A DNA stretch of 64,000 nt, from positions 14,800,308 through 14,864,307 of the forward strand of contig OX453280.1 of assembly GCA_949710005.1 (NCBI GenBank), given 5' to 3'. Position 1 is the first letter of the stretch; the number at the start of each line of letters is the position of its first letter. Position numbers and translations under genes: made by a program. The notes beneath the pieces were generated by a model that saw only the letters and a list, made by a program, of their open reading frames with translations, made no database searches and had not been told where the DNA came from. This document shows, piece after piece, positions 1-64,000 of this stretch. The stretch is from Ricordea florida. Taxonomy: Eukaryota > Cnidaria > Anthozoa > Corallimorpharia > Ricordeidae.

Positions 1-818
1 CATGTCTTTGTTATCTTAGGAAACTACAAATCCATGTACACTGTATGTGAATTTCTGAAAGCATATTAAATAAATAGGTGGAGAGGTAGGCTGTGAGGAG
101 AGGTTGGAGGCCATTACCAAGACTAATTTTTGACTTTTCTAATTTAGTTGGAAAGGGAAATTTTACATTTGTCAGGGAAATGTAAGGGAATTTCAAGATC
201 CTGTGGCTGTGGCAACCATGACTTGATTCTAAGCCTACAAGAATAAATGGTATTGTTCATAGTTGAGTAATTTTTACCATCTCTGACACAAACCCTATTC
301 AGAATAAAACTGTATTGCTTGTAGTAGCAGAGGAACCTTTTCTCAGATTAGGACATACACGCCAACCCATAACAGTATATTATGTTAAACATAAAAAATA
401 ACAATACCAGTAATTACAATAATAATTTGTTGTGAAGAATATTAATTACGTTATTTGATTGACAGTTCTGGAAATTGCTGACATTTATTTTCATTTTGCT
501 TTACGTTTATTTGCTGACACTCGTTAACTTAATTCAGGTGGCAATTGTTGTAAGCTAAGAGTCAATCTCCAAAAATCATTCAACGGTCAGTCTAGGTCAA
601 ACTCCAGAAGGATTCACCCTTCAGGTACACTTTTTGCATTATTTATGTATTTGTTGTGTTTGCTACAGCTACCGGGTTTAGATCGTCTGTTTTGTGATTT
701 CACTGTAATGTAAGACGACATCGGAATGTTGCTCAATGTATTGATTGTTGATTGCTCTAGAATAAATCATTCAAAGGAAATCCTTGTGGAGTTTTCAGTG
801 CGAAACATTGTCTGTACC

Positions 819-819
<1 letters not shown>
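1..819. other. Non-coding flank, nothing recognised
   Basis: This AT-rich stretch has only short open frames on both strands and no domain signature. I see no RNA gene and no convincing splice-bounded exon. Confidence 0.5.
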
Positions 820-857
<38 letters not shown>

Positions 858-880
858 CAATAATAATAATAAGTATAATA
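820..880. repeat. (AAT)n microsatellite
   Basis: About 60 bp of uninterrupted or nearly uninterrupted ATA/AAT triplets, with one AAC interruption near 855. It is a simple repeat with no coding role. Confidence 0.95.
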
Positions 881-1079
881 AATATAAGAAATGAGAAAAT
901 ACAAAAAGTGATAATAATTTAGTAATATGTAAATACACAAACTGGGGTCTTATCCCTCAGGAAAAACCATTACGAGTTCTTTAAAAACTAGCTTCGCGAG
1001 GTTTTGCGGGAGTCGTATTTCTAGTTAGACAATTAATTTATGCGTTAAATCCGCATTAAATGTGAATTAAAGAGGTTCT

Positions 1080-1480
1080 CCCCTATCCCCCCTACTTGGT
1101 TTGGTTTTGTCCACAAAGTCGTGCAATTGTTTTATGTTCCCATATGTGGAGGGAGGGAGTGAGACAAAGCGGCAGCACATGTTTACAAAATGGTGTCTGT
1201 TGTGTTGAGCCCGACGCAAAGATTGTCAAGGCGGGTTTTCGTTCCTTTCGCTCCATCTTTGATCAAAATACACTTTTGAAGATCTCGCGAACGAACAGGA
1301 AATGTGTTCAAGAATGCTCGAGGCGAAAGAAATGGGTTTTAAAGTCTCAAAAGTGATGATGTCTCCAATTGAGTGTGTACAATATGAGAGCCAGCGAGCC
1401 AGCGAGTCATGCGAGTCAATGTGCGAGCCATGCGAGTCAACAAGCGAGCCATGCGAGTCAGCATATAATAACTTTGTTTT
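1080..1480. repeat. Candidate dispersed repeat ending in a GCGAGYCA minisatellite
   Basis: The segment ends at about 1388-1463 in a degenerate array built on GCGAGCCA and GCGAGTCA units, about nine units with spacers such as ATGC and ACAA. The body in front of it is low in stops in one frame (1096-1356) but shows no protein family. From general familiarity with coral genomes I suspect a dispersed repeat; this was not checked by search. Confidence 0.5.
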
Positions 1481-2220
1481 TAACGTAAACTACAAAAAAA
1501 CTAGCCTCTGTAACTAAGTAACGTATTTATTCCAAAGGCACGTCATTTAAAATTCAGCTTCAGAAAAATTCGCCAACATACAAAATTGAACGAGGTGAAA
1601 CAATAACAAAGGTTTGAGAATTCGTTAAACAAAGGTTTAAAGGTTCTTCTTCGGTCACGTTTAATGAGTCACACCATATGTGGTAAGTCACGATAAAAAC
1701 AGAGATTTCTCGAATAGAAATCTATGTTTAGTGTTGATCCTTCAATGCGAATTACTATCCAACCTCAAGTTTTAATGTGTGGATTTGTGAAAGTCCTTTA
1801 CTTCGTAGCGCTAAATTACAACCGACAATTGTGCAAGTGCACGTGAGCGTTTTTTCGTTGAGGAGCTACAGCAAGTTCAGTGGAATCTTGTGGAGCCTTG
1901 TTCTTGGCGGAATCTGGTGCATCTTTATTTGCCTTAGAAGGAAATCTCGACTCCGTCGTATGTACCCTTTTTCTTTTTCAATACTGTTGAACTCACACGG
2001 TCGCTGGACGTAAATGTAGGGTCTTAGTTCTAGTTTGCGTAAGCAAGTAGCGTCGACGTGAACTTAACGTAGAGTGTTACATTTCCTAGTGAAAAGAAAA
2101 TAGTGTTGGATTTGATCAGTAAACGTGGATTTATCAAGTTCTCCGATCGGCTCGAGTGATTAGAACAGTGGATCGTGTCTCGTGTAGATTTATTCATTCA
2201 CATTTGTGGTAACTATAGTT
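1481..2220 (+). other. Presumed leader or LTR region upstream of BEL-1 gag
   Basis: No gene is visible. The stretch lies directly before the BEL-1 gag start, so it should contain the 5' LTR and primer-binding site. The matching 3' LTR is not in the window, so LTR borders cannot be set. Confidence 0.35.
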
Positions 2221-3110
2221 ATGGAAGGCCAAATTTATAAAACGGAGGTCAGAGATAAAAGAGGGGAATCTCAGCTTGATCCAAATGGCATCAGGTCTGA
2301 AAGGGTTATTCGTTTGAAAAGATCCCGTGGGGGAACGCTGTCTTCTATAACACGCTAGAGAGAGATATTGACAAACTTTTCAGTGATCCTTGCAATATTG
2401 AGTTGGTTAAGTCTGAGTATGAAAGGGTCTTAACGCTTTATGCCAGTTTTTGTGAGGTGCGTAAATCGTTCCATAAAGAACTCAGGGATGAAGCTGAAGT
2501 AAATGAGTCAGATCAGTACTTCCAAGAAGTCGATGAAAGTGTTTCCCTGTTTCAACAAAAGGTTTTGGACTGCTTGGCATTAACCTCTTCTAAATTGAAG
2601 TCTGTCGAGATATGCCCCGATGATAGTGCTTCCCAGGCAGGTAGAAGTCTTTCAAACTTAAGTTGAGTCTCCTCAAGAGCAAGTTCGTTGTCGTCTGTAA
2701 GAGCAAAGCAAGCCATGAAACGTGCTGAATTGAAAGCAGAGCTCAAGGCTCAGACCCGTAAACACAGTTTAGAGCAGGAGGAGTTACATTTGAAAATGGA
2801 GAAGGAGAAACTAACTTTGAGAATAGAGTTGGAGAAAGCTAATGCAAGAGGGCAAGCATTGCAAGAATTAGAAGAAGACGGGAAGTCGCATGCCTTTGTG
2901 GAGCATGTTGCTCCTCGCCTTATCTTACCTCCTCCGTTCACTTCCTCTCAACCAGCCACATCACTCAATCCTGAAGTACCTGCATGGAACCCGAGGAGCT
3001 TACCACCATTTCCTAGCCACTCCTACCCAGTTCCAGCAAACCCTATTCCTCAAGCAAACGTGTCTGAGAGTGCAGCATCAGTTAAAGCTGAAGACATGCC
3101 AAGTACTATT
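2221..3110 (+). pseudogene. BEL-1 gag, N-terminal half (broken)
   Basis: This is the start of a BEL/Pao-type gag. It opens with a basic N-terminus at 2221. A frameshift near 2350 and an in-frame TGA at 2664-2666 follow, after which the frame reads on through a long charged coiled coil (about 2700-2890, rich in K, E, L and R) and a proline/serine-rich linker (about 2920-3100). Coiled coil then Pro-rich linker then a DUF1759-like capsid region is the usual order in animal BEL/Pao gags, and the capsid part lies at 41804-42301. The half ends exactly at the 7-bp direct repeat 3104-3110 that borders the 38.7-kb insert. With its lesions it cannot make a functional product. Confidence 0.75.
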
Positions 3111-3137
3111 AGGCCTACTCTGGGACCCAAAGTCGCC
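3111..3137. repeat. Left TIR of the 38.7-kb segment
   Basis: A 27-bp sequence that is the exact reverse complement of 41777-41803. It begins with the palindrome AGGCCT. The adjacent direct repeat is TACTATT (3104-3110). Confidence 0.85.
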
Positions 3138-3235
3138 ATAACTTTAGGCGACTTAAAGCGACTTTAGGCGATTTAAGCTTACTTTGCCCAGAATTTATGG
3201 CGATTTTGGGCGACTTTAGGCAATTTTAGGTGACC
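3133..3235. repeat. Left subterminal GGCGACTTTAGGCGATTT array
   Basis: A degenerate array of about 10-11-bp units alternating GGCGACTTTA and GGCGATTTTG-like sequences. It lies just inside the left TIR, in the same orientation as the array at the right end. Confidence 0.75.
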
Positions 3236-3240
3236 TTCAG

Positions 3241-3670
3241 TGACTTAAGCAGAGAAGCCAAGGTGAAACCAAGTACAGTTGTGGTATATAATGGGAATCC
3301 TCATTGTACACCATAATGCATTGTTCCAGAAAATATCCATACCCTCCCCGTGGAAGATTTTTGGTTTGAATGTTCCATGATGTCGGTATGGAAATTTTCT
3401 GGACCCGCACACTTAACACAGACCAGGTAGCAGGCAAGGCTGTTGCTAAATTGGCCACAGGGCGAGAAGCTGAGGATTTGGGAGCAAAACGTGTAAAATA
3501 CAGTAGGTATTTTGACAAGAAATTTATTATTTCCTTGGGCATTTCAGGGTATACAGCTCGGGTTAGGCAACAGCCTTGGCAAGCAAACTAATATTTCTCT
3601 GTCTCTACTATTGCTGAATGTAAATTCATGATACACAGTGGATACATTAAATGGGAGTGATATGCCATAA
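3241..3670. other. Non-coding stretch with a short palindrome
   Basis: An imperfect inverted repeat pairs 3325-3343 with 3385-3403 (CCAGAAAATATCCATACC against its complement, one mismatch), suggesting a small palindromic repeat. The open frames across it lack any family signature. Confidence 0.4.
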
Positions 3671-3674
3671 ACTG

Positions 3675-3834
3675 TACTTTATTTCCTCAAAATACATACC
3701 TCTCTCAAAAGAGAGAATTGCAATTCCAATGAGATTATTTTAATAATGTTTTATAATAAACTTATATCATTATCATTATAAGCAATTCTCTTCAGATGCC
3801 ATAATGGGTCCCTTTATTTTGAGGAAATACAGTA
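3675..3834. mobile_element. 160-bp MITE with TA-type ends
   Basis: The ends 3675-3694 and 3815-3834 are inverted repeats of about 20 bp (TACTTTATTTCCTCAAAATA against its near-exact complement). The interior is AT-rich and non-coding. TA at both outer ends suggests a Tc1/mariner-superfamily non-autonomous element. Confidence 0.65.
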
Positions 3835-3964
3835 ATTGCCATAGTTACAAAGATATAAACAACATAAATTTACTTACAAAATACTTATGAAAAAAAGTCT
3901 GAAAGGATTGTTTTACATCAGAATAAAATAAAAAGAAAACAATACCAACCATCAATTGTCAATG

Positions 3965-4249
3965 TCACAAATAATAGAAATCACCTACTGTAACACAGGT
4001 TGCCCTATCTATCTTGGCTAGAAACTTTGGTAACAGGCATGCCTTCCTCACATCTTCCAAAAGCCTTTGATCCATTTCTGGCACCCAACCAATTTGCTCC
4101 TCTCCGGTCTTTAACAAGCAAAACACTCCAACCCCGTAGTATGTTCCGTAAGCTAATGTCTCACGCAGTGTCACTTGCGGCTTTTGCGATTCTCTTACAA
4201 TAGCCTGGGCTGCTGGAAACTTGGATGTACCACTTAAATTGAAGCGCAT
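3965..4249 (-). CDS. Unrecognised 94-codon ORF next to BRCT exons
   Basis: The frame starts with a true ATG and runs 94 codons. It lies directly downstream of the BRCT-like exons on the same strand, separated from them by a short inverted-repeat element (4261-4393). A possible splice donor (GTAGGT or GTGATT) near its 3' end fits an internal exon. I do not recognise the sequence. It does not resemble the helix-hairpin-helix region expected next in DNA polymerase lambda, so it may be a different gene or a chance frame. Confidence 0.3.
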   Translation of the reverse strand: MRFNLSGTSKFPAAQAIVRESQKPQVTLRETLAYGTYYGVGVFCLLKTGEEQIGWVPEMDQRLLEDVRKACLLPKFLAKIDRATCVTVGDFYYL

Positions 4250-4260
4250 TTTCCTGGCTT

Positions 4261-4393
4261 ATCCTCGGTGTAAAAACCTGTTACGCTCACGAGTGACGTA
4301 GAACAAAGGAAACAAAGGAGACAAAACAATAGAGACTAGGAAAATAATAGTGAAATAACAAAGAAAAACTTCACAGGTTTTTACACCGAGGAC
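4261..4393. mobile_element. 133-bp inverted-repeat element (MITE-like)
   Basis: The left end TCCTCGGTGTAAAAACCTGT at about 4261-4281 is matched by its inverted copy at about 4373-4393. The interior is AT-rich. It sits at the 3' edge of the second BRCT-gene exon, so it may have interrupted or ended that exon. Target duplication is not clear. Confidence 0.6.
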
Positions 4394-5044
4394 AACCCAT
4401 TTTCCTTGGTTTAGGTTTACAAACCGCTTTACACGCCGGTTCATCCGAAGCACTTCCAATTTCCAGTGGGGAGCGTTTTACCTGCGATTGAGAAAAAAAT
4501 AAAGAACACAAATCAATCGGGTTGTTTGCGATATGTTAGCCCTGAAAGCTGTCACTAATAATTCGGTACATTCCTAAAAGAAAGCCAGAGTTCGTCCGCC
4601 ATTTTCCTTTTGATCGTAAACTTGTTAGCAGGTTTCGCCCAACTTTTCAACATGTCCCACATTCCCGGGTCGTTTTCGTTTGATCCCGTGAAACAAGATT
4701 ACCCGCATTGACCCACTCAGATCAAGGGTGCTCTCGACTTAACTTACCTCGAATTCAGTGGTTGGTATGAGGTTTCCTGCCGCAATACAATCTGATAGCC
4801 AGTCAGTGGTGACAGTGGATACCGTATCTTGCAGTGATGTTAAAAAGGATTCCAGACCACTTTTGAAGCCGACTCCTTGATGGAAAATCAAATGAGTCGT
4901 GTTGTCATCCACGCGGTCACTTATGGCTCCACCAAATCTTTTAATTTTGTCCCGCAGAATTTTCAGTTGTACCTTCCCAATTTTTCTCGTGACAAAAACG
5001 AAAAAAAGACCATGAAAGAAATTATTCGATGCTGAAAAAGACAT
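4393..5044 (-). pseudogene. BRCT-domain gene fragment, DNA polymerase lambda-like
   Basis: Exon 1 (5044-4748) starts with ATG and encodes about 99 residues that read as a BRCT domain: a hydrophobic start, the GKVQLKILRDKIKRFGG helix and glycine turn, a THLIFHQG strand, and the WLSDCI segment carrying the conserved tryptophan. The order and spacing resemble the N-terminal BRCT of the family-X repair polymerases lambda and mu. It ends at a strong donor (GTAAGT at 4747). Exon 2 begins after a good acceptor (polypyrimidine tract plus CGCAG, exon edge 4481) and keeps the frame for about 30 residues of Ser/Pro/Lys-rich linker until the 4261-4393 element. No 8-kDa, palm or finger domain follows, so this is a 5' gene fragment, either captured by the large insert or the remains of a host locus. 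The assignment to polymerase lambda rests on the BRCT only. Confidence 0.55.
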
Positions 5045-5495
5045 ATTTCAGAAGAACTCAGAAATGATAACAATTGGCGCAACGTTTTTTCACAGGTCGA
5101 AGGGAACAAGAGAGTCGATTTACAGTCAAACGCCTCAAACCGTAGCCACCCGACTAAGTTTTTGACATCTTTTTGACAAGTTTTTTATTGTAGTTTGATG
5201 GCTTCCGGTCGCACAACGGTTTATACGAACCATATGTGAAACGTTTCGTTTCAACCGGTTTTACAAACTCAGAAGACTTGACATTGGTTGTGTTTTCACG
5301 ACAGCGCTTGTCTCGCTTAACATTCCTGAAGGTGCTTTGTTTACAGACTCCGTTAAGCGACTTAAAAATGATAGGTGTTTTCACGAGTAAGATTAAATTT
5401 CATCTTACAGTAATTTGAGTGGACCACGCGCGCGAATTAATCAATTTGAATAATATGGCGGGAGATTCAAACGAGGCTCGCTTGTTCGTCCTTCT
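5045..5495. other. Non-coding stretch upstream of the BRCT exon
   Basis: No gene is visible. It would hold the promoter of the BRCT gene if that gene is still expressed. I see no TATA box that I would defend. Confidence 0.35.
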
Positions 5496-5499
5496 TCTT

Positions 5500-5998
5500 T
5501 TAATCCCGTTTTATATGCGCTTAGTTTTCTTTCGACGAAGGATCAGAGGCTGAGATTGCTTGCACTAAGAGGCAGGAGAAGAGTAATAGAAGCTTACTTT
5601 TATCATCCTCGGAGAAAGATCTGCCGCAGAAGGAAAGTTGCGTGGGTTCTGGAAAGGCCACAATTTTGGTTTAAGAATCTGGTTTAAAACCAATACACAG
5701 ACAACATTTGGCAAGAACGTTTCCGAATCTCGAGACAGACCTTCCAGTTTGTCTGCAATTTGGTTGGACCGCATTTAGTTCGACAAGACACAAACATGAG
5801 ACGTGCCATTCCGGTGGAGAAGCGAGTAGCAGTTGCTTTGTGGCGGCTTGCAACAGGAAACTCATACCGAACTACGGGACTTGTTTTCGGAGTTGGAAGA
5901 TGCACTGCGCTCAAATTAGAAGATGAATTTTGCTCAGCACTTCTGACGACCGCTAAAGGTTATATTGGTGGTTTTCACATGGCACGTGATAAAAAATA
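5500..5998 (+). pseudogene. Harbinger/PIF transposase N-terminal remnant
   Basis: The reading frame (with one stop near 5685) shows the N-terminal segment typical of HARBI1-like transposases: an RPQFWF block, then IWQERFRISRQTF, then a VPVEKR-like segment leading into VALWRLATGNSYRTTG and the FGVG helix, which form the helix-turn-helix-like part ahead of the DDE domain. The frame ends at 5998 before any DDE catalytic residue, so only about the first 130-150 residues remain. It is unrelated in position to the complete Harbinger at 42836-47536. Confidence 0.75.
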
Positions 5999-6125
5999 AA
6001 ATCGAAAACACTCAACAGACGAACTCAAGAATCTGGCATATGATAGATTTCTACCATGTAAAACACCTTGCAAAGAATTAGATCTGTGTAGTTTTTCATG
6101 CATGAAATATTCGGATGAATGTTTC

Positions 6126-6258
6126 TGTCGAGTTATTTAGGCTTACAATAGTCTTCAGTGAACAACACGTGTTTACTTCAAGACGCCATCTTTTAATAAC
6201 CAACATGCATCTCGCACTTAACCAACTTGAACAATATTTTATGTAAGCTAACACAACA
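6126..6258 (-). repeat. Gypsy-1 3' LTR
   Basis: 133 bp with TG...CA ends on the minus strand, preceded on that strand by the polypurine tract. Confidence 0.95.
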
Positions 6259-6349
6259 TCTCCCCCCATTGTTCAAGAGTATCTAGGGAACGAGCTGAGC
6301 ATGACAAGTCCGATAAACAATATATAGAATCTTACGACCTAGGGTCATC

Positions 6350-9300
6350 TCAGACTAAACCTAGATTCTCTCTAACTTTAAACGATGGTTTTATAATTCT
6401 CTTAGGTCTAGTAGCAAGAATGGGTGTTACAGGGGGTATTTGAATTTCTTCCTTTGTAACGGGAATGTCCTTCCGAACAAGTGTTGCCTTTTTGTCTTCA
6501 GCGTGAACTTGGTTCCCCTTTGGTGTCATTCGCACAAATTGGTCCTGCTGATTTGGCAGTGGAGTAAGGTGAATACGGTTTCTTCTTATCGTGCTGGTTG
6601 GTGTTTCAACTTTATACGACCGAGGTGTTGATGCTGCTTCAATAACTTTTCCTGACCGCTGGAGGTCCTTGACGAAAACCTCAGTACCCGGTGCAATTAA
6701 AGGCAAGGGCTTGGCTTTGTGCCTGGTATTGAACACTGTTTTCTGCTTTAATTTGCTCATACTTTCTCGTGCACGCAGGTTATCTAGGTCAGGCCACTGT
6801 GGGTTCAGCTGGGTGTGGAATAACGGAACGCTGTTCCTTATCTGCCTGCCCATCAGCAACTGGGCAGGAGAGAACTGGCATGCCAGTGGTGTTGAGCGAT
6901 AGGCTAGTAATGCCTTAGCTGGGTCTTTTTCCTTTGTTAGAAGACTCTTCACAGTTCTAACTCCCCGCTCAACTTATCCATTTGCTTGGGGAAATCGAGG
7001 ACTACTTGTGTTATGCTTGAATCCCCATTCCTTAGCAAAGTAAGAGAATTCTACACTGTCAAACTAAGGACCATTGTCAGATCGCACTTGCTCTGGGATC
7101 CCGTGTCTTGCAAATACCGACTTAAGTGCTCTAATGACCTCACTTGACTTTGTTGTCTTCTGCATAGCTGCTACTTCCACGTATCTTGAAAAGTAGTCTA
7201 TAACAATAAGGTAGTCAACACCTTTCAGCTCGAAGAGGTCTGTGGCTACGATTTGCCAGGGACGGTCAGGTAAAGGTGTTGTGATGAGCGGTTCAGGCTT
7301 GTTGTCCCTTTCAAGAGCGCAAACTCTGCATTGTTGCACCAGATCCTGGATTTCTCGGCTGAGTCCTGGCCACCAAACAGAGTTTTTGGCCCGGTCACGG
7401 CATTTAGTGATTCCCTGGTGTCCTTCATGGATCTTATCCAGTATCTCAAGACGCATGGAAGAAGGAATCACGATCCTGGATGCTTTGAGCAGAATGTTCT
7501 GCACCACAGACAGTTCACCTCTGCTTGACCAATAAGGTTTTACTGCATCGTTTAATGAATGCTTGTCAGGCCATCCCTCATAAAAGTACGCTTTGATCTG
7601 CCTGCAGACAGGATCCTCCTCCTGAGTTTCCATGATCTGCTGTAACCGTGCGTCTGAGGCAGACAGTGATGAGATCACACTGCCAATGTGTGCATTCATT
7701 TCGTCATCGTCAATTGTTGACTTCACTGTTTGGCTTCTGGGTTGAAGTCTTGAAAGCGCATCGGCTATGTACATCTTCTTTCCAGGAACATGCTTGATCT
7801 CCTTGAAGTGGAATCTCATTAGTCGTATTCTAAATCTTTGAATTCTTGGTGGAAGTTGATCCAGTGTGTGAGTACTCAGGAGTGGCACCAATGGTTTATG
7901 GTCTGTTTCCACAGAGATTGATTTTCCCACAATGTACTCCTAGGATCGTTCGCATGCCCATGTGAGCGCTAGGGCCTCTTTTTCGATTTGTGCATATCTG
8001 GTTTCTGTGGGCGTCATCGCTCGCGATATGAATGAGACTGGTCGCCAGGAGTTGTCCGGTTGGAGTTGAAGAATTACCCCACCTAGGCCAAAGGATGAAG
8101 CATCAGCTGCCACTTTGGTTTCCTTGTTTGGATCGTACAGAGCCAGTACTGGAGCTAGTGTGAGGTCAGATTTGATCTGCTTAAATGCTTTCTGTTACTC
8201 ACTTCCCCATGTCCATTGGTTCCCTTTGTGAAGAAGGTCTCTAATGCTCTTTGTCTTGTCAGCGAGGTGCTCGGAAAACTTGCTTAGTTGGTTCACCATG
8301 CCAAGAAATGTCCTTACTTCTTGCACGTTCCGAGGTGGCGGTAGGTCTGCAATTGCTTGCAGCCTTTCAGGATCTGCCTCAATTCCGCTGAAGCTTATAA
8401 CGTGTCCAAGGAACTTGACTCTGTCTGTGCTGAACTGGCATTTTTCTAGGTTGAGTGTCACACCAGCTTCAACTAGACGCTTGAGTACTGCTTCTAACCT
8501 CTGATCATGTTCAGTCTCGTCTTTGCCATGGACTAAAACGTCATCTATGTTGCACTCCACGCCCTCTAATCCCTGGAGGATCTTACTCATACTCTTCTGG
8601 AACTTCTCAGAGCCAGAACTGATTCCAAAGGGCAACACATTGAAACAGAAACGGCCCCATGGAGTGATAAATGTTGTCAGTGGTCTTGATTCCCGCGCTA
8701 GCTTTATCTGCCAGAATCCTGAGTTCGCGTCAATTTTAGAGAACACTCTAGAACCTGCCAATCTTCTGAGAGTTGTGTCTACTGCTGGAAGAGGATGGTT
8801 CTCCCTCTTGACGTACTCATTCAGCTTGCTCAGGTCGACGCAGACCCTGACTTTGCCATTGCTCTTGGGGGTCACCACCATGGGAGCGCACCAATCGGTG
8901 GGTTGGTCCACTCTGGATATGACTCCTGTCTCCAACATCCTGTCTAACTCTTCTTTAGTTTTCTGATACAAAGGGAAGGGTACTTTCCTTGGAACTGACA
9001 CTTGGAAAGGTTTAGCATCTTCTTTGAGTGTGATACGATAACTATCCTTCATAACACCTAGTCCTTTGAACAACTTGGGGTGCTTGTCTGCTACTTTACT
9101 CTTGTATTCATCACTGCTTAGGCTGTCAAGTCTGCTTATCAGCTTTAGAATTTCAGCTGGCTTTCTTCCTTGCAAAGGTCGTTCCAAATCTTCTATTACA
9201 TACACTTGCTCCTCTGCAATCTTATCTTGCACTTGCAACTTTGCTGTAAAATTTCCTAGACAGTTCAGTTTCTGTTTACACGGACCCATGAGTAGCCTGG

Positions 9301-9576
9301 TGGTCCTGCTAAGTGATGGAACTGGTTGCAAACTGTGATATAGGCTAGGTGGAATTACTGTTACATCCGCACCGGTATCCAATTTAAATTCTGCTTGCAG
9401 TCTATTTAATGAAACTTTAACTTTCCATGAATCTCCTGTACTTCCTTGGGCAGCAGATAATTCAGTGAGTTCACCTAGGAAGAACTCTCCTTCTTCTTGT
9501 CTCCCAGGAAAATTCACTTCACCCCACTCTCTTGTCTGATTGAGATCTGCAGGCCTTTGCCCAATGTCCTACTTTG
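6350..9576 (-). pseudogene. Gypsy-1 pol (protease, RT, RNase H, integrase) with nonsense codons
   Basis: A single frame runs from about 9576 to 6350, interrupted only by about four stop codons (near 8195, 7930, 7064 and 6975) and no frameshift. In order it shows an aspartic protease motif (LDTGADVTV), a reverse transcriptase with an IDDVL active-site box, an RNase H region with a TDHKPL block, an integrase zinc-binding segment (H-x4-H...C-x2-C), the catalytic D...D (a SDNGP box, with a stop directly after it) and the VERG glutamate region, then a C-terminal chromatin/DNA-binding tail. The pieces are full length compared with other Gypsy pols. The stops would end translation within RNase H, so the copy is likely dead unless complemented. 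Confidence 0.9.
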
Positions 9577-10455
9577 GAGCACTTGTTACATTTTGATTCT
9601 CTGGCTGGACATAGTCTCTTTGGGTGTAGTTGACCCATGCACCTTGAACATTGTACTTCAGGAGTCGTCCCATTTTTTAGACTTGGGTGGCTTCTTTTTC
9701 GTCTTCACATCATCTTTAGAATCTTTTCCCTTTTCTTTGGACAAACGGTCAACATGAGCTGCTGTTGGGTCGGATTTGGTTTCCTGTAGGAACGTTTGCT
9801 GCTTTTTAACTGTCTCCGACTGCCTGGTTTTTGTAATTGCTTTCTCTAAAGTCAGCTTGGAATCCAGTTGAAGCTGTTCAGAGAGCTTCTTGTCTTTTAT
9901 CCCTACCACGATTCTATCTCGGATGAGATCGTCTCTTAGTGTTTCAAATTCGCAGTATTCAGCAAGACAATACAAATCTGTTATGAAATTATCCACATAC
10001 TCGCCATCTTGTTGACATCTCAGGTTGAACTTGGCTCGTTCAAATATTACGTTTCTCTTTACCCCAAAATGAGCTTCAAACTTGCCTTTCACCACGTTGT
10101 ACTGCTTTGCTTCTTCAGTTGTCAGGCCGAATGACATGACGATGTCGTTAGCTTCTTCGCCCATCGAATAAATCAAAGTATTCACTTGGGTCTCGCCGTC
10201 CTTTTGTTCAAGTCCAGTCGCTTTTCGAAATCGTTCGAAACGCTTGATCCAACGGGACCATTCTTCGGGTTTGAAGTTGAACTTTTCAGGTGGTGGAACT
10301 TGGTAACTCACCATGGGTAGCTGTTGAATCATGGGTTGTGGTACAGCTGCGGCAACTTGTGGTTGTGCGGCGTGAGCGCCAGCTTCGTTCGGCTCTTCAA
10401 CTACTTGAAGTTGTTCCGATTGAATTCCGGCCTCGTGTGCACCTTGGTCTGCCAT
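9520..10455 (-). pseudogene. Gypsy-1 gag with one frameshift before the zinc knuckles
   Basis: An ATG at 10455 opens about 265 codons of gag matrix/capsid: a Gln/Ala/Pro-rich N-terminus, a W-x2-W capsid helix and the LIRDRIVVGI segment common to this gag family. The frame closes at 9658, but the next frame immediately carries two CCHC-like knuckles (CSRC...C and CNKCSKVGHWAKAC) at about 9650-9550. A single-base indel near 9660 therefore separates capsid from nucleocapsid. The knuckle frame overlaps the start of pol. Confidence 0.8.
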
Positions 10456-10518
10456 ATGTCCGTTTGGTTTGATTTTTCTTCAGTCTAGAGGCTATTGGGA
10501 ATCCCACCGCTGCCACCA

Positions 10519-10651
10519 TGTCGAGTTATTTAGGCTTACAATAGTCTTCATTGAACAACACGTGTGTACTTCAAGACGCCATCTTTTAATAACCAACATG
10601 CATCTCGCACTTAACCAACTTGAACAATATTTCATGTAAGCTAACACAACA
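10519..10651 (-). repeat. Gypsy-1 5' LTR
   Basis: 133 bp, about 98% identical to 6126-6258, followed on the minus strand by the TGGTGGCAGCGG primer-binding site. Confidence 0.95.
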
Positions 10652-11006
10652 GTTTCAACCAAATTGATAGAGCTTTGTATGGAGACGCCATGTTTGTGCC
10701 CCTTCAAGGGGCACAAATATGGCGGCAGTAAAGTGTTAAAAACAGCTGTTGTTGAGTTTTGCCATAAAATCGATACCTTATCACTCGAGTGACTGTATAC
10801 ACTCAAGGTAACACTTGCTTAAATGCAAGAGCTTTTCCAAAAGCAAAAAACTTTCAAGAAAAGTCATCTTTTCACCTACGAAACAGCCTTTCCGGACAGA
10901 CATTTTCACGTAAGGCGAAAGCTTGAAATTCATGCGCACGTTATTACAAAACGAAGAAACCTATCGAGCTAAATATTTGTAAATCGACGAGTTTACAGAA
11001 GGTCTT
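10652..11006. other. Non-coding stretch with a GCCATGTTTGTGCCCC hairpin
   Basis: No gene. An inverted repeat at 10687-10723 (arms of 18 bp, one mismatch, almost no loop) probably belongs to the dispersed repeat into which Gypsy-1 inserted, since GTTTC at 10652 continues the sequence left of 6126. Confidence 0.5.
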
Positions 11007-14000
11007 TTATCTGATCTCTCTTATGATCCTTTCATACATTCCGCCCCACCACGGTGACTTAGAAAGGTTGAACTGCCATGTTATTTCTTGCTCTGCAAGA
11101 AAGTCTTGGAGGCGTTCACTTCTCCTTATTTTCTTGATCCAGTGAGTGGTTGCTCTGAACGTTGCAGCATTGTCTGATACAATCCGTTCCGGTCTGGTTC
11201 TCCTTGTGATGAAGGCGTTAAGCTTCCTTTGGAATTCTTCAGCTGTCTGTGACCTTGTTACCTCCAAGTGCACAGCTCTCGATGTAGCACAAGTGAAAAG
11301 TAACACGTAGGTTTTTCCTTCTTCTTTCTTGTTTATCTTGTACCTCAATGGTCCAGCAAAGTCTACTCCAGTATGTTGAAAGGGTCGACTTGCTTCTGTA
11401 CGGAATTCCGGCAGCGGAGCGGTTGCTGTGGCTCCGTACGGGCTTGTGGCGAATACCTTGCATACGTTACATTCTCGTATCTGTTTCTTCACTAGTGATC
11501 TCAGTCGTGGTATCCACCAGTTCTTCCTTATGGCAGCCATTGTGCTGGCTACTCCCATGTGATTCACTCTCTCATGTGCGTGTTGGATCAGCTTTTGGAC
11601 TAAAAGACTATCTTCGAGATAAGTTGGTGTGTACTTTGGGATTCTTCCTTCGCTCTTTAATATGTTTGTCTGTTTGTCCTTGACAAGCCGGAAACCTGGT
11701 TTCTCTAGATCTTCTGGTATGTCTCTTTGCACTCTCCTCACCCAGTATTCCTTTGCTTGCTGAATTTCGTCTGTAAACAACGGGCCTGATCTTCGCTTCA
11801 GTTTGCGGGACTTGGACAGGTTGTTATGGATAAACCTTAGTGTCCATGCTGTTATTCTGAGCGTGTTCCAGTAAGGCTTGCGCTTCAGCAACTCGTCCCA
11901 CTCATCTAGTACTTTCTCATTTGTGAACGAACTGACTTCTACTGTCGGCTTTTGCTCCTCGGAGATCTCTGGTGTTGATTTCAACTTGGGTTGTTCTGGC
12001 CACTCCCTTTCATTCAGCAGCCATTCAGGTCCTGTGAACCAGCTGACCTTTTTCATCTTTTCCAGCGAAGCTCCTCTGCTTCCAAGATCAGCAACATTTT
12101 CCCGTGTTGGACAGTATTTCCAAAGTGCTCCGGTTTCCTCTGTGATCTCTGCAATCCTCCTTACTCTGTTTGCAACGAACACCTTCCAGGGTTTTTCAGG
12201 TTTTGTTATCCAATATAACGCTACCATACTATCCATCCATATTGTTACGGATGCAATCGGCCATCCCTTTAATGTTCGACATACGTTCTTTACCATGTTG
12301 GCAGCCATGTGTCCTGCTATCAGCTCTAGTCTTGCAATCGTAGTGTTCCGTTTGGAAATTCTAGACTTTGAAGTTAGAAGCCCTCTAACAGTTTCATTGT
12401 CCTGTTCCGCCACGACTATTGTCACCGTAGAACAGGCTAGTTTACTTGCGTCTGCAAACTGATGAATATGAATGGCTCGCATCTCAGCACCGCTTTGAAT
12501 AATACTTCTGGGGACCTGAACGTTCACTAACTGTTTTATCCACATTCTCCACTGTCTCTCGAGGGAGGTGGAAACCTCTGCCTCCCATTGCCTTTTCTCG
12601 TCACAAACCTCTCTGTAGATTCGTTTCCCTTCAGCTAGCGTAGGTGAAGTTATTCCTATGGGATCATAGATACTCCCGAGATGACTCAAAATAGATTTCT
12701 TTGTGACTTTCTTGTCTTCTTGGAAAGTAGGAAATGGTATTTCTATGGTATCTTCTTTCTTGTCCCATCTCAGTCCTAGTATCTTGCTTTGGTCTTGCAT
12801 GTTTTCACTCTCAAGTTCTCTGATATTTGACTCCCATTTGTGTACTGGAAACGTCGCGCTTTCCATGATCTCGGTTGCCTTCGTCTTGAAGGTTTGTAAC
12901 TCGCTAACGTCGAATCCCGTTTTCATCAAATTGTCTACGTAAGTATTGTCTCTCAAAGCCTTTACTGTCTCACTGAGTTCTGGTGGTTGCTGATCATAAA
13001 GATGGTTGAGTGTAGCGCCCAGAATGAATGGGCTCGCTTCTGCACCAAAGGGCACTCTTGTTAACCTTAAGTGCTCTTCTTTGTTGTTGATGTTGAAAAG
13101 TAACCGAAAGGCATCTCTGTCCTCTTCCTTGATTTCGATCTGTAGAAATGCTTTCTGAAGGTCTGCTAGCAGCAAGTTGGGCGACATTCTAGCTCGTATC
13201 ATTATGTCCCACAACAATGGTTGTAATGACGGTCCCGTGTACATGCATTCATTGATGCTGTTGGCCAGTGGATGTGGCTTAGCACTAGCATCAAAAACCA
13301 TCCTCACCTTTGTGGTAGAGGCATCTTGTCCTACTACTGGTTTGTGAGGCAAGTAGAAGATCTTCTCACCTGTTGGTTGATCTAAGATACTTTGTTCAAG
13401 TTGTTCCTCAACTATCTCTTTGTAACTTGTCTGTAACTGTTCGCTTTGTCTCAACTTTCTCTCGACATTCAGCAGTTGCTTCCTGCATGGCCTTTCATTT
13501 GTTTCTGTTATCTCAGCTCCTGGTATCCATGGAATGTTCACTCTGTACCGTCCATCTTGTTTTCTTGTCAAGATTTCCTTGAATTCACAGTAACCAACTT
13601 GTTGGTCGTCTTCTCCTCTGTCCTCTACTCCAAGTACGTCCAGACTATACAGTCTTTCATAATCGTTCACTTCCTTTACGTACATGGCTTCATTGTTCAC
13701 ATACTCCCCTCCGTGGATCACCCAGCCAAACGTGGTTCCTTCCACTATTGGCTCGTCAGATTTACCTTTGTACACTTCCTCGGTTCTGATTTTGCAGTAG
13801 GTGTGGTCACCTAGGATCATGTGGATGGGATATTTCTCGTTGACCCTCGTGTAAAACTGTTTGTCTTTTGTGTGTTCGTATTTAGACTTCAAGAGATTCA
13901 TATTTGGTCTGGTCACTGTAGTGAAGCTTGACATTCTTGTGCCTGCAACTTCAATATTCTCTCTAGTTTTCCCATCTACTGAATCTAGATTCAAGTTAAA

Positions 14001-15543
14001 GATTGGCATTGACTGTTCCTTTGTCCCGTTCACTGTGACTACTTGTCGAGTTTCATAGCGCAAAGGAATCAACTTTAACCTTTTGACTGCTTCATTGGAT
14101 ATGAAGTTTCTACCTGATCCCGTGTCTAAACATGCCCACAGTGTTATCCCTTGAACCTTAACAGGGATTATGGCAGGAAATGACTTTTCTTCCGAAGCCG
14201 CTGGGGTGTATCCATTCAGCTCTGCTTGATCATTGACCTTAGATGCTGAGTTATTACACAAGCTTGTATGATGCTTTGTTTTACAGTTGTAACACCCCCT
14301 GCTCCGACACCTATTTGCACTGTGCCCTGGTCTGCCACAGTTAAAGCAAAGCTTGTTCTCCACAAAGAACCTCTTCCTCTTTTCTTGGGTGCTATATGTA
14401 TCACATGCGTCGCTCCAGTGTTGGTTCTTACAGAAAATGCATGTAGGACTTGGTTTCTCTTTAGGGGCTTGACTACTCTCATTGTGCTTTTGGGTAAACC
14501 AATGTCTCTCTCTCTTCTGGGGTTCCCCTTGTCCCTTCCCATCACTGGATTTATTCCTCCTCAACCATTTCTGTAAGTTGTCTATGAGTTGTTCCATGTC
14601 CCATTTCTCCCAGCTTTCATCTGTTCTCACAAGGTCAGGCTTCAAATTAGGTAATTTGTTCAGGGTGGTCATCACAAGTCCCTTTAACATGTCACCTTCC
14701 CCTAGGGTCTGCAAGGCATCGTAATTTTTGCTTATCTTTTCATAGAATTCTTGAATCTTATCATAGTTTGTTCCCTCAATTACTGGCAATGTTATGATCT
14801 CATCCATGTGCGCATTTATGACTAGTTGTGTCTGACCGTATTCCTTTTTCAAGCGCTCCCACGCGGTCTTATATCCAGCTGAACTTGGCTTAAGATTAGA
14901 AATCTTACTTCTTACCTTGGGGGCCAGCATTTCCAGTAAATATCCGAACTTTTCTTGGTCAGAAATTGGCTTACTGTCGACTTGAGTCGTAAACATATTC
15001 TCAAACCTTACCCAATCAGCGGCGGTCCCTTTGAAAGCAGTGATGGTTAGCTTCGGTAGTTTGGCTTGCGTTGATTCTACCATCTTTTGCATCTTCAGCT
15101 TCTCTTCTGTCATTTTTAATTCAGCTTCCATTTTTTCTTGCCACAACTGTCTTTCTCGCTGAATTTTTTCATGTTGTAGGCGCTCTTCTCTCTCACGTTG
15201 AATTTCGTCGTCTGTTTCCCTTTGATGGATCTTGAGTATTTCTGCTAGTCGCTTTCTCTTTTAACCACTCGGTATATTTGGATTTGGTATCTTTATTCCA
15301 TTGTCGGACTAACTTCGAAGATACTCCTCGATCTATTTTAGATTCTTGTACTTGGGCTATCAGATCAGACAGCTTTTCGGTGATCTTTGACACTCGTCGC
15401 TCGACGACTTTCATCTCTTCGTAGTCCTTGGCTTCGATCAGCTCATCGATTTCCTCCAGGTAAAATCCAAGTTTATCGATTTCCTTCCGAATGTCGTCCT
15501 CCAAAACTTTCTCATTCTCTAGAATCTTTGATTTATCGCCCAT
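11007..15543 (-). pseudogene. BEL-3, BEL/Pao gag-pol truncated in integrase
   Basis: An ATG at 15543 starts a charged coiled-coil gag N-terminus (frame closes at 15193). One frameshift near 15255 leads into a 1379+ codon frame holding the DUF1759-like capsid, zinc knuckles (CIFC...C and [14 protein letters not shown], about 14440-14270), an aspartic protease ([10 protein letters not shown]), a BEL-type RT (FDASAK block, YVDN active-site box), RNase H (DSMVALYW region) and integrase (HHCC, then DFAGP, SDNAATF and the YERI glutamate). The homology stops at about 11012, straight after the catalytic glutamate, where a TGA/TAA-rich unrelated sequence begins. The integrase C-terminal domain and 3' LTR are missing. 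Apart from one frameshift and the truncation it is remarkably open. Confidence 0.9.
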
Positions 15544-15693
15544 GATGAATCAGATAAATTGTTGTTGTCACCTCGTGGTCTTGTGTAATGTAGGTTGAAT
15601 GAAATTCCCAAATCTTCTCTCGTCGGTGGAATTTCCTTTGTTAAACTCTCTCTGGTTGTATCCTGGTCTCGGCAACCTCTAAGTATTACTTGT
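15544..15693. other. BEL-3 leader, LTR border not resolved
   Basis: This short stretch upstream of the gag start should hold the primer-binding site and the edge of the 5' LTR. Without a 3' LTR copy the borders cannot be set. Confidence 0.4.
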
Positions 15694-15840
15694 TAATAAT
15701 ATACATGCAAAAATTTCATTTCAACTTTCTGCACTCAATTTCAACTTTTTGCACTCAATTTCAATTTTCTGCACTGTTTGGGAATAATTGACGTGCTCTC
15801 AGCCAATGAGCATGCTGAAATTTTTGCATCTATATTATTA
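15694..15840. mobile_element. 147-bp palindromic MITE with internal 20-bp tandem repeat
   Basis: The ends 15694-15718 and 15816-15840 are near-perfect 25-bp inverted repeats starting TAATAATATA. Inside lie three tandem copies of a 20-21-bp unit (TTTCAACTTTCTGCACTCAA-like, 15719-15776). Confidence 0.75.
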
Positions 15841-15970
15841 GGACTGTAATCCTACTCGCGATTAAACAAATTGGACTCCTGCTACTCAGTCGTACAATTT
15901 TGTTACTCACTGGTATGATTACAGACTGAATTGGACTCCACTCAGTCCTGTTACCATCACTAATTCATTT
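15841..15970. repeat. Candidate dispersed repeat (GGACTGTAATC...GATTACAGACTG)
   Basis: It carries short inverted repeats (GGACTGTAATC near 15841 against GATTACAGACTG near 15928). It has the look of a dispersed MITE-like repeat adjoining the element before it. No coding potential. Confidence 0.45.
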
Positions 15971-16254
15971 AATGGAGGAGTGACCATTATTTACAGAAAT
16001 ACATTACTGTCATGTAATGTTGCTTGATTACAAGCAAATTATTACTGATTTGATTGTTGTTTGACTGTTCCAAAAGTTACTTGGGGCTATTTTTGGTCAA
16101 GATACTAAATTCATAGAAGATTAAAGCAAAACAGTTTTTGTTGTTATATGATGCTCAATTTCATGACAATTTCTTCTGATGCTTTCACTTGTTTAAAACG
16201 GCCTGATATATACAAACTGTAAGTGTGTAAGTAGACTTTATTACTTTACTAGGA

Positions 16255-19200
16255 CAAGATTTTGAAACAGAGAATCCTGTATTAGAAAACTGTCTGATTT
16301 TCGAAACAAGTAACTCACTGGAAGCACAGCAACCTGTTCCAGAAACAAACAACAGTAGCCACTTGGAAGATAGCCAACTAATTGCTAGAGCAAGGGCAGT
16401 TGGTGTCATCTATGAGTTTGCAGAGCCGGGTTTAGTGGAAACACAGAATGACAGAAGAAAACGACATAGGCGAAATCAAAGGAGAATAACAACTGAAGAA
16501 AAAAGGTTGCGTAAAGTTGTTGGAGATCTACCACCACCTCCACCAGCAGGGTCAAGTGACCTAGAGGATAATGCATACTGTGCTATACGAGCATTTGAAG
16601 TGGAGCAGATGACATACAAGTTCAGTTGTTGTGAAGTTTGCAAGGAACGAAGATTGGAATGCCAGGGCAGTGGGAACATGTGCTCTCGCTGCAGGCGAGA
16701 TAAGAAGGTACCAAAGGTTTGGTCATATGAGAACAACATGGACCCAATGTGTGTTCCTGAGGAGCTGTCTGGCATTTCAGATGCTGAGCAGATGCTGATA
16801 GCAAGACTGGCGCCAACTGTGCATGTACATATGTTGAAGCATGGCGGTATTACTTCAAAGGGACATTGTATTGCTTTCCCTCAGGCTGTGCAGGAACCAG
16901 CAACTATTCTCCCACGTCTGCCAGCAGAGGTGGATATCATACGTGTGAGAAGACAAGGAAGAGATGATACCCATAAAGACTTCAGGGTCAGAAGGTACCG
17001 TGTTCAACAAGCTCTTTGTTGGCTGAAGGACAATAATCCTGCTTATAGTGACATTGTTATTGATGTTGCCCGCATACACAATCTACCAGAAGATGGCGAG
17101 TTGCCTAATTTAAGAACCATTGAGTTTTCTGAAACAGAGCGTGTGGATGACCAAGGCCCTGCTCCGCAGCAATTGGATGCAGGTGAAACTGATGGTAATG
17201 ATGACTCAACAGTTTCTGGAATTATTCTTCCTGAGCCAGGAGTTAACGTACAAGAACAAGTAGAGGTAGCCATAAATGAAGTTGTGACTGAACCTCGAGA
17301 AGCTGAAACAGAAGAGGCACAACGACGACCAATGATCCCTTGGCCAAGCACGGACACGGCACCAGCATCTGAGTTTACCACTCCCTTTTTTTCACAATGG
17401 CGTTTCCTTGTTTGTTCCCGTATGGAAAGGGTGACTTCCACATAAACCGTCCAGTAACATGTCCTGCACTCCATGACTGGGCAGAGCACTTGCTGTGGTA
17501 TCAAGATGGGAGGTTTGCTCGGCATAAAGTGTGGAAGTTTGTTGCTCACAACATGATCATGAGGAAGCGTGCCCTGGAGCAGAGCAGGTTCTTTGTTGAT
17601 CAGCAACTGGGAGACCCACAAATAACTGTTGGAGACCTGCAAGAGCGACTAGCGAGGGGTGATACTTCATTCACTAACGAGCTATTGTATTTTGGTGCAA
17701 ATCTGCGCGGTACGGCTCAGTACTGGCATCAGAGACGCAGAGAGCTTCGTGCCTTGGTTGAGTTCATGGTAAATGAGCAACGAGGATTGCCTTCGTTTTT
17801 CATGACTGGAAGTTGTGCAGAGTTTTACTTTCCCCCACTAAGGAGACTACTGGAACAGTACATCTTACAGACGACTGGTGAAGAAGTCAACCTTGCTGAA
17901 GATAGCAATGCCCGCTTCAAGGCTGTTCAAGAGAATACCCATGTAGTGGTGAAGTACTTTGACCTACGTACCCAGTCATACCATGAAAAGGTACTGAAGC
18001 CAGTGTTTGGTGTCTCCGATTATTGGTACCGCTATGAATTTGCCAAGTCTCGGGGTCAGATTCATTGGCACCAACTCAGCTGGAGAGATGACAGGCAGCC
18101 ACACCAGCTGTTACATGAAGCTCGTGAACATGGTTGTGATAATGAGGAGTATGCAGCTAGACTAAGCCAGTGGGTTGATGAAAACTTTGCAATGACAGCA
18201 TTACACCCAGCTGGCAGTGATGAAGAAGGACAGCCAAGAAAACACCTCTAGCCTCCACCTGAGGGTTCGGCTGACCTGATATCACAGGATAGGGATCCCC
18301 TGGTTAAAATGCTTATGGAAATGGCAGCAACACAAGATGCAATACTGGAAGATCATTTGCTTCTAGTGAACCGGGTTGGGCTGCACAGTTGTTCTGATTA
18401 CTGCTTGAGGACTCCTCGTCATCCTGAGCCAGGATTGCAGCCAAGAGAACGGGTATGTCGCATGGAGTTTGGAAGTGAGTTTCATCCAGGGAAGAAACTG
18501 AGAAATAGTCCTGAAATTGTGGAAGATCATAATGGAGCTCCCCGCCTTAAGATGCCGCGTGACCATCCACGATTGGTTCAGCATTCTCGCTATCAATTAC
18601 AATCTTGGAGAGCAAATGGGGACGTGAGCTTGATTCTTTCCAATTCTCCCCCGGACAATCCTAGCACTGATGATATCATAGCTATAATTGACTATGTATG
18701 TGGCTATGCATGCAAGGATAGTGAACCCACTGGTGCAACAGCTGATCTCTTCAAGGACATGGTGAATGCCGTTGATGCAACTGATGCAGACCAAGTAACC
18801 GGCAAATCGATGTGTGCCAAGATGCTCATAAAGACTGTGGGAAGACGAGATATCAGTGGGCCTGAGGCATCATTTAAGCTAAGCCGACTAGCACTTTGGC
18901 GATGTAGCCGTTCGTTTACATATTTGTCAATGTCAGGGTCGAGACGACTTGAACGGGATGGTGACACGACAACACGCAGTATCCCTTTGGATAAGTACCT
19001 TGGATGACCACGGGGGAGCATTGGTCTTGGTACCATTTTGCATGTAAGGATGGTAAGGTTCCTGTGGTGAGTGGTGGTGCTACTCACGCCACATGGCCGT
19101 TGAATGAGGACTACTGTAGAACAATGCTTCTGTTACACTGGCCAAACTGGTTCGACATCCAAGAAGTAAAGGGAGATGCTGAATCTTGGATTGATAGGTT

Positions 19201-20440
19201 TGAGGACTTTCTTCGTATCAGTGAGTGCCCAAAATTTGTGAAGGCCCAAGTATCCAAGGCACAGCGTTATGCAGAGCATCCACAGGAAGCAGTATTTGAA
19301 GAGGATGAGGATGATGATGCTGTAGAAGCAGAAGAACAACCAGATTGGGTGGATGTCTATGCAGGCCAGAACCAGAGATATGAGGGTGTAGAGAAGGACT
19401 TTGATTATGATGATGGTGGAGATGAGCATGACTGGAACAGTACGTGCATAATTCTTCCTGAGGGTAGAGACCCGAAGAAGTGGCTTCAAGAAAAGATAAG
19501 GGAAGATGAAGAACAGGAAGCAGAACCTGAAGACCTTGAATTGCCACAGGTGTCTCTGTTGTCTCTACATGAGAATCAGAGAGCCATAGTGAGTCTGGTT
19601 TCACACTCTTTACAACTTTCTTGAAAACTGTGAAGATTACCATCCTTTACGACTCGTGGTCTCTGGAACTGCAGGAACTGGGAAGTCATATGTTATCAAG
19701 TGCCTACAGAGATTAGTGCGGCAAGTTGTTGGAGTCAATGATGCCATACAGGTCATAACCCCAACGGGGAATGCTGCCTATCTTGTTCAAGGCAGGACAG
19801 CCCACAGCTTTTTAGGAATCCCAAGTGGTGGAAGGTCCTGCAATGAGTTGACTGTGCCTTCAGGTCTTGTGCTAGAGAGAATTCAGAAAAAGTGTGAAAA
19901 TCTGAAAGTTCTGGTTGGGGATGAGAGGTCAATGTTTGGCCGTACCACAATGGACTGGATGGAACAGTATGCACGGTATGCAGTCAACAGGGGAGCAACT
20001 GCACATGAGCTTTGGGGAGGCATGCCTGGGTGGTGTTTATGGGAGATGATGTACAGCTACCTCCTGTCTGTGACACTCCTGTGTACATTCCAGATTCTCG
20101 CAGTGTGCCATCTAACCATGGTTGCTTGGTATGGATTATGTTCGACACTGCAGTTGAGCTTACTGAGATTGTGAGGCAAAGGGAATCTGAACAACAGCTG
20201 AGAGATGTGTTGACATCGTTGAGAACTTATAATACAACACAGCAGCAAATTCATTGGCTACAGCAGTTTCAGTGGCACAATCTTTGCTTAAGAGCACTGT
20301 CCTAGAGCAGTGGAGATGGAAAGACTTCATGTATTGGCGATATGAATGTCAGCAGAGAGATGCTTTAGCACCAGCATATCAAGAGGAAACGTTTCTAAGG
20401 CTGATGGAGTGGGCTCAGTCCCGAATTCACCACTGAGAGA
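16255..20440 (+). pseudogene. Helitron-1 Rep/helicase, decayed, DUF6570-type N-terminus
   Basis: In order: an open frame from about 16255 with a Cys-rich zinc-binding segment (CCEVC...CSRCRRDK, about 16630-16710) and a DUF6570-like region; a one-base shift at a T7 run near 17393; the Helitron-like N domain with the HUH nuclease motif (QIHWHQ, about 18060); an in-frame TAG at 18249; the double-tyrosine motif (DYVCGYACK, about 18690-18715); a shift near 19005; an acidic tract; a shift near 19600; then a PIF1-type helicase with Walker A (GTAGTGKS, about 19665) and the GDDVQLPPV motif after another shift near 20030. Homology fades by about 20300, before helicase motifs V and VI. Rep nicks and joins DNA for rolling-circle transposition and the helicase unwinds it. 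At least five lesions make this copy inactive. Helitron termini were not found. Confidence 0.88.
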
Positions 20441-22430
20441 TCATAAACACATTTGATTGCCTTGATGACTGTATGTACATGTCATTTGTAGTTAAGTTGT
20501 TTGTTTATTCTACATGTATTGCAACAGTCAGGGAGAGGTCAAGTATGATTTCTTATTTGTGACTATATTACTGAAATAAGTTTAATTCATGTGCCAAAAA
20601 ACAGAGCAGGTGATTATGCAAGGAAATTAAAGGGCCATTGAAGCCCATTATGCTGTAATGATGAACCTTGATTATCCAGACGTACAACAAGTTGATTTTA
20701 CAGAAATATAGAGTCTACTAGCTTCTTTATGGAAAATTATCCAACAACAGGCAAGATAAAGCAAATATATCCATAATGTGTGACAGTTATTATACATCAA
20801 CACATGTAGGCACTTTTTGCTTTTCAATAAGACAAAAATGATGAGATGATCAATTTTAAATATTTATAAAGAAATGAGCGACTACGGTAAAAACTCATGC
20901 AGATAAAGCGTATATAACTTATTAAGGTCTGGATGATTGAGGTTCTCCTGTAAGCAGCTGTAAGCTCAAGTGGTCATGCATACGAATGCAATGCAATGGC
21001 ATTGTTTAAAGAAACTGCTACATTGTAGCTGTAGGAACATCCTTGACCACCCCTGAGAAAGTGGGTTTAATGTTCCATCTTATTCCACAACTTGACATTT
21101 AGCAGATGACAGAAAACTTAGTAAACCAATGTCAGCTTTGTTTTAACTTAACATGGAGCAGATGGTTCAAAGGTAAGTGGCCACAATGCCAGCTCTGTCG
21201 AGCAGATGGCTGAATGCATGGTGGCAGATGCCAGCTCGCCTTGTTGTGGCCTTGGAGCAGATGGCAGCCTCCACAAAATTGTTAGCAGATGCCAGTGCCC
21301 TGTGTATGTGTGCACGATGGCAGCCAACAATAAAGGCTCCGGATGCTGGGTAGTTTATGCCATAAAAGACAGAAAAAAAGTAATTATAGCATTATCTCAT
21401 TTTAAATTGTTTGCTCAAAAGAATCTTAAAAATTATTGCATGCTTGTTGTCATTTCATTTTAAAGTTGGTGTAAGTTATTTAACAAATTCAAATTTGGTG
21501 TAAGTTGCTTCTATCAAGTTTATTATTAAAAAATGTTATTGACTGTAAATAAGTTTTAATAATTGTGCAAGTATATTTTGTTTAATTTAAATAACTGGAA
21601 ACTTTTTTAATCACTTATTTTAACCAGAATTTCTTGATACTTTTTTCTTGCTTTTATGTCATTGTGGACAAAATCTACCAGACAGCATGATCCTCAGGGG
21701 CCAGCCATTTGACTATTGAGGGGGGAGGTGTTTTGCGACAACAACAAAGAAATTATTGCAGACAGAATTAGAGCGAAAAAAAAATCCATTAAAAAAGCTT
21801 ACATGAACATCAAAAAATAGGGATAAAATTTGTGTTGATGTCAGTATAACAGATGATGGAAAATTTTTTTTAGCTTGTACGAAACGAGCTTCCCCCCACC
21901 TGCCCCTTTAAAAGGCAAATGGTTTAGCTCTTAATAGATCATAATCAGAGGGTTGTAAAGGGGGCCAGTCTGTACCTTCAAAAAGAACATAAAAATAATG
22001 TCACATTTTATGATGAATCGTAACATTTAAAGAACAAAGTCTGTTAATGTAAATTGGAACATTACGATCTTTTTCGCTGAAAATCATGTGGGAAAATTTC
22101 ATGGGAGTAATAAGGGAATGAAAATTCATATAGGATTAATCCTGTTTGGGCACTCGTCACATCTAAGGGCACTACCCTTTACAACCCTCAAAAGACAAAA
22201 ATGGTTCATTCGAAGCAAAGTAATTTTTAATTCACAATCAACCTACATATTATTTCTCAAACAATCGGAACAAAAGTGGCCCTGCATCGTAACAAAGATG
22301 ATTGACAATTTACACCCGTGACTTTAAGGTGAGTTGAATTACATCTACTTTATTTCTTTTCACACTTTAAGCAGTGTTATAGTTTAATACAACAGTAGCT
22401 AATATTTAACAAATAAATAAGCCTCCTCTG
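20441..22430. other. AT-rich non-coding stretch with GCAGATGGC repeats
   Basis: No gene is recognised. At 21150-21325 a degenerate repeat built on GCAGATGGC and GCAGATGCC recurs about seven times with irregular spacing. Confidence 0.45.
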
Positions 22431-22600
22431 GGCTTTGTTCTGTTATAAAGCACGCAGGAGGTGACGAGAGCACGAAAGAAGTGTAGGGGGAAACACGAGC
22501 CGCAGGCGAGTGTTTCTCCCTACTTCTTGAGTTACTTCTCCCTACTTGAGTTACTTCTCCCTACTTCTTGAGTTACTTCTCCCTACTTCTTGTTTGTCGT
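22431..22600. repeat. Minisatellite of TTACTTCTCCCTACTTC units
   Basis: About four tandem copies of a roughly 22-bp unit (GAGTTACTTCTCCCTACTTC, one copy shortened) at 22510-22590, preceded by a GC-richer segment that may be part of the same dispersed repeat. Confidence 0.8.
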
Positions 22601-23842
22601 TTTTACTAACTGTGACGTAAGGGAGCTCAAATTAAGCAACCAAGACTACAACGCCGAGTATTGTACCAGTGACAAAAGTGGATTTGTCTTCCTCTTGTAC
22701 TGTCGACGGTAGGCAAGTTTCATATCGTTTTCATTTCTTTGAAACTGTAGAGCTTTCCACTAAGTCCGTTTGCTGTCCATTTCGAATTTCTGCCGTCAAC
22801 CTATACGTCTTCAGCGGAGAAGACTTGTAAATTGCTCACTTCACGTTGTTGTTTTGCATAGCTTGGCACTGACACCAACCGAACTGTATTTTGCTCGGCA
22901 ATTTTATTGTTTCATTCAAAAAACGCCATTGTTTGGTGGTTTCCTGGTTGATGGCGTAGTCCTGTTTTTCTTAATTTAACTCGCCATTTTTGCAAGTGCT
23001 GACTTAGTTGTTTCACTTGGTCTGTATATCTACATTTTCCTAGAGCTCCTCATCTTTGCATTCTTGTAAGTGTAAGGGATGCTTTGTTCGAGCTCGTTCA
23101 GAAAAGCTACTAAACCCTTTGAAAAATTCCGCCACTTTTTTCACTGTGCAAAGCTGGGGGATGACGCAAGCACCGTCCTTTATACTCTGACAAAGGACGC
23201 TGTTTGGACCAATCATATCGCACGTAGTATCGGGACTGTATTATAAAAAATGATATATACAGTGTATAATATATAACATGTCAAATGCATCCTTTGAAGG
23301 ACATACTCTGCATACTTCAATGAACAGAATATCACAAACAACGAGTAAAACAATTTTTATTGAGTTTTTCATCTGCCACCTATATTTTGACCAAAGCCAC
23401 CTTCATTGGGGTGAGTGGCTGTTACAACCATCACACTCTACCATAATTTCATATATAATGTACAAAAAAGTTCTGCTCTGTTGATGCTAGTTTAAGATGA
23501 AAAGCTTATGGGAGAGTCTTTTTGTAATATGTTTTTTGTGTTTCTGGAAACATCAGGGAGATGACAAAAATTTGCGTAGTGGGAGAGGTTGCTTTTAAGT
23601 AGCAAAGAAATTGTAATATATAAGGCCTTGGTGTGCAATGTCAGACAGCTAGATCATATTTATTTGCACCAGTGATATATCTCACAAATGCAAGGTTCAC
23701 ATGTTGCAATTCCCATTATTTTTTTCTGTTAACAGCCAAGAAAAGTATAGGGAGTGTAAAGTTGAGAGTGCCACAGAAATATCACACATATTGATGCTTA
23801 AAAATTAATGGTACAAGCTGGTTCAAGATAACTGCTGTACAG
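22601..23842. other. Non-coding stretch, nothing recognised
   Basis: Short open frames only, none with a family signature. A possible acceptor at 23735 (TCTGTTAACAG) precedes a short open frame, but no phase-consistent exon could be closed there. Confidence 0.4.
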
Positions 23843-24319
23843 TAACGAAACCAGTCCAAAGACTTGAACAACACCTGAAGATGTACATGTAAGTATTAGT
23901 GAAATATTTTATTTTCTTAATACCTCGCCAAATTGACTTTTGTACTCTCTTGTAACTACACAGTGAAATTTGCTGTTTTGTATAAAGTAGGAATTCCTCT
24001 GTGTAATTGACATGTGTTCATATTTTTTAATATAAGATTTAGTTCTAAACTAACTCTTGTTCGCAGCACAGCTGTTAGAGTCCAGCTTTCATTATCAACA
24101 AGGAAAATAAGGGCATTCTCATGTAGATCAATACAAGCTGAGGCAATGTGTTCTTAGGACAAAAGGGGAAGTAATAGTAGGTAAATTTTTTTCATATTGT
24201 CTTTCCTTTTTGTTTATCTCAGGGAATCATCAAAATTAAGCAAAGAGCATTTACTGAATGCACAGTGCACACTGAAACACGGCGGACAGCTTAGTGGAAT
24301 CAAGTTTTCACCGGAATGA
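23843..24319 (+). CDS. Possible last two exons of an unknown gene
   Basis: Exon 23843-23888 follows an acceptor (GCTGTACAG) and ends at a strong donor (GTAAGT). Its open frame ends in phase 2. The next acceptor (TTGTTTATCTCAG, edge 24223) opens exon 24223-24319, whose frame completes the split codon and reads 32 further residues to TGA. The joined tail is about 47 residues, hydrophilic, with a possible helix (LEQHLKMYMESSK). The phase agreement is the only support. I do not recognise the protein. Confidence 0.35.
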
Positions 24320-26684
24320 AAAAGACTTTGAGGAATGTTTACAAAGTTAAATTTGTAGAGTAGTGCAATCATATGCTATAGTGTTTTATTTTAAATACCT
24401 CTTATTTAACAATTATTTTATTAATTTTTTAATTCTTAATTCAACTTCTACAACTCTGTACAACTGTAATTAATATTTGCACTTAAGAACAGTACAATGT
24501 ACTCACATCACAAAGTGCAATTCAAAACCAAAGGGATGGTATAGCCTCCATTTCTGTTCAAACCTACTTTCCTCTGATTGATCTGGATGAATTCTTCAAT
24601 TTTCCAATTTAAATTCATATCATCCCTTTATGGCCTGTTTTGACAAGATATTTGTGGACAGTGTTCTGATTCCGCTCACACCAACATTTGCTAACACATA
24701 TCTTGAGTACCTCGAAACTGTTCTGCTGTAGCTTTATGCTGGGCATCAGACAACAGTTACAGATATATTATCAAGTAAAAAGAGTACATGCAAGTATAGG
24801 ATTGGTTTTGGTGAATGCCTCACTTCACAGCTTTAAATAAGGCACGTACATTTCATCTATAAGACAATAGAAAAAGGTTGCTTGGTATTTATCGAAATTT
24901 GCATCAACATGATGGAGGAGAAAAAGAATAAGAGAAGTATTTTTTTAAAGAAAACCAAGCTTACTATTTGTTGTTAAATACTTGGAATTCCAATCCAATG
25001 ACCACTGTTGTCAAGAGTTCTGTCCTCTACACACTGTTAAACGTTTGTCAGAGCTGAGCTCCTGGTTACAAAGAAAGATGAGAAGCAATACAAGGTGCAT
25101 CATATGAAGAAGTTAATTGCCACTGGAGATAAGTCTTCGGTCTTTCTTTGCTGATATAACACAGCAGGCAAAGAAAATGAAACATTCAACAGTTCCTGGT
25201 TGGCCACCGCAAGAATCAGAAAAAGGTTAACAAAACAGAGGTATAATGTGCCATGAAGAGGAGACACTGTAAACAAGATAACATCACAATGGCTAGACCC
25301 CTGCATAACAGACTGTCAGAACACCGAAATCAATTCTGTCTTGCTATCTGGAAATATCTGGAAGAAACAGACCAAAGAGGGTTTTAATTGATGAAACAAC
25401 ATCATCGTCCACGACTGATTATGAGAGCAGGTGGATTTCAGACAGAAAGTGTAAAGAACCATATAGATTATAGAAAGGTTAGCAGATTTGAACAGAAACA
25501 GGGGCTAGTACGTTCATGTATGATACACCAATCAGGGTTGTTACAAGTACCCATCTGTGGGTGAAAATCACCACCTACTTAATTACACTAGTCATCTAAT
25601 TAACATGACACTACACTTACTTTAATTAGAAACTGAGTCATATATTTGAAACTTTGTGACAATCCTGTTAACTTTGGCAATAATTTTAGAATTAATATTA
25701 TAGATAGAAATATTGTCAGGAGTGTCCTTATTTCAACAACATCATCAACATATAAGGAGACTCTTGCTTTATCACCTGAGCCTGGTTCCTGCAAAGCAGA
25801 TTAATATATGGAAGGTAAATACGATTGTGAAACTCAACACAACGGCAAGTGGCTGTTGTAGAGAGGTTTAAAAGAGTCAATGAATGGATTTTTTTGTCCA
25901 CCGAGACAAAAAAAAGTAGTCATTGTAGAGAGGTGGTCGTTAGTGGAGGTTTGACTGTATTATTAGCTAAGTAAAATTCTAGATCATGACTGGATGTCAA
26001 AGTAAGGCACAACAATATTTTTAATCATTTGATCAAGATGTATGTTCCTAGACAAGAACACTTTGCTCAAAATTTGGCTCAATAATGGGTTAAACTTAAC
26101 CATTGTTGGAGGAACTGAGCCCAGATGGACCAATTTTTGTCTTTAGAAATTTACATTCAATCTATTAAAAGTGTTGATTGATGAAAATACAGATGTTATA
26201 AATTTCGCTTTTCCTAAAACATGAATCCTACAATAGAAATGTGGGCCCTCAAGAAGGTTATTTTCCTCTCCATGACAGGATGCTTTAATTGAGACTCTAT
26301 TACCTCTCCCCCTCCCCAAAGGTTGTGTATATGGACCATGTACAGGCCTATGTATGCTGACATCCCAAACCAAAACTTCTTCATTTTATAGCTTACCAAA
26401 TTCATTCCCCATGGCTGGCTATACACTGGCACTGAAGTGAAATTAATAGTGTCATTTCTTGTAATGGGCTAAATGTAGCCTGCTAATTTTTTGGAGGGAC
26501 ATGGTTTGCATGTTGCAGCTTGTTCATATTTTTTGAAGGAGAAAATGGTCTCAGTTAATAATGTATGCTTTCAGTGCTTGCAGATAAGATGAAGTGCTAG
26601 GTACTTTTTGGAGAGGCTTGTTACTGTTCTGTTAACGTTGTCTGCATTGAGATGCACAATAAATAAAACACATGGAATAACTAT

Positions 26685-26723
<39 letters not shown>

Positions 26724-27480
26724 CGTTCTGATTTGTTGAACTAATACTAGGCTATAAAATTATGTTATAGCCCACTAGTTACATAAGTGGTGTTAATATT
26801 ATTACTTTTCCATTGCATGTCTTCACAATTTCAGTTTAATTTCCTTATAGTCAGAATGAAATTTCTTGATTTTGAACAATTTTATTTTCCCTCATCATTT
26901 TCTTACCTGTGGATGTATTTAGTTAAAATAAGAAAAAGCATTAAGATCTGTAAGAAGGTGTTCCCCCTTCAGCCTGTTCCAGACATTCAGATTGAGATTG
27001 ACAAGAGTAGGCAAAAAAAGGATCCCCATTCTCCTCACTCACTCTATTTTTTACACCCTCCAGAATATAAAAGTCAGGAACAGGCTACAAACAGGCTATG
27101 AGTTCTTTTAGTAAATTTATGCATTAATTCTAATAACGAATACAGAACATAAGGACTGTTAGTTGTCTTGCAACTTGCTTAAGTCCACAAGAAGGACAAC
27201 TTTGTAAATGAGTATATCAGAAACAACACCCTTACACTTTGCAATAATTTCTCCTTTGATGCAAATGAATATATGAAATACCATATATTTGAACTGCGGA
27301 TTAATATGTAATAACATTTAATGATCATCGCAGTTATGTACACAACTTAAGCAGCTGTGAAATTAAAGCCTGAAAAAAAAAACTCAGACCTCAACGTTGA
27401 AGCCATTATTGCTCACTTTTTGCCGAGTTCATGGCGCCAAAATTGATCCCACTTCTATAACCAGTGAATAAAAATCTCTC
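24320..27480. other. Long AT-rich non-coding stretch
   Basis: I see no gene or clear element over about 3.1 kb. A short block at about 25850-25965 (GTAGAGAGGTGGTCGTTAGT, ending GACTGTAT) resembles one end of a pogo-like MITE, without a matching partner end. Confidence 0.4.
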
Positions 27481-27488
27481 TGGCCTGT

Positions 27489-27538
27489 GATTGGTCGGAC
27501 ATTTTTTTTCACTAGTGAAGAAAATGGTCCGACCAATC
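27489..27538. repeat. 50-bp palindrome GATTGGTCGGAC...GTCCGACCAATC
   Basis: The outer 12-15 bp on each side are inverted copies around an AT-rich centre containing CACTAGTG. Possibly a minimal MITE remnant or a protein-binding palindrome (it contains CCAAT-box-like sequence on both strands). Confidence 0.7.
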
Positions 27539-27626
27539 AAATTACTTCTAGTTTTTCACAGACTATTTTTCTCTCACAGATTTGTAAGGAGTAAATCTCA
27601 GTACCTATGGAATAATTAGTTTTCTC

Positions 27627-27686
27627 CTGCAGTTTTTTTAGGCAGGCAAAACTTCTCAATGTTTTGCCTGCCTAAAAAAACTGCAG
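27627..27686. repeat. Perfect 26-bp-arm hairpin
   Basis: Arms 27627-27652 and 27661-27686 are exact inverted copies (CTGCAGTTTTTTTAGGCAGG...) around an 8-nt loop. Confidence 0.9.
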
Positions 27687-27700
27687 TGTGACTGTATTAC

Positions 27701-27864
27701 CACCCTTATTTGTTGTCCTACCCCCCGTTGCTCTCCTACCCCCCGCTGCTCTCCTACCCCCTCCCCCCCCCACTTTCCCCTTTGGGCCCCCTTGGCCCTC
27801 TCTGAGGGCTCGGAGGGACAATCTGCTCTTATGTGGCCCCTCCCACCACAGTTGAAACATTTCT
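27701..27864 (-). CDS. Possible exon with a CCHC zinc knuckle and Gly/Gln/Arg repeats
   Basis: After an acceptor with a long T tract (TTTTTTGTTTTGCAG, exon edge 27864) the minus strand encodes a classical knuckle CFNCGGRGHIRADC, followed by a basic, low-complexity tail with a repeated GVGEQR hexapeptide. A donor-like GTAATA lies at 27700. CCHC knuckles of this type occur in retroelement gags and in cellular RNA-binding proteins, and nothing here distinguishes them. No flanking exon was found. Confidence 0.4.
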
Positions 27865-28231
27865 CTGCAAAACAAAAAATATATAAAACAATTAACAAGG
27901 CCCTTAAGAGAACAGCTGCCTCTCATATAATTTTAACATTTTCAGTCTTGCATTTTCAAATACTGTGGAGATATATTAAGTAGAGGAACACTATCAAAGG
28001 GATTTCCCGGCATTTTCAAAAATCATCACCACTTCTACAGACTCAAGCATCCCAAAAATATCTGCAAATGTATTTTTAGGGTTTGACTCTGTCCCGCTCC
28101 CCCTCCCCCTCCCCATCAAAGATTCCAATTTATTATATGACTTTAATGTCAGGAATCAAGTTTGTTCACAAGTGATTGGGGCTTCAGGGACACAAAAAAT
28201 AGTCGAATGAGCACTCGTAAGAAAACCATAG
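27865..28231. other. Non-coding stretch
   Basis: Nothing recognised apart from a CCCCTC-rich tract near 28090-28110. It runs up to the CATAG target duplication of Gypsy-3. Confidence 0.5.
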
Positions 28232-28363
28232 TGTTATATATGATACTACATGAAGTTGTTTGTAGATTGCCCATAATTGAGAGATCAGTTAAAAGACAAC
28301 ATGGCTTCGTCTAGAAGTGTGCCTTTCTTCTTGTATAAATAGCTTAGTCTCAAGTGTATAACA
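28232..28363 (+). repeat. Gypsy-3 5' LTR
   Basis: 132 bp; a TATAAAT box at about 28335 (TTGTATAAATAG) could be the core promoter. Confidence 0.95.
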
Positions 28364-28573
28364 TGGTGTCAGGAGTTTAATGAACCACCAAGCCCCCTCG
28401 TTTGGCGCTGGTATTCCATAACAGCAACGATTTTGTCACGGAAAGTTCGCTGTTGCAGTATTTCAACGCTCGTTCAGTGGAGCACGTGGTCGACTCGAAT
28501 CGCCATATTGGATCTTGTCTGCGAAAGGAAAGCATCTGAACTGTGAGTACCGAAGCATTTCACCCGTTTTAAC

Positions 28574-31500
28574 ATGCCGTTTTATCATATACCACCACTA
28601 TTGCCTATGAATGTCAAAGATGACGTATCGACAAATTGGAAAATGTTCAAAGAAGCTTGGCACTATTACGTAACCGCTACCGAACTTGACAAGAAACCTA
28701 AGCCAGTACAGGCTGGAGCGTTATGTAGTGTTATGGGTATGGACTGTGTAAAGGTTATGAACAACCTTACGACTTTATCTGCTGATGATAAGAAAGATCC
28801 GGAAAAAATCCTTGATGCCCAGACCAGCCATTTCATGCCTCAAAAACGGTATCCAGTCGTTTCGTACCCACGACCAGTTCGTACCCAGACGATTCGTACC
28901 CAAATGTAGACGATTCGTACCCAATGTCGGATGGTTCGTACCCAACCCTCTGGACGATTCGTACCATGGTCAACATTCATAACAAAAAGCATCTTTGAGA
29001 ACGATTAAAGATCAAGATTAACCGAAGTTACCTTGAATGATGTTGACTGTTTATCCTCCTTGATTCATAAGTGCATTTTGACTAAGAAAACCGGCTTAAG
29101 CACGTACAACACAAGCTTTACAAATTATTTTTGTGATCAGCTACTCGATTGTTGTGTGCGACATGTCGTTAAAGATGTAACGAGTAGGATACAAGTAAAC
29201 CCCTTTTGTTTATTTTAAAAAAGCATATTTAAGTGAAGTCAAAGCGAAGCGAAGTCAATTCACTGATTGATTGGATTTAACTTTAGATTGAACAGGTTCC
29301 CGTTAAATCCGAGGGCGCTCAACACAAGTCAATAGCCTTTTTTTTTCGATTCTTAGTCGCTCGTGAGCGGGACAAGCCAATTTACAAATTGTAAAGAAAG
29401 TTTGACTTCCCAAACAGTACCTGTTTATTAGTTGCTCGGGTAAGGTTATTGCGATTTTTTTCCGTGTTGTCATTATTCTTCTATTGTTTATACAATGACA
29501 GCTAATTAGTGCCCCGCGCAAGGTAGTTGTGATTTTTTTTTCTTTAACAAATCAGTTTATTTTAACAAAAGGAGTAAACAACATACATAACTATAAAAAG
29601 ATACTGTTTGACACAAAACAACTTGGTAATAGGATGGGTACGAAACGTCTTAATTTGTTGGGTTCGAATCGTCCGCGTTGGGTACGAATCGTCTGGGTAC
29701 GAACTGGTCGTGGGTACGAAACGACTGGTAAGCTCAAAAACATTTGTTGTTTGAACGAGTCAAATTTGGCTTTGCTAATCCAGCAGAACATGAAACCATT
29801 GATCAGTGCGTAGTGAGATTACGCCAGCTTGCTGAGTCATGTGAATTTGAGAGTCTTTGTGAGAGCTTGATTCGTGACCGATTAGTTATTGGTACCAGAG
29901 ACTCTTCGACTCGTGATCGGCTTCTCAGGGAGCGCCCTGTTCCAAGCTTGGCTAGGTGTATTGAAGCTCTTCGTGCCAGTGAATTATCCAGAGTCCATAA
30001 AGAGCAGTTTAAGGATGTGGCTGACCCAGCTCCTACAATCCATGCATCAGACAAGCGTAGGTTAAAAGAGAAAAAGAAAGGAAGTGGTGAACATAGCCAT
30101 GGAAACACAAGAAGTTCTAGCAAGTCAAGCAAAGGAAATTCAAAGAGTTCATGCAAGTTTTGTGGTAGAGACCACCCATTTGACAGAGCTAAATGTCTAG
30201 CCTCGGGAAAGACGTGTCACAAGTGTGGTAAACAAGGCCACTTTGCTGTGAAATGCCATAACAAGATGCAGACGCCAGTTAAAGCTACAAATAAAGTTCA
30301 CCAGTCAAGTGGAATCCATGTGGAATCAGCAGAGGATGGTGGTGAATCAGATGATTCTATCTTCATCGCAGAGCGTGTTGGAGTTGTCAGCAGAAATGTG
30401 AGCAGATCTACCTTTATGGTTCCCCTCACCTTCCATACAGAGTACAGTCCTACAGTGAAAGCTCAGTTAGATACTGGAGCAACGTGCAGTGCAATGTCGT
30501 ACACAGATTTGTTGAATATTTTACAGAGTGGAGAAGTCCAGTTGGATCCGCCTGGAGGCAAGATTAGACTATATGATGGTAGTATGGTTACTCCATTGGG
30601 ATCCTTCACATTTACAGTTAGTCAGAACAGTGGTTCTAAATGCAAGATAAAGTTTGACATCTTGGAGAATGCACCTTGGCCCATTGTCGACGGTGAGACG
30701 TGCATCAAACAAGGCTGGATTTCCTTGAGCATGGTCCAGTCCGTTCATTCAGTGAACAGCAAACAATATGAACCACTGGCGCTTGATGAGCTCATGAAAG
30801 AGTATGAAGATGTGTTCACGGGTTTGGGTTGCCTGCCAGGAGAATATCACATTAAAGTTGATACAAACATCGCACCAGTGCAGCATGTTCCTCGCCGTGT
30901 ACCTGTGCCACTGAAAGCAAAGCTGAAAGCAAAGATTGAAGAGATGGAGAAGCAAGGAATAATTGTCAAGGAAACTGGCCCAACAGAGTGGATTAGCAGT
31001 CTTGTAGCAGTGCAGAAGCCCGGAAAGTTAAGAGTGTGCATTGACCCGCGAGATCTAAACAAAGCTATTAAGAGGCCAAAGTATCAGATGCCAACAGTTG
31101 ATGAGGTTCTGCCGAAGCTTGCCAAAGCTAAGGTGTTTACAGTGCTGGATGCCAAAGATGGTTTCTATCAAGTTAAGCTCGACAAGGAAAGCTCACTTCT
31201 TACTACATTCTGGACCCCATTTGGAGGATATCGTTATCTGCGAATGCCTCAAGGAATCAGCAGTGCACCAGAAGAGTGCACCAGAAGTCATTGCAGATGA
31301 TATCTTGTGTTATGGCAGTGGAGAAACTATGGAGGAAGCTTTAGCAGATCATGATCAGAACTTAGTGAACTTGCTCAAGCGTGCCCGCAAAGTCAATTTG
31401 AAGCTTAACAAGAAGAAGTTGAGACTGCGACTAGACCAAGTAACATACATGGGACAGTTGTTTACGTCCGATGGCCTAAAGCCAGACCCCATGAAAGTGG

Positions 31501-32716
31501 AAGCAATTCCAAGCATGCCTCAACCAAATGAAAAAAGGGCAGTCCAGCGTCTCCTAGGATGTGTCAATTATTTGTCCCGATTCATGCCAAGGCTCTCAGA
31601 AGTCACCTAGGACCTGATGCTTGTACGCGTCGAGCACGTGATGTGTTGTTCTGGCCGGGTATGACAAGTCAAATAAAGGACCTCGTCCAAAAGTGTGCAG
31701 TTTGTAATGACTTTCAAGCCAGACAGCAGAAAGAACCATTGATGACGCACAAGATCCCAGACACCCCATGGTTAAGAGTTGGTCAAGATCTTTTCACACT
31801 TGGAAATGAGACCTATTTGGAGACTGTAGATTATTACAGTGACTATTTTGAATTAGACCTGTTGCAAGATACGACTGCCGAATCAGTGATCAATGCAACA
31901 AAGGCCCACTTTGCCCGCCATGGCATTGCTGACATGGTTACAGACAATGGTCCCCAGTACTCAAGTGCACAGTTTGCTGCGTTCGCTCGCGTATGGGAAT
32001 TTCAACACACCACCTCCTCACCCTTACATAGTCAGAGTAATGGCAAAGTTGAGTCTGCAGTGAAGATTTCTAAGACTCTCTTAAAGAAGGCAAAGAAGGA
32101 CAAGAAGGATGTGCAGATGGCTCTTCTTGAATGGCGAAACACGCCTGACAGCAACAGCTTGAGTCCTGTTAAGAAGCTCATGTCAAGAAGAACCCGAACC
32201 ACTATCCCTACAGTCGAAGCATTACTTAGGCCAGAAGTTGCAGAAGGCGTGCCTGAAAACATCAAACTGAAGAGACAGCAAGCTAAAGCTGCCTATGACA
32301 AGCATGCAAGACCATTACCAGAACTCCAAGTAGGAGAACCAGTACGTCTTCAACCAGTTAACCCAAAAGCACCATGGGAGAGAGGGTCATGTGTAGCAAA
32401 AGTCGGACCACGTTCCTACCTTATTGAAACAGAGAGCGGAAACCTGTACAGACGGAACAGAAAATTTGTTCGCCAAGATACTAGTCAAGAACTGAAGCGA
32501 CTGCCCACCACCAAGAGCAGCTCCATTGACCAGAGCTCATCTAAGTACAAGTCAGCAGACAAACCACCAAATGACATGAGACCAAGCCCAACTACGAAAC
32601 AGTCTGAATCTACCATGACTGATGATAGGAACAGCTTGCAACCACCTCAGTCTCTAGTTACAAGGAGTGGCAGAGTCAGTGTTCGTCCTTCCAAGTTCAA
32701 GGATTACGTGACATAG
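28574..32716 (+). pseudogene. Gypsy-3 gag-pol, broken
   Basis: An ATG at 28574 starts gag. The frame is interrupted by the 28848-29732 element and resumes after 29741 in the same frame. It continues through two zinc knuckles (CKFCGRDHPFDRAKC and CHKCGKQGHFAVKC, about 30150-30255), protease (LDTGATCS, about 30468) and RT up to about 31275. A deletion next to the duplicated word AGTGCACCAGAAG (31262-31289) removes the palm segment before the ADDIL box and shifts the frame. A second deletion at about 31608 joins the end of RT directly to the integrase zinc-binding region, removing connection and RNase H domains. The integrase (DLFT, TDNGPQYS, and a K where the glutamate-bearing GEVER-type motif reads NGKVESAV) reads on to 32716. 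Gag and pol share one frame here, unlike Gypsy-1 and Gypsy-4. Confidence 0.9.
28848..29732. mobile_element. 885-bp MULE-like non-autonomous element in Gypsy-3 gag
   Basis: Long inverted ends (about 50 bp identical, 28852-28902 against 29678-29728) begin CCAGTCGTTTCGTACCCACG. Inside them a motif GACGATTCGTACCCAA recurs about three times on each side. The insert is bordered by CTCAAAAAC at 28839-28847 and 29733-29741, a 9-bp duplication. Removing the element and one copy restores the gag frame. A 9-bp duplication with long TIRs is typical of Mutator-like elements. No transposase is encoded. Confidence 0.9.
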
Positions 32717-32862
32717 GTTTATGCCTTATGAACTTAAATGCAGTCCCTGAACTTGAGACATTTCTAGTTACCTTATTAGAGTTTATTTGTGTTTACCCTT
32801 TCGATAGACTAGACAGTTTCTAAGTTTTCCACGTTGATTTTATTTTACTGGAAAAAGGGAGA

Positions 32863-32990
32863 TGTTATATGTGATACTACATGAAGTAGTTTGTAGATTG
32901 CCCATAATTGAGAGATTAAAAGACAACATGGCTTCGTCTAGAAGTGTGCCTTTCTTCTTGTATAAATAGCTTAGTCTCAAGTGTATAACA
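32863..32990 (+). repeat. Gypsy-3 3' LTR
   Basis: 128 bp, matching 28232-28363 except for a 4-bp deletion and a few substitutions. Confidence 0.95.
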
Positions 32991-33073
32991 CATAGTAAAC
33001 ACAGTAAGCTGACTTTCTATAACCTTCATTTCTTGGAATGGAAACAGATTAATAAAATCATTTAAAATAAAAT

Positions 33074-36000
33074 TTATGACGAAAACATACTATTTTTAAA
33101 ACGACTCCACTTCTCCTTCTTATTGTCATCTGCAATTTAAAAACGGCAGCATCAATTTTGAGTTACTGTTTAACCTATGCAAGGCGAACTGAGGGCAGAA
33201 TTATCGACAAAAAAAAAGTAACCTAACCCAATTGTTTTTATGAATTTTTTGTATGAGTCTCGAAAACTTCTTTGCGGAAGCGAAAGCATGCGCTCTATAA
33301 GTATCACATAAAAGCAAACAAAATTATACATTCAATACTTACCAGGAGGAATTGGACGATTGACTGAAATTAAAGAACTTGCATGTTATTAAACTGAGAA
33401 AACGAAACTACAACAGCTATCATTTCTGGATAATCTTATGAGGATTCAGTAACATTAGACTTATATATAAATTCTTACGCACAAAATATTTTAACAGAGT
33501 TTCAGTGTTTATCAAAACCACATTCTAAGGGGTTTTCAATTTAGAAGACCATTTCTTTTATCCACCTGTAAACAAAATATTTGCCGGTTCTGTTGATTTT
33601 CTTTAACCACGTTCTAACTTAGACTGTAGTAATAACCGACCCTTAGCATTTAACTTACTAGGAGGTTGTCCATTGTTTCTTGAAAAAAAAAAAAGAAATT
33701 GTGAATTAAAACTGAGAAAGTATCATGAGTTCTTCCAACATCGTGGGGAGCGGCAAACAGAAATTAGTCTGCATGTCAATAGACACCGCATTCTACGCCG
33801 TTTTCGAGTTTCGCCAACGCTGGTTTGTTGTTAACGGTACTGCAGGTTTTTTCCATGGGTGGCGGGTGGCGGGTGACGAGTGGCGGGTGACGGGTGGCGG
33901 GTGACGGGTGGCAATTCTGCCTGATTTTGTTGTGAGGACCGGTTTTCCTTTGGGACTGTAAATGTCCGAATGAACGGACACTTGGACTGACAAGTGGAGA
34001 AATCCAACTCTGGAGAGCACTGCTTTGCCTGCGGGAACGGACACTTACGATTCTCTGGTAGAAGAGGATCTACATCAATGGTCTAATGATGTAGATCCTC
34101 GTCTACCAGAGAATCGTAAGTTTCCGTTCCCGCAGGCAAAGCAGTGTTCTCAAGAGTTCGATTTCTCCACTTGTCAGTCCAAGTGTCCGTTCATTCGGAA
34201 ATTAAGAAAGAGATATCAGAGACATGACTTGGTCCAACAGAAGTGTATTCTGTACTCGTTAATGTTGAGGATGTAATCATCAATGTAATCGATGTATTTC
34301 TTCAGGGCTCCTTTAAGCTATTTATTGACAAGTTAGAGTAAGAGCCTGAAAAATAATAATGATCTAGGGGGTTTTACTGCTGCGTGAGATATCGAAATGA
34401 TTCTCGGTCCGATTTACGGTGGTTTCAAAGCGCTTGAAAAGGCTTCTCATTTTGTGTTAGAAAGTAGAATTTCTACAGAGTTTTTTAGGGCCAAGGCGAT
34501 GGCCCAAATTGTTTTCAAGATAGCCGTGAATCAGTGTTACGCCTCTTATGTTAGCGAACGTTTAGAATTTCTCGTTATGTGAGTAAAACCGTTTAGATTT
34601 GTTTATTATACTATTATTGTAGACATTTTTAAGTATTGCTACCTGGTTTTGTAAGTGTTCAAAAGATTTTGCTGCAAATGTCTGTAGAATGGAATGATAA
34701 GAAAGGAAATAGAACTGTTGAAATAGAAATAGAGCGTACTTGTTACCCGCCACCCGTCACCCGCTACCCGTCACTCGCCACCCGCCACCCGTAGTTTATC
34801 CACTTAAAATAACCCACCTCTAAACAAAATATTTGCCGATTCTGTTGATTTTGTCACTTGGACTATGTTGTAATTAACGACCCCTAGCATTCAACTTACT
34901 GGGTGGCTGTCCATTGTGTACTGTAAAAAAAAAAAAAGAAATTGTGAATTAAAACTGAGAAAGTATCATGAGTTGTTCAAACATCGTGGGAAGCGGCAGA
35001 CGGAAATATGTCTGCGTGTCAATAAACACTGCATTCTACACCGTTTTCAATTTTCGCCAACGCTGATATCTATATAAGTTTATATATTGTTTGTTGTTCA
35101 CGGTATCAATATTAAAAAGGCTTTTAACGAAGATATGGTCGACGCAGTGGTATATGCCATTCCAAATTAGCCTGAAAAAGGGCTTATAGCCCAGCGTAGA
35201 AGACCACATCTTATCAGGAGGTTGTTTGCATTTAACTTACTGGGAGCTTGGCCATTGTTCCCTGAAAAAGAAAAAAGAAATTTGTGAATTAAAACTGAGA
35301 AAATACCATGACCTGTTTCAACATTGCGGGAAGCGACGTTGTCTGCGTGTCAATACACACCAGCGGAGAGGGAGGGGAGTTAGTGCATTAAAATTACTCT
35401 GTAGACCGCCCTCAATTAACTAGGAGAATACATTCATATAATGTATTTACAGAGTATAACTGCCGCTTTCTGTGCTTATTTAGCAAGGGATATACACTAA
35501 AGGATTGGTAAGAGAACAGCATGTCCAACTCTTGACTTCTGATGTGTTATACCGTACAACAAGTATTGCGTTAACTCAGGCGTCAGCTTGGTGAGCCCAA
35601 ATTTCTCAGTGATAAACCTGATAAACCCGTCTGCATCGTTCATCGTGGATTTAATAGCCTTACAACTAATGGCGCAACATAACACAATAGAGACTAAGAA
35701 AATAATTATAATCTAATAGCTACACTAGCAAAGGAAAAAAGTTGTTACGACGTAAATAGCATCAGTGTTGTTTTTTGTTGTTGTCGAGTTTCAACTATTA
35801 GATTGGTACTGACAGAGGTTATATGCTTCTGGTACCGAACATGGTTTAATTGCTGTATAAGTACTGCTTGGAGAAATGTTCTTATCTGGAGAAATAGTGT
35901 AATAAGCCTACATAAAAAGATTACTACATGTTTTTGAAAGTAAAAAGTTTTGGTTTCTCATATTTTCGATAGAAAAAAAAAACAAACAAACAAACTTCCT

Positions 36001-36666
36001 GGTAGAAGTAAGGTCATACACCATCGAACAATTTTATACAGCTCTATCGAACGATGTAGTTTAGTAGTAAATATCCAAAGAATCTTCCTGTTGTCAACCA
36101 CAATATATTTATAACCATAATATTATTATATTTACATAAAACATAAAATTTCATAACATGATTCATCTTACTTGGATCTGGATCATCATTAGGATTGTCT
36201 AAAAATAAACATGCATATGGGGTGTGAATCACCTCTCGTACAAACCAACTGAAACAAGAGAATATCTAAAGCATGGGCATTTTCTGTAACCAAACTCACA
36301 AAAAAATAGTTTTATAATTTTCGTTCTCTTTAACCCACAGGGGTTCAACTACTTCCAAGTAACATACTTCACACATGGTGTGATCTCTTCATCTTCTGTA
36401 CGTAGTTGTCCTAATATATGCTCACAGCATACAAAGATATATTATATATTACATTATTGTTCTTACAATAAGAAGATTGTTGCTTTCACAATATAGTGCA
36501 GTTTTTTGTATAATAAATTGTAATGAAGATCGCACACAGGCACTCAAAATGTAAGCAACTGTGATATCTGCACTTAAGTTTAATAAATGGTTAAAGCAAA
36601 CAGATACTGTGATTTGCTCACCTTGCATGTTTTTACCTTCACCCACAGCACCTCCAACGGCATTTT
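33074..36666 (-). CDS. Possible microexon gene with tandemly duplicated 21-nt exons
   Basis: On the minus strand a series of very short segments is bounded by acceptor (pyrimidine tract plus AG) and donor (GTAAGT, GTAAGA or GTAAAA) signals, all in the same phase (2 nt, whole codons, 1 nt): 36637-36666 (30 nt, NAVGGAVGE), 36172-36198 (27 nt, NPNDDPDP), 35241-35261 (21 nt, NNGQAP), 34900-34920 (21 nt, HNGQPP), a damaged copy 33659-33678 (20 nt), 33343-33363 (21 nt, NRPIPP) and a terminal piece 33074-33129 reading DDNKKEKWSRFKNSMFSS then TAA. Symmetric phase-1 exons can be added or lost without breaking the frame. The product would have a Pro/Asn/Gly-rich modular tail. I do not recognise the family and the 5' exons were not found. 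Transcript data are needed to accept it. Confidence 0.45.
33858..34791. mobile_element. Foldback-like element with minisatellite ends
   Basis: The left end (33858-33912) is an array of 8-bp GGGTGGCG and GGGTGACG units. The right end (34743-34791) is the same array inverted. Between them lie a very long hairpin (33965-34199) and an unrecognised open frame (34397-34582). Minisatellite-like inverted ends are known from foldback elements. Target duplication could not be defined, so mobility is inferred. Confidence 0.6.
33965..34199. repeat. 113-bp-arm hairpin, 9-nt loop
   Basis: Arms 33965-34077 and 34087-34199 are inverted copies with about five mismatches. A transcript from either strand would fold into a near-perfect long stem. 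An open frame runs through it (34025-34276) but reads as a by-product of the palindrome. Confidence 0.95.
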
Positions 36667-37323
36667 CTGCAACATGTTGAAAACACAGTCTTACTTTGAG
36701 AGGAAAGCTCTTTAATATAAATCATATTAAACTTATGCTGAATGTAGTCTTGCAACAACCCTTAAACATCATTTTAAAAAGCCATCATAAGGTAACATAC
36801 TGTCATATATTAAGAAGTCATGTCACTTAGTTGGAAATTGACCTTGAACATTTGATCAAATTAATGTCTGCTAAATTGGTAAAATATTAGTTTTTGTAGT
36901 TTCCATTACATTTAACAGGGTGTGTTATTTGGATTCATCTCTTGTTTATACAGTCTAGTAAAATGAAACGATCTTGTCTTGAATAGGATGCAGGAGGATA
37001 GCAGCACAGGACTACCACGTTACCAGAACATAAGCTAAAAACTACACTTGAAAAACACAGAACCACTCCTGGAGTATATCCCCTCAATTTACTTTTGGGT
37101 GATGATATGTACCGTTCTGGTTCCTGGAAACCATTAATAGTCTATATCAGGCCTTATCAAGCTGCATTTGAAATCCAAGGCCATGCATCAAACACCCTTT
37201 CTCTGTACCAATGGATGATTCAACGATGATTCGCTGTACCATGCGGATAATATACCTTGGAAAGTATAAACCTTTGTTATATGATATCACTTTTGAAAGT
37301 CTATAATCTTAAATATACCGCAG
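36667..37323. other. Non-coding stretch between two candidate genes
   Basis: No exon with both splice signals was found on either strand. It separates the minus-strand microexon gene from the plus-strand exons that begin at 37324. Confidence 0.35.
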
Positions 37324-38089
37324 TTAGCGGATGGCTTTCGTGTCAGAGATCACAATGATTTGGACAATTGGAGTAGCAGTAGGCAACCACAAGTTGTACA
37401 GTCCTCAGAAACGTTTCAACTACGTAAAAATCGATTTTACCAACAGCTAAACGTTTACCTCATGAGTAAGTACCTTAATTTATTATACATTCATTATAAG
37501 AAGTTTTCATTTAATGTTAACCTTAATGTTTAACTTAAGCTTATAACTTCAGTTGAGCCTTAAATAGTCGGTAGCTATTGCTGGTTTTCACAGTTCCTAT
37601 ACAAATTTCTTTGAAGTTCGGTGAAACTGTACTTTTACAGGAAACAAAAGTAGAGACGAAGCTTGCATGAAAGATGAGCTCAAGCTTATATCTCAACTGT
37701 TTTATCACCTTCTTGTATGTCCATACTTCCCGGCAAAACTGCAGAACACTGTGTTAAATGAAACAAACAAGTGAGTCTTGAATTAGTTTTGAAAATATTT
37801 CTGCCGCTCGCTTTTTTGCTCATGCTATTTCTGCAGGTTTATCCTGCAAAAACACAGTTGTGAAAGATAAAAAAGCAACTGTAAAATTATTCATTTACTT
37901 CTCACCTTGTCTTTGTTCTGACACGCTAGCTGTGAGAATTGCGAACTGCAGTTTGCCAACTTAAAAACGTCAAAAAAGGCGCGAAAAAATAATGCCGGCT
38001 GCCAGCAGCTTAGTTGGCTTTTGATGGCACTTTGGCGGGATGTTCTCCAACTCGATCCCAGTGTTAATCTGGGTAGCCTTCGTCACAAG
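37324..38089 (+). CDS. Three phase-matched exons of an unknown gene
   Basis: Exon 37324-37465 (142 nt) follows an acceptor ATACCGCAG and ends at GTAAGT. Exon 37641-37770 (130 nt) follows CTTTTACAG and ends at GTGAGT. Exon 37930-38089 (160 nt) follows ACGCTAG and ends at GTAGT. Each is open throughout in exactly the phase required by its neighbours (phases 1, 2, 0), giving about 144 residues. The product has a Cys pair (CENC), a basic stretch (KTSKKARKNN) and a hydrophobic WLLMALW segment. I do not recognise the family. Three exons agreeing in phase is good, not conclusive, evidence for a real gene. Exon 39087-39171 may be its end. Confidence 0.5.
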
Positions 38090-39007
38090 GTAGTCTCGCG
38101 TACGCAACCATTCGTTTTGTCGTCACGCACGAAACGGAGGCGACGCCATCTCCATTTTAACTGTAACCTTGAGTATATAAGTTAAGTGTTATTTTTTTTA
38201 TTGCTGTTACAGAACCGGTGATCTTTTAATAAAGCTTGAGTCCCTAAATTGAAGTAGCACTCCAGAGGATGGGAAGAAGATATACCCTGGGAACAAGGCT
38301 CCCATTTTTCTTTCATATCATTGGGACTGACAAGTAAGATAACTACAAAGTCGTCGGCGCATAAAAAACCTGTTAGCTATTGTTGGTACGTATACAACTT
38401 TTAGCCCTTGTTGTTGGTCTAATGCGTGTTTTCCTTGAAAGCCGAGAACAATTTTTTTGGAACAGCGGTTATGTTCGCAAGTCGCGTACTCTTAATTCTC
38501 CAAAACTGTGCAATGCTTAAGGTCTGTAATGGAAACATTTCCCTTGGGGGAAAGCTCGGAGGACGTGCTTGAAGATGTCTTTTTTATGGTACTGCGGATA
38601 AAAAAACGTAGGGCAAACACAAAAATAGGTGCTACTTTATACTTCTTTTTGGTTTATTTACCAGACATTATATAAGTGCTACAGTCGAAGCCCACTTTTC
38701 GGACATTTGTTTAGTTCCGATACCTTCTTTTGGGCACTTCATTTTGTGCCTGGGAGAAGCCCTTATGATTTGTTTTTTTTTTGGTAAATTCCTTTAGTAC
38801 AGACATCCGTCACTATGGCAACACTTTTTTATAATCTCGCAAAGATAATATCTTCACCTATACGTTATTTTTGTTCTATCATATAAGAATGAGAGTCAGG
38901 AAAATAGAGCGTAAAGAACTTCCTAGTAGTTCCGTTCACCTTTTATTACTTTCATATACATGTACCTGGTAACTTGAATCGAAGAGTGCTTGCATGCCCG
39001 CTCAAAA
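38090..39007. other. Non-coding stretch
   Basis: No clear exon. A TACAGTCGAAGCCC block near 38680 resembles a pogo-type MITE end without its partner. Confidence 0.4.
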
Positions 39008-39019
39008 AACATTCAACCT

Positions 39020-39057
<38 letters not shown>

Positions 39058-39066
39058 CAACCTAAT
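39008..39066. mobile_element. Pure poly(T) insert flanked by a 15-bp duplication
   Basis: AACATTCAACCTAAT occurs at 39008-39022 and again at 39052-39066, with only about 30 T residues between the copies. This looks like target-primed insertion of a poly(A) tail alone, on the minus strand, by LINE-type machinery. Replication slippage or an assembly error at the homopolymer are alternatives. Confidence 0.65.
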
Positions 39067-39086
39067 GAAAAAGACCATATCTGCAG

Positions 39087-39171
39087 GTCTGAAGAGGATG
39101 ATGATGCTGAAAAAGCAGAACTGAACAACCAGACTGGCAACATGATTTCACAATCATTGCAGCCCTTTTAA
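39087..39171 (+). CDS. Possible terminal exon, acidic
   Basis: After ATATCTGCAG a frame reads an acidic start (SEEDDDAEKAE) to TAA in phase 2. The preceding candidate exon ends in phase 0, so at least one exon would be missing between them. The start resembles the acidic tract of Helitron-1 near 19300 at the DNA level (GAAGAGGATGATGATGCTG), so a Helitron scrap is an alternative. Confidence 0.25.
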
Positions 39172-40520
39172 TAATAAGTGACATTATATTCAATTAAATA
39201 TTTTTATAAAACTTAGAACAAGCATATGACCCTTAAGTGTTTCAGTTCCCTTTATCTGTGAGATAGAACCATGCTGGGTTTTTTTTATCGTTGAACCAGA
39301 AGCAGAGATACTCTGCTAAACGCCATGCAAGAGAGAAACCTCGGCTCGTATGGTAAGGCAGAGAAGGTTTTTTGCCCATGATTATGAATTATAGGATTGA
39401 AGGAAACCCTGAAGTTCAGTGATAGATTCTTGAGTGCTTAATAATTTTATGATTTCATTTAATAATTCAATTTGAGTGGCATCCATAACTCAATTTAATT
39501 ATAGCATGACAAAAAAGAAAAACATTTACATTTATTTTGCTTCCATGCAGGCTATATACTGGTTCCATATACTGGAACCTCGATATCAAGCTAAATTAAG
39601 TAAAAAATGCTAGCGGAACTGTCTAAATGTGTTTTTATATAGATAGTCATATCTAAACCCTTTTGCATACATTTTACCATACCTTGGAGTAAACATGTAT
39701 TTTACCGAGGTGTTCATTTTAACACGAAAATGACAAGAGTTGTGTCCTGCATTTCCCAGTAGCGTGTACAAATCTTTTAAATACATTTACGCAAATGGAA
39801 TGGTTAATTTCATCAGGAATAGAATACAGTACATTGATAATTTGTATTTTATGTAGAATGATGACTTTGTAGTTAGAAAGACCGTACTAATGGCAAACGA
39901 AAGTTTGGACAAAAATCATAGCGAGTTAACCGACCTCGAAACTAAACTATAGTTAAAAACGTTTGTGAATTCCTTCGCAATATTTTAGAATGCTTTGACA
40001 GTTTCAAAGTGAAATGAAAGTACTAAACGGGAGCCCCGCTTTTAGGCTTGGCTAAATCTATATATTATTTAACTATATGAAGCGATTGTAAATTAATGAT
40101 TACGATTGTATTGGTATTTATTTATTGGAATCGTATTTATTTAGGTTAAAGCTGGTTAACGTCATAGTTGTATTGTTCTGTGTAACCTAGCAGCTCATCC
40201 TCTGCTCGACCACTTCTGCCATAGCACCATGGCTTTGAAATCTCTTTGTAATTCGCATACTCTGTTATTAACTAACTTAGTGAGTCAAATCGGCTCTTGT
40301 CACTTGTTCGAATTTAACATCGAACATGATAGATCAGGTGCCAACTATATGATATATTAAGCTGGTCACTCTTTTTCTGGTGGATAAATATGAAAATTTA
40401 GGTTATGAAATAAATCATCAAATCTGACACTAAAGTACATGTAGGTCATTTGAACACAATCTAATCTTCAAATTGATTGCTTGTGTGTTCTAACTTTATT
40501 TTCCATAATTTTTGTTTCAG
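39172..40520. other. AT-rich non-coding stretch
   Basis: Nothing recognised on either strand over about 1.3 kb. Confidence 0.45.
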
Positions 40521-40678
40521 TGGTGTCTAGAGTATGGAATATAAAAACATTCTCCTCAAAAAATTACAAAATGATTCATGTAAACAGCAGGATGTCAACA
40601 GCTGAGTTCATAGGCAAAGTAGCTCATGCAAGACGAGCAATGATTTTTGTACTTGTTCGGTCCTCTAACTTCAATTAA
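40521..40678 (+). CDS. Possible terminal exon of an unknown gene
   Basis: A strong acceptor (AATTTTTGTTTCAG) is followed by 52 open codons to TAA. The peptide has a basic and hydrophobic C-terminal part (AHARRAMIFVLVRSS). No upstream exon was identified and no family is recognised. Confidence 0.3.
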
Positions 40679-40717
40679 TCTGTATCGATTTGGCTGCATG
40701 TGTGGTCTTTGACTTAC

Positions 40718-40907
40718 ATCTGAGGATGCCATGAAGTGTAGAGAAGTTGTTGGTGGACAAACTAGACGAGATGATCACTTTTTCTTCACATTTTTGTGTT
40801 GGTAAGCTTATGATTTGCTCCTGAACAGGTATAAAAGAACCTTGGTAGTGTTTCAGTTTTGAGCGAACAGTCATGTAACTCGCAGTAGATTTGCTTACCA
40901 TAATAAA
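40718..40907 (-). CDS. Possible internal exon of an unknown gene
   Basis: The minus strand is open for 190 nt between an acceptor (AAGTGCAG, edge 40907) and a strong donor (GTAAGT, edge 40718). The peptide is about 63 residues, rich in Ser, Lys and Thr (KSTASYMTVRSKLKHY...SLSTNNFSTLHG). It lies tail to tail with the candidate exon 40521-40678. Not recognised. Confidence 0.35.
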
Positions 40908-41082
40908 CTGCACTTACTGGCGTACTTGGGTCCACGAATTTCTGAATGTAACACTATGGAGTAGTTGCTAAAATACCTGAAAAGATTATTGGTAATTATG
41001 TCTTTTATTCTTGTGATCTGTATTAATATAATATTTAATACATTTGTAATAAGCTATATTATGCAGAGGAGTTTGATGCTAT

Positions 41083-41253
41083 TACAGTTGAACCCCTATT
41101 AAGTGGCCACCCCCTATTAGGTGGCTAGTTATCAAAGCCCCAACGAGGGTTCTTCTATTGTTTTTCACTTCTATTAAGCGATCAGCCCTATTAAGCGGCC
41201 ACTATCCATATCATTTCCCTGAGGGTGGCCGCTGAATAAGGGGTTCAACTGTA
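41083..41253. mobile_element. 171-bp pogo/mariner-type MITE
   Basis: The ends are inverted (TACAGTTGAACCCC at 41083-41096 and its complement at 41240-41253), with further inner matches around GTGGCCACC. TA at each outer end fits a Tc1/mariner target. Inside are several degenerate TATTAAGCGGCC repeats. Confidence 0.85.
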
Positions 41254-41699
41254 CTTATGACTGTTGAGGGTTAATGGGGTAGTGAATGGGTGTGAAGGGG
41301 AAATTGTTTTGTAGAAAAGAGAATTGGGAGACAACTTCCTTTTATGCTTAATATAGATCTGTCACCTGCATTACTTTTCATATTAGGGACCTACAGATCA
41401 GAATACAAGATTAGGTATGAGTATGACTTTTAAGACCTAGTGCTCATGCTTTAGATTATTGAGTGTCAAACCAATCTTGTTTCTAGAGATTCCTTCCTTA
41501 CTGGTCAACATCAGGGAGGAGAAACACCTCTGGAAACATGACTGGTTTGAAAAGTTGAAAGTCAGTCATAGTCATACTTAATCTTGTACTCTGTTCTGAA
41601 GGTCCCTATTATAATGGATGGTTTGGAACAACACCATAAGGACGCCTGAGGATTTTTGTAACAAAGTCAGCCTAGAAAGTTTATCATATTGGGTTAATT

Positions 41700-41780
41700 A
41701 AGGGCGTCAGGCCAAAAGCGACTTCAGGCGATTTTAGGCAACTTTAGGCAATTTTGGGCGACTTTAGGCGATTTTGGGCG
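41700..41780. repeat. Right subterminal GGCGACTTTAGGCGATTT array
   Basis: About seven units of the same 10-11-bp motif as at 3133-3235, running directly into the right TIR. The orientation relative to the plus strand equals that of the left array, so the two arrays are direct, not inverted, copies. Confidence 0.8.
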
Positions 41781-41803
41781 ACTTTGGGTCCCAGAGTAGG
41801 CCT
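41777..41803. repeat. Right TIR of the 38.7-kb segment
   Basis: The exact reverse complement of 3111-3137, followed directly by TACTATT (41804-41810), the second copy of the target-site duplication. Confidence 0.85.
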
Positions 41804-42301
41804 TACTATTCCCTCCAGAAGAAATGATGATATTATGATGCGGCAAAATGAGATAATGCAAGTAATTATTTCTCAGCAGCAGAAGGCAACTTTACCTAAA
41901 AGAAGCATCCCTATCTTCAGTGGTGACCCAGTAGAATATTGCTCATTTATGAGGGCCTTTGAGGCTGGAATAGAAAGCAAAGAAACTGACAACATCAGTA
42001 GGCTGTATTATCTGGAACAGCACACTTCAGGAAAGGCCAAAAAATTAGTAAGAAGCTGTCAGCACATGGCACCAAACGAGGGTTACAAGAAAGCTAAAGA
42101 GGTATTGAAGGAAAGGTTTGGCCAAGAGCACAAACTTGCTGTGGCGTACGTGAATCGAGTTCGTTCCATTGGTTTCATGAAAGCAGAAGATGTTGAAGCA
42201 CTTGAGAACTTTGCAGTTGTGCTGGCAACATGTAAAAACTCTTTGAAGGCAATTGGGTATCTCAGCCGGATAGAAAACCCGGATGTTATGAAGAAGATTA
42301 T
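41804..42301 (+). pseudogene. BEL-1 gag, capsid half
   Basis: An uninterrupted frame of about 165 codons, continuous in phase with the half ending at 3110. It holds the DUF1759-like capsid region of BEL/Pao gags: LPKRSIPIFSGDPVEY, a RAFEAGI helix, the YLEQHTSGKAKKLV stretch and the LKERFGQ motif. It is cut at 42302 by the LTR of BEL-2. The rest of BEL-1 is not visible in the window. Confidence 0.85.
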
Positions 42302-42706
42302 TGTTCGGGAATATCCACATTCGCAACGTTCACACTCAGAGGACTGTATACTTTATTCCCAACTTTTCACCTTCGACGTACGCGTTTTACAATCAATGTG
42401 CACTCTACGACAACATTCCACAATCTGTCCTTTCTTCTACTATCACTTATCCTAAATACCGCAAATACAGTTCTAAGGTTTCAGCAACACGCAATACATA
42501 TGAGAAACAATGTCTCTGTTATGTGCCTTAGCTATAGATTATAGATTACAACTAATATCAATCATGTCATGCAGTCATTGATATCCGGTTTAATCCATCG
42601 CGTGCAAACTCTAGCGATAATTGCAATTTCAGAATTTCATGTCATTTCCCTTAAAATCACGCAATGGAGAGCTCGTCGCGTTACAAGACGCGTACTATTT
42701 CCGACA
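42302..42706 (-). repeat. BEL-2 3' LTR, 405 bp
   Basis: The inner edge is set by the polypurine tract 42707-42714. The outer edge is set by the end of match to 52930 and the break in BEL-1 gag. Confidence 0.88.
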
Positions 42707-43006
42707 CTCCCCCCACGCTTGACTCAATTTTGAGTCAAGATAATGTGACAAAATAACCGTACTAGTCGTCCGGCTGGCTCATCATTTCTCGCGTTTTCCA
42801 GGCCGCATCTAGCGCCGCAGCTCGGCGAGGAATATGGACCTTAAGCAACGGACAAATCTATGACGCGGACGTGATATCATTACCGAAAATAACTGGGAAC
42901 GAGAACTTCGTCGGTCACGTCACTTGTAAACATTAAGCTTACGTGACTAAAATGAATACGCGGACGTGTCGGCGAAAGTGGTAAGTGACATGTCTGCTTA
43001 GTTTAA

Positions 43007-44192
43007 ATGGCGTCGTTTAAAGAGACAAGAAACTTAGTTTTGGAATGTTATGATAATGGAATTATTGACGATGACGATTTTATGCTCCTCTACGACATAA
43101 ATCAGTCAAAAAATCCCGAGTTTCCACACGAAAACTACGAACTCTTTAACTTCGATGCCTTGGACCCAGTCGAGTGTTTAGCTGACTTTCGTGTCGAAAA
43201 ACAAGATATTCCAAGATTGGCTGATGCTTTGGGTATCCCTCAGGTCATTAAGTGCCAACAAAGGAGCATATGTGATGGTACTGAAGGACTGTGTATGCTT
43301 CTGCGACGTTTTGCTTATCCCTGCCGCCTCAGTGACATGATTGCACGGTTTGGGCGTCCTGTTCCTGTTATGAGCATGATCACCAAAGAAGTTATGAGTT
43401 TTATTTACAGCAATCACCAACAGAGACTAACCCAGTGGAATCAATTTCTTTTAAGCCCTGCCTCTCTGCATGAATACGCAAATGCGATTCACCGTGCTGG
43501 CGCTGCTCTTGACAATTGTTTCGGTTTTATAGACGGAACTGTGCGTGCAATCAGTCGTCCAGGAAAAGACCAAAGGATAGTTTATAACGGGCATAAAAGG
43601 GTACATGCCCTTAAGTTCCAGTCTGTGAGTTTGCCAAATGGAATCATTGCCAATCTTTTTGGCCCAGTAGGTAGGAGTAAATTTGTATCACATACCTCAG
43701 CTAACTATTGTTGCTACCCTCCCCTTTGTAAACACCAATAATTTTAATATTTTGTTTTAATTATTTTTCTTTTCAGAGGGGAAGATGCATGATGCAGCTA
43801 TGTTGATAGAGTCAGGTTTTCTGCATGATTTAAACATGTATGCATTTTCACCAGTGGGCGTACCCCTCTGCATATATGGTGATCCAGCATATCCATTAAG
43901 GATACATTTGCAAGCCCCATTCAGAAACACAGCAAGACTCACACAACAAATGCAGGTCTTCAACAAGTCAATGAGTAAAGTGTGAATGTCAGTTGAGTGG
44001 ATTTTTGGGGACGTCATAAATGATTTTAAATTTCTTGATTTCAAAAAAAACTTAAAGATTGGTTTGAGTGCTGTAGGAGAAATGTACATTGTTGGTGCCA
44101 TATTACGGAACTGTCTGACCTGCTTATATGGTAACCTAACAGCTGAATATTTTGATGTTCAGCCACCAGTTTTAGAAGACTACTTACGCTAA
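43007..44192 (+). pseudogene. Harbinger DDE transposase, one nonsense codon
   Basis: Exon 1 starts at ATG 43007 and runs to a donor at about 43668. Exon 2 follows TTTTCTTTTCAG at 43776. Residues 1-165 are the helical N-terminal region. The DDE_4 nuclease fold follows: FIDGTV (first Asp), the NGHKRVHALKFQ segment and LFGP before the intron, then GDPAYP (second Asp) and VEWIFG (Glu) in exon 2. An in-frame TGA at 43983 sits between SMSKV and MSVEWIFGD, just before the catalytic Glu, probably from an Arg codon (CGA). Frame and motif order are otherwise intact to 44192, so a single base change inactivates it. Confidence 0.92.
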
Positions 44193-45185
44193 CGGTATAT
44201 AAAGAGTCCAGTACGTTCCAAAAGGATCCTTTGGAGATTCACATTCCAAACCTCAACATACAGGTTATATGCAAGTTAAAAATGGTCAGGGGATGGACAA
44301 CTTTTGGATGAAGAAAAAAAAAATTTAAAAATGTGTCAGTCAGTTGTGACCTTCCTCAGTCTACTGCGAGGTTGCAGATGAACAAGCCATTTCTAAATTA
44401 AATTTTAATTTTTTATCCTCGTCCAAAAGTTCAGTCCTCTGACCATTTTTAACTTGCATATATACTCTTATTTTTTTACACTTCATGAAGTGCATTCCAA
44501 TCTCTGGTTCTGGTCATATTTTCCTCTTGTTTTCTATTAATTAGGTATCAAAATTGGAAAGCTTCTGTGAGACCAAACCAATAACATTATTGCTGATTTC
44601 ACGTCATTGAAATGTGTATAATTATATAGGTGAGTAATCAGTATTACTCCTATACATATATAGACCGAAGAAGGTCTAAAAGAGATCATTAAGAAAGAAA
44701 CTATATATGTTTATTAGTTACTACGAATTCCACAGGAGCTTTTAATTCATTTCTGTGGTCTTTTTGTAATAAAAAATGTGGAAAAAATTTTATTAGATCA
44801 TCATTTCACTTGTGTTCACAACATTAATTATTGAATATGAGGTGGTTTTAGCTAGCATGGCCTGAACCTGGTGTATGCATCTTTTTTGCCATATATATCT
44901 GAACACGATAAGTCTTCATCAAATATGCTTTCATAAAATTAACATAACCAGTTCACTCAAGCACAATAATTGATAATATTTATTGCCATCCAAAACAATT
45001 TATCACAGGTATAAAAATATCTCAGCAACTTGATTTGAACATTAAAGTTCACAGTACGTTACGTTAAAATTATATCTGCTTAGCGCACCAACATACCGGT
45101 ATATAACTATACAATAGTTTGTTTTTCATGGCTGTTAGAAAGAATTAATGACAAGTTCTTCATTAGCTCAGAAAGATAAAAAAAA
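44193..45185. other. Intergenic region of Harbinger
   Basis: AT-rich, non-coding. An imperfect inverted repeat spans about 44265-44465: the sequence AATGGTCAGGGGATGGACAA and its complement TTGTCCATCC-like end (GTCCTCTGACCATTTTTAACTTGCA) face each other, suggesting a nested MITE of about 195 bp. Confidence 0.5.
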
Positions 45186-46146
45186 TTACTTTTTTTCTAG
45201 TTTCTCAAAAAGTTTCAAGAAGAGTTCAGCATGCTGTTGTTGCAGTTGCTGTTGTTGCTGGAACAGCATTGTGAAAGTTTGCATTTGTTGTTCTTGTTGC
45301 TGTTGCAACACTTGCAAGAATTCATTGTGTTTTTGGCGGTCAAGCTCCAACTGAGCCTTCCTCAGCTCAATGTCTTCTGCCCTCCCCTGTCTTTCTTTTT
45401 CGCTTTTTTCCCGTAGGAAGGCCACAGTCTCACTTCCGGCAGAGCGTCTTCTTATGGGTTGTTTGTCCAAGAAATTTTCTTTATCATCCTCTTTCCTTCT
45501 CTTTGTGGCCCCCAGACTCTCCATGGCCACCTTCCGTACCTCTTCTGCCTTTTCCCTCTCTGCCATGTCATCTTTCCTACTAATGTTGCTTTTGTGGATT
45601 TCCTCAGACGCATCCTCTTTCTCGATGAGATATTCGAGTGCCTCTTCTATTTCTGATCTTGTGGGCGAAATGCCACTTGCTTTTTCTTCATTTTTTATTT
45701 TTATTCTCATCTTTTCTGCAAGGAGGTTATATCTGTAACAAGATGTAAAGGCTTTTTTTCAGTTTAACAAAAAAATCCTCTTACAGGTTAGCCAAAAACA
45801 ATTTGACTATCTATGCAAAGTGATTTGTATGGCACACCTAGGGCATTTAAATTTAAGTACATTTCATTATATAAATTGTTGTTTTTTGGCCTTTTTTTCT
45901 TTTTTTTTCAGTTTTGAGCATGATATAGAGGTATTTTCCTTTAAATAACGTGTAGTCATACCTGTCTCTCACCGCCCTTTTGTCTACTCTAAATGGGGCA
46001 TCAATATCCTTTACAGCAACAAGGGCTTCAGCAATCGCTGCCCACTTAGCACTCCTCTGAGTGGTCCCCTTTTTAATATCGGTAAATGGGTCAGTTGCTA
46101 TAATTTCTCTGCATAACAAGATATCGTGCTTTTCTGTCCACACCAT
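45186..46146 (-). CDS. Harbinger Myb/SANT-like accessory protein
   Basis: Two exons: 46146-45962 (ATG start, donor GTATG) and 45732-45186 (acceptor TTGTTACAG). The split codon joins correctly. Exon 1 encodes a Myb/SANT-like trihelix domain (VWTEKHDILLCREI, a second helix with W at SAKWAAIAEAL, and a third ending VRDRY). Exon 2 continues with KASGI and an EALEYLIEKEDASEE helix, a basic stretch (RRRSAGSET), and a long Gln-rich coiled coil at the C-terminus (LQVLQQQQEQQMQ). In Harbinger elements this partner binds DNA and carries the transposase to the nucleus and termini. The frame is intact, about 243 residues, so this gene may still be functional while the transposase is not. Confidence 0.85.
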
Positions 46147-46616
46147 GTTCCTTTTGAGACTAAAAAGGAAAAGCAAACAAAATTTTTATTCTTTGCAAGA
46201 TAATTATAGAAACCCAGCCCGGGCAAAAAAAGGCATATGTAGAATTATTTTTGTACTGAATTTGTAATTTTCCTTGTCTGTTTATCATAACAATGCAAAA
46301 TAATACATTGACAAAAATCAAATGCCATATTGAAATGCAATTAATCCTGTGGTTTATTATTGCATTGTAACTTAATCTGCAATGAATAAACAAGAAAAGA
46401 AACGAAAGTAAACAAGCTTACACACATAAAGGTATGCACGACATGCATGTATACTGAATAGTTGACGTATTTGTAAGAAATTATTTGTGCAAATAATTTA
46501 TTCGTGTGGTTACAAGGAACAGCGATTCCCAATGGTACAATGGTTTCCTTTTCCTTTCAAAACCGCATATTGCTTGTTTTAACGAAGACAGCCACTAAAA
46601 CACGAAATGATAACTA

Positions 46617-47126
46617 CTACCTAATTGTTCCATGAAATTTTTGCGACATGTTTATTTCGCGATTTTTATGTGCGCATAATTCGCGACACTTAAATTTCGC
46701 GATTTTGCGGAAATTTTATATTTTGAATCACTTTAATTTCGCGTTTTTGAGTAAGACACAATTTACAGTCCATTGGTAATCTTATTTAAAATGTCCTTGA
46801 ATTTAATAAAACGTCTGTGAAGGGAAGAACAACGTCAAACGTAAGAAAAACGAAACAGCGGGACCAGATGCCAACAGTTATAACAACAAAACAGTTCTCA
46901 CAATGTCCACAAGCAGTTCATGCTTGTATGTGAATTATTGTTCTTGAGTCAATTGACCACCACAACCCTTTACAATAAAAAATTCGACATTAGTGAGCCA
47001 GTTAATTTTCGCGTAAAGTTACGTTTGCAATACTTATCGTTCGCGTCACTTTAATTTGGCGATTTTTTTTTGTATCGCGAAATTCTCTAAATTAACGTGT
47101 CGCAAAAATTTCATGTAATAAGGTAG
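46617..47126. mobile_element. ~510-bp MITE with TTTCGCGATTTT motifs inside Harbinger
   Basis: The ends CTACCTAATTGTTCCATGAA... (46617) and its complement (ending 47126) share a perfect inner block CATGAAATTTTTGCGACA. Both halves contain repeated TTTCGCGATTTT or its variants. Non-coding. The target duplication is unclear. Confidence 0.7.
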
Positions 47127-50100
47127 CCTATTTTGGTAATGCCTAAACATAGGGAAAATTAAGCAAACCTTGGAGGACAAGAAGTGCTTTTCACGGATGA
47201 ATTCTCAGCCATAATTTTTCGGCACGGCTAAAAAAGTAAACAAATAGTTAGGGTCCATTTTCAACGCAATAAGTAAGTTAAATGGATTTATGTTGATAAA
47301 TTAAAATTCGTTAGTATTAATCATGGGTTCTCTGCAGTTTTTTCTTACCTTAAGAAAACTTTCTATCGAAAAACAGACTGTCGTTTCCACGAAACGGGAC
47401 TTGCCGAAGTTTGTCGTCGGGGACGTCAACAAGACGAGAGGCGAGAACGGTAACCAGGGGCAACAAAAGTTAATTATGCAGAGTTGCACTTCCGGTCGAC
47501 GTCCGCGTCATAGATTTGTCCGTTGCTTAAGGTCCCTATTAACACGCTTTTGCAACGTTCTTTCGCGTTCTCCCTGCATCTCTCGACTCCTGGGCACGTC
47601 TGTAGAACTCTCCCGGACTTCGATAGGGTAAAGCTTTTGTAAAGGTCTGCTCAAACGAAGGGTTTTTCCCTTAGTCACCACCCTTACGTTTGCACCCCTT
47701 ACCTTGTTGTCCCTTCCGCGAATGAGTTCCTCTATCACCGCCATCTTCCAACTATTTCTCTTCGCCCCATCCTCAAACACAATTACCACATCACCTACCT
47801 TTGGTTCCTTTCCTGCCCTCGTAGCGTTACAGTTGTGACTCTCCCTTAGATCTGTCAAATACTCTCTGTGCCACCTTCTCCAGAAATGCTTTAACCGTTC
47901 ATTCACATGCCTGTACCTCTTTTTACAACTGATGTCTTCGTCAACTTCTTGAGATCCGGGAAGAGTGGTGAGTCTTCTCCCGTACATAAGATGCGCAGGT
48001 GTCAATGCTTCCTCGCCTGGAGTGTCATAGTCATATGTCAAAGGTCTAGCGTTCAACGTTGCTTCTACCTCGCTCATGACAGTTAACAGTTCGTCAAATG
48101 AAAGTCGGACATTGCCAAGTACCTTTCGCAGGCATCTTTTAACAGTCCCTATCAGCCTCTCAAAGAACCCTCCCCACCAGGGAGCCCGTTCCAAATTGAA
48201 GCACCATTGAATTTGTCTATTTTGCATCTCGTCTTTGACTTGTGGGTGGTTAAAAGGCAAGCGCAGTTCCTTCTCAATGCCTTTAAAGGTTTTTGCGTTA
48301 TCTGAGACAATCAACGTCGGTACTCCCCTTCTAGCGATGAACCTTCGTAGGCAACGCTTAAAGGTTTCTACGGACAAATCGTCTACTAACTCTAAATAGA
48401 CAGCTCTCGTCACGCAACAAGTGAACAGTGCAACATAAACCTTACTCATCTCATTACTCTTATATTTCACGAATAAAGGTCCTGCAAAATCCACTCCAGT
48501 CTTAGAAAATGGCGGAGCCTTGTTCACTCGAAAATCTGGCAGGCTTGCTGTTGGTGGCTGACTGAATGACCTTCCTTCCATCTTCTTACACACGACGCAA
48601 CGATTAAGAACATATTTTACCACCTGCCTCCCCTTTGGTACCCAGAACCTAGTCCTCAGCTCGGCAAGCGTGCTTCTTACACCACTATGAAGAACTCGCG
48701 TGTGACATTCCCGGACTTGTAAAAGAGTCAGTGGATGCTCTTTGGGTAGAATAATCGGATCTTTTGCATCTGGGCGTAATTCGGAGTATTCTAGGCGACC
48801 CTTGCACCTCACAATTCCGTCTTGGTCCTTTTAAAGACCAAACTTCTTAACAAGCTGGTGATAATTGTCTCCTTGCTTCAATTTTTGCTGTGCTGCTTTC
48901 ACCCATTCGTTCTCTGAAGCCACTATTTCCTCCAATTTCAGCTCACCTTTCCTCCTATCGTTTTTGATCCTCTGAAAAATGTTAAAGCAAAAACGCTTAA
49001 CCCAAGCCGTTACCCTGAGAAGCCTTCGTAGGGTGCTGTAGTTGCTGATTTCCATGACATTCTCAATTCCTTGAGAGGTGTCACAGGGGACGGCCAGGGC
49101 AACAGTACTCTTTTCTTCTTAATGACTTTCGTTGGTAGGCCCTGATCAGCTTCTCTGCTGGCCAACGATCTTCCGGCTCCACTAACCACGATGGTCCATA
49201 CCACCACAGCCCACTATCTCTCAGTTCCACCGCAGACGCTCCTCTGGATCCAATATCAGCCGGGTTCTGTTCGCCAGGGCAGTGTTTCCAGTCACTCTTG
49301 ACGCTCAACTGCAATATTTCGTTAACTCGGTGCCGAACAAACTGTTTCCACTCACCTTGATTTTTTATCCAATACAATGCTGTCATACTGTCTGACCACA
49401 GTTTCACGTTTTGGATACTTACCTGTGAAATGAGTTTTTGATTGTGCATACGAGCCTCGCTAAGATCAGGCATGCCAAAAGTTCCAATCTAGGGATAGAC
49501 AGTTGCTTGAGTGGGGCAACCCTAGTTTTGGAAGTCAACATTCTAGAATACCTTCCTGTGCGAGTGGTGTAGACTAAATATGTAACCGCGCAGTATCCCT
49601 TCTTGCTAGCATCTGCAAATCCATGCAGTGAGCACTCTAAAACCTCCTCTTGTATGTGTTCGTAAACACACCGTTTCATTCTGATTTGTCCACATTCGAT
49701 CAAACCTTTTATCCATACTTCAACTGCCTTCTTTATCGATCCGTCTAGTGGGTCGTCCCAACCGATTTTCTCTCGACACGCTTCTTGAAACAAAATCTTC
49801 GCAGTTATTGTGACTGGTCCTATGATCCCTAGTGGATCGAAGATTCCCGCTAGTAATTTCAAAGTGTTACGTTTCGTTGCAGTTAGACCTTCGGCGCGTT
49901 TTGCAATTGCCGCTAAATCGAGACTAATTGCGTCCTCTTCAAAATCCCAAGCCAAACCTGATACCTTTTGACCCTTGCCCCCCAATGGCATGTGCAAGGA
50001 CGACTTCGCGTAACTATCGTCTTCTTCTGAAACGGGACGTTCCATTTCTTTAACCACCGATGCAGTCTGAATTGTTGCTCTCACGCTGTCATCGTTAGTT

Positions 50101-52929
50101 AACCACTTCCTTAACTTGAATCCCCCCTCTTGCATTCGCGTGCAGGTTTTCTCATAAAGAACCATCGTCTGCTGTCGCATCCCCCCCCCCCCCCACGAAA
50201 TCATCGACATAAAACGACTCAATCAATTTCCTCACAAACTCTGGATCAACTTCGGAAACTTGGAAATGTGATGTCTCAAAGTCGCATTGAGCAAAAAGGG
50301 AGATGCATTTAAGCCGAAAACCACACGACAAAATCTATAAATTACAATCCTTGACATGTCCGGGGGGTCTTCTAACCACAAAAAACGAAGACAATCTCTG
50401 TTCCTCCGGTCAACCTCGACATTGACAAAAGCCTTCTCAATATCGCCCACAAGCACAATTCGGTTTTCACGAAATCGTAACAGTATATCGTATAACAATG
50501 GGTTTAGCGACGGTCCTACATGAAGGCAATCATTCAGGGACGTTCCAGACCTCCTTTCGTTCGCGGAGGCATCGTAAACAATTCTTACCTTGGTAGTTGT
50601 GGCCTCTTTCCGAATAACAGCTTGATGAGGTAAATAGTGCACTTTCTCCCCCCTTTCCAATTCTACCACTTTCTCTATCACACCGCTGTCTAATTGATCT
50701 TTGATGATTGACGTGTATTCCCTGAGCACTTCAGGTTCCTTTTCTAATCTAGCAACTTGAGACTTAAGACGTCTTACGCTTGTGGAATAATTAGTAGGGA
50801 GTTCTGGGTGGCCCTCTTTCCACGGTAACTTCACTGAATATTTACTCCCGTCAAAGGAAATGATTTCCCTGAATTCTTCATGTACTTCATCTTTAAGCGG
50901 GTTAATTCCCAGCGTTTCCAAATCCCACAATTTATGGACTTCACTTTCAAACGTTTGGTCACGCACACTCGTAATAAGATTAACCTGAGTGGATACGACG
51001 TCATCGTTGCTCTTGCATTTCATGGGCCCCGAGAGTACCCACCCCAGTTCTGTTTCCACTGCTACGGGCTCATCAGGATTTCCCCTGATCGTACACTCCT
51101 TCTGGAAATTCCACAAATAATCTGCGCCTACTAAAACATCTATTTCCAATTCGTCCGACCCCTTACATACATCAGAAAACCACAAATCCTCAAGGTGGGG
51201 GTACTCACCTTTAGCAAGCTCTACGTGTCCGTTCTGAATGGTTGATATTTCGGGTACGACATACGCCTCCATTTCAATTACCTTTTGTCCTCTCACGGGG
51301 CTTACCTTAATGTTCACAACATCTCTTAAGCGCGTGTCTTGAGAGCGCTGCCCAAAGGTGCTAATTCCTAGCCAATCCTGCCTAATAACAGGAAGCTGCG
51401 AGCGTTGAGCGGCCTTAGAAGTGATGAACGAGCGTTGACTACCAGCATCGAACAACACCCTGACCCTGTAAGGGTCACCCTCCCCTCGGATAACCGCCCG
51501 TGCTGTTTGTAACGCAACTCGCCCTCCCGAGCCTACATGCGAAGTGCTAGGACTTAACGCGCTAGGTTTAGCATCTTCCCGCTCAGGCAAAACTTCAAAT
51601 TCTCTTGCATTAGAACTTAACTGCTTATCCTTAGACTCACACAACGAAACATGATGGCTATGTTGTCCGCAGTTACTACATGTAACATTAGACCTACACT
51701 CTCGGGCTCGGTGGCCCTTTTTCATGCACATCTACCAAATTTAATTAAAATACTCTTACGTTCCTTTGTGTCTTTAATCCGATGGCAGTTCTCGTGGGCA
51801 TGTTTGCCCAAACAAAAGGCACAGTTTGCATTGTCCTGTTTGGTATGCAAAGCATTCGCGGTTCCACCCTTCAATCGATTCTCTTTTCCAATCTTCGATG
51901 GATTAGCTGCATAGAAATGGTCTTCTCTAAGGTCCAACTCCTTAAGAAAGGCCTCTAACATTGACCACGTCAAAAATTCCTCACCTCTCGTAATCGTGAG
52001 GCGAAAGTTCTCCGGTAATTTCTGCATCATTGCGGGCACAACTATCGCGGAAGAGTAAGTGTTCTCGTCCAGTCCGAGAGCCTGCAGGCCCCTGAAGTGG
52101 GCTTCGTAGTCGTCGAACAATTTCCTCAGCCTTGGTATATCCCTGTCACTGAAGACAGGTGGAAGTTGCAGCAAATCATTTATATAGGCTCTTTGAATAG
52201 CTATCTCCTTTCCATATCTTTTCTTTAGGACTTGTACTGCAGCTGCGTAATTCGCTCCTGTCAGAGCGAAACCCGCTATCGTCGATCGTGCTGGTTCGTA
52301 CAACAAACTTTTCAAGTAAGAGAATTTGTCAACTGCAGACAGACTTTCATTTCCATCTATCGAACTCTGGAACGAGTCCCAAAACTCTTGCCAATCTTGA
52401 AGTTTGCCACTAAACTTCTTGACCTCTAACGCAACTTCGCCTTTACAAGGTGTTGCTGGCTCGATCCTGAGGTTGGGCTTTCACTTTGGGCGGGACCATT
52501 TGTTGGCTTCGGCTGTGGAACGCTGGAAGAACTCAAGATCCCCTCCAGCCTCCAAACTATTTCATTCAACTCTTCTCTGACTTGATCACTGCCCTCAATC
52601 TCTTTTTCCATGCGAACCTCGACGTCTTCCTTCTCTAGGCTTCCAATCAGTTCAATTATTTGATTGTCGAGGCCCTTCAACGAGTCTATCTTTTCTTTCA
52701 GTGTCTGCAGCGACTGTTTCGTCCACTGTTTATCCCCCTCTGCACTCCCATCAGCAATTCTATGCTTGATCTTGTTCGCTAGCTTTGTCGCGGAACTCCT
52801 GTGTCCCGCTCGTATTCTTCGTTTCTTCTCAATCTCTGCCTTTTCGGCCATGATAAACGACTTTCTCTGTCGAAATTTCAGACTGTCTTGACTGGTCTCG
52901 TAAACTCTATCCGGCTCGAAGGACCACTG

Positions 52930-53182
52930 TGTTCGGGAATATCCACATTCGCAACGTTCACACTCAGAGGACTGTATATTTTATTCCCAACTTTTCACCT
53001 TCGACGTACGCGTTCTACAATCAATGTGCACTCTACGACAACATTCCACAATCTGTCCTTTCTTCTACTATCACTTATCCTAAATACCGCAAATACAGTT
53101 CTAAGGTTTCAGCAACACGCAATACATATGAGAAACAATGTCACTGTTATGTGCCTTAGCTATAGATTATAGATTACAACTA
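52930..53182 (-). repeat. BEL-2 5' LTR, truncated to 253 bp
   Basis: It matches 42302-42554 with about three substitutions, then stops. About 152 bp of the LTR, including its upstream end, are missing. Confidence 0.9.
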
Positions 53183-53714
53183 GTAGTGATCAACGATTAG
53201 TAGAGTGCGTTTCGACAGGATATTTTGTATGAGATGGGGAAGTTGGGAGATACGATAAATTTGGTGGTGGGAAGGGAAATAGAAAGAGAGAATTTTGATG
53301 TGCAGCAGCGAAATGAGATCAATGTAGAATTGTGGTGTGGAGTAGTTTTTGCTAAGTGTAATCATTTCAAACTGTTCAGTTGTAATGAAATGTTTATTGA
53401 ACAAGTGCAGTACTAATTTTTAAGAGTTAAGAACAATACTAATTATGAAGAATGTTAAACAAAAACTGTGCGGTGAAAGCAATAAAAGCTGTATTGATCA
53501 AGTGAAATAAACTACTTGATTTGCTGGTGTGTAACCTTGTAATCAACCATGTTTTAAAAGTTTAACAAGAACAGAACAGTGAAAGAAATAACAAGTGAAC
53601 AATAACAAGTGAAATAGTAACATTGTTCTCAACTGTGTTTTAAAAGTTGAACAACGGTGCAACGGTAAAGCAATAAAAGCTTTACCATATTAAGTGAAAC
53701 AGTCTAAATGTACT

Positions 53715-54800
53715 TCATTTCAGGTCTGTAACCTTGTAATCAACAGTGTCAAATGTAAGTGTAAAAAGTTTGTTAGGATTGATAAGAATTGCCTTGAGGA
53801 TATCTTTTTCTTTTGCTGTTTGTAGATTAAAAGAGGGTTGGAGGATTTCCATCAATTTGGCAACAAGTTCTTGGTTGAATGCTAAGCGAAACTTTTCATT
53901 GATGGCAGCTGTATTTTGTACTAGCGCTCGCAGATACCACTTTGATTCACACAGATTGATTGCCTGTGTTAATTTGCATGCTTCACATTGACCAAGAACA
54001 TCATCGTCAGGGACAGGAATGACCTTTCTGTGACACGAAACACAAGCAAGTGTTTGAGATGCTTGATGAATTCCAAGCACTCTTGCAGTTATGGTTGATG
54101 TTGTTTTGACATGATCTTCTACTGCAATTAATGGAGCTGTGAATGCAGTTGTTTCCGAGAAGGTGAATTTGTCAGCCTTGGTGGTATTTAGATACATCTC
54201 ATTCTTGGATCTTTTGATCTTGATATTCTGGAGGACATATGTTTTGTTCAACTCTAACATGTCTACATTGTTTTCCCAGAGAAGGAGTTTTACTGAAGTA
54301 GTTGTATCTCTGATGAGTAGTTCTTGTTTTTTGAGGACACCCTGATGTTGTGTGCGTAGTGTTTTCGTTGCAGACATCTGCGCAACTTGTGCTTTGATAG
54401 TGACAAGTTGTTCTGCTGCAAGTTTTTCGAGTGTCAAAAGGTTTGGAAGAATTCCTGTTGCAGCTGTCAATTCACCAGAGTAAGGGAAGTTAATGTCATT
54501 ACTTGTAATAGGAGTTATTTTTGTCTTGCTGAGAAGGATGATGTCTTCTTTGCCATTGTTTGCAGATGTATTGTAATTTGTGATCTTGACAGGACTTTTT
54601 GTTTGTTGTAGAGTTTTCAACTCTGGATGCTTTTCTGTTGAGAAACATACTGCCCTAACAGAATTATCTTCATTCTGCAACGTGCAGTCAAAGTACTTCC
54701 GCTTTGAAGAGGTTGCTTTTTTGACAAGCGAGATTGCATGTATGTAACAGTGAAGTTCCTTTGGTGCAGTTGAGGTGGAATCTTCCATTTTATCTTGCAT
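53715..54800 (-). CDS. Helitron-2 RPA-like single-strand DNA-binding protein
   Basis: A 361-codon uninterrupted frame. It has the build of a replication protein A large-subunit homologue: OB-fold-like N-terminal part (about 20-130, with YFDCTLQNED and VRAVCFS strands), a second OB region (about 160-250, VKLLLWENN), and a zinc ribbon (CVSCH at about 253, paired with CEAC about 18 residues later) in a third OB fold. Many plant and animal Helitrons carry such ORFs; they are thought to bind the displaced strand during rolling-circle transposition. The frame is intact, in contrast to the truncated Rep. Confidence 0.75.
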   Translation of the reverse strand: MQDKMEDSTSTAPKELHCYIHAISLVKKATSSKRKYFDCTLQNEDNSVRAVCFSTEKHPELKTLQQTKSPVKITNYNTSANNGKEDIILLSKTKITPITSNDINFPYSGELTAATGILPNLLTLEKLAAEQLVTIKAQVAQMSATKTLRTQHQGVLKKQELLIRDTTTSVKLLLWENNVDMLELNKTYVLQNIKIKRSKNEMYLNTTKADKFTFSETTAFTAPLIAVEDHVKTTSTITARVLGIHQASQTLACVSCHRKVIPVPDDDVLGQCEACKLTQAINLCESKWYLRALVQNTAAINEKFRLAFNQELVAKLMEILQPSFNLQTAKEKDILKAILINPNKLFTLTFDTVDYKVTDLK

Positions 54801-55038
54801 TTAGTACTGTGAAAGCAAAAGATTAATAATGAGTAGTGAGTACAGTTAAAACCTTGAAGGGCTAAATGTAGATATACACATTACAAAAATGTGTGGATTT
54901 TATAATAGGTTTCAAATATTGACATATAGATGAAAGGATCATGGTTTTTGTTTATTTTTTCATCATTAATTAGTATAACCTAGAAGAAAGCCAAAAGAAA
55001 AATTAAATTAAGACACATATTTCTATGCTGCTTTCAAC

Positions 55039-55143
55039 TTTCTGATTGCTTCCATTTAACTGGTTAATCAAACTGCAAGAACTGTGGAAGTGTCCCACAG
55101 TTCTTGTATTTGATTAGTCAGTTGAAATGGAAGCAATCAGAAA
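55039..55143. repeat. 105-bp hairpin between the RPA and helicase genes
   Basis: The arms (about 49 bp, starting TTTCTGATTGCTTCCATTTA) are inverted copies with few mismatches around a 5-7-nt loop. Probably a small palindromic MITE inserted in Helitron-2. Confidence 0.85.
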
Positions 55144-55446
55144 ACAGTGATGTAAAACCATTCTATCCAAAACTTGACTAAAAAATCTTACCTTTTATGC
55201 AGTGTATGCCAAATTTGTTTTTTTTTTAATTATACAGAATGAGTGCAATACTGAAATTCTCCAAGTTGAATTAAAAGTGATTACTAAATTTAGGTGTTGT
55301 AATAGATATTTTTATCATTTGTGTAAAGTAATAATTACTTTTTTGAGGATTGTTGGAAAAGATGATAATATCTATGTAGTCAAAGTGGAAAGTCACAAAT
55401 TCACTATAATGCATGTAATAATGTAGTTCAAGTGAGTATTTTAAAA

Positions 55447-56768
55447 TTAATTGGAAGAATCAGATTCTTTTTGTACAGTTCTGCAAGTTTGCTCTCCAAG
55501 TTCATCTAGTCGCTTTTCTTCATCAAGTCTGAATTTTAAATTGGCTGATTTTTTTAGACTTGTCAGCCTGTCAAAAGTCATTGGTTCAATAATGCAAGAT
55601 GAAAGTGTCTTCACTCTACTAATTGCAACATATGAAATTCCAGGAGTTCTTTCACTTTTACCTATGTCAATCCATGTGTTTGACAGGGTCAGTCCTTGGC
55701 TTTTGTGTATTGTTATTGCCCAGGCAAGTTTTAAAGGGAGCTGTTGTCTTTCATGGACACCTCCTAATGTGTCAGAGATTACTGTTATTGGGCATATGGG
55801 TACACAATGTGGTAACTCATTGTTAATAGATGGGCCTGTATACTCATCAAACTTGACAATAACAGCAATAGGCAAGTTAGGGGGTTGCTGATTAGTGGAA
55901 TATATGAAATCCACAACAACACCAGTTGCACCATTGCAAAGACCAACGTCTGTCCACAAATTCATTGTAAGCATTACATGTGCACCTTTTGCAAGGAAAA
56001 CAACAGGTTCTAATCCTGACATTTCATCAGGAGAGCTGTTTTTAGCTGCTTGACTGGAGTGTCGAGCATTAATCATTGCTATTGGCTGGTGAAGTGCAGA
56101 TAATTTTTCAGAGTTGTATTTTGCAACTTCATCATTGCTATAATAAAGTCTTATTGCGTTGCTAAATTCAGCAATATTGTTTGCCAATGATGGTTGTCGA
56201 GTTAAGAGAAGTCTCCAGTCATCTTCATTGGAGTCTCCTGTGCGTAATCGGTTAAGTAAATCTCTAAATATAGTTTGTGTTGGGGTTGAGCCTTGTACTC
56301 TCTGGTTTAAAGTCAGTTTGACAACAGTTTTAAACATGAAATAAGCCAAATGGCCTTGTTCTTGTAAAGCATTGGAAGGGTTTGAGTGGTAAAGAGGCTT
56401 ATCTGCCACAGGTGGTAATTGGGCAGGATCACCAACTAATATAATTGATTTACCACCAAACAGTTGATCGGTTAATCCACTAACTTGCCTGCATCGTTTG
56501 TCAACCCAGGCAAACATTTTTTGGCCAAGCATAGAGTATTCATCAATTATAATATAACTGATTTCTTTAAGGGCGTTTTGTAGCCTTACAATGGTTTGTC
56601 CAGTCAAGTCTTTGTTGCCTTTGGCACCAACAGGAAGTTTCAACAGCGAGTGGATAGTGCATCCACGTATGCTATATGCAGCCTTGCCAGTTGTGGCAAT
56701 GACAGCACAGGAGTGTTGAAGTAGGTTTTTAACAGCATTAATAAGATAGCTTTTTCCTGTACCACCAC
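55447..56768 (-). pseudogene. Helitron-2 PIF1-type helicase, C-terminal part after the Gypsy-4 break
   Basis: Starting at the Gypsy-4 border, the frame shows GGTGKSY (Walker A), IIIDEYSML (Walker B), VGDPAQLPPV, LAKGAHVMLTMN, the LKLAWAITIHKSQG motif V/VI region and YVAISRV at the end, that is, all core motifs of the PIF1/RecD-like Helitron helicase. It unwinds DNA during rolling-circle transposition and is normally fused to Rep in one polypeptide. No stop or shift is seen in about 440 codons. Only the retrotransposon insertion separates it from Rep. Confidence 0.92.
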
Positions 56769-56911
56769 TGTAGGAATATGTTCTTACTAGTCACGCATTG
56801 TATGCTGGGACCATGTGCTTGACATGGGGGGACAAAGTTCAACTTTGGCTTCTTGCATTAAAACTGTTGTTGTTGTGAGGTTTATCTCTTGGTCTGAGTG
56901 CAATTACTACA
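56769..56911 (+). repeat. Gypsy-4 5' LTR
   Basis: 143 bp, TG...CA. Very short for a Gypsy LTR, like those of Gypsy-1 and Gypsy-3. Confidence 0.97.
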
Positions 56912-56938
56912 TGGTGGCAGCGGTGTAGAACCGGGAAA

Positions 56939-57898
56939 ATGCCAATTACCGAAACAGAAGTACCCATGGAGAACACAACTCTATCTGCAAGTGCAGCAGA
57001 AGAACTAGTTCACACTCAACAACCGACTCAACTTCCACTACCTGGGAAGTTCGATGGCGCCAACGGACCAAACCAAGCCGAACGTTGGCTAAAATGGAGC
57101 CGCCGCTTCGAACGCTATAGGATAGCTTCGGGTCTCCAAAATAAACCCGAGTACGAGCAAGTGAGTACCTTACTCTACGCCATGGGAGAGAGCGCCGACG
57201 ATATCTTAGCCACCTTACGAATCGACGAAAACAAAGCCACGTACGAAGAAGTACGTTCAGCGCTCAATGCTTATTACGACGTTCGCCGCAACCTGATAGT
57301 CGAACGAGCCCGTTTCAATAGACGAAACCAGACGGCAGGTGAATTGGTTGATGCTTTCATTCAAGATTTATACAGGCTGGCGGAGGATTGTGAGTACAGC
57401 ACTCTTAAAGATGATCTCATTCGAGACCGCATTGTTGTTGGAGTCCTCGATGACTCGCTCTCCGACCGTCTTCAAAATAAACGCGACCTAACTCTGGAAG
57501 AAGCCGTGCAAATGAGTCGCCAGTCGGAAGCGCAAAAACAAAATCGAGGATTGATTCGAGGAGAAGACAAATTCCCTGGGGTTAACAGTGTGGAGAAGCC
57601 ACTAAATCGCAAGAAAAAACGAAGCCAGCCGAGTGCAAAGAAGAGCGACAAATCGTGTAAATGGTGTGGTCGCCAGCAGCACAAGCGGGAATTCTGTCCA
57701 GCTAAGGATGTTACCTGTATGAAATGTCATAAGAAAGGTCATTTTCGAGCGGTTCAGTTGTCTTTCAAAAAAGCAGCCCATGGAAAAGCAAAGTGTCAAC
57801 GAAGTATCGGATCTGGAAAATGTCGAAATTCCGTTCCTCGGCGAGATTCAAGGCCCGGGAAGCCAGTGGACGGCCCAAGTAAATGTGAATGGCCATAG
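56939..57898 (+). CDS. Gypsy-4 gag
   Basis: An ATG 28 bases inside the 5' LTR opens 319 codons. The capsid part (about 30-200) has the paired tryptophans of this gag family (ERWLKWSRRFERY) and the LIRDRIVVGVLDDSL segment. Two zinc knuckles follow (CKWCGRQQHKREFC and CMKCHKKGHF). The second lacks its final Cys (it reads RAVQLSF), an unusual feature. The frame overlaps pol by 119 nt, and pol lies in the +1 frame, so ribosomal frameshifting in the overlap is inferred. Gag is closely similar in layout to that of Gypsy-1. Confidence 0.92.
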   Translation: MPITETEVPMENTTLSASAAEELVHTQQPTQLPLPGKFDGANGPNQAERWLKWSRRFERYRIASGLQNKPEYEQVSTLLYAMGESADDILATLRIDENKATYEEVRSALNAYYDVRRNLIVERARFNRRNQTAGELVDAFIQDLYRLAEDCEYSTLKDDLIRDRIVVGVLDDSLSDRLQNKRDLTLEEAVQMSRQSEAQKQNRGLIRGEDKFPGVNSVEKPLNRKKKRSQPSAKKSDKSCKWCGRQQHKREFCPAKDVTCMKCHKKGHFRAVQLSFKKAAHGKAKCQRSIGSGKCRNSVPRRDSRPGKPVDGPSKCEWP

Positions 57899-60869
57899 TA
57901 CTTGCTTCAAGTTGGACACCGGCGCAGCTGTTTCTGTGATCAGTGACAAGGAACCATGGCTAGCGAACCAACAACTGGTCAAGACGCAACAAGTTCTCAA
58001 AGGCCCGGGAGGCACTCTTCTGTCAGTTGTCGGTGAATTCAAAGCCACCCTAGAGTATCGAAACAGAAGTTTAACCGAGTCAGTTTACGTTCTCAGGAAC
58101 CAACCGTATTCTCTACTCAGCAGGAAAGCGTGTGTCGATCTAGGATTGATTTTTCGCGTGGACGAAGTGAGCAACAAACCACCTGATTTCGTCAGAGAAT
58201 TTCCTCGCCTCTTCACTGGCCTTGGAAAACTCAATACCGAATATCACATTACACTTGAACCAGATGTCAGGCCGGTGTGCTTGTATACGCCCAGAAAGAT
58301 TCCGCATCCTTTATTGCAAAAGGTGAAGACTGAAGTTGATTCAATGCTACAACAAGGTGTCATTTCTCCAGTCACTGTCCCTACTGATTGGTGCTCGGGA
58401 GTCGTCCCTGTTCCAAAGCCCAACGGACGTGTCCGAATTTGTGTCGACCTTACACCACTTAACAAAGCTGTGAAAAGAGAAATTCATCCCATGTCTTCAG
58501 TAGATGAGAATCTGGCTATGCTCGGAGAAAGCAAGGTGTTCACCAAGTTAGATGCCAACAGTGGTTTCTGGCAAATCCCTCTAGATGAAGAGTCGAAGTT
58601 GCTAACCACCTTTATCACACCCTTTGGCCGCTACTGCTTCAACCGGTTACCCTTTGGCATAAGTTCAGCGCCAGAAATATTTCAGCGAACCATGTCAAGC
58701 ATCCTGGAAGGCCTGGACGGAGTAATTTGTCGCATGGATGACATCCTCATTCATGGCAGACACCAAGCAGAACACGATGAGCGAGTCAGAGCTGTCCTTC
58801 ATCGTTTACAAAAAGTTGGATTGACCTTAAACAACCAGAAGTGCGAGTTTTCAAAGGGGAGAATCAAGTTCCTTGGACACATTGTTGACGCACAAGGAGT
58901 CCATGCCGACCCAGAGAAGACAAAAGCCATTGCTCAGTTTCCAGTCCCATCCAATGTGACCGAACTTCAGCGTTTCATGGGGATGGTGAACCAATTAGGA
59001 AAGTTCATTCCAGGATTAGCTGACCGCAACGAGCCCTTGCGCCAACTCCTTCGCAAAGAAAACTCATGGTACTGGGGAGAAGCTCAGCAGAAAGCCTTCG
59101 AACGACTTAAGAAGATCCTGGTATCACCTGAAGTCCTTGCACATTATGAGCCCAGCCGTCCAACAGCCATTGCAGCTGATGCATCTTCAACTGGAATTGG
59201 GGCAGTTCTTCTCCAGACCCAAGAGAATGGACAACGTCGCCCTGTTTGCTATATTTCGAGGTCCATGAGTAATGCAGAAAAGAACTATGCAGTCATTGAG
59301 AAAGAAGCTCTTGCCTCCACCTGGGCATGCGAAAGGCTAGAAGAATATGTGCTGGGGCTGAAGTTCACCTTGGAGACAGACCACAAACCACTTGTACCTC
59401 TATTCTCTACAACCGATCTCTCCAAGATGCCTCCTCGGATACTACGCTTTCGTCTCAGGCTCATGAGGTACAGTCCTGATGTCCTGCATGTCCCTGGAAA
59501 ATGTCAAATTACTGCAGACGCATTGTCCCGTGCGCCTACCAGTACACCAGGAGTGAGTGACATTCATTTCATAGAAGAGGTAGAAAACTTTGCAAGTTTC
59601 ACACTTCATGGTCTGCCTGCCACAACACAGCGTCTACAAGAAATTAGAAAGGCGCAGAAGGCTGATGAAGAATGTGTTCAAATCCGGAAATACTGCCAGG
59701 AAGGTTGGCCTACCTATATGCCTCACCAGCCCTTATTCCGTCAGTATTGGGAGAACAGAGCCCATCTGGTGGTGGTTGACGATCTTCTCTTGTTTGATGA
59801 GCGAATTGTCATCCCAAGAGTTCTGAGGCTGGAGATGCTAGACTGCATCCATAGCGGTCACCTTGGTATCAGCAAGTGTCGTGCAAGAGCTCGAACCTCT
59901 GTGTGGTGGCCTGGATTGTCTACAGCCATTGAAGACATGGTTAAGAGATGCACTACCTGTGCAAAGGAACGACCAGAAACCAAGGAGCCCCTCATGCCTT
60001 CCTCCTTCCCCTCTCGTCCGTGGGAACGACTGGGCATGGATCTGTTCGAGCATGAAGGACGAACATATCTTATTGCAGTAGACTACTACTCAAGATGGAT
60101 TGAAATTAAACGCCTTGGCAAGCAGACAGCTGAAAGTGTTATCACTGCCTGTAAAGAGCTATTTGCAACACATGGGATTCCAGATGTGATAATGTCAGAT
60201 AATGGGCCACAATTCAGTGCAGAATCCTTTCAAGCATTTTCCAGAAGTTATGGATTCACCCACACGACAAGTTCTCCAAAATTCCCACAGGCAAATGGCG
60301 AGGCAGAGAGAGGCGTTCGCAGTGTAAAAGGGCTGTTAAAGAAGAATGAAGACCCGTACATTGCTCTCCTTACTTACAGGTCGACGCCACTAGAGAATGG
60401 ATTGTCACCAAGTGAGCTGTTAATGGGACGAAGATTGAGAACCCAACTACCCATCCTTCCTAAAAATTTGCAACCCAGAAGCTTACAAAGGGAACGTGAA
60501 GAGGTAGCAAAGAAAGAAGAGCGTTACAGATTCAATCAGCAGCAGACATTCAACCGAAGACACAGAGCACATGAGCTTGGCCCACTACAGTCAGGTGACT
60601 CAGTCTGGATCAAGGATCAAGACCGGCAGGGAAAGATACAAGGCCGCACTCAACATCCACGGTCTTATTTAGTCAAGACTGAACAGGGAACATTACGGCG
60701 CAACCGAACAGCTCTTGCTCCAACTGATCCACCAGCTAGTAGCTCAGCAGGATTGACTCCGCCTCCAGCTTTTGATCCTGGAACTTCCCCAGTGGAGCCT
60801 ACTGGAAAAGCTGCCTTGCAAACACGCTCCGGGAGAACCGTTAGAGCACCAGTGCGTTTGGACTTGTAG
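57780..60869 (+). CDS. Gypsy-4 pol, open throughout
   Basis: About 1029 codons with no stop. In order: protease (LDTGAAVSV, about residue 45), reverse transcriptase (about 170-350; active-site box RMDDIL instead of the common YVDD, a normal variant in Gypsy), RNase H (ADASSTGIG and the ETDHKPLVPL block), integrase with HHCC zinc-binding (H-x3-H...C-x2-C, about 685-725), catalytic D (MDLFE), D (SDNGPQF) and E (NGEAERG), and a Pro/Ser-rich C-terminus. Completeness and LTR similarity suggest the youngest element here. Functionality is untested. Confidence 0.95.
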   Translation: MEKQSVNEVSDLENVEIPFLGEIQGPGSQWTAQVNVNGHSTCFKLDTGAAVSVISDKEPWLANQQLVKTQQVLKGPGGTLLSVVGEFKATLEYRNRSLTESVYVLRNQPYSLLSRKACVDLGLIFRVDEVSNKPPDFVREFPRLFTGLGKLNTEYHITLEPDVRPVCLYTPRKIPHPLLQKVKTEVDSMLQQGVISPVTVPTDWCSGVVPVPKPNGRVRICVDLTPLNKAVKREIHPMSSVDENLAMLGESKVFTKLDANSGFWQIPLDEESKLLTTFITPFGRYCFNRLPFGISSAPEIFQRTMSSILEGLDGVICRMDDILIHGRHQAEHDERVRAVLHRLQKVGLTLNNQKCEFSKGRIKFLGHIVDAQGVHADPEKTKAIAQFPVPSNVTELQRFMGMVNQLGKFIPGLADRNEPLRQLLRKENSWYWGEAQQKAFERLKKILVSPEVLAHYEPSRPTAIAADASSTGIGAVLLQTQENGQRRPVCYISRSMSNAEKNYAVIEKEALASTWACERLEEYVLGLKFTLETDHKPLVPLFSTTDLSKMPPRILRFRLRLMRYSPDVLHVPGKCQITADALSRAPTSTPGVSDIHFIEEVENFASFTLHGLPATTQRLQEIRKAQKADEECVQIRKYCQEGWPTYMPHQPLFRQYWENRAHLVVVDDLLLFDERIVIPRVLRLEMLDCIHSGHLGISKCRARARTSVWWPGLSTAIEDMVKRCTTCAKERPETKEPLMPSSFPSRPWERLGMDLFEHEGRTYLIAVDYYSRWIEIKRLGKQTAESVITACKELFATHGIPDVIMSDNGPQFSAESFQAFSRSYGFTHTTSSPKFPQANGEAERGVRSVKGLLKKNEDPYIALLTYRSTPLENGLSPSELLMGRRLRTQLPILPKNLQPRSLQREREEVAKKEERYRFNQQQTFNRRHRAHELGPLQSGDSVWIKDQDRQGKIQGRTQHPRSYLVKTEQGTLRRNRTALAPTDPPASSSAGLTPPPAFDPGTSPVEPTGKAALQTRSGRTVRAPVRLDL

Positions 60870-61046
60870 ACTGTTACTCGAGCCTGTTTAAGACTTTGAG
60901 AACTCTTATCTTAAGACAATTCAAGACTGTTGAGAACATTTATCTTGTTTAATGACTTTTCAGGGCAAGTTGTTTAAGAATTTAGAGATTCACAATTGAT
61001 GCTAGAAAGTTATTGTTTGTAGAGCAACTCTGTGCTCGGAGGGAGA
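60870..61046 (+). other. Gypsy-4 3' untranslated stretch with polypurine tract
   Basis: Non-coding, ending in GGAGGGAGA directly before the 3' LTR, which primes plus-strand synthesis in such elements. Confidence 0.8.
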
Positions 61047-61189
61047 TGTAGGAATATGTTCTTACTAGTCACGCATTGGATGCTGGGACCATGTGCTTGA
61101 CATGGGGGGACAAAGTTCAACTTTGGCTTCTTGCATTAAAACTGTTGTTGTTGTGAGTTTTATCTCTTGGTCTGAGTGCAATCACTAAA
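61047..61189 (+). repeat. Gypsy-4 3' LTR
   Basis: 143 bp. The last residues read CTAAA where the 5' copy has CTACA, so the terminal CA is mutated. Confidence 0.95.
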
Positions 61190-63256
61190 ACCACAACCTA
61201 TTATTATAAGCAATAATGGATCCTTTGGATAGGGCTGTTCGGAATGTGCCTTGATTATATCATAGGCACGTTTCTGCATATCACTAAAAGTAGTGAGATC
61301 AATATTTTGTTGTCGCACAGTTCTTGGAGTTAACACTTCCTTATTGGTTTTTAACCATGAAGGCATTTCTCTTATTTGACTCTCTTGATAATTAAGTCTG
61401 TCATTTTGCCAGTTATAACCTGAGTTAACAATTTGTTGTGATTGTTCAGCTGTAACAAATGATCCAGGAACAAGATCTGCTAAAAGCATCCACTCCTCAC
61501 GTTGAGGAAGTTCTTGTGCTGTATGTTCGGTACCTGTGTCGTTTTCATTGTAATTCTGAACAGTGTCTAATCTTTCATGCCAATCAGGAACATGTTCTTT
61601 AGCATATGGTGTTTCTAGGAATTCTTTCAATTTAGTGATAAAGGTTTCATCAGAACTTGGTTGATTGTCCCAAGCATTGTCTTGTGTTGTCTGCCAGGGT
61701 TTATATGTAAGTAACTGGTATTTGCAGTAAAAGGGAAAATTAGGCCCTTTGCTATTTGAAGAATAAACTGGAAAAACTCTAGGAACAGCATTTTGTGCCT
61801 GAGCTGTTAGTTTACTGTTAACAAGTTTGTACTTTGTAGCAAAAGTAATAAAATTCAAAGTCATTATATCTGGAATACTGTCAGCATGTGTATTTCGGTT
61901 ACCATAAACATCCAGTAGGGAATTGTTTGTTGCGACATCTTCATTAGCAGAATTTGCTTTGATTTTGCGAGAACCATCTAAGCTAATTAGTATGACATTA
62001 AATGATGAGCTGACCAGTTTTAGTGATAACAAATGATGCATAGTCTCTTGAGCAGAAAAGTCCCTCTGACCAAGTGACTTCATTATAACTTTTTTAATAA
62101 GTTTTGTGGGACTGCTATCACTATTACAATTACGAACAATGGAGTTGAATGCAGTCTTCAAAACAGTGGATCGTGGCTCTCCTTTTGATGCATATTTTGT
62201 AAGGTATTCAAGACATGCGTGATAGTCAATGACTACCTGAATGTCACAGTTAGCCCTCCAACCTTGCAGTTGTACACGCTGGTGATTATTAAGCCTGGGG
62301 TCATTTCTCTTGGTTATAACCTTGACTTTGTATCGGCTGTTTTTATGTTTTGAATGAATGGGTTTAAATTCAAGCTTTGTAGTCATGGAAGGTTCAAATG
62401 GAAAGTTAAATCTACATTTTAGGTCTGAGTCAGTTTCCCTTTTTCTAAGACAGTAATTTGAACTACAGTGAGTGTGTCTTTGGACGGTATTCAGCAAGTC
62501 AACATAATCACTATCAGAGTCTTGAATGTCCTTGTGATGTCTTTGACAAGGATGAACTGATGGTTTTATCCAAGTACCATTATCTGGTGGGTCTGGGTTG
62601 AATGTAGACAATAACCAGTCTACATATTGGCAAACTATCTGTGAGGCTTTTTTACCATCAAGTATTTGTTGATTAAGTTCTGGCAAATCTGCAGGGTCTG
62701 CATTGTTAAGTTCGATCTCAGCTAAATAGCCTTCAAGTGCTTTTTGTGATAGTTTGCATAGCCTAGGGTCATTTTTTAATTTGGCAACACCATGGCAGTG
62801 AATACTTCCTCTAGCTTGGTATTCAAATCTATACCAGTGCCACTCAGCTTCTAATGAGTTATATAACCAGTGCTTAATGAAGTTCTCTAAACGCTGGGTG
62901 AAAAACCAATCAGTAATGTGAGGATTGTTTATGACATTCTGACGTTTGTTCTCAGCTGTGTTATTGCTATCATTAGAAAAAAGTGCATGTAACTGAGGCC
63001 AATGCATATCAGCTGATGAAAAGGTGAAAAAAAATGTTGGAGGCCCTACATGATTAATAATTGCCTTTAAATCTTCCCTAGCTTTGAACCAGTAAGCATT
63101 TGATCCAGTTATGTTGGCAAGATATCGTGATATTTTTGAAAGAAATATGTGTGCGCTATTATTCGCCACCATCTGCTGAAGCTCTTCTGTTGTGAGATGT
63201 GCTTCTCCTGGATTCTGTTTAAGAAATATTCCTGTTTCAGCAACTATGCTTGTCAA
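61190..63256 (-). pseudogene. Helitron-2 Rep nuclease, 5'-truncated and split by Gypsy-4
   Basis: An open frame of about 690 codons from the truncation point at 63256 to Gypsy-4 at 61189. The HUH motif reads SIHCHG (residues 151-156, metal-binding His pair) after RFEYQARG. The double-tyrosine motif reads [11 protein letters not shown] (Tyr 351 and 355). A conserved CNSNYC-like cysteine pair (CSSNYC) lies between them. The C-terminal end reads the helicase entry ([12 protein letters not shown]) up to the Walker A glycines. The usual N-terminal zinc-finger region is missing and the first ATG (63256) is probably not the original start. Confidence 0.9.
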
Positions 63257-63523
63257 ATAGGCTCAAAATGTCCAAATCTCAATATATATGTCTAAAATGC
63301 CAATATATATGTCCAACTGCAATATATTTGTCAGCAGTTTACAAAATATTTGTCGAAATCGATGTATGGGATCTCGTTTTATATTGCCTCGTTTTAATGT
63401 AGTTTTCGACATATATATTGCGGATGCAGTTTCGACATATATATTTCGGTACCATGTTATGCAAATGAGTTGACCCGTATCCCGCGAAGAATGAAAACGA
63501 GGCTGTAACAACACTCAACAACA
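63257..63523. repeat. AT-rich tract with inverted AATATATATGTC motifs
   Basis: CAATATATATGTC occurs at 63280-63292 and about 63301-63313; GACATATATATTG and GACATATATATTT occur at about 63409 and 63436 in inverted orientation. Variants with AATATATTTGTC and AAATATTTGTCG fill the middle. This resembles the end structure of a DNA transposon, perhaps that of the transposase remnant just downstream. Confidence 0.6.
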
Positions 63524-64000
63524 TGGCGGCCCAGTGGATTCCTGATGCTGACGTCTTCGAGTTTCTTGTCCGTGTGATACGAGGAGCCAGAAGTCATTTG
63601 TCCACTGATCAAGTTGACAGTGCGGAGTTTTGATATCGTCGACTAGACGAGTACGAACGGACATTAACGCTTTGGCTGTCCAGAGCAAGGGAATCAAGGC
63701 CCGATCAAGAAACCTTCCTTCGAGATTTGCAGCAGTTGACTGCATTCTTAAGAAATCTCAGAGACATGCTCGATTCTAAGACCTTTAGAAGAGAATTTAT
63801 GATTGAAGGGCAAGACTTTCCTCAGACTCTCCGTACAACCGACCAAACAGGTATTGCTGGAAGGCCAAGATATGTTATTACAGAAGTTTAAATACGAATG
63901 CTAAGAGAGGAAGGGTTTCGATGGGCAGATATTGCACGTTATTTCGGAGTTTCGCCTATAACATTACGGAGAAGAAGAAGGGAATGTGACATCCCTGTTG
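63524..64000 (+). pseudogene. Transposase-like N-terminus with HTH, two stops, runs off the window
   Basis: From ATG 63524 one frame is open except for TGA at about 63632 and TAA at about 63890. It encodes an N-terminal helical region (FRRLDEYER-like, ending LRDMLDSKTF), a GRPRYVI block, and a helix-turn-helix reading EEGFRWADIARYFGVSP with a basic RRRRR end. GRP-x-I plus this HTH is a layout I associate with eukaryotic transposases carrying an integrase-type (rve) core. The core would lie beyond 64000, so the family stays open. Confidence 0.5.

Follow-up and report, generated by a model that had tools for sequence, protein, structure and literature searches.

How did a 38.7-kb segment with short terminal inverted repeats (TIRs) come to split a BEL/Pao gag gene in the corallimorpharian Ricordea florida? 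A preliminary description of the locus had offered two readings, namely a cargo transposon of giant size or a MITE that later insertions had inflated. We analyzed the window, that is, the whole 64,000-nucleotide stretch from contig OX453280.1, together with the 538-Mb host genome. The insert is probably a non-autonomous element, originally about 5 kb long, that was inflated in situ by nested insertions, accompanied by a local deletion.

Results

Boundaries of the insert and the interrupted gag

The junctions between the insert and its host gene comprise the following features:

2667..3110, plus strand: left part of the BEL/Pao gag ORF, ending with the first copy of the target duplication
3104..3110, plus strand: target site duplication TACTATT, left copy (from sequence)
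3111..3137, plus strand: left terminal inverted repeat, 27 bp, perfect (from sequence and genome TIR matches)
3138..3249, plus strand: subterminal decamer array (GCGAYTTTRG), in the same orientation as the right array
41718..41785, plus strand: right subterminal decamer array
41777..41803, minus strand: right terminal inverted repeat (from sequence and genome TIR matches)
41804..41810, plus strand: target site duplication TACTATT, right copy (from sequence)
41811..42301, plus strand: right part of the BEL/Pao gag (DUF1759), ended at 42302 by an LTR copy

The boundaries and size given in the preliminary description are confirmed: the TIRs match at 27 of 27 bases, the 7-bp duplication lies flush on either side, and the distance from TIR outer end to outer end is 38,693 bp. 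Perfect inverted 20-mers number 198 in the window (a count that includes other inverted repeats) versus none in all five simple shuffles, and an 18-mer of the TIR, with up to three mismatches, finds two matches versus 0.03 expected. The motif TTAAG at the inner array edges was dropped as a possible insertion scar, given that random 30-nt edge pairs share some 5-mer 46% of the time.

When 100 nt from each side are joined in the analysis script with a single copy of the 7-mer, the gag frame stays open, which bears out the earlier claim that both halves are in the same phase. The right part contains DUF1759 (PF03564), and this half alone, used as the query, retrieved 17 gag relatives. With two of them, P0122 and P0123, the left half aligns clearly as well, in order and within a single ORF; residues 1-65 of P0122 correspond to window 2898-3101 and residues 68-196 to window 41793-42179. 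In the remaining 15, the left-half match is absent or at chance level, many of these relatives being too short on the left side. Because uninterrupted relatives exist, the two halves are judged from their sequence to belong together, in support of the single split gag proposed earlier. At the protein level, these two of the 17 relatives also represent empty target sites. A second break in gag occurs at 42302, where the LTR copy starts, and three relatives tried as queries revealed no continuation past this point in the window. In viral contigs, seven stretches matched the pattern for gag relatives and none was confirmed.

The TIR family across the host genome

Allowing up to two mismatches, the TIR is found at 82 ends in the host genome, versus no matches for the reversed control pattern, so that the possibility of there being no other TIR-bearing copy is excluded. 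Nine copies have both ends, with lengths from 145 bp to 38.7 kb. Eight of the nine have flush, exact target duplications of near-fixed length (7 bp in two, 6 bp in six), as in a cut-and-paste TIR transposon, with L006 and L008 sharing common flanks and hence not being independent in these counts; the only exception, L007, has no duplication. MITEs sharing this TIR, 145-266 bp long, also occur in the genome, as does a 15.5-kb copy, C2, which has a flush 7-bp duplication and TIRs of which the right one differs at four of 18 bases. In a copy of 2,801 bp (L024, target duplication CAAACT), residues 97-175 of one ORF match the Pfam Mutator family PF20700 at E 7.9e-9, and the second ORF has no Pfam match. 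In the insert itself, 148 ORFs of at least 48 aa from the unassigned parts were scanned, and none gave a transposase domain. The TIR and array patterns gave no matches in viral contigs and none in the genome contigs collection. A search for peptides encoded by the TIR yielded no candidate and carries no weight, as its length limits left out the gag proteins suited as a control.

The native element as reconstructed from sister copies

Three sister copies, C8, C11, and C16, are without the long middle found in the window and between them cover the outer parts of the insert, about 3111-5286 and 40066-41803, which define its native parts:

3111..5285, plus strand: left native part of the transposon (matched by C8 to 4789 and by C11 and C16 to 5286; pieces 91-100% identical)
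4255..4399, no strand assigned: 145-bp inverted-repeat element flanked by TTTTCC repeats; C8, C11, and C16 lack it at this site
40066..41803, plus strand: right native part of the transposon (in the complete C8, 96% identity over 40624-41804; in C11, 95% over 40066-40216)

C8 is complete at 2,888 bp: window 3111-4789, lacking the 145-bp element, is followed by 153 bp of other sequence and then by 40624-41804. C11 follows the window from 3114 to 5286, continues with about 1.0 kb that is absent from the window, and resumes at 40066-40216; it thus has about 1 kb of different sequence in place of the 34.8 kb of the window. At 5286 it reads on without the Harbinger-like repeat present in the window, and C16 agrees there. 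C16 is a second inflated copy, in which an insertion of 14.6 kb is bordered by a flush 6-bp repeat, and the right native part is missing from it. No right TIR was seen in C11 or C16 within the 50 kb read. The right edge near 40066 is placed from the C8 and C11 copies together with a match of 38 bp in L038. C8 carries a deletion and no single copy holds the element whole; we infer the full 5-kb form from the copies taken together.

Beyond the arrays, the sister copies share about 2.2 kb on the left and 1.7 kb on the right, piecewise, which rules out a MITE as the starting element. Of the earlier readings, inflation is supported, with a longer non-autonomous element, about 5 kb in size, in place of the MITE as its starting point. 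A macrotransposon made of two whole terminal MITEs was rejected too, because no second TIR lies inside either arm and because the C8 arms continue into element DNA. For the TIR-specific 18-mer, 16% of windows on the left and 4.7% on the right score at least as well as the best inner match; for the full 27-mer, the figures are 3.3% on the right and 0.1% on the left, where the match is one of 12 bases to the decamer array. The coral MITE group CMITE is different, having TTAA duplications according to the accessible part of its description (PMC2872659), and the score of its core in the window is no higher than 22.

A PolX-like gene fragment in the left native part

Two putative exons of a PolX-like gene fragment lie in the left native part:

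3968..4480, minus strand: putative exon 2, split by the 145-bp inverted-repeat element, with a homologue in C2
4742..5047, minus strand: BRCT-domain exon, with ATG at 5044 and a GT donor after 4748

The BRCT exon is present in the window and in C11 and, in diverged form, in C2; exon 2 is also found in C8. Between the window and the strongly diverged C2, exon 2 has 55% amino acid identity, with dN 0.41 and a saturated dS of 2.4. A search of the insert for PolX core motifs gave one chance-like match only. This gene fragment is the most interesting part of the locus. The family might carry its own PolX-derived BRCT accessory gene under purifying selection, acting for example on the transposition break, an idea that we put forward as speculative and on balance improbable.

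Mobile elements in the inner DNA

Between the native parts, the following elements were recognized:

5286..5965, plus strand: dispersed repeat, Harbinger-like (Pfam gives only HTH_23, at E 0.046; C11 is a site without the repeat)
6126..10651, minus strand: Ty3/Gypsy retrotransposon A, with 133-bp LTRs, target duplication GTTTC, and LTR divergence 0.023
11007..15549, minus strand: BEL/Pao element remnant with a long ORF; no LTR pair found within the window
16231..20433, plus strand: Helitron Rep/helicase remnant (DUF6570, Helitron_like_N, PIF1), split over several frames
28232..32990, plus strand: Ty3/Gypsy retrotransposon B, with target duplication CATAG and LTR divergence 0.016
28853-29728: 876-bp inverted-repeat element inside Ty3/Gypsy B

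We take the repeat at 5286..5965 to be Harbinger-like because its ORF, by eye, resembles the HARBI1 N-terminus. Window position 5286 is the edge of this dispersed repeat to within a few bases, with BLAST edges at 5280-5286 in six copies, and it is also the left edge of the later insertions. Searching the genome with window 3111-6125 gave 51 listed matches (40 candidates scored out of 1,931), among which the left native part is joined to the repeat in the window alone.

CpG values are 0.39 in the inner stretches 15701-28231 and 40001-41700, which were chosen after viewing the profile, 0.40 in gag, and 0.83 in the arms. The inner depletion equals that of gag and is stronger than that of the arms (inner versus arms p = 0.018), and the inner DNA could have aged prior to its arrival. 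Two features weaken this reading: the arm repeats are CpG-rich by sequence, and other inner stretches show no depletion (0.97 at 33.0-35.4 kb). No Rfam family reached its gathering threshold in the window, which also contains no tRNA; at 34046-34118, both strands of a hairpin match mir-133 below threshold, which was judged a chance product of the inverted repeat.

Discussion

How the insert may have reached its present length

We propose that the BEL/Pao gag was the target of a non-autonomous TIR transposon, about 5 kb long, whose insertion duplicated 7 bp. The transposon would have come from a family in which a 2.8-kb member appears to retain a piece of a Mutator-like transposase, and would have carried between its ends a PolX-type BRCT gene fragment, as several sister copies do. 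Mobilisation presumably took place in trans, through a transposase of the family that acted on the 27-bp TIRs and possibly on the decamer arrays. Later mobile elements (Harbinger-like, Ty3/Gypsy, BEL/Pao, and Helitron) would then have accumulated inward from 5286, and about 1 kb of the original middle would have been lost, resulting in 34.8 kb of foreign DNA and 38.7 kb in total. The native middle of about 1 kb seen in C11 and C16 was not found in the window; simple insertion is therefore insufficient, and deletion or replacement must be added.

Alternatively, inflation may have occurred at a donor site, from which the whole 38.7-kb block was transposed into gag by its outer ends. The perfect TIRs and duplication, the CpG pattern of the inner DNA, and the existence of a second long copy with TIRs and a flush duplication, the 15.5-kb C2, would all suit such an event. 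As far as the accessible text of the respective reports goes, a 28-kb maize macrotransposon was excised, leaving a modified 8-bp footprint (PMC9910405), and cargoes of 100-200 kb were moved in artificial constructs (PMC6431247). However, the inner junction at 5286 recurs in none of the other matches listed, and nothing thus shows that the 38.7-kb form ever moved. Nor was a donor locus seen, the genome-wide queries being without inner DNA, and the little-diverged LTRs of the two inner Gypsy elements permit late insertion, without proving it. Taken together, we regard transposition of the whole block as unlikely.

To gap filling, in which repair after a cut or excision copied ectopic DNA over the 1-kb middle, we give a similarly small chance. 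It would explain why the native middle is replaced beyond mere splitting, and such a mechanism has been proposed, in the accessible part of one study, for single-copy Pack-TIRs in animals (PMC8277862). The coincidence, within a few bases, of the left edge with the edge of a dispersed repeat is nevertheless a better fit to transposition, and each of the two inner LTR elements is flanked by a 5-bp duplication of its own. That the gag halves and the block were wrongly assembled inside repeats is very improbable even in so repeat-rich a region, as this would need two coordinated misjoins, both gag halves match a single relative, and the TIR ends, duplications, and native parts all fit one family in the expected order.

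Relation to known elements

An element of about 5 kb inflated in place would resemble Pack-TIRs and Pack-MULEs in being a non-autonomous TIR element with a gene fragment containing a putative intron, in occurring in several copies, and in its presumed mobilisation in trans. It differs in that capture of the BRCT fragment is only putative, and in that the window copy is far longer, through what would be later insertions. In the accessible part of one survey, 370 Pack-TIRs were reported in 100 animal genomes (PMC8277862). The TIR-sharing 2.8-kb copy, which encodes a fragment matching the Pfam Mutator-like transposase, tentatively links the family to MULEs, but the 6-7-bp duplications of the family are below the 8-11 bp given for MULEs in the available text (PMC6446971). 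Duplications of 6-7 bp are also found in Dada elements, of which, in the portion of the description available, Dada-U6 and Dada-U1 are without TIRs and which target small RNA genes (PMC3706591); the insert here, in contrast, has 27-bp TIRs, and the single target examined is gag. Galileo, of the P superfamily, shares 7-bp duplications according to the accessible part of its report (PMC2775673), whereas the transposase fragment of the present family is Mutator-like. The earlier view that the insert is not a Maverick/Polinton was right: by the criteria of the preliminary description (long TIRs and a 6-bp duplication), the 27-bp TIRs and the duplication of the window copy, which is not 6 bp, both differ, and no Maverick domain (PolB, capsid) was found among the insert ORFs scanned. 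In length, the insert falls within the range of Mavericks.

A huge TIR-to-TIR span combined with a perfect target duplication thus need not signify a giant transposon, and sister copies can reveal a core of ordinary size. The TIR family looks like a group of gene-fragment-carrying TIR elements in a cnidarian, and the recurrence of the BRCT cargo in a diverged copy makes the use of repair-protein domains by transposons a testable question.

The insertion into gag

The perfect 27-bp terminal inverted repeats (TIRs; window 3111-3137 and 41777-41803) and the perfect 7-bp direct repeat (TACTATT, 3104-3110 and 41804-41810) claimed in the preliminary description are present, and by computation the inverted pair is not expected by chance. 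The claim that both halves of the interrupted BEL/Pao gag lie in one frame also holds, as the reading frame continues once one copy of the 7-mer is taken out. Of 17 gag relatives retrieved when only the right half served as query, two (P0122 and P0123) align to the left half too, in the correct order. Given the perfect ends, the continuous frame and the relatives matching both halves, gag is therefore split by an ordinary transposon-type insertion. Named relatives at the protein level are anthozoan (Actinostola and Porites among the best 120 of 2,405 listed, and also Pocillopora). The same gag is interrupted a second time at 42302-42564 by a copy, 98% identical to 52930-53192, that is probably an LTR; no gag continuation was found to its right up to position 64000.

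The TIR family in the host genome

In the 538-Mb host genome (48 contigs; window at C9:14800308-14864307), there are at least 66 matches to the insert's left end (from 40 scored of 103 candidates), and the genome-wide TIR search proposed earlier returned 82 ends at up to two mismatches, compared with 0 for a reversed control pattern. Nine copies were read with both ends, of 38,693 (window), 15,530, 2,888, 2,801, 813, 266, 217, 155 and 145 bp. Eight of the nine have a flush exact target duplication, 7 bp long in the window copy and the copy on contig C2 and 6 bp long in the other six; L007, the 266-bp copy, has none. Two short copies, L006 and L008, have identical flanks. The 15.5-kb C2 element (G000:C2:19230296-19245825; L026, L040, L027) is flanked by the 7-bp duplication TTGTCAT and carries a BRCT gene in diverged form.

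Sister copies and the size of the insert

The preliminary description had offered two readings of the insert, a giant cargo transposon or a MITE inflated by later insertions; copies on contigs C8, C11 and C16 favor inflation and make a giant element unlikely. The complete 2,888-bp C8 copy comprises window 3111-4789 minus the 145-bp inverted-repeat element at 4255-4399, a 153-bp stretch of other sequence, and the right-hand segment 40624-41804 of the window (96% identity). The C11 copy follows window 3114-5286, then ~1.0 kb absent from the window, then 40066-40216, and the C16 copy has the left part up to 5286, broken by a 14.6-kb insertion, and then a portion of the C11-type middle; no right TIR was found in either within the 50 kb read. 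A dispersed repeat occupies window 5286-5965; it accounts for 28 of the 51 matches listed (22 places, identities 75-100%), and its left edge falls at 5280-5286 in the six copies compared. C11 crosses the 5286 site without this repeat, a direct test at the left edge, and 12 more of the matches listed (98-99%) begin near 5963. With sister copies lacking the long middle and a repeat edge at 5286, window ~5286-40066 looks like an addition to a ~5-kb element whose 1-kb middle was lost; for the steps after that at the left edge, we infer the order and manner. The insertion is real, its size is misleading, and the element is most likely a TIR transposon of the Pack type that nested insertions have enlarged.

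CpG depletion points the other way, counting against inflation in place. Older-looking inner stretches, picked after the profile had been seen, have a CpG value of 0.39, compared with 0.40 in gag and 0.83 (95% interval 0.43-1.45) in the arms (inner stretches versus arms, p = 0.018). Because the inner depletion equals that of gag and exceeds that of the arms, the inner DNA would, under a simple clock, be older than the insertion, but starting CpG content differs between element families and the repeat unit of the arms includes a CpG.

The C16 14.6-kb insertion (L019-L020, G000:C16, about 11406449-11421077) starts with AG and has a flush 6-bp direct repeat; with a one-base offset, its inverted ends match for 57 bp. 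It appears Maverick/Polinton-like in structure.

Contents of the insert and of the rest of the window

Two elements carry target duplications of their own:

Ty3/Gypsy elements within the insert
6126-10651, minus strand: Gypsy A, 5-bp duplication GTTTC, LTR divergence 0.023
28232-32990, plus strand: Gypsy B, 5-bp duplication CATAG, LTR divergence 0.016

The insert also holds a BEL/Pao remnant, a Helitron Rep/helicase distributed across several frames, a fragment that we take, by eye, to resemble the HARBI1 N-terminus, and 10-bp repeat arrays in identical orientation at both ends. Within the gag region of Gypsy B lies an 876-bp element (28853-29728) with perfect 51-bp inverted ends and a CpG observed/expected ratio of 1.39. 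An inverted repeat at 33961-34203 (117-bp arms) matches mir-133 on both strands, though below threshold. A third Ty3/Gypsy element (56769-61187, repeat ends 98% alike) lies inside another Helitron Rep/helicase gene, the second in the window. The ORF at 43007-43741 has 2,405 relatives; by a precomputed listing, its relatives carry DDE_Tnp_4 (PF13359), a HARBI1-type transposase.

Mobilizing transposase and superfamily

No transposase was found in the window copy: the 148 ORFs scanned in unassigned stretches of the insert, all 48 aa or longer, include none, a cutoff that shorter exons would escape. The 2.8-kb copy L024 has the duplication CAAACT and TIRs with one and two mismatches in 18 bases, and part of its coding sequence matches the Mutator-like transposase of Pfam (E 7.9e-9). 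When the transposase ORFs of L024 were compared with the C2 15.5-kb element, no match was significant. Mutator-like is our best guess for the superfamily. It is kept to a guess because the 6-7 bp duplications of this family are shorter than the 8-11 bp that PMC6446971 gives for MULEs, whereas Dada agrees in duplication length (PMC3706591) but Dada-U6 and Dada-U1 are without TIRs.

The BRCT cargo gene

The BRCT exon of the PolX-like gene fragment (exon 1; 4742-5047, minus strand) has an ATG and a GT donor, and its top solved-structure matches are a TdT variant (E 0.00025) and DNA polymerase lambda (E 0.0018). It is also present in C11 and C16, and the putative exon 2 (3968-4480, minus strand) in C8, C11 and C16 at the DNA level. 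The C11 middle absent from the window contains an arginine/serine-rich ORF (L014:2821-3327), divergent from the BRCT gene and perhaps the start of a second captured gene. Between the window and C11, dN and dS are 0.0085 and 0.014 for exon 1 and 0.0135 and 0.0157 for exon 2; between the window and C8 they are 0.031 and 0.068 for exon 2. No clear constraint on the cargo gene is seen in these close pairs. Both exons are present, diverged, in the C2 copy, where the BRCT exon is split across two frames: exon 1 shows 47% identity to the window over 47 codons (dN 0.35, dS 1.12), and exon 2 55% amino acid identity over 92 codons (dN 0.41, dS 2.4, saturated). This divergence pattern would fit either a transposon gene long under constraint or the capture of two related host genes.
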